In this document: positions 1-30,847 of the stretch, in pieces
Numbering within the stretch: position 1 is the first letter of the stretch
Layout: each line of letters opens with the position of its first letter
Source of the DNA: a virus
IMG/VR virus record: IMGVR_UViG_3300030389_004692
Location: 1 to 30,847 of that record
Length of the DNA: 30,847 bases
Strand: one strand, 5' to 3'
Program-made: the position numbers and the translations under genes
The notes under the pieces: model-generated
The model's database searches: none
What the model was told of the DNA's origin: nothing
The model's input: the letters and a program-made list of their open reading frames with translations, nothing else

Positions 1-160
1 TTCCCACTTGATTAGCTGCCAACCCAATACCGTCCCCTCTTTTGTTAAGTATCTGAAATAGTTCTGTTGCGATAGATAGTCCTTCTTCAACTGACACCTC
101 ACGAAGCTTTTTGTTTATGATAGGGTTGTGTTCTTTAATACAATTAATTACTTTCTTCAC
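1..160 (-). CDS. def: Peptide deformylase, N-terminal part (cut by window edge)
   Basis: Peptide deformylase removes the formyl group from the initiator methionine of new proteins; phage versions are common in marine T4-like phages. The frame opens with a GTG at 158-160 and runs to the left edge without a stop. About 50 residues are visible. The last ones read GIGLAANQVG, which is motif 1 (GxGxAAxQ) of the family and supplies the glutamine that binds the reaction intermediate. The other two motifs (EGCLS and HExDH) would lie outside the window. There is no in-frame ATG; the next in-frame stop upstream is only about 12 codons away, and the GTG puts the N-terminus at the normal distance from motif 1. 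No Shine-Dalgarno sequence precedes it. Family call is firm; the exact start is less sure. Confidence 0.85.
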   Translation of the reverse strand, partial: MKKVINCIKEHNPIINKKLREVSVEEGLSIATELFQILNKRGDGIGLAANQVG

Positions 161-166
161 ACTATT

Positions 167-195
167 AATATACGAAGAAATAATGTGTATGTCAA
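167..195 (-). promoter_or_regulatory. Sigma70-like promoter ahead of peptide deformylase
   Basis: Reading the minus strand there is a perfect -35 box TTGACA (190-195), a 17-base spacer, and TATATT (167-172), five of six matches to the -10 consensus. Transcription would start about position 160, at the GTG taken as the start of peptide deformylase. The -35 overlaps the stop codon of the upstream 56-residue gene. It is the best vegetative-type promoter seen in the window. AT-rich DNA makes chance matches common, so this is a prediction only. Confidence 0.5.
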
Positions 196-362
196 GGAAT
201 TAATTTAACAATATGTGATGGGATGACATAGATGGCACCTGTATCAGTTATAACTCTGATAAAACCCTCGGCGGCCTTACCCTCAATAATTACTTTATCT
301 CCACGATGGAGTGCACCTTTGTCATTATAAAAATCTTTTATTAACATTGCTTTTTGTTTCAT
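192..362 (-). CDS. Small SH3-like barrel protein, 56 aa
   Basis: A short complete frame from ATG (360-362) to TGA (192-194). The start overlaps the stop of the upstream HNH-like gene as ATGA, which suggests translational coupling. The product begins MKQKAMLIKDFYNDKGALHR and then has alternating hydrophobic strands (GDKVIIEG, GFIRVITDTG, AIYVIPSHIVKLI), the pattern of a small SH3-like beta barrel as found in KOW or phage host-modulating proteins. No catalytic motif is visible. The frame fills the space between two recognisable genes and keeps the same overlap style, so I think it is real. Function unknown. Confidence 0.7.
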   Translation of the reverse strand: MKQKAMLIKDFYNDKGALHRGDKVIIEGKAAEGFIRVITDTGAIYVIPSHIVKLIP

Positions 363-865
363 TTGTAAAACCTCTCTGATGATGGCATATGTCCGTTATG
401 TGAAAGGAAACAATTAGGACATAATAATCTCAGATTTTCTAGTGTATTATTAGTCACATCCCCATCGACATAATCTAAACGAAGAGCAACTGATTCTTTA
501 CCTATGATGATTTCATTGTACCCACAAGAGCTACATTCTTCTTCAACCCACTTGTCTTTAAGTAGTCGTTTCTTAATGTATCCAGCTCTCATACGATACT
601 TTTTAGTACCATCAAGAATTTGGTCAAGTGATTTTATCCACCTACCATAACCTTTTTTAATACCAACACCTGATGGATTTAGATGTCCCTCAAATAATCC
701 ATATGTTTTGGCATACTTACGATAAGTTAAATAACTAACACCTAACCAACGAGCAGCTGCCATGTTAGACTTGGTTTGAGATTGAGCGTCTTCAATCATC
801 TTTTTGGTAAGAACAAGTTTCTTACCTTTGATTCTAATCGGTTTATGAAAGTTACGACTTGACAT
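359..865 (-). CDS. HNH-like zinc protein of marine T4-like phages, active site degenerate
   Basis: 168 aa. The N-terminal half (about 20-55) looks like a helix-turn-helix for DNA binding (AARWLGVSYLTYRKYAKTYG). The C-terminal part carries the HNH zinc pair, ECSSCGYNE near 110 and LLCPNCF near 148, with the ENLRLLC segment typical of HNH proteins between them. The residues that should read L-H-H-x-D-G are LDYVDGD, so the metal-activating histidine of an HNH nuclease is missing. The protein may therefore bind DNA without cutting it. From memory, similar proteins are frequent in cyanophages. It overlaps the 73-aa gene upstream by 14 bases and the 56-aa gene downstream by 4. Zinc-binding fold is fairly sure; nuclease activity is doubtful. 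Confidence 0.75.
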   Translation of the reverse strand: MSSRNFHKPIRIKGKKLVLTKKMIEDAQSQTKSNMAAARWLGVSYLTYRKYAKTYGLFEGHLNPSGVGIKKGYGRWIKSLDQILDGTKKYRMRAGYIKKRLLKDKWVEEECSSCGYNEIIIGKESVALRLDYVDGDVTNNTLENLRLLCPNCFLSHNGHMPSSERFYK

Positions 866-1073
866 AGATTTCGTCTTTATCTCCTAACTGAACTTCTTTT
901 AGTTCTTTCACATCAAGTGCAACTCCATCTTTAACTTTACGAAAAGTCTTAGCTTGACTATTTGGTCTTAGTCTAAATACTTCTCCGATATTTACATCAC
1001 CAAAGAATTCTTTATCAAAATCACTACCAACTTTTGGTGGATCGTATCTGTCTTGAGCGTGGTCGTTTGCCAT
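852..1073 (-). CDS. Conserved small phage protein, unknown function, 73 aa
   Basis: I do not recognise a named family. The first 25 residues are polar and probably disordered (MANDHAQDRYDPPKVGSDFD). The rest, from about residue 28 (NIGEVFRLRP), shows short beta strands separated by charged turns and ends with DKDEIYVKS, which could be a small barrel. The start is ATG, one base from the preceding stop codon at 1075-1077. No cysteines, membrane segment or catalytic motif. The tight packing with its neighbours supports expression. Confidence 0.65.
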   Translation of the reverse strand: MANDHAQDRYDPPKVGSDFDKEFFGDVNIGEVFRLRPNSQAKTFRKVKDGVALDVKELKEVQLGDKDEIYVKS

Positions 1074-1074
1074 T

Positions 1075-1290
1075 TTAATCCCCTACTCTTTCAGAGTCCT
1101 GTAACTCTCTGATAATTTTTGAAATATATTCAAAGTTTTCGGATACAGTATCAAATGGATTGACTTCCGAATAACTTACCTTAGTAGCAATATTTTTTTT
1201 GTATAGAGTTACATTTAACTTATCGTACATATCATCAAAAGCAGCTCTAACTTTTTTTAATTCTACCGACACTTCATTACTTATTTTCAT
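1075..1290 (-). CDS. Small helical protein, unknown function, 71 aa
   Basis: The frame is open up to 1359, but the start at 1288-1290 is preferred. There the minus strand reads TTTGGAGAAAAAAATG, a GGAG ribosome-binding site at proper spacing, and the extra upstream part would lie almost wholly within the neighbouring gene. From this start the gene overlaps the upstream 75-aa gene by 14 bases. The product (MKISNEVSVELKKVRAAFDD...) is charged and predicted mostly helical, ending ELQDSERVGD. No motif recognised. Confidence 0.6.
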   Translation of the reverse strand: MKISNEVSVELKKVRAAFDDMYDKLNVTLYKKNIATKVSYSEVNPFDTVSENFEYISKIIRELQDSERVGD

Positions 1291-1504
1291 TTTTTTCTCC
1301 AAATTTAAGTTCTGTTTGGTTTTTGTTTTTTTCATCCCAAGGTCCATCTTCCATCTCATCTATATACTCGAATATAAAATCTGTGATGTCTTCTTTTAAC
1401 TTACTTAGCTCACTAAAAGCTAACTTTCTGACGAAAAATCTTTCTTCTTTGTCTACAATAGTGGTCATCAGATTACTGATGTAAGAACCTAATTTATTTG
1501 CCAT
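1277..1504 (-). CDS. Small helical protein, unknown function, 75 aa
   Basis: First gene after the 28-base gap downstream of the glycan island. Start ATG with GAGG about 5 bases upstream. The sequence MANKLGSYISNLMTTIVDKE then a long acidic amphipathic helix (SELSKLKEDITDFIFEYIDE) suggests a small soluble helical protein, and the tail is very polar (about 55-75). No family recognised. It begins the run of small phage genes that leads to the HNH-like gene and peptide deformylase. Confidence 0.6.
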   Translation of the reverse strand: MANKLGSYISNLMTTIVDKEERFFVRKLAFSELSKLKEDITDFIFEYIDEMEDGPWDEKNKNQTELKFGEKNENK

Positions 1505-1532
1505 TATAACCTCATATTACACTTATAAATAG

Positions 1533-2411
1533 TTAGTTAGTCTTACAAACGACATAATTTTCTTTAATAAAATCTATAACATCTATTTTAGGATGCCAAT
1601 TTAATAAATCCTTGGCTTTTGTATCTGTGCAAAGCGTGTCTTTCATCTCACCAAGTCTAACCTCAATATATTTTGTTGGGTAGTTTTCACCAAAAGCATC
1701 TGCGATTTCATTAACTGAATAATTTTTGCCTCTGCCTAACTCAAATAACTCACCACTCACATCATGTATTGACTCCCCGCACCTGATTAAACCATCTACA
1801 ATATCATCCACATGTGTAAAATCTCTTCTTTGTTCTCCATCACCCGTAATAGTTAATTGTCTACCCTCTTCAAATAATTTCTTAAATATGCCTATTAATG
1901 TACAATATTCTCCTTCTGTAAGTTGATGTGAACCATAAACATTATAAAATCTACATATTGCCGTTGGTAAGTCGTATACTTTATTGTATAATTCAATCAA
2001 CTGTTCACCTATTGACTTACTTAGTGTGTAAGGATTAGCAAACTTGTCACCATTAGAAGAGGATGAACCAGCATAAATAATAGGTATATTATATCTTCTT
2101 GCCCATTCCAATACATTTAATGTTGATGTTACATTTGCGTGATGTGTATGTACAGGATGTTTAAATGAAGGTTGTATTCTAGCTATTGCTGCTAGATGAA
2201 ATATCAAATCAGGTTTGGATATAAAGAAGTCGTAGTTTGAGGTTTCAACTAGGTCAACATCAAAATATTGAACACCTTTTTGTTGTATCTCATTTTCTCT
2301 TAGACCAGTAGAGTAATTATCTAATGAGACGACTTTGTGTCCGTCACTTAACAATCTTTTGATTAAATTAGTACCAATGAATCCGGCACCACCTGTCACT
2401 AAGACTCGCAA
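1533..2411 (-). CDS. NAD-dependent sugar epimerase/dehydratase (extended SDR)
   Basis: 292 aa, full length for a compact extended SDR acting on nucleotide sugars. The N-terminus has the NAD site TGGAGFIG (about 6-13) and an acidic end to strand 2 (SLDNYSTG). The active site shows a serine cluster (GSSSS, near 116) and YTLSK (YxxxK) near 128. The closest familiar members are UDP-glucose/GlcNAc 4-epimerases, but substrate cannot be told from the sequence. The start is TTG (2409-2411), since the Rossmann motif begins at once and no ATG is available; it overlaps the preceding kinase/GT2 gene by 13 bases. It is the last gene of the glycan island in transcription order. Confidence 0.85.
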   Translation of the reverse strand: MRVLVTGGAGFIGTNLIKRLLSDGHKVVSLDNYSTGLRENEIQQKGVQYFDVDLVETSNYDFFISKPDLIFHLAAIARIQPSFKHPVHTHHANVTSTLNVLEWARRYNIPIIYAGSSSSNGDKFANPYTLSKSIGEQLIELYNKVYDLPTAICRFYNVYGSHQLTEGEYCTLIGIFKKLFEEGRQLTITGDGEQRRDFTHVDDIVDGLIRCGESIHDVSGELFELGRGKNYSVNEIADAFGENYPTKYIEVRLGEMKDTLCTDTKAKDLLNWHPKIDVIDFIKENYVVCKTN

Positions 2412-4165
2412 ACGATTAACTCTTCTTCATATGTTTTTAGTGATTTAATATAAAACTTAAATATATCATATTCCATCTCACCTATCTCTCCACTATCTTG
2501 TAGCATTTTTGATAAGTTAACTAACACTTGAAAGTTTTCATTGTTTAATTTATCGGTGTCGAACTCGACGCATATATCATGTAATTCTGACACTTTACTG
2601 TTACCGTACAACTTTATTCTTTCATTTAAATTATATTTTGTATTTGGTTGTTCTTCTGCTGTGTACTCACTTAGGGCATCATGATTTCTTAAATCTAAAT
2701 ATATCGTATTACACCAAGGTTCTAACTCATATAACATTTGTTTATCACAATTATAAGCAACGAACCCAATATCATATTTAGGTGGAACTATTGGTTTCAA
2801 ATACTCATCATGTTCAACCATATGTCCCCACTTACGAATGAAGTTACGAGTTGACCTAAGATTCTGAGCTAACCACTCCGATGATTCTCTACCTTTCATA
2901 AAGACTTGACCTGCTGGATTTCTCATAGCTCCATCTTTAAATCTACTACCTCTACAAGTCATATGATATACATAACCTTGCCATGTCTGTATTGTCTCAT
3001 AACCAGCCAACACGAACCTATTAAAGATATCAGAGTCTTCTTTTGATTGAGGAGCATACAACGGATCATGTCCACCAATACTTGTGAAATCATCTTTGTA
3101 TATAGCCCAAGGTGCAAATATACCTTCGGTGAGTTTATCTTCACCAGTATTATATTCTTCAAGAAAACTCATTAAACTCAACTCATCAAACTCTTCAGGT
3201 TCGATACCGAAGTCTTTTATTATTTTCTCAGGACCTTCAGGATGTAATGGTGGTTCTATACGAGTAGCAGATACTACTTTACCTCGTTCCAAATGTTTTA
3301 GAACTTCCTCATCCATATCAGGACAAGCGTACATATCAGCATGATAAATCATTACGATGTCGTTTGTAGCATAGTCATTTATTAATGTATCATAAAGTAT
3401 TGTATGACCTAATCTTGTAGGACCTTCATTACGGTGTATCTTTACATTCTTATCTTTTTCGGCAATCTTTTGCATCCACTCCCAAGTGCCATCATCAGAG
3501 AAATCGTCTGCCCAACATATTTCGTGTCTGTATCCTAAGTTTTTTCTGATAGAGTTGTAACTCCACTTCAAATACTTTAGGTTATTTCTGCTGGGTTGGA
3601 TGAAACTTATAACTCTATTATCCATTTTTTTTCTCCATATTTTTTGTAATTCTGTATAGTAATAATCAGGTTTAACTTTAGCATTATGTTTACTTATTTT
3701 ATTTAACTCATCAATATTATAAACACTTTCTAAATCAATTAGACTGAGTTCACCACTTTCAGTCCTTATAACATTAGATGCCACCAAATCATAGAAGAAC
3801 ATTTTTGTCTTTTTAGCTCTATCTAATACCTTTTCGTAAAACTCTTTTGGTATCTCATCAAACTCTTTACCTAATGGAGTTCCACCTTTTGTTGCGTAAC
3901 CCACGATTTCATCATTCAATTTTGGATTAATAATTACCGAATGTAATGCTGGTGCTAACTCATCAAAGAATCCCAATTGAAGAGCCCTTTGAAAATTTTC
4001 TCTACGACAATAATCATCATCAAATATCTTATAGTATAAATCCTTCTCTTCATCGTGTAGAACCTGTCTACCATGATTTATACCATCAACTACTCTACCA
4101 GCCTTATCTAACACCATCCTACAATAAGTAGTGTCTATATCATCAATCTTTATCTTTGACATCAT
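2399..4165 (-). CDS. Kinase-like domain fused to GT2 glycosyltransferase, 588 aa
   Basis: Three parts are visible. Residues 1-180 resemble a small protein-kinase or aminoglycoside-phosphotransferase fold: YYKIF (Lys46), a catalytic-loop-like D126LVASN131 and a DLE triplet (144-146) in place of DFG. Residues 181-430 are a GT-A family 2 glycosyltransferase: SFIQPSRNNLKYLKWS at the start, ADDFSDDGT near 219 and the metal-binding DxD variant HADMY near 276. Residues 430-588 are of unknown type. At the junction an internal ATG (3623-3625) is preceded by GGAG and seven A residues, so a separate GT2 product of about 408 aa may also be made. The first ATG (4165) and the adjacent one (4162) share an AGGAG site. 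Overlaps its neighbours at both ends. The GT2 call is firm; the kinase call is moderate. Confidence 0.8.
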   Translation of the reverse strand: MMSKIKIDDIDTTYCRMVLDKAGRVVDGINHGRQVLHDEEKDLYYKIFDDDYCRRENFQRALQLGFFDELAPALHSVIINPKLNDEIVGYATKGGTPLGKEFDEIPKEFYEKVLDRAKKTKMFFYDLVASNVIRTESGELSLIDLESVYNIDELNKISKHNAKVKPDYYYTELQKIWRKKMDNRVISFIQPSRNNLKYLKWSYNSIRKNLGYRHEICWADDFSDDGTWEWMQKIAEKDKNVKIHRNEGPTRLGHTILYDTLINDYATNDIVMIYHADMYACPDMDEEVLKHLERGKVVSATRIEPPLHPEGPEKIIKDFGIEPEEFDELSLMSFLEEYNTGEDKLTEGIFAPWAIYKDDFTSIGGHDPLYAPQSKEDSDIFNRFVLAGYETIQTWQGYVYHMTCRGSRFKDGAMRNPAGQVFMKGRESSEWLAQNLRSTRNFIRKWGHMVEHDEYLKPIVPPKYDIGFVAYNCDKQMLYELEPWCNTIYLDLRNHDALSEYTAEEQPNTKYNLNERIKLYGNSKVSELHDICVEFDTDKLNNENFQVLVNLSKMLQDSGEIGEMEYDIFKFYIKSLKTYEEELIVCES

Positions 4166-4871
4166 TAAACTCCTTAAATATAACTTCAGATGGTATATAA
4201 CATTTTAAATCCTTAAACCTTCTCATTCCATTATCAAAATCATAATAACCTTCATAAAAATTTGGCAGATGTCTTTTTCTAAAAGGTATATCGTGTGTAC
4301 AACTCTCCCCCTTTATTAAAAACTCTTCTAATGTTTCAATAAAAAAATCAGTTCTACACATCATATCCATAGACAACCTTTTATGTGGCGCATGTTTGCC
4401 TGAATAAAAATACCCATACTTCATTTTTTCATAACCAGGCGATGGAGTTAAAGCAAACGGCGCATAACCCTCAATATATTTTTTATCAAGATAATGACCT
4501 ATTTTAGACAAAAACATCCAATCCAAATCATTATCAAAAAACTCATTTAAAGTAGACTCCATATGTTCTTTTGAACAATTGACCTCCATATCTTCACATA
4601 TAAACATAACATAAGGTGTTTTTACTTCCTTAACCATAGCCAGTGTAACTAATGCCCAATCTTTAGTCAAATCATTATAAAAAGATATATTTGGAATGTT
4701 TTTTAAATAGTGATCTTTAATAACTTCGAAATTATCATTATTAGAATTATAGTTTGCATAAATATTAATTTCAGAAAAAGTTTCTCCTAATTTAACAGAG
4801 TTCCTTTTTACAACTTCCAACCTCGATGGTTGTGTACAAATGAAATTTTGCACTAGACTAAACATTTTCAT
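4143..4871 (-). CDS. Probable GT-A glycosyltransferase, 242 aa
   Basis: The N-terminus (FSLVQNFICTQPSRLEVVKR) and the segment TPYVMFICEDMEV near 103-115 fit a GT2-type GT-A fold, with EDM in the place of the metal-binding DxD. Later residues (WMFLSKIGHY, FFIETLEEFL) are consistent with the acceptor half. It is short for family 2 but near complete. The product sits between a sugar epimerase and the kinase/GT2 fusion and overlaps both (14 and 23 bases). Donor and acceptor sugars cannot be inferred. An acceptor role for a surface or virion glycan is likely from context. Confidence 0.65.
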   Translation of the reverse strand: MKMFSLVQNFICTQPSRLEVVKRNSVKLGETFSEINIYANYNSNNDNFEVIKDHYLKNIPNISFYNDLTKDWALVTLAMVKEVKTPYVMFICEDMEVNCSKEHMESTLNEFFDNDLDWMFLSKIGHYLDKKYIEGYAPFALTPSPGYEKMKYGYFYSGKHAPHKRLSMDMMCRTDFFIETLEEFLIKGESCTHDIPFRKRHLPNFYEGYYDFDNGMRRFKDLKCYIPSEVIFKEFNDVKDKD

Positions 4872-5802
4872 AATAATCCAAATACCAGTTACAAGTTCTG
4901 TCTAAACCATCATCGATACTGACAGAATCTATGTAATGTCCTTTACTTATGAGTAAACCCATATCAGGACATCTTCTATCTACTGAACCTTGTGGTGGTT
5001 CTTCTAAAGTTAAAGAGTCTGGTTTATAATTACACACAGAAAACATTTTTTCTACTAAGTCTCTAATTTTTAATTCTTTGCCAGAACCGATATTGAATAC
5101 TATATCTTCACTACTATCTTCCATAACAAATTTTATTTGATTGACGGCGTCTTCTATGTGACAAAAAGAACGAGTTTGATTATAGCCATATATTGTAAAT
5201 GGATTCTCTTTATCAAATATTCTTTTAGTAACTTGTGGTATTACATGCTCGAATCCCATTCTCGCTCCATAGATGTTGTGAGGTCTGACTATTTTCACAT
5301 CAATGTCGCTCATTCTATTGTAATTTATGAATAACAGTTCACCAAATATTTTACTACCGCTATAAGAAAATCTTGGATTATGGATGTCATCGACTGTCAT
5401 TTCTATTTTTTCAGGTGTCGGTATAGGTATTTCTTTATTAGCACAGTATGTTTCAGAGGATGAAGTCGATAGTATTTTAGGAATGTTATTTTCTAAACAC
5501 CAATCTAATATGTTTATATTGCACAACGTATTAACTCTTAATACCTTATCTGGTATCTTATAGAAATTACCAGTACCATTAATTGCTGCAAAGTGATACA
5601 CACAGTCGTAATCGGTATCCAATTTAATTAGTTGTTGCTTGTCTGTCAAGTCGATTTCAATTATGTTTATACCTTCAATAAACTTGTCCACTTTGCCTCT
5701 AAAGTTATTATCACATATAGTGACATCATATCCTTGTTCACTTAAATCAACCGCCATATGGGAACCAATAAATCCAGTTCCTCCTGTTACCAATACCTTC
5801 AT
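4858..5802 (-). CDS. NAD-dependent nucleotide-sugar epimerase/dehydratase (extended SDR)
   Basis: 314 aa, the usual length. NAD-binding TGGTGFIG at about 6-13, acidic strand-2 end (ICDNNFRG), the FAAINGTG segment near 72, serines in STSSSETY near 118, and the catalytic YSGSK (YxxxK) near 148. The C-terminal half has RPHNIYG and SFCHIEDAV, typical of GDP-mannose 4,6-dehydratase or UDP-glucuronate 4-epimerase-type SDRs. It follows the nucleotide-sugar dehydrogenase gene with a 4-base overlap, so the two may act in one pathway, for example oxidation of a UDP-hexose and epimerisation or decarboxylation of the product. That pairing is inference. Confidence 0.85.
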   Translation of the reverse strand: MKVLVTGGTGFIGSHMAVDLSEQGYDVTICDNNFRGKVDKFIEGINIIEIDLTDKQQLIKLDTDYDCVYHFAAINGTGNFYKIPDKVLRVNTLCNINILDWCLENNIPKILSTSSSETYCANKEIPIPTPEKIEMTVDDIHNPRFSYSGSKIFGELLFINYNRMSDIDVKIVRPHNIYGARMGFEHVIPQVTKRIFDKENPFTIYGYNQTRSFCHIEDAVNQIKFVMEDSSEDIVFNIGSGKELKIRDLVEKMFSVCNYKPDSLTLEEPPQGSVDRRCPDMGLLISKGHYIDSVSIDDGLDRTCNWYLDYYENV

Positions 5803-6596
5803 TCTTTTCTCATCCCTTTTGGCACTGTTATTATGTATTTCTTATTTTCTTTCAAAATGTTCTCAAAAAATTCTACATCAATTCCATTTGTTTTGCAAAA
5901 ACTATCCATAGCTTTAGTATCTTTCGGTAAACACACTCCACCAAATCCTCTGAAATTCTTACTACAATCTAAATAAATTCCATTGATATGGTTTCTTTTT
6001 TTTATTGCATTTTTTACATTATCATATGAGACACCCAACTCAGAGCAAACCTCGAAGAAACTGTTAGCAAATGTGATTAGAGTAGCATTGTAAATGTTAC
6101 TGAAATACTTACAAACTTCTGCCTCAGTAGGACTAATCATAACAAATTTTTTAGGATAATAGCCATGTGACTTTTTAACTAATTTAAAATCTTTTTTCTT
6201 ATCAACACCAACGATACACACATCGTGATTTACTATGAAGTCTGATATTGCACATCTTTCTCTTAAAAATTCAGGAACAAATCCAAGTCTAAGGTTTGGG
6301 AATTTATTCGAAAGCTTATTCGTTGTGCCAGGCTCTACTGTAGATTTTATAATCAATAGTCCTTCATAACTTATGTTAGATAAGTCCTCAACTACAGACT
6401 CAACTATGTCAATATTGCAACTACCATCTTCTTTTGGTGGTGTAGGAACACAAATGTAACAAATATCAGTTCTCGATACATTTTTTACGGTGGTATCTAA
6501 TTTAATATCATGACATATTACGTCATGACCTAGCTCTTCGAATCCTGTCTTGATAGCTGAACCGACAACACCCAAACCAATTACGCCGATTCTCAT
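5799..6596 (-). CDS. UDP-glucose/GDP-mannose dehydrogenase family, lacking C-terminal domain
   Basis: Enzymes of this family oxidise a nucleotide sugar twice to a uronic acid using NAD. Visible are the Rossmann motif GLGVVG (7-12), the PEFLRE motif near 113, the lysine-asparagine helix (CKYFSNIYNAT) and the catalytic-cysteine motif GFGGVCLPKD with Cys222. The protein ends at 265 aa, about 25 residues after the point where the central dimerisation helix ends, so the C-terminal substrate-binding domain (bringing the usual length to 400-450 aa) is absent. The stop overlaps the next gene, so this is not an obvious frameshift. All catalytic residues I can check are present. It may need a partner for nucleotide binding or use a smaller substrate. 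Confidence 0.8.
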   Translation of the reverse strand: MRIGVIGLGVVGSAIKTGFEELGHDVICHDIKLDTTVKNVSRTDICYICVPTPPKEDGSCNIDIVESVVEDLSNISYEGLLIIKSTVEPGTTNKLSNKFPNLRLGFVPEFLRERCAISDFIVNHDVCIVGVDKKKDFKLVKKSHGYYPKKFVMISPTEAEVCKYFSNIYNATLITFANSFFEVCSELGVSYDNVKNAIKKRNHINGIYLDCSKNFRGFGGVCLPKDTKAMDSFCKTNGIDVEFFENILKENKKYIITVPKGMRKE

Positions 6597-7183
6597 TGAA
6601 AAATTTCCATTTTAGATAAGTCAGGCCAATCAGATAAAACCCACTGTCTTGGTTTTGTTTCTATAGCATTTGGTAGTTTCTCCAAACCTAATTCAGCAGT
6701 TTCTGGAGTCATATAGTAGTGATAACCCATTGTTGAGATGTTTTGTGTTGCCCAAGGAATGTCAGGTAATCTTCCATCATAGGACATTCTTTTGAGTTTA
6801 TCTGCAGAATCTTTGTCATCTGTTAGTATCATTCCACCTCTTCCTAAATTTAAATGCTTTCTAAACTGAAAACTCAAACACATAAAATGATTTGGCAAAT
6901 AACTGTCCCTTTTCCAACTCACTGCTGAATCTATGATGTTAGTACCACCTATTAAATAGTAATCAACCCAATCTTCATCTTTCCAAATTAACTTGATTCC
7001 TAATTTTTTAGATAACATTGGAACAGAAATATAAGTATGTCTTGGTACTTCCATATAAGATGCATCTAAATGTCTTAAACATAATTCTATGGCATGGGTG
7101 CAACAATCAACTGAAACTGCATATGGTGCACCATAAAAATCTGCTATCCTATTCTCAAAATCTGTAACTACTTTAAAACTCAT
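6593..7183 (-). CDS. DegT/DnrJ/EryC1-type aminotransferase, half length
   Basis: DegT-family enzymes put an amino group on a keto-sugar nucleotide using PLP. Here the N-terminal large domain can be followed: substrate loop PRHTYISV near 47, Asp85 at the PLP nitrogen position (IDSAV), and the lysine motif SFQFRKHLNLGRGG with Lys109 as the expected Schiff-base residue. The protein ends at 196 aa, against about 370 for the family, and the small C-terminal domain is missing. The frame is closed by a normal stop that overlaps the next start (ATGA). It may be a reduced enzyme, a remnant, or a protein with a different role. Neighbours are a methyltransferase upstream and a nucleotide-sugar dehydrogenase downstream. 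Confidence 0.75.
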   Translation of the reverse strand: MSFKVVTDFENRIADFYGAPYAVSVDCCTHAIELCLRHLDASYMEVPRHTYISVPMLSKKLGIKLIWKDEDWVDYYLIGGTNIIDSAVSWKRDSYLPNHFMCLSFQFRKHLNLGRGGMILTDDKDSADKLKRMSYDGRLPDIPWATQNISTMGYHYYMTPETAELGLEKLPNAIETKPRQWVLSDWPDLSKMEIFQ

Positions 7184-7722
7184 TTTTTACACTCCACATT
7201 TAAACTCATCAAAGTTCCCTTTTCTTTATTCATATGAGGTAAATACGCCTGTGAATGGTCATCAAATTGTGAGTGTTCTGTTTCTCTCCAATTATAATAA
7301 TCCACCTCTCTCATACCTACACTCTCTAAAACAGTTTTTAAACTATTGAAATCATATGTAGTTCTATGATAGATTGTTTTGTCTCCCATTGGCATCTTTC
7401 CATATAGTAACCCAACAAAACTATCTAAATCATACGATTCATAATCCTTAATATATAAGGATGCTATTTTTGAAAAATTAGGAACGGCCAATCTCATGAC
7501 TCCATCTAATTTAAAAACCTCTCTCCATCTTTTCAATAAAGGAACAACTTCTTCCCTATCAAAATATTCAATAAAATGAGAAGCGTAAATTAAATCCACA
7601 GAATTATTTTTGTATTCGGTAAGAAAAATATCATTAGAATCAATATGTTCGTAACTACCACCATCTATGTGAATCCAACCTTTCCCAAAATCTCTCCACC
7701 CACAACCTATATTAAGCTTCAT
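7180..7722 (-). CDS. SAM-dependent methyltransferase, class I, 180 aa
   Basis: The protein starts at once with the SAM-binding motif I, KLNIGCG (2-8), followed by an acidic strand-2 end (WIHIDGG). Motif around VDLIYASHFIEYF (about 43-55) and the post-motif LLKRWREVFKLDGVMRLAVP match the small Methyltransf_11-like proteins found in polysaccharide clusters. Likely role is O- or N-methylation of a sugar or intermediate. It overlaps the preceding cupin gene by 11 bases and the following DegT-like gene by 4. Confidence 0.8.
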   Translation of the reverse strand: MKLNIGCGWRDFGKGWIHIDGGSYEHIDSNDIFLTEYKNNSVDLIYASHFIEYFDREEVVPLLKRWREVFKLDGVMRLAVPNFSKIASLYIKDYESYDLDSFVGLLYGKMPMGDKTIYHRTTYDFNSLKTVLESVGMREVDYYNWRETEHSQFDDHSQAYLPHMNKEKGTLMSLNVECKK

Positions 7723-8128
7723 CTATAAATACCTTATCGTTTTCCTGCCCTTTATAAGGTCCTGTTTTATATTCATAAACTATAGTATCTTCTTCTAAAA
7801 TTTCATAAGTATGACCACCTTGAAAAGTTACTGAAATATCACCAAAATTTAAAATTTTTTGACTTATTATCGTATTATCAAAATCATACATAGTCACTTT
7901 GACACTTCCCTTTATTACTATCCAAGATTCTTGAGCTATTACTTCTTTTTCGCCAGCCTTCCATATATGACTGTGTGGTCTGAATTTTTTTTTATTTAAT
8001 CTCATAGACGAAACCTGTAAAAATTCATCATCCGGTGCTATATCGACTCTACCCTCAGGTATATTAGAAAATCTATTTACAACACCTAATAAAGTAGATG
8101 GTTTTTCTTTTGAATATATTTTCTCCAT
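7712..8128 (-). CDS. Cupin-fold protein, WbuC/FdtA-like, 138 aa
   Basis: Single cupin domain. Motif 1 is represented by FRPHSHIWKAG near 49-59 and the strand ESWIVIKGSVKVTMYD; motif 2 by GDISVTFQGGHTYEIL near 96. The glycine turns are well kept. Cupins of this size in glycan clusters include sugar-nucleotide isomerases (FdtA/QdtA) and WbuC-type proteins. The pattern PHSHxW also occurs in metal-binding cupins. It stands eight bases after the aminotransferase gene and overlaps the methyltransferase gene. Fold is fairly sure; reaction unknown. Confidence 0.7.
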   Translation of the reverse strand: MEKIYSKEKPSTLLGVVNRFSNIPEGRVDIAPDDEFLQVSSMRLNKKKFRPHSHIWKAGEKEVIAQESWIVIKGSVKVTMYDFDNTIISQKILNFGDISVTFQGGHTYEILEEDTIVYEYKTGPYKGQENDKVFIDEA

Positions 8129-8136
8129 TTATCTAA

Positions 8137-9249
8137 TCATAATTTAATAATTTTATCATTAATTGTCAAGTCTTTTATAAAATCAGTTTTGCTTAGATTT
8201 GGTCCTACAGTCATTCTTAACCAATTTTTTCTATTATCAAATGGTATTTTTGCACCGGCTTTATAAGTTACATCAGAATACTCATCAAGAATTTTACATA
8301 ATTGTTCATTATCATCTTTACTATTTATGTGAATCCAATTACAATAACCACCTATTACATCATAACCGGCTTTTTTAAAATACTCAATTAAACGACATTT
8401 TTCAAAATTAGTATCTCTTATATAATCTTCCACTATTTTATAATTGTCTAATATATGACAGGCAAACTTAGCAGCTGGTCCTGTTATCTCGTGCATCATT
8501 CTAAATTTCATCAATTTTTCAATCATAAATTTATTTGATATGACATAACCCACTCTTACACCTGCTGCTCCTTTAGCTTTACTGAATGTCCTACTCGTCA
8601 TAACATTGTCATATAATAAACCTGTTTCTATACAGGTGTCTTCTTGTCTTTCTACAAACTCTGCATATGCCTCATCAATCAAAACAGGTATACCCATTTC
8701 TTGTGTCTTCTCGAATATTTCTTTCATTTCATGACTTGACTTAAAATCGCCTATAGGATTATTAGGATTAGCTATAATGATTAAAGATGTATTTTCATTG
8801 ATTCTATCCAACATTACATCAATAGGCCAATATAGTCCTTCTTCTTGTGGCCAATCTGAATCATGTTCATATGAGACTTGTCTGAACCTAGCTTGATATA
8901 ATTTCGAGTAAACTTCATACATTGGAAAACAAGGAAATGTAGATAAAACCTCCGAACCTGGAGTAACAAATACGTCAAACATTGTCCTTATTCCTATATC
9001 GCTGCCCGGTGTAATAAATACGTTTTTGTCATTTACTTTATAATGTTCACTAAGTCTTGTCTTTAACTGATTGACATATGGATAAGTAATGAAATCAGTT
9101 TGTTTGATTGAATCAATCCAATCATCCCAAAACTTTTTAGGAAATTCTGTTATTCTCTCACTTTGGTCAAGTCTCCATTTATACTGAGACTTATCTTTAT
9201 CAACCTCGTATCTGACTATATCGTCAAGATACTTTTTGTATTTTATCAC
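8137..9249 (-). CDS. PLP aminotransferase, class I/II (HisC-like), 370 aa
   Basis: All landmarks of a fold-type I aminotransferase are present: NPNNP (161-165), the cofactor aspartate in IDEAYAEF (Asp192), the PLP lysine in SRTFSKAKG (Lys224) and GVRVGY with Arg232. The layout is that of histidinol-phosphate aminotransferase. No other histidine gene is nearby, so a role in the surrounding glycan pathway is likely. In Campylobacter capsule clusters HisC-like enzymes make small amino-alcohol phosphates; a similar job is possible here but unproven. The start is GTG (9247-9249), overlapping the upstream stop by one base (TAGTG), with AGGAG ten bases upstream. Confidence 0.85.
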   Translation of the reverse strand: MIKYKKYLDDIVRYEVDKDKSQYKWRLDQSERITEFPKKFWDDWIDSIKQTDFITYPYVNQLKTRLSEHYKVNDKNVFITPGSDIGIRTMFDVFVTPGSEVLSTFPCFPMYEVYSKLYQARFRQVSYEHDSDWPQEEGLYWPIDVMLDRINENTSLIIIANPNNPIGDFKSSHEMKEIFEKTQEMGIPVLIDEAYAEFVERQEDTCIETGLLYDNVMTSRTFSKAKGAAGVRVGYVISNKFMIEKLMKFRMMHEITGPAAKFACHILDNYKIVEDYIRDTNFEKCRLIEYFKKAGYDVIGGYCNWIHINSKDDNEQLCKILDEYSDVTYKAGAKIPFDNRKNWLRMTVGPNLSKTDFIKDLTINDKIIKL

Positions 9250-10187
9250 TAATTGTTTACTCCTAAATGTGATAGTATTGGTGTAAGTTCTTTATAAGAA
9301 CAATTCAAACAATGTTCTGTTGGGTTCTTTGTTTTACAACCATTCTTGATAGCCTGATAACCAGGACTACGGTGTATTTCATCGATGTGTTGAGTGAATA
9401 AATTACCTAATGGTGTGGCACCTGTGTTCATACAACATACTTTTACGTTGCCTTCTACGGTGACGTAAAGACCTTTGTCTACCCAAAAACAATCATCAAA
9501 GTCCCATACAGACTTACCCATAATTTTGTCTTGGTAATTATCAATTAAATATTTCAATTGTTCTTCTGAATATCCTGATGTTGCGATATCATCTGCCATT
9601 GATGTATTTTCATCCCATATTTGTGCTATGTTTAATCTGATACCATCAAGTTTATACTCATTAACGAAGCCCTCTACTTTAGGTATGTCATCAACGTTAT
9701 AGGCATTGACTACATAATTTATAGGTACTTCACAGCCATGTCTTTCAATTGTTCTGAAATCTTCTAAAAATTTCATTAATACTTTCCATCTTGCTGGGGC
9801 TCTATCTCTTTCATAATGTTCACCCCAACCATCAATACTCAAATATAACATGTCAATGTATTTTAAAGCCTCTTGAAATTTCTTTCTAAATCTACCACCC
9901 TCTGTAATTTTATATTGACAATTTGTAGCTACAATGACTTTAGCATTAGGAAATGTTTGTTTGAACATTCTACAAATTTCATCAAACTGAGGATGTAACA
10001 TCGGTTCACCCATACCCATTAATTTAGTTTCGGTAATGGGATGATGACTTATACCATCTAATAACTTTTGCCAGTTATCCAAAGACATGTGTTTTAACGG
10101 ACCTATGACATCCATTCTATTGCAAAAACTACAATCTAAATTACAATAATTTGTTGTTTCTAAATAGGCATAAGTTATATTATTCAT
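9249..10187 (-). CDS. Radical SAM protein with SPASM-type C-terminus, 312 aa
   Basis: The iron-sulfur motif CNLDCSFC (Cys15, Cys19, Cys22 from the ATG) near the N-terminus binds the 4Fe-4S cluster that cleaves SAM. A GMGEP-type motif follows (MGMGEPMLHP), normal for radical SAM proteins. The C-terminal part has further cysteines (VKVCCMNTG, NGCKTKNPTEHCLNC) as in SPASM domains that hold auxiliary clusters. The frame can be opened at a TTG 12 bases earlier; the ATG at 10185-10187 is preferred. Substrate unknown: relatives act on peptides, sugars or aminoglycoside-like compounds. The gene lies between a sulfotransferase and a HisC-like aminotransferase. Confidence 0.85.
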   Translation of the reverse strand: MNNITYAYLETTNYCNLDCSFCNRMDVIGPLKHMSLDNWQKLLDGISHHPITETKLMGMGEPMLHPQFDEICRMFKQTFPNAKVIVATNCQYKITEGGRFRKKFQEALKYIDMLYLSIDGWGEHYERDRAPARWKVLMKFLEDFRTIERHGCEVPINYVVNAYNVDDIPKVEGFVNEYKLDGIRLNIAQIWDENTSMADDIATSGYSEEQLKYLIDNYQDKIMGKSVWDFDDCFWVDKGLYVTVEGNVKVCCMNTGATPLGNLFTQHIDEIHRSPGYQAIKNGCKTKNPTEHCLNCSYKELTPILSHLGVNN

Positions 10188-10890
10188 AATTGTACCCAAA
10201 TATTAATATGTCATTCTTAAAATTACTTTCTATAATATCAACGCTATTACTATTATACATATCGTGATAGCTATTAATATCAAAAAATCGACCATTGTGA
10301 GTTCTGACACCACTTCTCATTATTGGAATCTCAGGTAACTGAGACGCTATTCCTAGCTTTTTTGATAATGCACCAAAGCCCTCTTTTAAGAGAGAAAATT
10401 CTATGACAAAATCAACTCCTATTTTACCATCATCATCTTTGATATGATAATAACATTCATCTATATCTCTCAAACCATCATGTTGTCTGCTAAAAACCTC
10501 TCCTTTATGTGAATATCTGTTATCAATTCTCATTTCATGCTCAGGCGTACATTTATCAACAAAGGCCATTTGAACCCAATCGTTAAACTCTGCATCTACA
10601 TATGCATTTGAGTTCGGATTACAGACATTTTTACGATAATAACTAACCATTCTATCCCACGGATTTCTAGAAATACTGAATGTGTAATAATCTTCAATAT
10701 CAATAACTAATGATAACTCTTTTAAAGTCCAATGTTGGGAATGTGGATATGTTATATCTTGATGTGTGAATCCATTATCAAGTGGATATTTAATCCCATA
10801 TCGCTCAAGAGCTTTATTTACACTATTTCCGCCAGTCTTTGTAGCATGAACAAATACAAATTTAATTTCACTGCCTGTATTTGAAATCAT
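10180..10890 (-). CDS. PAPS-dependent sulfotransferase, 236 aa
   Basis: The segment FVFVHATKTGGNSV (11-24) fits the 5'-phosphosulfate loop of carbohydrate sulfotransferases, and FSISRNPWDRMVSYY (71-85) fits the 3'-phosphate site with its Arg and Ser. The general layout is Sulfotransfer_2-like, as in heparan sulfate 2-O-sulfotransferases. The enzyme would move sulfate from PAPS to a hydroxyl of a sugar. No PAPS-making genes are in the window, so the donor must come from the host. Overlaps the preceding glycosyltransferase-like gene by 4 bases and the next by 8. Confidence 0.8.
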   Translation of the reverse strand: MISNTGSEIKFVFVHATKTGGNSVNKALERYGIKYPLDNGFTHQDITYPHSQHWTLKELSLVIDIEDYYTFSISRNPWDRMVSYYRKNVCNPNSNAYVDAEFNDWVQMAFVDKCTPEHEMRIDNRYSHKGEVFSRQHDGLRDIDECYYHIKDDDGKIGVDFVIEFSLLKEGFGALSKKLGIASQLPEIPIMRSGVRTHNGRFFDINSYHDMYNSNSVDIIESNFKNDILIFGYNYE

Positions 10891-11810
10891 TGAACTATCT
10901 TTGTTTTAAAGTTCACATTATCTACATCTAAATTTTGATTATTATTAGGATCGTACTTAAATCTATTTATTACATTTGGATTCTGACGAACATACTTATC
11001 TTCAAACCTCTCAAAGTTATTCAAATCAAACTCATCATCTATCATTTGAGGATTTTTATATAATGCCCTAACTGCCTCAGTATCGGTTTCTCCAAAAAAA
11101 CAAAAATCTAAATTTTCATATAAATTTTCTCTTTTGAATTGTTCAACTACCTCTGAATGTGGACTGTTTATCTTAGTGCCTGTAGAAACGTAGTAATTAT
11201 ATACATTTGCATATACGTCTATGTTCTCCGGCTTTGAGAATATAAACGAATCGTAAACTCTATCATTTACTAAGCTATGATTTCTTCTTTTTTCTATTGT
11301 ATTTAACTCAACCACAACAGTTGTATCTATACCATTATTTAAGTTATCTTGTTGTCTGACTCCATCAATTCTACCAATAGGATTACCATGTCTCATCCAA
11401 ATATAATCCATATCAAAATCGGAAAAGTTTAGTGGCACTAAAAAAACATGATCATATCTAAAAAACATAACTGCATCATACTTAATACTCATTTCTTTTT
11501 CATAGCTTTTTCTAAGATTATTACAAATAGCAGTTGAATACCACCTAGATGCAATACAATTGTCTCGTATGGTTTCTTGATTAAAATCTATCTGTTTTTC
11601 AAACAAATACTTCTTAGGTTTATATGTATCCACCAATCCCATTTCGTGTTTTACAGACCAACTATGAAGAAACACATCAACCTCATCATTGATATCAAAT
11701 ATATTTTTTTTATTCCAATAATGAGCTATTCTATAATCTATATCTTTACCTAAACCCATTCCAAAATTTGATGAACCAACTATACCTACTAAACAATAAG
11801 CAACTCTCAT
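10887..11810 (-). CDS. Probable glycosyltransferase-like protein, 307 aa
   Basis: Not firmly recognised. The N-terminus (MRVAYCLVGIVGSSNFGMG) reads like the first strand of a nucleotide-sugar-binding fold, followed by DINDEVDVFLHSWS, a pattern seen in capsule and LPS proteins that act on surface sugars. A middle segment (KYDAVMFFRYDHVFLVPL, about 112-129) has an RxD in the place where GT-A enzymes keep a DxD. The last 60 residues are rich in Asn and Asp and may be flexible. Position between a GDPD-like protein and a sulfotransferase supports a part in glycan building. An unrelated function cannot be excluded. Confidence 0.5.
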   Translation of the reverse strand: MRVAYCLVGIVGSSNFGMGLGKDIDYRIAHYWNKKNIFDINDEVDVFLHSWSVKHEMGLVDTYKPKKYLFEKQIDFNQETIRDNCIASRWYSTAICNNLRKSYEKEMSIKYDAVMFFRYDHVFLVPLNFSDFDMDYIWMRHGNPIGRIDGVRQQDNLNNGIDTTVVVELNTIEKRRNHSLVNDRVYDSFIFSKPENIDVYANVYNYYVSTGTKINSPHSEVVEQFKRENLYENLDFCFFGETDTEAVRALYKNPQMIDDEFDLNNFERFEDKYVRQNPNVINRFKYDPNNNQNLDVDNVNFKTKIVQ

Positions 11811-12229
11811 AAAATTTCTACTCCTATAAAATCACTACAAATTCCAGCTATCTCATCTTCAATTACTATCTCTGGTAAAACAGCAATAGATTTAGGCGTG
11901 AGTTGTTTGTTTGGATATGTCCATAAATATCCTTTTGAAGTTATTGTAACATCATCTTCTTGATGCCAAAAACAATGTATTTTATTATTCTGTAACATTT
12001 TATAAAGAGCATTTATGTTTTTTGCATGACACCAAAATTTAGGATTATCCAAGTAATTATCATCTACGACATATTGTGGATTATCATGACCTAACCAATA
12101 TTGATTATCGACTAGCCAAACATCTATCTCCACATCAAAGTTTTCAGATAAAGCTTCTGCTATATGTTTAGGATGATTTTCAAAACGGGACTTTCCGTCT
12201 AAATTACCTCTATGAGATATCAATATCAA
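11807..12229 (-). CDS. Short GDPD-like (glycerophosphodiesterase-fold) protein, 140 aa
   Basis: The first residues MILISHRGN carry the HRG of the GDPD family (His6, Arg7), and FDVEIDVW supplies the ExD pair (Glu34, Asp36) that holds the metal. A LGHD turn follows at about 47, as in many GDPD proteins. At 140 aa it is roughly half of a full TIM barrel (about 240 aa), and the second catalytic histidine region is not obvious. It may act on a phosphodiester in the glycan pathway or have lost activity. Start and stop overlap both neighbours by 4 bases. Family assignment moderate. Confidence 0.6.
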   Translation of the reverse strand: MILISHRGNLDGKSRFENHPKHIAEALSENFDVEIDVWLVDNQYWLGHDNPQYVVDDNYLDNPKFWCHAKNINALYKMLQNNKIHCFWHQEDDVTITSKGYLWTYPNKQLTPKSIAVLPEIVIEDEIAGICSDFIGVEIL

Positions 12230-13308
12230 TTTCCCAAGTCCTTTAAAAATCTTTCTAAATCACCTGAGTTTCTAACGAGGTTTACAGCATCGCATGTCGG
12301 ATATGGATTTGATGTGCCATAATCATTTATTATAGTTCTATTAGCGTGAAATAAATCAAAGATGATATTATCATATTTGATACCTTCTCTTTCTAATTGT
12401 TTAATAGTGACATCTTTGGCATCTGATGTTCTAGCAGTAGTTAAAATAATATAAACTTTACCTGTATCGTGTAGTTTATTTAAAAAATCAATATTTTCTT
12501 TTATTCCTTGAGTTTCTCCCCAATAAGGTGGTGTATATTTACCAGAGCTTTTAACTAAAGTACCATCAATATCTACAAATAATGTTTTAAATTGTCTAAC
12601 ATATTTAAACCAATCTTCCTTAGTTCCCCAATCTACATAATCCGAAGCTTCTACTGCTTTAAATACAAAACCATCCGATATCATTTTCTTTATTATATAA
12701 GAAATGTAAAGATTGTCGTCACCAGATAATTGTTCAAAGTAATTACAATAATCATTGACATCATTGAATGAATAGCAACCACAACCAAATGTAGAAGAGA
12801 ATACATGCTTTTCTACTATTTCATTAATATTTTTATCATCATCAAATTTAACATAAGATTTATTTGATGGATTAATTGAAGTAGTATTATTTAAATCAAA
12901 GTAAGTCATGAAGTTATTAGTAGTATCTTTAAAATACTGACTGGCAACATCAAACTTAAAATAATTATCCACTTCTTTTATCAATATAGAACCTGTTACA
13001 TTTGCCTTTTTGATGACCTCATAAACTGTATGAGGTTGGTTTTTGGTTTTTTCTGAAAGCAATACAATTTCCGACTTATCTTCTATGCCCAATTCTTTAA
13101 AACATAATTTTATGCCATCTAAACAATCATACTTTTCTATATGCTCTTTTAAAAATCCAAAATATACTTTATCTATAACACTGAAATCTACTGAACTCAA
13201 TGCTTCAACAATCATCCACCTACCTTTAGGGTGTGTTAACATCCACTTTGGCTTTAAACCTTCAAATCTACTAGATAAACCAGCAGCTGTAACTATAATA
13301 TTTTTCAT
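12226..13308 (-). CDS. Sugar nucleotidyltransferase fused to HAD phosphatase, 360 aa
   Basis: Residues 1-235 form a nucleotidyltransferase: IIVTAAGLSSRF is the nucleotide-binding loop and LKPKWML the following lysine motif seen in NTP_transferase proteins. Residues 242-360 form a HAD domain with DIDGT (246-250), TTARTSD as motif II and the IINDYG segment near the acidic motif. One protein could thus both activate a phosphorylated compound and remove a phosphate from it or its precursor. The ATG at 13306-13308 is preferred over one 12 bases earlier, since that earlier ATG lies within the GGAG site. The start is two bases after the preceding stop codon. Fold calls are firm; substrate unknown. 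Confidence 0.8.
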   Translation of the reverse strand: MKNIIVTAAGLSSRFEGLKPKWMLTHPKGRWMIVEALSSVDFSVIDKVYFGFLKEHIEKYDCLDGIKLCFKELGIEDKSEIVLLSEKTKNQPHTVYEVIKKANVTGSILIKEVDNYFKFDVASQYFKDTTNNFMTYFDLNNTTSINPSNKSYVKFDDDKNINEIVEKHVFSSTFGCGCYSFNDVNDYCNYFEQLSGDDNLYISYIIKKMISDGFVFKAVEASDYVDWGTKEDWFKYVRQFKTLFVDIDGTLVKSSGKYTPPYWGETQGIKENIDFLNKLHDTGKVYIILTTARTSDAKDVTIKQLEREGIKYDNIIFDLFHANRTIINDYGTSNPYPTCDAVNLVRNSGDLERFLKDLGN

Positions 13309-13309
13309 T

Positions 13310-13837
13310 TTATTCTCCATTAAAAACTACTCCATATAATTGTAATAATTCAACACCATACTCCATGCAAGTGTCGTAGACTCTATTTTTCAAATTGACA
13401 AACAAATCGACATCATTCCCAATATCAGTATACAAGTCCTCACTGTCCAACATAATGTGAAATATTTTACCTGTTTTGAACAACTCTCCTAAGTTTTGAA
13501 CTCCTCTTAGTGTTTCTATCTTAGGAACAAAACTTACATGCTCTGGTAGCATATCACATATTAGATTTACCTCAGCAACTTCTTCTATGTTTGATGTGGC
13601 AAAATATTTTATATTTTTATACTTTTGTGTAAATGTTATAGCATCTGTTAGGGATAAAGATGGGACAGGCGGTTTAGTTCTTCCCTTCGGATAGTCCAAA
13701 AAAACATCGTAGTCTCTGTTTACGAATGTCTTTAGTTCCTTCAAATCCTTTACATGTGCCATATTGATTCTTACCACAACATCTTGTACATTCTGAAATT
13801 GAGGTAAGTTTAGCAAGTGATTAGATATCAGTATCAT
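13310..13837 (-). CDS. Pyruvate-kinase/HpcH-aldolase-like TIM-barrel fragment, 175 aa
   Basis: The order of motifs follows the TIM barrel of the pyruvate kinase/phosphoenolpyruvate superfamily: VVVRINMAHV (Arg23, like the RxNxSH of pyruvate kinase), FLDYPKGRTK near 46, and FVPKIETLRGVQNLGEL with Lys106 and Glu108 like the catalytic KIE. The usual RGDLG after it appears as DSEDL (131-135). The nucleotide-binding parts and the C-terminal domain of pyruvate kinase are absent, so this is not a glycolytic enzyme. It may act on a 2-oxo acid or enolpyruvate. Overlaps the tiny membrane gene upstream (ATGA). Confidence in the superfamily is moderate. Confidence 0.6.
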   Translation of the reverse strand: MILISNHLLNLPQFQNVQDVVVRINMAHVKDLKELKTFVNRDYDVFLDYPKGRTKPPVPSLSLTDAITFTQKYKNIKYFATSNIEEVAEVNLICDMLPEHVSFVPKIETLRGVQNLGELFKTGKIFHIMLDSEDLYTDIGNDVDLFVNLKNRVYDTCMEYGVELLQLYGVVFNGE

Positions 13838-13974
13838 ATTATTCTCTCCAAATATTTAGTTAAAAGTGATAAGACTACAGCAACAATTACATCAGCAATA
13901 GGCGGAACAAATGGGAATCCGAAATTCCAAACAACGACTAAAAGTAACCAAATAGAAAATATTTTATAATTCAT
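13834..13974 (-). CDS. Small hydrophobic peptide with one or two membrane helices, 46 aa
   Basis: A complete frame with ATG (13972-13974) and TGA (13834-13836) fills what would otherwise be a 126-base gap. It overlaps the preceding nucleotidylyltransferase gene by 11 bases and the next start by 4 (ATGA), the same style as the neighbours. The product begins MNYKIFSIWLLLVVVWNF, then has a PFVPP turn and a second hydrophobic stretch VIVAVVLSLL before a polar end. It looks like a hairpin membrane peptide. No family known. It could be a membrane anchor for the soluble enzymes encoded on both sides; that is a guess. Confidence 0.6.
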   Translation of the reverse strand: MNYKIFSIWLLLVVVWNFGFPFVPPIADVIVAVVLSLLTKYLERII

Positions 13975-14302
13975 TTCTTATCTTTGTTGCTGATATCTCT
14001 CTTATTTTTTCAGGTGGCACTAACTCATTTAAATCATAACCAACATCTCTACCATAGTTAACCGACTCTACAGCTGGTATCACTATTACTTTAATTTCAC
14101 CTACGTCTACTTCATTAATAAACCTTTGAATGATTGAATTACGAACCGAATCGGTTGGAAATGGATTGTTGTCAGGCTCTTCATTGTGAATATCCATAAT
14201 GGCAATACAAACTTTTTTACCCCTATCCAACATTTGCCTAACACACCATTCGTGACCATCGTGAAAAGGTTGAAATCTTCCTATATATAATGAATATCTC
14301 AT
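13964..14302 (-). CDS. Small nucleotidylyltransferase (HxGH/ISSTxIR type), 112 aa
   Basis: GRFQPFHDGHEW (8-19) contains the HxGH signature and the C-terminus ISATKIRNEL is the ISSTxxR-like motif of nucleotidylyltransferases such as NMN adenylyltransferase, phosphopantetheine adenylyltransferase and glycerol-phosphate cytidylyltransferase. The length (112 aa) is near the lower limit; a DNNPFP segment lies where the fold has its variable loop. In a glycan cluster a cytidylyltransferase producing a CDP-activated group is the more likely role, but an NMN-type role in NAD supply is also known in phages. First gene after the 51-base gap at 14303-14353. Confidence 0.75.
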   Translation of the reverse strand: MRYSLYIGRFQPFHDGHEWCVRQMLDRGKKVCIAIMDIHNEEPDNNPFPTDSVRNSIIQRFINEVDVGEIKVIVIPAVESVNYGRDVGYDLNELVPPEKIREISATKIRNEL

Positions 14303-14307
14303 ATAAC

Positions 14308-14323
14308 TATATATAAATATATA
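14308..14323. repeat. AT-only 16-base motif, copy 1, in gap between glycan blocks
   Basis: The plus strand reads TATATATAAATATATA, identical base for base to 27262-27277. It lies in the only sizeable gap of the island, six bases upstream of the ATG of the small nucleotidylyltransferase gene. It holds the T4 late-promoter octamer TATAAATA on the plus strand (14312-14319), which would point away from the genes. It is nearly self-complementary. Could be a promoter, a melting element or chance in AT-rich DNA. Confidence 0.45.
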
Positions 14324-14353
14324 TTAATATCGCAAAAGTATATTTTATTTTTA

Positions 14354-15427
14354 TTAAACATTTTCCCAATATGTATCAGTATCTTTTTTGTCTAGTAACT
14401 CATTTTGCCAAAACAATGTTATGATTTCTTCGTTATTATTTGGTGTAATATTATGTGTGTAAAAAAGTGGCATATCAATATACTGAGTTTTATCACCAGA
14501 AACTTTATATTTTATAACAACATTAGAACCTAATTTTCGTAAACTGATTAAAGCCTCACCTTTCAATACACAAAACCTCTCTAATTTTCTCATATGGAAA
14601 TGCTGACCTCTTACATAACCAGGTTTTGTAGTTGAAAAAAAAGATTGACCACCATTATTTGTTTTAATTGTCTCAGACAAATAACCTCTATCATCTATGT
14701 GACTGTCCATAGTGATTAGTTTATTTTCCATGTAAGACCGAAATGTATTGAATAAATTTAAATCAAAATCGGTTTCCAATACTGGTATGACATTATTATT
14801 AATATATTCATCTTTAAATCCTAACAATTTTGAGTAAACATAATTTACCGAGCAAACTTCATCATGCTTTATCTCATAATTTTCTTCATCACCTTTTTTT
14901 CTTATTATATCAACTATCTGTTTACATAAGTTTTGAACATATATTAATCGAACTTCGTTACTATTAGCATTCACCACTTCATCATTTATTATCTTATGAC
15001 AAAAAGTAGCTACAAAAGAATTATAATTTGGTTTACAAAAGGGACCAAAAACGTTTGGTATTTTCATTGATTGAAATTTTGAATTATTTCGTTTAGCCCA
15101 ATCTAAAAATAATATCTTGTTCTCTCTTCTATAAACACCAAATAAACTTTCATCATCCTCATGTAACGATGAAGCATATAGCAATCTCTTACCCTCAAAT
15201 CCCTCTAATGATTTGATTAGATTTAAAGCAGACTTTTTATTATTCAAATAAACCTGTTGTTCATCACCTCTATTTTTTTCTGCTAAATGTACTATTACAT
15301 CACATTTGTCAATTTCATTCAAATCCCTATTCAACTTAATAACCTTCAGATCGTCACATAAATACTTTATATGTAACCATAAGTGATATCCTATAAAACC
15401 ATTTGAACCTGTTATTCCTATCTTCAA
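14354..15427 (-). CDS. capF: CapF-like bifunctional reductase/epimerase (SDR + cupin), 357 aa
   Basis: CapF (WbjC, FnlB) takes the product of CapE; its cupin domain epimerises C3 and its SDR domain reduces C4, giving a UDP-6-deoxy-L-amino sugar. The N-terminal SDR shows TGSNGFIG (6-13). The C-terminal cupin is well kept, with RGQHFHMRKLERF (His276, His278, Glu283 as metal ligands), THN with His325, and the family ending LFWQNE...DTYWENV. The SDR active-site stretch reads ESLFGVYRREN, so the expected YxxxK appears as F96...R100, not the catalytic pair. Start is TTG (15425-15427), overlapping the upstream stop by 4 bases (TTGA); no ATG is available before the Rossmann motif. Confidence 0.88.
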   Translation of the reverse strand: MKIGITGSNGFIGYHLWLHIKYLCDDLKVIKLNRDLNEIDKCDVIVHLAEKNRGDEQQVYLNNKKSALNLIKSLEGFEGKRLLYASSLHEDDESLFGVYRRENKILFLDWAKRNNSKFQSMKIPNVFGPFCKPNYNSFVATFCHKIINDEVVNANSNEVRLIYVQNLCKQIVDIIRKKGDEENYEIKHDEVCSVNYVYSKLLGFKDEYINNNVIPVLETDFDLNLFNTFRSYMENKLITMDSHIDDRGYLSETIKTNNGGQSFFSTTKPGYVRGQHFHMRKLERFCVLKGEALISLRKLGSNVVIKYKVSGDKTQYIDMPLFYTHNITPNNNEEIITLFWQNELLDKKDTDTYWENV

Positions 15428-16383
15428 TTTAGAACCCCTTTATCTAATAAAAAAGGATAAGCTTCCTCACTCTTCATTACATAAAACTCTGAGTTTAATG
15501 GTTTATGATTATAGTTCTCATTGTTTCTTTCATAGCCAATCATCAAATATTTTTCACCAGCTTCTTCAACTCTCTGATATTCTATAGAACTAATCATTTC
15601 TTCGTGTAACTTTTCTCCATTTCTAATTGGTATCTTATGAAATTTTATATCTTTTTTACCTAACGATGTTGCTATTGACTTTGCAAAATCTATAATCTTC
15701 ATTGATTTTAATTTTGGAACTACTATTTTACCATGTGAATGAAGATATTTATAAGACCATTCTATCAAGTCTATAGCCTCATCTAATGTGATTAAAAACC
15801 TAGTCATATCAAAGCTTGTTATAGGTAAACTCCCAGCACCCTTTTCTATTATATCTTTAAATACGGGTATAAGCGAACCAGTAGAATCTAATACATTTCC
15901 ATACCTACAAAGCGCAACTTTTATATCAGATTGCTCCTTTGCAAAGTTTACATATATTTGCTCTGCTATACCTTTACTCATACCATAAACATTAACAGGA
16001 CTACAAGCCTTGTCTGTAGATATGAACATTACAGTTTCTATTTGATGTCTACATTCTCTAATGCAATCTATTAAATATTGATGACCAACTACATTTGTTA
16101 ATATTGACTCATACGGATTGTCTTGTGCAACCCATACTGTTTTAAGTGCGGCTGTATTAACAATTACATGCGGTTTAAATTCATACATATTTCTTAATAT
16201 AGATTCTTTGTCTTTTATATCCCCAATTCGATATAAAGCATTAGGATAAGTTCTTTTCATCTCTTCTTGTTTGTGTTCATTCCTAGAAAAAATTAAAATA
16301 TCATTTTCTTTATTCCATCTTTCAGTCAATTGTTTACCTAAAGCGCCAGTGCCACCTATTATCATTATTTTTTTATTAATCAC
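15424..16383 (-). CDS. UDP-HexNAc 4,6-dehydratase/5-epimerase, CapE/FlaA1 type
   Basis: 319 aa. NAD motif GGTGALG (10-16), the TAALKTVWVAQDNPYE segment (78-92) with the lysine typical of this family, STDKACSPVN with Asp124 and Lys125, and YGMSK (133-137). This is the catalytic set of PseB/FlaA1 and CapE dehydratases that turn UDP-GlcNAc into a 4-keto-6-deoxy-L-sugar. The gene directly precedes capF with a 4-base overlap, as in L-FucNAc and pneumosamine pathways, which favours a CapE role. Start is GTG (16381-16383) with GAGG upstream and a GTGA overlap; an ATG six codons later is the alternative. Confidence 0.85.
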   Translation of the reverse strand: MINKKIMIIGGTGALGKQLTERWNKENDILIFSRNEHKQEEMKRTYPNALYRIGDIKDKESILRNMYEFKPHVIVNTAALKTVWVAQDNPYESILTNVVGHQYLIDCIRECRHQIETVMFISTDKACSPVNVYGMSKGIAEQIYVNFAKEQSDIKVALCRYGNVLDSTGSLIPVFKDIIEKGAGSLPITSFDMTRFLITLDEAIDLIEWSYKYLHSHGKIVVPKLKSMKIIDFAKSIATSLGKKDIKFHKIPIRNGEKLHEEMISSIEYQRVEEAGEKYLMIGYERNNENYNHKPLNSEFYVMKSEEAYPFLLDKGVLN

Positions 16384-17336
16384 ACCACCACCTCATTGTA
16401 ATATCTTAATACAGTAATTTCTTTTGGATTTGGAACATCTACATCATTACCCATAGCTATATCGATTATAATTTTCATAAAGTTAACATTAGCTAATGTC
16501 GCAAAATAAGTGCCACCACCAAACCTCGGATTTATTTCAACAAATTTAGGTGTACCATCTATAGACTCTTTCATTTGAATACAAACTGGACCTTTCATAT
16601 TTAAGATTTTACATAGCCTGACACAACTATTTTCAATTAATTCATTTCTAAATATACGACCTTTGGATGAGATACCAGCTTTTATTTGTAGTCTTTCTCT
16701 CGGAACTACAGACAAAACCTCGCCACTTAAATCACATAAGACATCAATGGTATATTCTGTACCTGGTAAATATTCTTGATAAATATAATCACTACTAAAG
16801 TGTAAATTTTCTGTTGACGAAAATGACCTAACATCATTTCTATGATTCCAAAGTTCTATACCTCTGCTACCACTACCTCTTCTTGGTTTACATAAAATAG
16901 GAAATTCTACATCTTGCCAATCATCAGAAGTTATAGGAAATAGGTGTTTTAAATTATTAAATTCACTCGATGCTTTATGATAAAATGTTAATTTGTCTTG
17001 ACAATTTAATATATCTTTATGATTTGACATAAAGTTTATAACATGTAATTTATCTAATAAAGCCTGATTCTTTGAGAAATGAACTATATCAGCATCACCC
17101 GTAGGGACTATCAAGTCTACCTTTTCTTCTCTAATAATTTTTAGAACCTCTTTCCAATAATTATCCTCTACTGAAAATGGAACTACATAACTACTATCGG
17201 CTAAATGAAACCCTACTGAAAGATTATCACAATCAATAGCTATTATTTTATGTTCATTTTTTTTATCAAAGTTACGAACAGATTTTATAACGCCGACAGC
17301 AGCAGGTCCACCAGCACAAGAAACTAATATTATCAT
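16380..17336 (-). CDS. ATP-grasp enzyme (carbamoyl-phosphate-synthase-like), 318 aa
   Basis: ATP-grasp proteins join a carboxylate to an amine or thiol with ATP. The N-terminus VSCAGGPAAVGVIKS is a PylC/CarB-like Rossmann part. The central domain has FPILCKPRRGSGSRGIELW (about 160-178), the lysine and glycine-rich loop that grips ATP, and the C-terminal part EINPRFGGG with the metal-binding Glu-Asn. Such enzymes in glycan clusters add amino acids or peptides to sugars, or build small amide-linked precursors. Overlaps neighbours by 4 bases on both sides. Reaction not known. Confidence 0.85.
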   Translation of the reverse strand: MIILVSCAGGPAAVGVIKSVRNFDKKNEHKIIAIDCDNLSVGFHLADSSYVVPFSVEDNYWKEVLKIIREEKVDLIVPTGDADIVHFSKNQALLDKLHVINFMSNHKDILNCQDKLTFYHKASSEFNNLKHLFPITSDDWQDVEFPILCKPRRGSGSRGIELWNHRNDVRSFSSTENLHFSSDYIYQEYLPGTEYTIDVLCDLSGEVLSVVPRERLQIKAGISSKGRIFRNELIENSCVRLCKILNMKGPVCIQMKESIDGTPKFVEINPRFGGGTYFATLANVNFMKIIIDIAMGNDVDVPNPKEITVLRYYNEVVV

Positions 17337-17641
17337 ACTTCTAAACCCTCACTGTTATACCAATCTTCATTATTAAGGCATTTATCATCTACAAATAAAT
17401 CAAAATGAGGTTTACCTAAAGTAAGTTCGTGATAAAATACACCCCATTCTGCCAATTGATTTTTGGTAAACTCTGTCCAATCTTTACCTGATAATGTTCC
17501 TCTTGAAGTGAAGAATTGGATACGATGTCCATCTTTATATTTTTTATTAATCCAATCAATTACTTTTTGGTAAGGTTTGGCATCTCTGTAATCGCAATTT
17601 GTGTTGCATATAGTTCCATCTATATCAAAGCAATATCTCAT
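17333..17641 (-). CDS. Small HAD-family phosphatase, 102 aa
   Basis: MRYCFDIDGTICNT gives HAD motif I (Asp6, Asp8). Motif II is QFFTSRGT near 42-49, and FDLFVDDKCLNNED near 80-93 gives the acidic pair. There is no cap domain, so it acts on an exposed phosphate, for example a sugar or polyol phosphate. Similar short HAD proteins occur in capsule clusters. Second HAD of the island, alongside the domain fused to the nucleotidyltransferase. Translationally coupled to both neighbours by ATGA overlaps. Confidence 0.8.
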   Translation of the reverse strand: MRYCFDIDGTICNTNCDYRDAKPYQKVIDWINKKYKDGHRIQFFTSRGTLSGKDWTEFTKNQLAEWGVFYHELTLGKPHFDLFVDDKCLNNEDWYNSEGLEV

Positions 17642-18567
17642 AAATATTTTACCCCATCAATAAAATTTCCACTCTTAAAAGGCCTCTTTCTAATCTTTCC
17701 TTGATTCTTTCCACCATGAATAGGACCGTAATATTTGTTACCAATCACATAAGTTTTAGAATATTTTGGTGTCCATAAATTCATGCCTGTTTCATTACCA
17801 AAGTTATATTCGGCATTTATTTTAAGGGTTTGTTGCTCCCTTATACTAAAATTCAAATCCTTTAATTCTATTGCATCTAAAAAGTTTAAACTTGTATTTT
17901 TTAGTGGAGCTTCTCCATAATACAACCATCTCATATCTTCATCAACTTGTTTGATTTTATCTATTAATAAATTACTCTCTGCAGTATTACCGAATGTTGA
18001 CGATACGGAAATATAAGAGTATTTACTAATTTTATTATCTAATAAAAATAGTGAGGTTGTTTCACATTCATCTTTAGTTGGATAAAAGTCTGGTGAAGTA
18101 TCAATCATTTCCTCGTCATTAAATTGCCAAAAAGTCATCATCTGTTTAGTTAGTGAGATTTTATCATTATTTTCATCAAATATTCTATAATGGTCGTGAA
18201 ATATTTCCCCATTATAACCATCTATAAATTCATCTACAAAAGGATTATTATTAAATACAACTTCAGAAATAGTGCTAGAATCAAAAGTTCCATATCCCCA
18301 ATTATTTAACATATCGCCGAATATTGTTTTTAACATATTACTATTTGGAATATATACTTTACAATTAGGATACTTTTCTTTAAGTAATCTAGGCATGGCA
18401 GATATTATACACCAATCCCCAATTCCGTGACAGGTTCTCATAACCACGAACTCACCATTTTCCAAATAATCATCTGGTATGTAAGAGGGATTAGTCACAG
18501 GAAATCCGATATTCTCCGATGGTATTCCGTATAATTTATTATTCAATATTCTAAAAAATGTTTTCAT
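17638..18567 (-). CDS. GT9-like glycosyltransferase (heptosyltransferase fold), 309 aa
   Basis: The segment RTCHGIGDWCIISAMPRLLKE (about 44-64) matches the start of ADP-heptose/LPS heptosyltransferases (GxGDxxxxxP). A second Rossmann part begins near SKYSYISVSSTFGN (about 180). The end of the protein has the GNETGMNLW segment, similar to the nucleotide-sugar contact region (GxxTG) of GT9. Some usual motifs are weak, so the donor is uncertain. Follows another GT-B-like gene with a 4-base overlap. Confidence 0.65.
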   Translation of the reverse strand: MKTFFRILNNKLYGIPSENIGFPVTNPSYIPDDYLENGEFVVMRTCHGIGDWCIISAMPRLLKEKYPNCKVYIPNSNMLKTIFGDMLNNWGYGTFDSSTISEVVFNNNPFVDEFIDGYNGEIFHDHYRIFDENNDKISLTKQMMTFWQFNDEEMIDTSPDFYPTKDECETTSLFLLDNKISKYSYISVSSTFGNTAESNLLIDKIKQVDEDMRWLYYGEAPLKNTSLNFLDAIELKDLNFSIREQQTLKINAEYNFGNETGMNLWTPKYSKTYVIGNKYYGPIHGGKNQGKIRKRPFKSGNFIDGVKYL

Positions 18568-19490
18568 AATGTTTTCATTATTCCATCGAAATGTTTTAAG
18601 AATACCTTTTCTGAATAATACATATTATATCTTTTTTGTGTTGTTTCCATACAAAATTTATAAAACTTATCATCTTTTAATTTGCGAGCAATATCTTTAG
18701 CCTTATCTATCTCTCCAAGTTCGACCGTAGTTGCTGGATGTAATATTCTTTGAGTATTTGAATTTGAATAAGCAATACAAGGTATTCCGTGAAAACTACA
18801 ATTAAGATTAAATGTGCCAGCAGCTGCTGTTCCTAATTGTACGCCAACATTAAATTGGGATAAAATATCTATCCATTTCCTCCACATAACCCACGGAATA
18901 TGATCTAAAACCTCTTCTTCCTCTATTTTCATTCTACCGGTAGTTACTGCTGTTATTGGGTTTTCTAACTCCAAAGCCACTTGATAAGAATCAAATCCAC
19001 CATAATCTTTTACCCAATTACCACCTATGATTGTTCCATTTCCCCAATCATTTCGCCTGACTATACCATCTGTAATCATAACAGTAGGAAGCAATTCAGT
19101 TCTTACATTAGTTAATCCATTATAATATTTTAAGTCAACGTCATTGTGACAAAATATCAAATCCATTGATGTAATAAAATTAAAATACCATATTTGTTCT
19201 GCTATAGGACTATCTTGCCAATAGTTATAATAACTCTCTTGCATTACTGTCACTTTTTTACATACCCTACGATATTGGTCCAATAACGGATAGTTTAACA
19301 ACATCTCTCTTTTCTTAGGTAATATCATCACACCCACATCATATAAGTTATTAGATAATGTTTGTATTTTTGATAGCGGATGATGTGTAGCATTTAACGC
19401 ACATACCCAAGCCACATCTGTTCTCATGTTAGGATGATTTCTCGGCACTTTTCCCTCATAACCAGCTTCCGAAAAGAAACCTATGTTCAT
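18564..19490 (-). CDS. GT-B-like glycosyltransferase, 308 aa
   Basis: Starts MNIGFFSEAGYEGKVPRNHP; the first half has alternating strands and helices with YDVGVMILPKKRE and VTVMQESYYNYW. The second half contains GGNWVKDYGGFDSY and FNVGVQLGTAAAGTFNLNCSFHGIP, where a GT-B enzyme binds the donor, followed by PCIAYSNSNTQ. I cannot name a CAZy family with confidence; GT4-like is the best guess. The classical E-x7-E motif is not seen. Overlaps neighbours by 4 bases. Confidence 0.55.
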   Translation of the reverse strand: MNIGFFSEAGYEGKVPRNHPNMRTDVAWVCALNATHHPLSKIQTLSNNLYDVGVMILPKKREMLLNYPLLDQYRRVCKKVTVMQESYYNYWQDSPIAEQIWYFNFITSMDLIFCHNDVDLKYYNGLTNVRTELLPTVMITDGIVRRNDWGNGTIIGGNWVKDYGGFDSYQVALELENPITAVTTGRMKIEEEEVLDHIPWVMWRKWIDILSQFNVGVQLGTAAAGTFNLNCSFHGIPCIAYSNSNTQRILHPATTVELGEIDKAKDIARKLKDDKFYKFCMETTQKRYNMYYSEKVFLKHFDGIMKTL

Positions 19491-20116
19491 CCGAAAAGCC
19501 TCTCTATTCTAAATTGTTCTACATATCCAGCACCAACCTTTGAACATAAATAATTTGTATGAAAATCTTTGATACTTTGTTCTTGGAAATATAACTTATC
19601 TTTCTGTGAATCAAATCCATCTCTAAGAAAATCTATTTTGCTTTGTAACACCTCATCCGATATTTTAACGTAATAGTTTGGTATCCACTCTTCTAGTATA
19701 GAAGGTGTTCTGTAAGTAATTAGTCCAACATCAATACCTCTTAACAAAGCATACGAAATATTATTAACCATTCTATGTTCAAAGTGTGAGTCATGTTTTG
19801 GAAGAGTTAATATTGCATCATAACTTTTAAGGTCAAATGTATTTTCAATGTGGTTTACCCAAAAATCTTCTGAACTATCTTTCACACAAGTAAATTCTAA
19901 ACATGCACCTTTGACATTAGTTAGTTTATCCCAAATCTTTTTGCACTCATCAAACCTAGAATCACCAGTGGTGACATCAAAGTCGCCACCATTTGATAAA
20001 ACAACTACATCGAATAATGTATGACCACAACTTATCATAGAACCCAACACGCCATATTCAATATCATCTGGATGAGCTGATAGACATAGAACCTTATTTA
20101 AATTTAAAAAATTCAT
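19487..20116 (-). CDS. PIG-L/LmbE family deacetylase, 209 aa
   Basis: These zinc enzymes remove the acetyl group from N-acetylated sugars or related compounds. The metal motif AHPDDIE is present (His15, Pro16, Asp17, Asp18, Glu20). The second motif is HDSHFEHRM near 105 (HxxHxxxH), giving the third ligand. Length is normal. The gene lies next to the beta-helix acyltransferase, so the pair could replace an N-acetyl group with another acyl group on an amino sugar. The pairing is an inference from position. Confidence 0.85.
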   Translation of the reverse strand: MNFLNLNKVLCLSAHPDDIEYGVLGSMISCGHTLFDVVVLSNGGDFDVTTGDSRFDECKKIWDKLTNVKGACLEFTCVKDSSEDFWVNHIENTFDLKSYDAILTLPKHDSHFEHRMVNNISYALLRGIDVGLITYRTPSILEEWIPNYYVKISDEVLQSKIDFLRDGFDSQKDKLYFQEQSIKDFHTNYLCSKVGAGYVEQFRIERLFG

Positions 20117-20913
20117 ATAGATTTAAAAAATCTATCAGCATAGATTTTTATTCCTCTTCTTCTTAGGTAATCTCTTAAATCTTCTGAGACATCATTAGTA
20201 TGCCCTTCGATTGTCTTATCATCTATGTTATATATAGTCTTAAAATTACTCTGATTTAAAAATATTTTTCCGTTCTTATAATTAGTTTCTATGTTACGAG
20301 TTATCCCCTTATGTTCACATAATACTTTCCAATCTGAAAGAATCTTCTTTACCATTGATTCAATTTGCGTATCTTTGAGTGTTTTCGGGTATATATTTTC
20401 CTTAATAATTTTACACGGTATACCAGCAGCTAAACACCCATCAGGTAAACTCTTATTAACTAATGAGTTAGTTCCAATCACAACATTATTACCAACAACA
20501 ACATTAGGTAACACAATACTTCTAGCTGGTAACCAAACATCATTACCTATCTTAACAGGTCCAAACTCCGATGGAAAACCCTTTGTTACATCTAACCAAG
20601 CACCGTGAGTCCAAATCATTACATCAGCTCCAATGCCACAGTTGTCTCCTATTTCTACAGGTTCAGATGGATTAATTATTGTATTCTCAAATATACCGAC
20701 TCCATTACCAATCTTTACTTTTGAATTAGGTCCTGTGTTCCCACCTCTTCCTATTTCTACCCCATCCGCCATATATAGGTGATTACCTATGATTAACTCT
20801 TTACATTTTATTTTTACATTATTACCTATTCTAGAATATTTACCTATCGTAACCTTTTCACAATCTATAAAAGTATTCTCTCCTATTATAACCGAACTAT
20901 GTATATTACGCAT
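20113..20913 (-). CDS. Left-handed beta-helix acyltransferase (hexapeptide repeat), 266 aa
   Basis: The first 180 residues are hexapeptide repeats (VIIGENTFI, VTIGKYSRIG, LIIGNHLYMADGVEIG, PVEIGDNCGIGADVMI, VVVGNNVVIGTNSLV), as in sugar O- or N-acyltransferases of the LbetaH class. HGAWLD near 125 may supply the catalytic histidine. The last 90 residues are not part of the repeat and look helical. The start at ATG 20911-20913 is preferred since AGGAG lies just upstream; an ATG 12 bases earlier is also open. It follows a DxD glycosyltransferase gene with an 8-base overlap. Confidence 0.85.
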   Translation of the reverse strand: MRNIHSSVIIGENTFIDCEKVTIGKYSRIGNNVKIKCKELIIGNHLYMADGVEIGRGGNTGPNSKVKIGNGVGIFENTIINPSEPVEIGDNCGIGADVMIWTHGAWLDVTKGFPSEFGPVKIGNDVWLPARSIVLPNVVVGNNVVIGTNSLVNKSLPDGCLAAGIPCKIIKENIYPKTLKDTQIESMVKKILSDWKVLCEHKGITRNIETNYKNGKIFLNQSNFKTIYNIDDKTIEGHTNDVSEDLRDYLRRRGIKIYADRFFKSI

Positions 20914-21673
20914 ACAACTCCTCATAAGTTCTTTTCATCCAATAATCAACATTTCTGTTTGATGGATTTGGTGGTATGGCATTAAAGTGATAAACCCAAC
21001 CCGATTTATACATATTTTTTAAAGAGTCATCCCACCAACTATAGTCTTTAATCCACAATAAATTTTTCTTAAACATATCTTGTAAATTGTAACATTCTGG
21101 TAATAAGTTTAGCTCTAAATTATTTTTCTCTCTAAGAAAGTTAATACAAGTTTGGTCTCCTGAATTGTATTTACCCAACACCCTAAGTAATTCATCTTTA
21201 TTTGAATTATACCAATCTATTATCTCAGCTAAATACTCCTTATGAGATTCATTAAATATCTGAAATCCTCCATTTATATATCTCCACAATTTAAACGTAT
21301 CGGTTTGAAAGAATTTAGGTCCCCATTGAGAAATACTTCTATGTTGCCATTCGTAACATCCATTGTTCAAAACAGCAGAATACTTATCATTTGTTTCATC
21401 AAAAAAGTTAGGACAATTAGGGTGGACAATAGTATCGGCATCGACCAATAAGACTTGACTGTATTTGATATTATTAGATTCTAATAAATCAAACACATAA
21501 TATCTTTGCCATACAATTGGCATGTGTTCAACAGGAAGCAACAAATCCTCTAATACAAATAGCTCACAATTGTGTTTATTAGACCAATTTTTCCAACTCT
21601 CTACCGATAAATGATATGGAGAACTTCTATCATTACCTAAATCAATATTAGGGATAAATACTATATTTTTCAT
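20906..21673 (-). CDS. DxD glycosyltransferase, GT8-like, 255 aa
   Basis: The metal-binding motif VLLVDADTIVHPN (Asp78, Asp80) follows a strand exactly as in GT-A enzymes, and the acceptor half has YINGGFQIFNESH and SGDQTCINFL, both typical of GT8/GT34-like folds (the GDQ segment holds catalytic contacts). A late HFN near the C-terminus (WVYHFNAIPP) is like the HxxG metal ligand region of GT8. Donor unknown. Overlaps the GT2-fusion gene by 4 bases. Confidence 0.75.
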   Translation of the reverse strand: MKNIVFIPNIDLGNDRSSPYHLSVESWKNWSNKHNCELFVLEDLLLPVEHMPIVWQRYYVFDLLESNNIKYSQVLLVDADTIVHPNCPNFFDETNDKYSAVLNNGCYEWQHRSISQWGPKFFQTDTFKLWRYINGGFQIFNESHKEYLAEIIDWYNSNKDELLRVLGKYNSGDQTCINFLREKNNLELNLLPECYNLQDMFKKNLLWIKDYSWWDDSLKNMYKSGWVYHFNAIPPNPSNRNVDYWMKRTYEELYA

Positions 21674-23262
21674 AAATATTCAAATCCCCACTTTTCATAT
21701 TCAAGTTCTGAGAATGGATATCCTTTATATGATTCCATCTCATAAAATCTTTTTATACCTTTCCAATCATTTATATTTTTTTTATCATTCTTGTTTTTTC
21801 TACTAAAATAAAATCTAGGTTCTAAAAACTTATAGCCCTCAAATTCAAAGGTATAGTTCTGAATTATATCATCGTCTGATTTTGCACCATTAATCATAAA
21901 CTTTTCATAATTAGGTGAAAATATTTCAACATTACCAACTTTATGATATTCATTAGTCATATTAAGGTCACTTCGCAACTTAGAGCTTATTATAATATCT
22001 AAATCATCATTTTGACGAATTCCCATAATAGCTAAAATGCTGGATTGAGTTAGACAATACTGAGACTTATCCAATCGTTTTAGTTGTTTCATACTCCTCA
22101 AATTTGATAATGGATTAGTTGCTCTAATTAAATTATCACCGTCCCACGGTACATTGTATATTTTTTCTTCTTTCATATAAAATGGTATGTAAGATTTTCC
22201 TGATATTAACCTACCTAACATAGCACAAGCTCTGTGATAACTGTGTTTTATAAAACCATTATCAAACTCTACTGGATGTTCTTTTAAAAAAGTTTTAATC
22301 TCATTATCGCTCATCCTCTCCAAAGAATTATAATATTCTTCTGTCATATTATCCCAACCTAATTCGTGGTGGTCAGCTACATTTTTTCTGAACTCCCCTA
22401 TCATGCAATTAAAGTATTGCCAATTCTTAGGATTTAACATAAACCTATTTGTGCGAAGATTTTCAGGCACAGAGTAAAACATTAATACATCCTTAACAGT
22501 TTTTAAAGTGCCATTTTGTGTAATTATCTCTTTTCCACCACCACCTTGAGCAAACTCCATATTTAAAAAGTAATCTAATGATATTGGTTTGAACCTATCT
22601 TTTTTTTTAATTTCGTCCGAACTCCCTAAGTTCATACCCATGCTTATCTCTTCATTATAAAATTTATTTTGTTCTACCTGTCTTTCTATTGTTTTCGGGT
22701 GAACTATAGAATACTTTTGTTCCATTGGCAAATGAGCATAAGTCTGAAAGCCTGTTAGTTGTTCGTGAACTGGTTTTTCCCAACGAATATTTGGTCGATT
22801 ACGAAAGATACGACCTTGCCAATCAGGATAGTTTATCCATCCTTTTTCATTCATTGTGTATCCATACATTTTACAATGTTCCTTAGTTATCCCATCCACT
22901 GTATTTATTCTTGGTACAAAAATTAAATCAACCTCATTACCCTCAAGTATCTCATGTATGTCTTTCAAAAACCAATGAGATACCATTTCATCCGCATCTA
23001 AATTAAAACTGTAATCACCAGTGCACATACTTTTAAGGTAGTTTTTTTGACTTGCAAAATCCTTCAATAAATTTCGTTGCTCTAATATAACACCTTTAGC
23101 AGAAGAATAATAATCTAAAATAGCTTTGGTTTTTTCCTCAGTAGAATAATCATCTAATATAACAATCTCATCTTGTGGTTGTTTATACTTTACTAAAAAT
23201 TCTAATAACTTTTCAAGAGTGTTGGTTTCATTATGAACCAAGATAGAATAACTAATTTTCAT
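21670..23262 (-). CDS. GT2 glycosyltransferase fused to nucleotidyltransferase-like domain, 530 aa
   Basis: Residues 1-220 form a family 2 glycosyltransferase: SYSILVHNETNTLEK at the start, EIVILDDYSTEEKT near 32 and the DxD-like NLDADEM (87-93). Residues from 404 on look like a minimal nucleotidyltransferase: ILAIMGIRQNDDLDIIIS, with Asp420 and Asp422 as the expected metal pair, and a later FEGYKFLEPRFYFSRKNKND segment like the region following it in MNT-type enzymes. The middle, about 220-400, is unassigned. Fusion of the two activities in one chain is unusual. GT2 is firm, the second domain moderate. Confidence 0.75.
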   Translation of the reverse strand: MKISYSILVHNETNTLEKLLEFLVKYKQPQDEIVILDDYSTEEKTKAILDYYSSAKGVILEQRNLLKDFASQKNYLKSMCTGDYSFNLDADEMVSHWFLKDIHEILEGNEVDLIFVPRINTVDGITKEHCKMYGYTMNEKGWINYPDWQGRIFRNRPNIRWEKPVHEQLTGFQTYAHLPMEQKYSIVHPKTIERQVEQNKFYNEEISMGMNLGSSDEIKKKDRFKPISLDYFLNMEFAQGGGGKEIITQNGTLKTVKDVLMFYSVPENLRTNRFMLNPKNWQYFNCMIGEFRKNVADHHELGWDNMTEEYYNSLERMSDNEIKTFLKEHPVEFDNGFIKHSYHRACAMLGRLISGKSYIPFYMKEEKIYNVPWDGDNLIRATNPLSNLRSMKQLKRLDKSQYCLTQSSILAIMGIRQNDDLDIIISSKLRSDLNMTNEYHKVGNVEIFSPNYEKFMINGAKSDDDIIQNYTFEFEGYKFLEPRFYFSRKNKNDKKNINDWKGIKRFYEMESYKGYPFSELEYEKWGFEYL

Positions 23263-23717
23263 TGAATAAATTGTGTGTTTATTTGTGTAACTTTCATCGA
23301 GGTTAATTTACTAAGTTTATAGGCACGATATGCTTCTTTAAAAAATTTATCAGATGAAATAATATCACTATAAAATCTTGAGGTGGACATTGCAGACCTT
23401 TTCTTTGGGTTAGAAATCTGAATCCTAAAATAGTCATCAGTCAAATTAATTAGATTTTCAACTTCATCTAATTTAGTTTTTTTAAAGTCAATCACTTGAA
23501 ATAATTTTTTTAACTTAGTTGGGTTAAGATAATTTAAGTTCAAACCTTCAATATTTTTTGTGTTATTATTTTGATGTAAAAAAAGTAGTATGGGACGAGG
23601 ATCTACGACACCAGTTTCAGCATAGTTAAAAGTAACTATCATACCAGGTATTAGCCTACGAGATGGAACTGTTTGGACTGATTTAATTATTCGTCTGTTG
23701 TTGTATCTTCTCGCCAA
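23259..23717 (-). CDS. Conserved T4-like phage protein, unknown function, 152 aa (TTG start)
   Basis: The start is TTG (23715-23717) with GGAGAAG six to seven bases upstream, inside the end of the zinc-ribbon gene (35-base overlap). The N-terminus is basic (ARRYNNRR), followed by LIPGMIVTFNYAETG and a beta-rich stretch with HQNNNTK and EGLNLNYLNP. The pattern with xGLNLNYL is one I associate with small proteins of marine T4-like phages, possibly virion or assembly proteins, but I cannot name it. It is not an obvious glycan enzyme and may belong to the phage core. Confidence 0.6.
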   Translation of the reverse strand: MARRYNNRRIIKSVQTVPSRRLIPGMIVTFNYAETGVVDPRPILLFLHQNNNTKNIEGLNLNYLNPTKLKKLFQVIDFKKTKLDEVENLINLTDDYFRIQISNPKKRSAMSTSRFYSDIISSDKFFKEAYRAYKLSKLTSMKVTQINTQFIQ

Positions 23718-24084
23718 TTATCTTCTCCATTTTTTCTACCATTTTGTAAGCATCAGTAAATGTCGGAACTATTACTTCTGTTTTAGGATCTTGATGAGCA
23801 TAAACCCTCCACTTTAATTTTTTATCCTCTACCATCGGAACAACTTGATAATTTGCTGTAGCGAATACGGATGGTGCCCAATACCTATGATTACCAGTCT
23901 CAACACATACATCCTTAAAGTCTTTAGGAAATGGTTTAATATGAGTCTTCATTTCATTATTAGAAGCAAACCCACACGATAAACACTGCATATTCTGTTC
24001 AGTATCACCTAATAAAACCATTGACTCCTCTATATCACTACAAGTGTCTAACGGGCACTTTACTCTTAACACAAAATCTTCCAT
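23683..24084 (-). CDS. Zinc-ribbon protein, unknown function, 133 aa
   Basis: Four cysteines in the first 40 residues (VKCPLDTCSD and QNMQCLSCGF) form a likely zinc ribbon. The rest has NHRYWAPSVF and a basic, aromatic middle without a recognised motif. It begins one base within the stop of the preceding GT4 gene and its end carries the ribosome-binding site of the next gene. Small zinc-ribbon proteins are common in T4-like phages; a part in transcription or in virion assembly is possible. No function assigned. Confidence 0.65.
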   Translation of the reverse strand: MEDFVLRVKCPLDTCSDIEESMVLLGDTEQNMQCLSCGFASNNEMKTHIKPFPKDFKDVCVETGNHRYWAPSVFATANYQVVPMVEDKKLKWRVYAHQDPKTEVIVPTFTDAYKMVEKMEKIIGEKIQQQTNN

Positions 24085-25439
24085 TAAGTTACCTTTTTTA
24101 ATTTTGGTAATTTAATTTTTGCTGGTTTTTGTTTTTCATCATTTATTTTTTTCAGTTTTGGTAACTTTAGATTAACTGATTGAGGTAATCTAGTCAATAT
24201 ATCATCAACAATACCATTAAATTTTTCTGCCATCGCCTTTAAAGAAAACTCTCTTCTATTTCTTTTACCCAAACGAATAGCTTTCTTTTGTATTAATTTT
24301 CTTTTTTTATGAAAAGTTCTAATCTTTCTAACTACATCGGCCTCGTTAACATCAAACCACTTGGAAGGTTCTACAATGATTGGCGTCCACAAAGCTGATT
24401 TGGGCACTTCTTTTAAAAATCCGTCTATTAACATGGATTCTGAATCAGTTAAAAAGTCAAGATGTCCACTCCATTTTGATGCTATCACAGGTAAGTCACA
24501 GCAACTCGCTTCTAACATTGGTCTTCCAAATCCCTCACCATGAGTGCAAGTAATAAAAGCACCAATCTTTGGGTGGTTATAAAGTGTTGACATTTCTTCG
24601 ATAGTAAAATCACCATGTATTAAATAAATATTAGGTAAATCCACACCTGTAAACATTCTTTGAACTTCTTTTATTTTCTTTTTAGTATCTTCTCTATCAA
24701 GAATACTAAAATTAGCACCGTTAGTCTTAAGAACAAGTGCTGGTGGGTTAGGAATATTAGCAAAAGCTTTTAGAAAACACTTTATCATTACACCAATATT
24801 TTTTCTATCTTCACCGAAACCACCTTTACCCCATTGACCGACATGAAGATAGGCATACTCTTCTTCAATAAGTTTACTTAACTCATTATATACACTTTTT
24901 TCTAATTGATGTTTTTCTTTCGGATAATATATGTCGGTGTCTACCCCCTCGAACAACACACTAATTGGTTTCTCATTTTTGACCTCTCCAGCTTTTTGTT
25001 TTTTGCCATTAGGTAAGTCTTCCATCTTATCATAAGTGCATTTATTAAACGTATCTGCTGTAAATTTAGATGGCACTATATTGAAGTTCATACGATTCAT
25101 ACCATCCAAAAATTCAGGTGAAACCACATTTGTTTCTACACCAGCAGTTATACCAATATTAACTTTTGCACCGGTGGCAAACTCATTTGGTATTCTGATG
25201 TCAATAAGAATATCTGGTTGACCTTGTATTTGTTCTTGAGTTACAAAAGTATCTAATAACTTTTTATGTCTCAAAACATCTGGTCTTAGATGATTTCGTG
25301 GTGTGTTTCCCCATTTGACATCAATACATTTAATATCCAAATCTTCTCTATCCATAATTGAATAAAAAAGAGAACGAGCATGGTCACCGTAACCACTACG
25401 AGTGTTGAAAGGTGCAATCATTAACACATTTCGTTTCAT
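24084..25439 (-). CDS. Glycosyltransferase family 4 with basic C-terminal tail, 451 aa
   Basis: Two Rossmann parts of a GT-B enzyme are visible. The first begins VLMIAPFNTRSGYGDH; the second has YLHVGQWGKGGFGEDRKN and the donor-binding E-x7-E motif in HGEGFGRPMLEASCCDLPV near 305. The last 30 residues repeat KLPKLKK twice with a Lys/Pro/Asp/Glu linker, a strongly basic tail not normal in GT4. It forms a pair with the GT4 gene before it (4-base overlap). Paired GT4 genes of this kind also occur in cyanophages, as far as I recall. Acceptor may be a protein, DNA or a lipid-linked sugar. Confidence 0.85.
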   Translation of the reverse strand: MKRNVLMIAPFNTRSGYGDHARSLFYSIMDREDLDIKCIDVKWGNTPRNHLRPDVLRHKKLLDTFVTQEQIQGQPDILIDIRIPNEFATGAKVNIGITAGVETNVVSPEFLDGMNRMNFNIVPSKFTADTFNKCTYDKMEDLPNGKKQKAGEVKNEKPISVLFEGVDTDIYYPKEKHQLEKSVYNELSKLIEEEYAYLHVGQWGKGGFGEDRKNIGVMIKCFLKAFANIPNPPALVLKTNGANFSILDREDTKKKIKEVQRMFTGVDLPNIYLIHGDFTIEEMSTLYNHPKIGAFITCTHGEGFGRPMLEASCCDLPVIASKWSGHLDFLTDSESMLIDGFLKEVPKSALWTPIIVEPSKWFDVNEADVVRKIRTFHKKRKLIQKKAIRLGKRNRREFSLKAMAEKFNGIVDDILTRLPQSVNLKLPKLKKINDEKQKPAKIKLPKLKKVT

Positions 25440-26797
25440 ACTACCTCCATATGATATTTAGGTTGTGGTTTCCAATTATCGAAAGCACCATTCATAGAAT
25501 CGATAAAGTTTTGTCCCATTGCTTTTGAAGTCATTTCATTTTCCTCACAGAATTTTATACCTAATTGTCCAATTCTTTTTCTATCATTTTTATTCAAATC
25601 ATAAACTTTTTTTATTTGAACGGCAGCATCTGTGGGTTTACATCTATCATCAAAAATATAGGGTGTCATTGGAGAGCCTTGTAAAGACATGTTTGATGGA
25701 TAGACAGGAAATACCCACTCACCATGCTCTGTATAAGTACCATCATGATTAGAACCTAATTCAATGTAATCATCAGGCGTCAAAAATTTATCATGTTTTT
25801 TAAATCCACATTGGTCTTGTAAACCACCAGTAACATTAACGATAATTGGTGTCCCCACATTAAGTGCCTCACAACTACCTAATCCAAATCCCTCATTACT
25901 TGCTAAATTAATGTAAACATCGGCTGTATTAAATAATAAATTCATTTCATCATCATTAAAAGGTCTATTATCGGTATTATAAGTAAAACAAATATCGTAG
26001 TCAGGACACAAATGTTTGTGAACTCTTGGTAAGTCTGTTCCATTTTCATCTATGGGTGAACAATGAAATATTAAAACACATTCCCTTCTTTGCTCTGGTG
26101 TAAGTTCATCCATAAAGTATTTATACGATAGTAAAACATCACCAGGTTGTTTTCTTCTTATATTTCTGTTACTATAAAGTATCTTAAATTTTTTCTCAGC
26201 AATACCATGTTTAGAATCAAAATCTAGTAAAGATGTATTGTCATCTTCAACCTGGTAAAACCTTCGATTCGAAATACCGTGTGGTACATAAGTTATTTGC
26301 CAATCCTCATACTCACCTAATAATCTTTTATTAATACCATAAGTTTGTTTCGATATAGCCATCAGTAAGTCGGAACTTCTGTAATAATTTATATTGTATT
26401 GTGGATCTGGTAAATCATCCCAAATGTTATAATAAAAAATTGGAATTTTTCTACGAATCTCAGATTCCATATTATAAAACCAGATCCAAAAACGCGGATC
26501 AGTATAGTGGAGTATGGCATCTGGTTTTTCTAAAGCCATTACCTCTCTAAGAATATCTTCGTTTCCATATCCACTGACTGGATATATTCTAAGGTATCCA
26601 TTTTTTATTCCAAAATCTTTCTCAAGACCTTCAGACATATCAACAATCTTACCTTCCTCTGGATGTTTTATAGCACCACCAATTTGAACCCAATCGTATT
26701 CATGGAGTGTTTCAAACACAATATCTTTAGATACTGTTGCAACACCACTGTGCATTCTTAAGTCATCTGACATTAATAATATTTTTTTCTTAGCCAT
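25436..26797 (-). CDS. Glycosyltransferase family 4, 453 aa
   Basis: GT-B enzyme. Start ILLMSDDLRMHSGVATVSKD is the glycine loop of the acceptor domain. The donor domain contains FKILYSNRNIRRKQPGD and NEGFGLGSCEALNVGTPI, the E-x7-E motif. Two tryptophan-rich segments (PRFWIWFYN and WDDLPDPQYN) line the acceptor side. It precedes a second GT4 gene, and the two probably work in sequence on the same glycan. Overlaps the 80-aa gene by 8 bases. Confidence 0.85.
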   Translation of the reverse strand: MAKKKILLMSDDLRMHSGVATVSKDIVFETLHEYDWVQIGGAIKHPEEGKIVDMSEGLEKDFGIKNGYLRIYPVSGYGNEDILREVMALEKPDAILHYTDPRFWIWFYNMESEIRRKIPIFYYNIWDDLPDPQYNINYYRSSDLLMAISKQTYGINKRLLGEYEDWQITYVPHGISNRRFYQVEDDNTSLLDFDSKHGIAEKKFKILYSNRNIRRKQPGDVLLSYKYFMDELTPEQRRECVLIFHCSPIDENGTDLPRVHKHLCPDYDICFTYNTDNRPFNDDEMNLLFNTADVYINLASNEGFGLGSCEALNVGTPIIVNVTGGLQDQCGFKKHDKFLTPDDYIELGSNHDGTYTEHGEWVFPVYPSNMSLQGSPMTPYIFDDRCKPTDAAVQIKKVYDLNKNDRKRIGQLGIKFCEENEMTSKAMGQNFIDSMNGAFDNWKPQPKYHMEVV

Positions 26798-27032
26798 TTA
26801 TCAAATTCCTTACATCATCCCCTTGATAATCAATAGGAAAATATTTTTTCAAAACATTTAATTTATCATCGTAATCAGCAATAAATGCTAACTCTTTTTC
26901 TATGGTTTCCATTATGTCTGAGTGTTCAGGCACGCCAACTGAATTGTGTAAAAGATTTTCAATATTCATACGGTGTTTTTCTATGTGTGCCTCAAAGTGA
27001 ATTTTACTAGCTCTGATTAATTCTTCTCTCAT
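26790..27032 (-). CDS. Small helical protein, unknown function, 80 aa
   Basis: Predicted to be almost wholly helical, with His- and Glu-rich first helix (ASKIHFEAHIEKHRMNIENL) and a second helix (ETIEKELAFIADYDDKLNVL). No catalytic motif. Starts with TAATG overlap to the gene before it and precedes the first GT4 gene by overlap. Might be a helper of the glycosyltransferases or a phage core protein; nothing in the sequence decides. Confidence 0.6.
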   Translation of the reverse strand: MREELIRASKIHFEAHIEKHRMNIENLLHNSVGVPEHSDIMETIEKELAFIADYDDKLNVLKKYFPIDYQGDDVRNLING

Positions 27033-27235
27033 TAGAATTGACTCCCACTTGTATGTAGTCTATCATACATTTCTATTTGTTCTTGTATAACATTATCATG
27101 TATGTATTGATGAATTGATCTATTCACCAACTTTTGTAAATTCATTGAAGAGTTCACGGTCTTAAACTTAAAATCTTCGTATAGAGTTCTAAGAATTTTA
27201 ACAGATGTTAACTTGGTTAAATTATCTTTTTTCAT
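27032..27235 (-). CDS. Ribbon-helix-helix-like small protein, 67 aa
   Basis: The pattern LTSVKILRTLYEDFKFKTVN followed by SSMNLQKLVNRSIHQYI fits a ribbon-helix-helix domain of the Arc/MetJ kind: a short strand, then two helices separated by a turn with small residues. Such proteins bind operators as dimers. It is the first gene after the AT-rich gap at 27236-27280, so it may control the following block. SD AAGGAATAGG lies just ahead of the ATG. Fold call is moderate. Confidence 0.6.
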   Translation of the reverse strand: MKKDNLTKLTSVKILRTLYEDFKFKTVNSSMNLQKLVNRSIHQYIHDNVIQEQIEMYDRLHTSGSQF

Positions 27236-27261
27236 AACCTATTCCTTATTGTTATAACTTG

Positions 27262-27277
27262 TATATATAAATATATA
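27262..27277. repeat. AT-only 16-base motif, copy 2, in gap ahead of glycan block A
   Basis: Same 16 bases as 14308-14323 (plus strand TATATATAAATATATA), placed 26 bases upstream of the ribbon-helix-helix gene. Its core TATAAATA (27266-27273) is the T4 late-promoter octamer but in the plus orientation, against the direction of the genes. Also nearly self-complementary. Both copies stand in the two clear breaks of the long gene chain, which is why they are noted. Function unproven. Confidence 0.45.
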
Positions 27278-27280
27278 CTT

Positions 27281-27697
27281 TCAGTTAATAACAAGTGTTT
27301 TTTTTCCAAACTTTTTAGCATAATTTATTGTTGACATAGAACCTTTAGCATCATCACCTCTTGGAATAAATGCAACTACATATTCTGAGTGAATTGCAAT
27401 CTGTTTATTACGAGCAAAAAAGTTTTTAACACTATATGGTTTACCATAATTTCTTTCATGTAAAGGACAATACAAATTGTGTGCCTTGTGTGCTGGCGGA
27501 TATTCCTCGTATTGTAAACCTAATTCAAGAGCATACTTTTTAGCATAAAAGTCAGCACCCCTTGATGCACCACCACTAACTATTATTGTATTGAAACCTT
27601 TTTCTGTTTTCAACTTAAATATAAACTCTTTTATTTTTTTTCGGTTTTCGTATTTACGACTACCTACTATACCTACTTTTAAAGGATTTTCCCCCAT
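27281..27697 (-). CDS. SLOG/DprA-like Rossmann-fold protein (DUF2493 type), 138 aa
   Basis: VGIVGSRKY (8-16) and VSGGASRGADFYAKKYA (40-56) are the nucleotide-binding motifs of the SLOG fold (DprA, LOG, YspA/DUF2493). The final part FIPRGDDAKGSMSTINYAKK has the GSM/STINYA segment common in this family. Such proteins bind nucleotides or nucleic acid derivatives and occur in phages next to nucleases. It overlaps the end of the RecB-like gene by 19 bases, so the two may work together in DNA processing. Precise role unknown. Confidence 0.8.
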   Translation of the reverse strand: MGENPLKVGIVGSRKYENRKKIKEFIFKLKTEKGFNTIIVSGGASRGADFYAKKYALELGLQYEEYPPAHKAHNLYCPLHERNYGKPYSVKNFFARNKQIAIHSEYVVAFIPRGDDAKGSMSTINYAKKFGKKTLVIN

Positions 27698-28542
27698 TCA
27701 CAATGCTCCGTATCATAAAATTCACAAAATTTACATACCTTACCTGGCTTCGCAGCATAAGTTCTTTCTAATAGATAGTTACCTTTCTCATCAAAGACAC
27801 CTTTTCTAAACTCCTCAAACTTCTCCATAGTCTTATTTATACTTGGAACTCCGTTTGCTGGTTCAAACTTCTGTAGTCTTGTGATTAGAAAATCAGGATT
27901 TTTAGCTATCTTTCTTTTTAAAATCAGAAACATTACATCTATCTTATCCAATGGGACATCGAATAACTCCGAGTAATATTTCTTATATAATAACAATTGA
28001 GATTTTTTATTAAAATCTTTCTTCTGATAATCTGTCCACCCACGAGTAGCAGTTTTTAGGTCAATGATTACAACTCTACCGGATATTTTATTTCTAATTA
28101 CAACATCCAAGTAACCCATCATATCAACACCTTTTTGAATATTCTTTAGAATTGGAACTTCTACACCTATTAACTCCCAATTTTGTTTCATAAAGTATTT
28201 ATTACGATACTTTCTGAAATGTTGTAAGATAGCAATACCATCTTGATAAAACTCCATCATCTCGTCTTGAGTACAAGGTAACACATCTTTACTCTCTTTA
28301 ATCTTAGTAAACTCTGAAACCATCTCGTCTTTTAACCTAGTCTCCATATTAAGTTTATCAGCCTCGACTATAGATTTATTATACATCACCGAAAGATACT
28401 CTTGAATTACAGTATGCATTGCTGTTCCAAAAAGAGTGTGTATGTTACCAACAAAAGTCCCTAATTTATCTATATAACGAAGTTTCCATTTAAGGTTACA
28501 ATCATTATAAGTGGTAAACTGACTATGTGAAATGTGAGCCAC
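27679..28542 (-). CDS. RecB/Cas4-like PD-(D/E)XK nuclease with likely Fe-S cluster, 287 aa
   Basis: The catalytic core reads MGYLDVVIRNK (Asp146), VVIIDLKTAT (Asp161, Lys163) and QLLLYKKYY (QxxxY near 182-186), the PD-(D/E)XK set of the RecB family. Cys15 in YNDCNLKWKLRY and Cys270, Cys273, Cys281 near the C-terminus (VCKFCEFYDTEHC) form the four-cysteine arrangement that holds a 4Fe-4S cluster in Cas4 and AddB. It is likely a single-strand or end-processing exonuclease for phage recombination. Start is GTG (28540-28542) with a one-base overlap on the ClpP stop (TAGTG). Confidence 0.85.
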   Translation of the reverse strand: MAHISHSQFTTYNDCNLKWKLRYIDKLGTFVGNIHTLFGTAMHTVIQEYLSVMYNKSIVEADKLNMETRLKDEMVSEFTKIKESKDVLPCTQDEMMEFYQDGIAILQHFRKYRNKYFMKQNWELIGVEVPILKNIQKGVDMMGYLDVVIRNKISGRVVIIDLKTATRGWTDYQKKDFNKKSQLLLYKKYYSELFDVPLDKIDVMFLILKRKIAKNPDFLITRLQKFEPANGVPSINKTMEKFEEFRKGVFDEKGNYLLERTYAAKPGKVCKFCEFYDTEHCEWGKIL

Positions 28543-29144
28543 TATATAATCTCGTCAATCATCCCATATTCTAAACAAGTTTTCGCATCCCACATTAGGT
28601 CGTGTTTAAGTATTTCGTTAAGTTTCTTCATAGGAATCTTAGTATATTGCTTGTAGATATTCTTTATATTCTTCATCATTAAATCTAAATTTTGTTTTTC
28701 ATCTTCAAAATTTGAATACGTTCCCCAAAATGTAGTGGACAATTGATGAACTAACATATAAGAATTTCTACTCATATATCTTTTCTTACCAACTACTGTT
28801 AAGAATGTGGCGGCACTAGCAGAAAAACCATCAACATATGTCTCAACAGGAACTTTACATCTCAATATGGTGTCCATAGAAGCAATACCACTAACTATAG
28901 TCCCACCACCTGAGTTGATAAATATCTTTACTGATGGAGGTAATATATCAAGAGTTTTTGATAAAGTCAAGCTTTTACTTTCTAATTCACCAATTTTTTT
29001 GTTTAATTCAACACAAGAATTTCTGTTGACGCCTGAATAAAAATATATCTTGTTGTCTTGTACTGATATGTGTTTTTCATTAGCTGAAGCATCGGCTTTT
29101 CTTGGTTCTTTTTTCTTTTGTTTCTCTCCCCAATGTCTTTCCAT
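28542..29144 (-). CDS. clpP: ClpP-like serine protease, 200 aa
   Basis: The triad is complete: Ser110 in VDGFSASAATFL, His133 in MLVHQLS and Asp182 in LKHDLMWDAKTC. The substrate-cleft motif FINSGGGTIVSG near 75 and the C-terminal EYGMIDEII are also typical. The first 30 residues are very polar and may be a phage-specific extension. No Clp ATPase is present in the window, so it either pairs with a host ATPase or acts alone, for example in virion or host-protein processing. Overlaps the nuclease gene downstream and the Nmad1 gene upstream by one base each. Confidence 0.9.
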   Translation of the reverse strand: MERHWGEKQKKKEPRKADASANEKHISVQDNKIYFYSGVNRNSCVELNKKIGELESKSLTLSKTLDILPPSVKIFINSGGGTIVSGIASMDTILRCKVPVETYVDGFSASAATFLTVVGKKRYMSRNSYMLVHQLSTTFWGTYSNFEDEKQNLDLMMKNIKNIYKQYTKIPMKKLNEILKHDLMWDAKTCLEYGMIDEII

Positions 29145-29524
29145 TATTTACCCCATTTTCCATTTTTAACGATTGTTGCCATAATACCATAGTTAGATAC
29201 ATCCAAATAAGCATCTTCCATAGGTTCACCTTGAACTGCATTATCTCTACCACTCATTAGTAAAGTCTTAAGTCTTTGTATTTTATCATTCATTCTAAAC
29301 CAAAGACCTGTAAGTGATAAATGCACCTCTTCATCAGTTTGTAACATAGTACCAACTGAAATATTACCAGGACCATAATCGTGTTGTTTTTTAAGGAACA
29401 ACTCGTATTGTTGCCTCTGTAACCTTTTAAACTCTTTCGTCATAATTGGCCATTCTTTTTCCATTTGTTCTACAACTGGATGCACATCTTTTTCAACACC
29501 CAATTCTGTTTCTTTTATTTCCAT
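29144..29524 (-). CDS. Nmad1/DUF1599 family protein, 126 aa
   Basis: HDYGPGN (48-54), FRMNDKIQRLKTL (76-88) and EDAYLDVSNYGIM (103-115) match the pattern of DUF1599, renamed nucleotide modification associated domain 1: a DYG-N motif, an R-x-x-DK-x-RL helix and a D-x-x-NY helix. Members are found in phages and next to DNA-modification genes; the fold is MazG-like all-alpha, so a nucleotide-handling role is likely. One-base overlap with clpP. Chemistry not established. Confidence 0.75.
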   Translation of the reverse strand: MEIKETELGVEKDVHPVVEQMEKEWPIMTKEFKRLQRQQYELFLKKQHDYGPGNISVGTMLQTDEEVHLSLTGLWFRMNDKIQRLKTLLMSGRDNAVQGEPMEDAYLDVSNYGIMATIVKNGKWGK

Positions 29525-29525
29525 T

Positions 29526-29876
29526 TTATACCTTTATTACATTTGTTAATTGTATTAGAATAATTGATATCGCCAACAATAAACTAATTATTGTTTTAAG
29601 AGTCGGTATTTCCCCTATTAATGACCAAGCTAATAAACCAAACACGATTGTGCTAATACCAAATCCGGCTAACCTCATATTCCAAAAAGCACCAAAATAT
29701 TCAAAAGACCATTTTGTGCTATAAAAAAATAATGGTGCTATAATTAAACTTGTGGCGTACATCCACCATACGGACTGTAACCATTGTTTATTCCACACAA
29801 CCCATCCTTGTAATTGAAAGAAAGCAACTACTGAACCAATTATTTGAGCTATGACTGACATCCATAACTTATTCAT
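29526..29876 (-). CDS. Four-helix membrane protein, DMT/SMR-like, 116 aa
   Basis: Four hydrophobic stretches (about 5-24, 37-53, 66-88, 96-113) with short loops, the size and helix number of small multidrug resistance (DMT) proteins. The central GFGISTIVFGLLAWSLIGE has the GxxxxG-like pattern of those proteins, but the membrane glutamate of active SMR pumps (helix 1) is replaced by Gln/Ser residues. It may be a transporter relative or just a membrane insert. First gene after gp62 (ATGA overlap). Confidence 0.65.
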   Translation of the reverse strand: MNKLWMSVIAQIIGSVVAFFQLQGWVVWNKQWLQSVWWMYATSLIIAPLFFYSTKWSFEYFGAFWNMRLAGFGISTIVFGLLAWSLIGEIPTLKTIISLLLAISIILIQLTNVIKV

Positions 29877-30292
29877 TTAACACCCATCTTTTTTATTTCC
29901 TTTTCTGTTTTACCATATTTCGTAAGTAAAGATTTAAGTTCATTTTTAGTCATCAGTTTATAATATTCACCGGCTTGTATTTTACTGACCTCAAAGTATT
30001 CTTGAATGAAAGGAACAACCTTTTCATTAACCTTTGTTTTCTTACCACTAAGATACCTTAGAAAAGTTTTTTTATTTGGAAGTAAAGAACAATAGAACTT
30101 GTACACAGCAGAATGTGGCATTACTTCGATTGTTAATTTTTGAAAGTGATTAACAATTGGTAGATAATCATTATTCATACTTAAATAACGATTTACCATA
30201 AACGGACTAAACTTCTTTTGTTCTTCTTCTGAAAAACTATTCCAAGGTCTTTTCTTAGTGAATAGTTCATCTATCCACTTAAATAAGTTCAT
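29873..30292 (-). CDS. gp62: T4-like clamp-loader small subunit gp62, 139 aa
   Basis: gp62 joins four copies of gp44 to make the loader that places the sliding clamp (gp45) on DNA for the phage polymerase. The N-terminus FKWIDELFTKKRPWNSFSEE and the stretch SPFMVNRYLSMNNDYLPIVN are the signature of the cyanophage-type gp62; the conserved PHSAVYKFYCSLLP follows. At 139 aa it is close to the marine versions and shorter than T4 gp62 (187 aa). It stands near the end of gp44 as in T4, though a zinc-ribbon gene is placed between them. Overlaps that gene by 14 bases. Confidence 0.88.
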   Translation of the reverse strand: MNLFKWIDELFTKKRPWNSFSEEEQKKFSPFMVNRYLSMNNDYLPIVNHFQKLTIEVMPHSAVYKFYCSLLPNKKTFLRYLSGKKTKVNEKVVPFIQEYFEVSKIQAGEYYKLMTKNELKSLLTKYGKTEKEIKKMGVK

Positions 30293-30518
30293 CTAATTCC
30301 TGTAGTGGTAACATCTCTCCGCAATTCCCACAGTTGAAAACTTGGATTGGTGCAATAACTTCTTTACCAGTAGGTGAGACAATAGCCGATATTTTCTTGA
30401 TAACGTATGCCTGTATAAAAACAGGATTTTCACACTTTTGACATTTCATCGTATCGGCATCACTTAAGTCAATCTGAACTTGTTGTTGTGGTAATGGTTT
30501 TTTTGGTTTCATATTCAT
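30279..30518 (-). CDS. Zinc-ribbon protein between gp44 and gp62, 79 aa
   Basis: Two CxxC pairs (MKCQKCENPV near 24-33 and VFNCGNCGEML near 60-70) form a zinc ribbon around a beta hairpin (FIQAYVIKKISAIVSPTGKE). The start is ATG with GAGGAG at good spacing, overlapping the gp44 stop (ATGA). Placed within the clamp-loader operon, it may be a replisome or transcription accessory. No named family. I regard the gene as real from its motif and overlaps on both sides. Confidence 0.75.
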   Translation of the reverse strand: MNMKPKKPLPQQQVQIDLSDADTMKCQKCENPVFIQAYVIKKISAIVSPTGKEVIAPIQVFNCGNCGEMLPLQELDELI

Positions 30519-30847
30519 TGTAATCTCCTCAATATATTAGATATGGTAGCAATAAAGTTTATCTCTTTATCCACTACCAACACATCTTGATAAGAACCAT
30601 TTGATATATCTACTACTATCTCTGGTAGTTTATCCACAGAAATATTCTCCACCTCATCATATAGAAAACGATACAGTTCTGTATAATCTGTAAAGTTGCT
30701 ATCGGCTACAAACTTACGAATAGTTCTTAAATCAACACCTTGTTTTATCATGTCCAAGAACTGAAGTTTGAACTCGTTATGTAACATCCCATCTTTGTCT
30801 ATTTTTAACTGACCATCAATCGCCTGTCTCTGTAAGTCATTAATAAC
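30515..30847 (-). CDS. gp44: Clamp-loader large subunit gp44, C-terminal end (cut by window edge)
   Basis: The frame is open to the right edge. The visible 110 residues begin VINDLQRQAIDGQLKIDKDG, which fits the end of the AAA+ lid (DxRxxINxLQ type), and continue with the collar domain: DLRTIRKFVADSNFTDYTELY, then the repeat of hydrophobic helices ending NFIATISNILRRLQ. Collar pattern and order before gp62 fit gp44. Catalytic Walker motifs lie outside the window. Identification rests mainly on the neighbour gp62 and on this lid-collar pattern. Confidence 0.85.
   Translation of the reverse strand, partial: VINDLQRQAIDGQLKIDKDGMLHNEFKLQFLDMIKQGVDLRTIRKFVADSNFTDYTELYRFLYDEVENISVDKLPEIVVDISNGSYQDVLVVDKEINFIATISNILRRLQ

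Follow-up and report, generated by a model that had tools for sequence, protein, structure and literature searches.

What does a T4-related aquatic phage make with some 25 kb of sugar genes, and on which acceptor is it made? The question comes from an uncultured phage contig, positions 1-30,847 of IMGVR_UViG_3300030389_004692; this 30,847-nt stretch is referred to below as the window. Its ORF map places exactly 30 consecutive reading frames, g05 to g34, on the minus strand from 1533 to 26797, all intact and most overlapping by a few bases, in agreement with the roughly 30 overlapping genes counted by an earlier sequence-only reading. Of the 30, about 28 have a clear or plausible connection to sugars; the other two, g31 and g32, are conserved phage genes and not sugar genes. 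The island's flanks are phage. Genes for the gp44-type (phrog_168) and gp62 (phrog_225) clamp loader lie at one end and an HNH endonuclease gene at the other, and the flanks also match a ClpP-type protease and a PD-(D/E)XK exonuclease. Two of these flanking genes are:

27679..28542 (-), g38, PD-(D/E)XK exonuclease of the conserved right flank (phrog_69; 57 related viral loci)
359..865 (-), g01, HNH endonuclease of the conserved left flank (phrog_10822; 89-99% identity in the genus)

The island genes are intact and under purifying selection, with dN/dS of 0.07-0.28 for the better-aligned ones, and are not the broken remains of a decaying locus. Recognizable domains, recurrence in relatives and purifying selection together exclude a chance origin. 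The same gene order was not encountered in a bacterial chromosome either: in a limited scan, bacterial relatives of g22 were at most 41% identical, and g21 was never adjacent to them.

The framework of the island consists of genes or domains that keep their place among relatives; two extensions joined to them, and g05 at the left end, are listed alongside:

25436..26797 (-), g34, GT4-type glycosyltransferase, fixed anchor (PF00534)
24084..25439 (-), g33, second GT4-type glycosyltransferase, fixed anchor (PF00534; 67-88% in the genus)
23683..24084 (-), g32, small cysteine-rich conserved phage protein, fixed (60-80% in the genus)
23259..23717 (-), g31, gp2/DNA end-protector-like phage protein, fixed (phrog_429, weak at E 3e-4; 60-90% in the genus)
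22642..23262 (-), GT2 domain at the g30 N-terminus (aa 1-207), the cassette's right-hand bracket (PF00535)
21670..22641 (-), g30 C-terminal extension (aa 208-530), where a shared foreign block begins (segment identity)
3626..4165 (-), extension at the g06 N-terminus (aa 1-180), kinase-like by motif only (no Pfam match)
2399..3625 (-), GT2 domain at the g06 C-terminus (aa 181-588), the cassette's left-hand bracket (PF00535)
1533..2411 (-), g05, SDR epimerase (PF01370)

The anchor g34 is 75-87% identical within the genus, 45% to its counterpart in Flavobacterium phage immuto and about 43-54% in Microcystis phage Mel-JY01; g33 is 37-38% identical to its counterparts in these two phages. The best PDB match of the g34 profile is the chlorovirus GT4 B736L (3oy2, E 2e-12), which is suggestive only because GT4 is a very large family. 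The glucosyltransferases AGT and BGT of T4 are not among the PDB matches of the g34 and g33 profiles (E 0.01). In the g32 slot, immuto and the records G002-G004 carry a similar Cys-rich protein, as judged by eye.

Is this framework filled with the same genes in every lineage? Gene maps of 16 contigs of the window's genus-level group indicate that it is not. Both flanks are conserved across all 16, mostly at 70-100% identity, and the sugar genes between the GT2 domains of g30 and g06 are largely exchanged. The flanks are thus conserved and the cassette variable, with an island size of 11.9-30.1 kb where both ends are present. At 60% identity or more, at most two of the window's cassette genes are common to any one genus contig, and four to five are shared with G002-G004, the core genes of which are mostly 34-62% identical to those of the window. 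The first 207 residues of g30 are 73-94% identical to a free-standing genus protein of 207-213 aa (61-68% in G019), and their identity to G002-G004 is 42-52%. The genus homologues lack residues 208-530, which are 57-73% identical to G002-G004. Compared segment by segment, g30 is itself a recombinant gene. The GT2 domain of g06 is 64-97% identical in the genus and 72-93% in G002-G004, and its N-terminal extension occurs only in the window and G002-G004 (51-68%). Proteins like g05 vary in position among genus islands. Sharing within the genus is graded, some pairs having 10-17 cassette genes in common, and replacement is therefore partly piecemeal.

Between the brackets, the window carries the following genes, besides five treated below:

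20906..21673 (-), g29, putative GT-A-like glycosyltransferase with a DxD motif (motif only, no Pfam match)
20113..20925 (-), g28, hexapeptide acyltransferase (PF00132)
19487..20116 (-), g27, PIG-L/LmbE-type deacetylase (PF02585, E 4.6e-6, 0.6 bit below cut-off)
18564..19490 (-), g26, putative GT-B glycosyltransferase (motif only; 78% in G020, 43-46% in other contigs)
17638..18567 (-), g25, putative GT9/heptosyltransferase-like protein (motif only; 73% in G002/G003)
17333..17641 (-), g24, small HAD-type phosphatase (phrog_1238, E 3e-25; HAD assigned by motif; 64-69% in six contigs)
16380..17336 (-), g23, ATP-grasp ligase (PF15632, PF02655; PRK12767 family)
13964..14302 (-), g20, cytidylyltransferase-like protein (PF01467, phrog_395)
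13310..13837 (-), g19, short HpcH/HpaI aldolase-like protein (PF03328, E 6.5e-5, below cut-off)
12226..13320 (-), g18, putative nucleotidyltransferase (by motif) fused to a HAD domain (phrog_3980, phrog_1238)
11807..12229 (-), g17, phosphodiesterase-like protein by eye (phrog_34507, which carries no function)
10887..11810 (-), g16, putative glycosyltransferase by eye (phrog_13607, which carries no function)
10180..10890 (-), g15, sulfotransferase (PF03567, E 1e-7)
9249..10199 (-), g14, radical SAM/SPASM protein (PF04055, PF13186)
8137..9249 (-), g13, HisC-like aminotransferase (PF00155; hisC 192 bits, below cut-off)
7180..7722 (-), g11, methyltransferase-like protein (PF08241, weak at E 0.0056)
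4858..5802 (-), g08, SDR, 4,6-dehydratase-like (PF01370, E 2e-47)
4143..4871 (-), g07, putative GT2-like protein by eye (no HMM match)

Four glycosyltransferases are firm, GT2 in g06 and g30 and GT4 in g33 and g34, fewer than the "at least seven" first proposed. Five others (g07, g16, g25, g26 and g29) are glycosyltransferase-like by motif and context, without Pfam support; PDB searches with profiles of g25, g26 and g29 returned nothing relevant, and relatives of g29 recur at 39-49% in many cassettes. The rest of the proposed enzyme list largely stands on HMM evidence: SDR enzymes (g05, g08, g21 and g22), dehydrogenase, aminotransferases, ATP-grasp, acyltransferase and sulfotransferase, with weaker matches for the deacetylase g27 and the methyltransferase g11. 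That the set is rich enough to make a complete modified oligosaccharide is not demonstrated.

Several members, including radical SAM g14, aldolase-like g19 and phosphodiesterase-like g17, are not obviously sugar enzymes, and g12-(g11)-g10 and g24-g23 recombine as small modules. Both features would suit a collection of independently useful auxiliary genes, acting in sugar-nucleotide diversion, small-molecule synthesis or host protein glycosylation, in place of one glycan pathway. Such a collection is very improbable given the tight one-strand overlap, the glycosyltransferase brackets fixed in all relatives and the consistent dominance of sugar-type families.

The remaining five cassette genes are:

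15424..16383 (-), g22, PseB/FnlA(CapE)-type UDP-GlcNAc 4,6-dehydratase (PF02719, E 3e-70)
14354..15427 (-), g21, CapF/WbjC-like protein, SDR plus cupin (NF047837, E 9e-59)
7712..8128 (-), g12, putative cupin, partner of g10 (weak cupin match)
6593..7183 (-), g10, half-size ("mini") DegT-type sugar aminotransferase, 196 aa (PF01041)
5799..6596 (-), g09, shortened nucleotide-sugar dehydrogenase, 265 aa (TIGR03026, positions 66-296 of 413)

The g10 product shares the fold and the PLP lysine motif of DegT/DnrJ/EryC1/StrS aminotransferases but has only 196 aa, against about 360-390 aa at full length. Its predicted model (pLDDT 94.8) has GDP-perosamine synthase as best Foldseek match (3dr7, E 1e-10, TM 0.72 on the query), and the PLP lysine, Lys109 in an SFQxxKHL..GRGG motif, is invariant in 27 phage sequences. 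Relatives occur in 136 viral stretches with length kept near 196 aa; g12 accompanies g10 at 68 of the 80 phage loci, in most cases immediately upstream. The mini-DegT family is a ready target for enzymology. The dehydratase g22 is 81-85% identical to its counterparts in G002-G004 and scores 236 bits for PseB, below the equivalog cut-off. Compared with S. aureus Cap5F (2zkl, E 1e-51), g21 keeps the cupin, and the SDR YxxxK is aligned with an FxxxR that is invariant in four phages, so that the usual catalytic Tyr/Lys pair is absent. A CapG-type 2-epimerase (PF02350) was not found in the window and exceeds the cut-off only in G012 and G016. Relative to the CapE-CapF-CapG pathway to UDP-L-FucNAc, the CapE-type dehydratase is therefore present, but the canonical CapF motif and CapG are missing. 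Because the same forms recur in other phages, the short g10 and g09 and the g21 without its Tyr/Lys pair are not products of decay.

Where could the glycan be attached? The sequence-only reading had noted the lack of a flippase, polymerase or export protein, and this is upheld by family search and hydropathy in the window and related records. No multi-pass membrane, priming, flippase or polymerase protein was found in the window's island. Initiating phosphoglycosyl transferases are absent from related records (PF02397, 0/23; PF00953, 0/24; controls positive in 9 and 12 of 14), as is the Wzx flippase (PF01943, 0/23, controls working). None of 506 island proteins from 21 records has two or more hydrophobic segments, a test that gives 6 and 9 segments for the polymerase and flippase of E. 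coli O16. Since exporter, initiating transferase and polymerase are lacking, it is fair to infer that the acceptor can be reached from the cytoplasm; a membrane partner may lie elsewhere in the genome, as the contigs are incomplete.

The absence of membrane proteins fits extension of the host LPS core equally well. LPS-core transferases are soluble, and a phage flippase or priming enzyme is unnecessary for them. Working at the cytoplasmic side of the inner membrane, phage enzymes might add to the host's lipid A-core or lipooligosaccharide; the host's own machinery would export the product, and the altered surface would block co-infection. The heptosyltransferase-like g25 and the kinase-like N-terminus of g06, both by motif only, fit LPS core chemistry, the island's sugar enzymes are similar to enzymes from O-antigen and capsule loci, and host modification is the published reading for pelagimyophage glycosyltransferases (PMC7029224). 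It is nevertheless a doubtful explanation here. Some receptor change suffices for a lytic phage, which has no need of 12-30 kb of ever-exchanged pathway; the same anchors occur in phages of hosts as different as a Flavobacterium and a cyanobacterium; and a membrane-anchored GtrA/GtrB-like protein is found in 0/506 island proteins. The island thus differs from the gtrABC of serotype-converting temperate phages in lacking membrane GtrA flippase and membrane-anchored GtrB, and the match of g06 to the GtrB-like phrog_841 is confined to its GT2 domain.

A second cytoplasmic acceptor would be phage DNA, with the unusual sugars placed on modified bases to evade restriction. The window encodes a "nucleotide modification associated" domain (PF07659) in g40 (29144-29524), found in 14 of 17 records, and a TET-associated glycosyltransferase (phrog_842/TAGT) is encoded near three DNA-methylase-like genes in G001, a member of this genus. 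Glycosylated DNA is known in T4-like phages, such as arabinose in RB69 (PMC6024577). Against this, the TET-associated transferase occurs in G001 alone of 17 records, and G001 has ThyX instead of PF00303. Neither the complete Mel-JY01 genome, which has the anchors, nor any of 14 contigs contains PF00303, the T4-type hydroxymethylase/thymidylate synthase family (the window's own genome is incomplete); this family is present only in immuto, annotated as ThyA. In immuto, which also has the anchors, PF07659 was not found, and 7-deazaguanine DNA-modification genes are present instead. The DNA glycans known so far are small, and decoration by acyl, sulfo and ATP-grasp enzymes would be unusual for DNA. 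DNA is an unlikely acceptor on these grounds.

We rank a virion protein first among the three candidates, ahead of host LPS core and DNA. The region is best read (probability roughly 0.48) as a phage-borne, exchangeable polysaccharide-type locus whose soluble enzymes would assemble a lineage-specific glycan in the cytoplasm, with a virion protein as its most likely carrier. The fixed GT4 genes g34 and g33 and the GT2 domains of g30 and g06 enclose genes for sugar-nucleotide synthesis, decoration and accessory glycosyltransferases; this cassette is probably swapped, in pieces or as a whole, through recombination between phages that are in some cases only distantly related. Host sugar phosphates may be converted to unusual NDP-sugars in the cytoplasm; the fixed transferases could lay down or cap a common core, and cassette transferases with amino, acyl, methyl, sulfo and ligase enzymes would supply the lineage-specific outer part. 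By analogy with chloroviruses, the acceptor may, with less certainty, be a phage structural protein glycosylated before or during assembly, and related phages would therefore display different surface glycans. Tentatively, these would be phages with their own serotypes: genus lineages coating virions with different phage-made glycans, cassettes passing between distant phages, and the g12-g10 module, a phage-made minimal DegT fold, spreading along. Should the glycan sit on the virion, aquatic phages would vary their outer surface as bacteria vary O-antigens, with bearing on adsorption, grazer recognition and phage-phage recombination. If it is on host or DNA, a 12-30 kb investment exchanged between phages still calls for explanation.

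Virus-encoded, mostly soluble transferases with conserved and variable parts have precedents. Chloroviruses glycosylate their capsid with their own, mostly soluble enzymes around a conserved glycan core (PMC5408694), and in Megavirinae clusters of 6-33 genes serve to make the glycans of the virion fibrils, which contain rare amino sugars (PMC10117803). Both are eukaryotic viruses with glycans shown on their virions, whereas for the window phage the glycan is inferred from genes. Bacterial O-antigen and capsule (Wzx/Wzy) loci likewise hold a serotype-like variable cassette between conserved flanks, but the window's island is phage-located and has no priming transferase, flippase or polymerase. 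Hypervariable islands rich in glycan genes are already known in marine T4-like phages; new are the location, the fixed bracketing glycosyltransferases and the widespread half-size phage aminotransferase. The pelagimyophage "host recognition cluster" and cyanomyophage plastic regions (PMC7029224) are also large, variable glycosyltransferase and sugar-gene regions of T4-like aquatic phages that diverge between relatives. The pelagimyophage cluster is found between VrlC and gp14, within the structural region, and has tail fibres, whereas the window's island sits beside gp44/gp62 and the exonuclease, has fixed glycosyltransferase brackets and contains no recognized tail fibre gene in family searches of g05-g34. 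Cyanophages P-SSM2 and S-SCSM1 also encode sugar-nucleotide enzymes and glycosyltransferases in LPS-type sets, which the accessible portions of the source (PMC9602691) do not describe as an exchangeable cassette between fixed glycosyltransferase anchors. That the window's island is such a cassette, beside replication genes, emerges from the comparison of contigs and could not be seen from one sequence. The cultured phages immuto and Mel-JY01 have the same fixed genes and make the question testable. Immuto (NC_055915) shares the order exonuclease-GT4-GT4-small Cys-rich protein-GT2-[cassette]-SDR/GT2, mini-DegT included, but differs in its Flavobacterium host, its anchors (38-47% identical) and its cassette of just 5.7 kb.

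The window covers the full length of a linear IMG/VR virus record of 30,847 bases, in which 44 consecutive genes called by a simple ORF rule (g01 to g44, left to right) all lie on the minus strand. The T4-type clamp loader is represented by g44 (a gp44 match) and g42 (a gp62 match), and the flanks further encode a ClpP-type protease match (g39), a PD-(D/E)XK exonuclease (g38) and an HNH endonuclease (g01). Together with the family-B DNA polymerase of a closely related contig, G001 (46% identity to that of Microcystis phage Mel-JY01, against 30-33% for cyanomyophages), these genes point to a T4-like aquatic phage of an uncultured lineage. The features discussed below are as follows.

1 to ~140, minus strand: first part of a reading frame containing GIGLAANQVG, peptide deformylase-like by eye and severed by the contig end; in Mel-JY01 a deformylase is annotated downstream of the sugar genes
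1533-26797, minus strand: the glycan island, g05-g34
6593-7183, minus strand: g10, a half-size (mini) DegT aminotransferase
14354-15427, minus strand: g21, a full-length CapF-like protein
27281-27697, minus strand: g37, a DprA/SLOG-type (YspA-related) protein adjoining the exonuclease gene and kept at 73-95% in the genus
29144-29524, minus strand: g40, carrying PF07659 ('Nucleotide modification associated domain 1')

The island holds 30 genes, as the sequence-only reading had estimated. Four of them are firm glycosyltransferases, with GT4 domains in g34 and g33 and GT2 domains in g30 and g06, and motifs suggest five more. These four act as fixed anchors, and the sugar genes between the GT2 domains of g30 and g06 are termed the cassette. 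Also inside the island are two conserved phage genes, g31 and g32. Profile searches of the PDB with g25, g26 and g29 returned nothing useful. The AlphaFold model of g06 is poor (pLDDT 49), so a possible kinase-like reading of this protein derives from motifs only.

A scan with g38 recovered 57 viral loci (g38 identity 68-97%), and the larger contigs among them were compared gene by gene; the relatives are contig fragments, except Flavobacterium phage immuto (NC_055915) and Mel-JY01. In the window's group, 16 contigs conserve, mostly at 70-100% identity, the right flank through the N-terminal domain of g30 and, if they reach that far, the left flank, which runs from the g06 C-terminal domain to g01. 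Between these flanks gene content varies. Complete cassettes span 11.9-30.1 kb (17.5 kb in the window), and at ≥60% identity the window has at most two cassette genes in common with any same-group contig. In other pairs the number ranges from zero to about 23, so turnover is a matter of degree. Some contigs nearly duplicate one another or have overlapping content (G007/G013, G008/G009, G014/G017 and G001/G011), which leaves about 12 independent islands. In one subgroup (loci L017-L020), about 1.5 kb of extra sequence separates the homologues of g37 and g36, both conserved and otherwise adjacent.

The brackets themselves recombine. Core genes of another phage group (G002-G004) are mostly 34-62% identical to those of the window; the exception is g40, at 82% even in the distant G002 and G004, where its neighbours mostly fall in the lower range. 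These contigs nevertheless carry g30, g29, g26 to g21, g27 and g06 in nearly the window's order, with g21-g25 at 64-84% identity. Residues 1-207 of g30 are of the type found in the window's genus, whose homologue ends there, and residues 208-530 occur solely in the window and G002-G004. The N-terminal extension of g06 is likewise confined to the window and G002-G004, and its GT2 domain is 64-97% identical by segment across both phage groups. The bracketing genes thus double as the sites at which foreign blocks are joined.

In immuto (2-6A; host LMO8), the gene order is exonuclease, GT4, GT4, small Cys-rich protein, GT2, cassette, SDR and terminal GT2, with a sugar cassette of 5.7 kb that includes a mini-DegT gene; its GT4 genes are gp180 and gp181, and its terminal GT2 gene is gp169. 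Mel-JY01 carries the GT4, GT4, GT2 portion, and g34/g33 homologues also occur in 26-29 of the 80 viral loci listed from a g10 search. Glycan-rich phage islands are already known: hypervariable ones have been published for marine T4-like phages (PMC7029224), and LPS gene sets for cyanophages (PMC9602691). The window locus differs from these in its genome position, in the recombining glycosyltransferase genes that bracket it, in its lack of fibre genes and in its mini-DegT module. The open-access literature searched yielded no description of this locus.

Decay of the island was rejected, since the window genes are unbroken, short enzyme forms are conserved and dN/dS against the best relative is low (0.07-0.28 in the better-aligned island genes). 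These figures are approximate because synonymous sites are near saturation, which places the values of 0.35-0.49 in more divergent pairs beyond interpretation. Of 38 genes, 16 have a Shine-Dalgarno-like motif upstream, versus 8% of random positions; this excess suggests that the genes are translated and makes a typical Bacteroidetes host unlikely. Recent acquisition of the block from bacteria was also rejected: G+C is flat along the window (28-35%), and for g22, the one gene compared with bacteria, the best phage relatives reach 51-85% and bacterial ones at most 41% among the matches listed from two peptide patterns. Among the matches listed in this limited scan, none of the bacterial g22 relatives had g21 beside it.

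At 196 aa, g10 has about half the usual length of a DegT enzyme; profiles of that family align on both sides of an internal deletion, and the protein terminates early. Genes of this type occur in at least 136 viral stretches, of which the 80 listed (L127-L206) show 57-69% identity and are nearly all full length. Lys109, which lies in the PLP-lysine motif, is the same in all 27 g10 sequences compared. The structure is predicted with high confidence (pLDDT 94.8, pTM 0.92) and most closely resembles sugar aminotransferases, among them GDP-perosamine synthase (TM 0.72 by query, 0.40 by target). Judged among viral sequences, g10 is apparently a phage-specific minimal DegT form. In 68 of the 80 listed loci it occurs together with a small putative cupin, g12, often with the methyltransferase g11 between, and by analogy with known ketoisomerase-aminotransferase pairs the two may produce an amino-deoxy sugar. 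Another shortened enzyme is g09, which has no counterpart of the C-terminal domain found in nucleotide-sugar dehydrogenases; its relatives (286-296 aa) are short too. In all four phage copies of g21, the Cap5F SDR motif YxxxK reads FxxxR and the cupin metal motif GxHxH is intact, a pattern suggesting that the CapF reduction step may be absent or altered. A complete CapE-F-G route to UDP-L-FucNAc was rejected on this FxxxR and on the absence of a CapG-type 2-epimerase (PF02350) from the window.

Family searches and hydropathy, a crude membrane test, bear out the earlier remark that export and polymerization functions are missing: no exporter, primer or polymerase was found in the records tested, nor any credible membrane span in the proteins of the window's island. 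This points to an acceptor reached from the cytoplasm or handled by the host, and a virion protein, nascent host LPS core and DNA are all compatible. The LPS core accords with all of the tests made, and DNA has some support from the PF07659 domain of g40 and from a TET-associated glycosyltransferase in G001 (PF20691, phrog_842; L073:984-1850), near three N6_N4_Mtase-like ORFs. However, neither tracks the anchor genes, and one complete relative, Mel-JY01, has no member of the T4-type hydroxymethylase family. The DNA of immuto is expected to contain 7-deazaguanine whatever the role of the island. The PF20691 transferase was not found outside G001 among the records tested. A virion protein is tentatively favoured by analogy, because cassette size and turnover resemble those of an exposed, diversified surface, because the pairing of fixed and variable enzymes parallels virion glycosylation in chloroviruses and Megavirinae (PMC5408694, PMC10117803), and because g34 has a chlorovirus transferase as its best relative of solved structure.

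Just upstream of its DNA polymerase gene, G001 also carries a 922-aa ORF (L070:5937-8705) with TonB-dependent receptor plug and CarboxypepD_reg-like domains, an unexpected phage-borne protein resembling an outer-membrane receptor. ORFs of 921-963 aa are found at the corresponding position in G005, G008 and G012.

Follow-up and report, generated by a model that had tools for sequence, protein, structure and literature searches.

The described systems closest to the genes analysed here are the PAPS synthases (e.g. PAPSS1) with the CysNC and Sat-CysC fusions, the adenylyltransferases NadM (the archaeal-type NMN adenylyltransferase) and PPAT, the A domain of pyruvate kinase with HpcH/HpaI, and certain glycan-cassette gene sets of cyanomyoviruses. 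In animal PAPS synthases the kinase domain comes first. Our locus and its relatives resemble the sulfate-activating systems in having an APS-kinase-like domain followed by a fused or adjacent HxxH-type nucleotidylyltransferase, with linkage to sulfotransferases. They differ in that the nucleotidylyltransferase, here called HIGH, is an NadM/PPAT-like protein of ∼110 amino acids without PF01747, QxRNPxH or GRDHAG, lacks both the PUA-like N-domain and a GTPase subunit, and has a partner kinase that usually lacks the lid segment. HIGH has its fold in common with NadM and PPAT, as well as the motifs GRFQPFHxGH and ISxTxIR, but it is much shorter, lies far under their curated cut-offs, and has an invariant GRxVG of its own and an APS-kinase-like partner. 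As in the cyanomyovirus sets (S-SM2 204-208, Bellamy gp209-213), nucleotidyltransferase, HAD and GDPD-like genes lie in one glycan cassette, although in our locus the first two are fused, and it has neither a class II aldolase gene nor one for glycosyltransferase 61.

The window (the whole stretch of DNA analysed, 30,847 nucleotides) is a marine phage fragment with a glycan cassette. As the original prediction stated, this cassette holds five short coupled genes; all of these open reading frames are present, on the minus strand, with successive overlaps of 4-11 bases, and our family assignments agree with those first given. The HisC-like aminotransferase said to lie nearby was also found. The features are as follows.

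13964..14302, minus strand: HIGH, a small HxGH adenylyltransferase-fold protein (112 aa)
13834..13974, minus strand: membrane peptide (46 aa)
13310..13837, minus strand: mini-barrel, pyruvate-kinase-like, of the PEP/pyruvate superfamily by PF03328 and Foldseek (175 aa)
12226..13320, minus strand: NT-HAD, a nucleotidyltransferase (NT; residues 1-240) joined to a HAD phosphatase (residues 241-364) (364 aa)
11807..12229, minus strand: GDPD-like compact protein, PHROG 34507, with HRGN...EN...E.D...GHD (140 aa)
10180..10890, minus strand: sulfotransferase, PF03567 (E 9.9e-8, 32.8 bits, cut-off 22)
9249..10199, minus strand: radical SAM-SPASM protein, 93% identical in the related locus L003
8137..9249, minus strand: class I/II (HisC-like) aminotransferase, Aminotran_1_2 (E 4e-35), 82% identical in L003

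The radical SAM-SPASM relative in L003 adjoins the same sulfotransferase as in the window.

The five genes are two neighbouring modules rather than a single pathway: module A (13310-14302) comprises HIGH, the 46-aa peptide and the mini-barrel, and module B (11807-13320) comprises NT-HAD and the GDPD-like gene. Within this two-module cassette we propose, with confidence slightly on the doubtful side of balanced, that HIGH forms APS as a minimal, non-orthologous adenylyltransferase and, together with an APS-kinase-like partner, yields PAPS. Module A would belong with the sulfotransferase at 10180-10890 in a phage surface-glycan cassette. HIGH would convert ATP and sulfate to adenylyl sulfate (APS), the APS-kinase-like enzyme, which in most relatives is adjacent or fused to HIGH, would convert APS to PAPS, and the sulfotransferase, the likely PAPS user of the locus, would then sulfate the glycan. 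Module B would separately couple a nucleotide to a small phosphorylated compound, and its HAD and GDPD-like domains would serve to remove phosphate esters or to recycle them.

HIGH carries the motifs GRFQPFHDGH, NYGRDVGY and ISATKIR. Its placement in the HxGH adenylyltransferase superfamily follows from a match to CTP_transf_like PF01467 above the cut-off (27.1 bits, cut-off 21) and from the HxGH and ISxTxIR motifs; Pfam gave nothing else apart from a weak PF05636 match. H14, G16, H17 and R109 are invariant in the family alignment, and the AF2 model (pLDDT 89.4) has the PPAT/NMNAT fold (Z 10-12). The listed fold matches did not include ATP sulfurylase. The closest sequence kin is likewise NMN adenylyltransferase (NF002243, E 9e-12; PDB 2qjt, E 1.6e-11), not ATP sulfurylase; the curated cut-off of NadM TIGR01527 was not reached (39.4 bits vs 181.2), and the Sat profile PF01747 gave no match. 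In place of the Sat motifs QxRNPxHxxH and GRDHAG, HIGH has GRFQPFHDGH and GRxVG[YW]. We do not claim homology between GRxVG and GRDHAG, because the D is not conserved and profile alignment failed to superimpose the two.

Of 45 virus records that carry HIGH, 36 had APS-kinase-like (PF01583) matches, all above the cut-off. After dereplication, the domain was adjacent (mostly at 0 bp) or fused to HIGH at 29 of 37 loci, with the kinase first in the pair, and 32 of 36 such kinases were accompanied by HIGH. One overlapping partner (L078) scored 151.5 bits against TIGR00455, above the curated cut-off of 138.7, which the partner kinases of L018, L029, L060, L079, L088 and L243 missed; most partners fall under this APS-kinase equivalog cut-off and are without the lid segment. 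Among the loci that carry both HIGH and the mini-barrel, an APS-kinase-like gene was found only in L011/L012 and L018. In the window itself (a 31-kb fragment) a PF01583 search revealed no APS-kinase gene, and a source of the kinase is presumed for its HIGH.

The sulfotransferase linkage was found in the mini-barrel subgroup. PF03567 was above the cut-off in nine of nine records (the window, L003, L004, L005, L008, L009, L010, L011 and L017), and a genome search recovered the 10180-10890 gene again. Of the 9 HIGH+mini-barrel loci, 8 had a sulfotransferase within 4 kb, as compared with 5 of 69 GDPD and 3 of 84 NT control loci (Fisher p 5e-7 vs GDPD loci) and with just 2 of 29 HIGH loci that lack the mini-barrel. 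In L087, "RSGST" genes next to HIGH resemble sulfotransferases by eye; they had no Pfam, NCBIfam or convincing PDB match and were not counted. The original prediction that the genes serve the activation of a small group, none being a standard sugar step, is supported. Its choice of a small phosphorylated group is reasonable for NT-HAD and the GDPD-like protein, but the HIGH module is more likely to handle sulfate (PAPS), because an APS-kinase-like protein is its constant partner and PF03567 genes lie near the mini-barrel subgroup.

The kinase+HIGH pair is also conserved in the chromosomes of SAR11, a very abundant ocean bacterium, which accounted for 78 of the best 80 genome matches; in 66 of the best 80 bacterial HIGH loci a same-strand kinase gene lay no more than 3 kb away. 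We inventoried 25 kinase+HIGH genomes (23 SAR11 and 2 Neomarinimicrobiota), all of them incomplete single-cell or metagenome assemblies. In these incomplete assemblies kinase-like PF01583 was present in 25/25, sulfotransferase PF00685 in 23/25 (vs 2/14 control genomes), sulfotransferase PF13469 in 17/25 and the ATP sulfurylase Sat (PF01747) in 2/25, with CysN above the cut-off in none of the 25. PF01507 matches in SAR11 covered only the first ∼77 profile positions and fell inside ∼525-aa frames, which we take to be probably GMP synthase. A CoA-type pair (PPAT with dephospho-CoA kinase) is unlikely, because a separate CoaE was present in 21 of the 25 genomes. SAR11 sulfotransferases have been noted as genes (PMC2217521), and our literature search found no description of a comparable PAPS pathway in phages or SAR11. 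PAPS-type sulfotransferases are present in SAR11 and a known ATP sulfurylase in almost no genome checked; for the origin of their PAPS the kinase+HIGH pair, found in chromosomes and phages, is a single concrete candidate. It is plausible, though somewhat less likely than not, that SAR11 and many tailed phages share an unrecognised two-part PAPS synthase, consisting of an NadM-like mini-adenylyltransferase and a lid-less APS kinase, which would supply sulfotransferases in cells without known sulfate-activating enzymes, the phage copies serving surface-glycan sulfation. Such an enzyme would extend the known kinds of ATP sulfurylase, Sat and CysDN, by a third and would explain a phage pair widely mis-annotated as "kinase", "NMN adenylyltransferase" and "cytidyltransferase".

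The two enzymes might instead act in the reverse order, as in HldE and NadR, the kinase phosphorylating a small organic compound X and HIGH then forming AMP-X or another NDP-X for a glycan or cofactor (e.g. a variant of NAD salvage). We regard this as rather unlikely, while noting that HIGH is nearest NMN adenylyltransferase in sequence and PPAT/NMNAT in its model, that kinase-first fusions are also compatible with HldE, and that freshwater phages have HIGH and kinase with few sulfotransferases near them (the 2/29 above). However, the kinase is APS-kinase-like (above the curated cut-off in L078) and not a ribosylnicotinamide kinase, HIGH scores far under the NMNAT cut-offs (39 bits vs 181), and the reverse order leaves the sulfotransferase linkage and the missing SAR11 sulfate-activating enzyme unexplained.

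The mini-barrel was originally called a TIM-barrel fragment. The barrel type holds, but the gene is not broken: it belongs to a family that is conserved at this short length (15 sequences of ∼175 aa in the alignment), and it has a confident AlphaFold model (pLDDT 88.9). HpcH_HpaI PF03328 scored 22.7 bits, just under the cut-off of 25, and the pyruvate kinase barrel matched weakly, under its cut-offs (TIGR01064, 17.7 bits vs 306.4; PF00224, 15.1 vs 30); the top Foldseek match was pyruvate kinase (E 2.7e-6). The protein resembles the pyruvate kinase A domain and HpcH/HpaI as a partial TIM barrel, with PKIET for pyruvate kinase SKIEN, EDL for GDL, and RIN.AH and LDYPKG resembling RLNFSH and LDTKGPEIR; unlike pyruvate kinase, it has 175 aa and no B or C domain or nucleotide-lid domain. 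When aligned to E. coli PykF it keeps K106-x-E108 (K-I-E), D134 and the RIN/LD motifs, and K106, E108 and D134, corresponding to the catalytic K-x-E and the metal-binding D, are invariant in the 15 sequences. By this alignment the mini-barrel retains the positions at which pyruvate kinase binds PEP and metal. It has 18 viral relatives; none was found in cultured-phage records, nor in the genomes of 84,980 species searched with narrow peptide patterns. The 46-aa peptide is the product of a genuine gene: five independent phage contigs (the window, L004, L008, L009 and L011) have it next to HIGH, at 54-91% identity, and the window and L004 copies differ by 1, 3 and 8 bases at codon positions 1, 2 and 3. 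It had no worthwhile Pfam match.

HIGH and the mini-barrel could form a pathway of their own, in which the barrel makes a PEP- or pyruvate-derived acid that HIGH adenylylates, much as PEP mutase and a cytidylyltransferase act in phosphonate clusters, the sulfotransferase linkage being incidental to glycan cassettes. HIGH is near the mini-barrel in 9 of 17 barrel loci, and in L022 the barrel adjoins a TagD-like CTP_transf_like gene in place of HIGH. At the SAR11 locus L330 an APS-kinase-like gene adjoins a PEP-mutase-like/cytidylyltransferase pair, which means that this type of kinase may also act on other substrates. We nevertheless consider such a pathway improbable, as HIGH mostly occurs without the barrel, including in all of the best 80 bacterial loci (80/80), and sulfotransferases are far fewer in control glycan cassettes.

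That all five genes make, activate and transfer a small phosphorylated group in one pathway, as first proposed, accords with their overlap in one operon and with an L003 cassette that also holds HIGH, the mini-barrel and NT-HAD, but is very improbable because, in a comparison of about 240 related loci, all five families occurred together in the window only and HIGH was seldom near GDPD (within 3 kb in 2/37 HIGH and 2/72 GDPD loci). The co-occurrence check proposed with that pathway did reveal that the families recur together non-randomly, but split into the two modules: NT was within 3 kb in 62/72 GDPD loci as against 3/37 HIGH loci.

In module B, NT-HAD matched the Pfam HAD and NTP_transferase families weakly and PDB 4evw with E 1.6e-8, and has 54 viral relatives. 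The GDPD-like protein gave no PF03009 match and no Pfam match of worth; it belongs to PHROG 34507 (E 8e-23), has >500 viral relatives, is common in cyanomyoviruses and conserves the HRG, EN, E-D and HD positions. Of 89 NT loci, 25 also carry an APH/choline-kinase-like gene, which makes it reasonable that module B activates a phosphorylated small molecule.

The 30,847-base virus record has all its genes on the minus strand, the only exceptions being small antisense ORFs. A glycan cassette spans ∼1.5–23 kb of the window and comprises epimerases, a UDP-sugar dehydrogenase, DegT and HisC-like aminotransferases, glycosyltransferases, a sulfotransferase, a hexapeptide transferase and a PIG-L-type deacetylase. 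The five coupled genes previously described as one set are present, with overlaps of 4–11 bases, and are listed here with the sulfotransferase.

10180–10890, minus: PF03567 sulfotransferase
11807–12229, minus: GDPD-like protein
12226–13320, minus: nucleotidyltransferase (NT) fused to a HAD phosphatase
13310–13837, minus: pyruvate-kinase/HpcH-like mini-barrel
13834–13974, minus: 46-aa membrane peptide
13964–14302, minus: small HxGH nucleotidylyltransferase (HIGH)

Family searches bore out the assignments of HIGH (PF01467), the mini-barrel (PF03328, slightly under cut-off) and the HAD portion of the fusion. The N-terminal half of the fusion matches a nucleoside-diphosphate-sugar pyrophosphorylase (PDB 4evw). 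The GDPD-like protein, for which the Pfam search returned no family, is a PHROG member very common among viruses. The 46-aa peptide adjoins HIGH in five independent contigs and is conserved, base differences being mostly third-position. At 14354–16383 the window also carries a CapE/CapF-like pair (Polysacc_synt_2; epimerase with Polysacc_synt_C), of the type typical for FucNAc-type sugar synthesis, with relatives in the marine phage locus L003.

For each gene, related sequences were collected from viral contigs, and ∼240 loci were annotated with local profile HMMs. NT was within 3 kb of GDPD in 62 of 72 dereplicated GDPD loci, and GDPD was near NT in 62 of 89 NT loci. Near HIGH, GDPD occurred in 2/37 loci and NT in 3/37, while HIGH was near the mini-barrel in 9 of 17 mini-barrel loci. 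Since HIGH is rarely near GDPD or NT, GDPD and NT are mostly together, and all five families co-occur only in the window among the annotated loci, the set is two modules: HIGH, peptide and mini-barrel (module A), and NT-HAD with GDPD (module B). The original prediction, that all five make, activate and transfer a small phosphorylated group, holds in outline for module B but is probably incorrect for module A.

In other phages a P-loop kinase, APS kinase by Pfam, lies directly upstream of HIGH or is fused at its N terminus (29/37 dereplicated loci; PF01583 over cut-off in 36/45 HIGH-bearing records), and HIGH accompanies 32 of 36 such kinase genes. Cultured Stenotrophomonas phages carry the fusion, labelled 'kinase' or hypothetical. 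The kinase of locus L078 exceeds NCBI's curated APS-kinase cut-off; most of the others fall under it and are without the lid region. Absence of an APS kinase near HIGH essentially coincides with presence of the mini-barrel. The window is one of these loci, and no such kinase was found in its 30,847 bases. The kinase–HIGH pair also occurs away from glycan cassettes: in freshwater phage contigs (L029, L031–L038, L045, L048 and related) it lies directly upstream of an apparent DNA methyltransferase gene with a TSPPYN motif.

PF03567 was over cut-off in all nine records considered (the window, L003, L004, L005, L008, L009, L010, L011 and L017). A sulfotransferase lay within 4 kb in 8/9 loci with HIGH and mini-barrel, versus 5/69 (GDPD) and 3/84 (NT) of the control loci, which come from comparable glycan cassettes (p 5e-7 versus GDPD). 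HIGH loci lacking the mini-barrel, mostly one freshwater group, had one in only 2/29, so the link is not universal. The order of sulfotransferase, radical SAM-SPASM and HisC-like aminotransferase genes is kept between the window (8137–10890) and L003 (8522–11254) at 67–93% identity, the 93% of the radical SAM being unusually high for this cassette.

When genomes were scanned with the HIGH alignment, the best 80 matches comprised 78 SAR11 and two Neomarinimicrobiota loci. An APS-kinase-like gene shared the strand of HIGH and lay no more than 3 kb away in 66/80; in most of these the two genes overlap or touch. Among 25 of these HIGH-bearing genomes, all incomplete, PF01583 occurred in 25, sulfotransferase PF00685 in 23 (versus 2/14 control genomes), PF13469 in 17 (versus 2/14), CoaE in 21 and Sat in 2; none had CysN over cut-off or a convincing CysD/CysH match. 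Because sulfotransferases occur in cells lacking the known PAPS-starting enzymes, and a kinase of the appropriate family adjoins an adenylyltransferase there, HIGH may be a minimal APS-forming enzyme whose partner supplies PAPS. Resting on linkage and this missing-enzyme argument, the reading is tentative for module A, falling a little short of probable. PAPS supply in the window would need an APS kinase from the host or an unsampled phage gene. The closest sequence match of HIGH is NMN adenylyltransferase, and its structural model is PPAT/NMNAT-like; its invariant GRxVG only resembles the GRDHAG of Sat, without aligning to it. A SAR11 locus (L330, record G054:C8, ∼20183–23617) has a second APS-kinase-like gene (PRK05541 over cut-off), flanked by apparent cytidylyltransferase and PEP-mutase genes (by eye) and, on the other side, a sulfotransferase-like gene; it is possibly a phosphonate/sulfate glycan cluster, and the APS-kinase-like fold may therefore not always mean sulfate.

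AlphaFold modelled the mini-barrel confidently as a seven-strand partial barrel, for which Foldseek ranked pyruvate kinase best, followed by CitE-like lyases and hydroxyketoacid aldolases. In alignment with E. coli PykF (B domain omitted), RINMAH corresponds to RLNFSH, LDYPKG to LDTKGPEIR, PKIET to SKIEN and EDL to GDL; PEP or pyruvate, together with a metal, is its probable ligand. At L022 (7554–8528) the mini-barrel diverges most (41%) and comes directly after a TagD-like cytidylyltransferase in place of HIGH.

Module B fits activation of a phosphorylated small molecule, as first proposed. An APH/choline-kinase-like gene lies within 3 kb of NT in 25/89 loci, and pairing of a kinase with a nucleotidyltransferase follows a LicA-LicC kind of logic. 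In the GDPD-like protein the customary HRG, EN, E-D and HD positions are conserved. In cyanomyoviruses S-SM2, Bellamy, SynMITS9220M01, B23 and DSL-LC03, the GDPD-like gene adjoins HAD/nucleotidyltransferase genes or is a few genes away. A window HAD gene (17333–17641) matches PHROG 1238; by analogy, genes annotated 'phosphoheptose isomerase' in S-SM2 and Bellamy (L105, 5693–6004; L103, 7690–7998) are likely mis-annotated, apparent HAD phosphatases.
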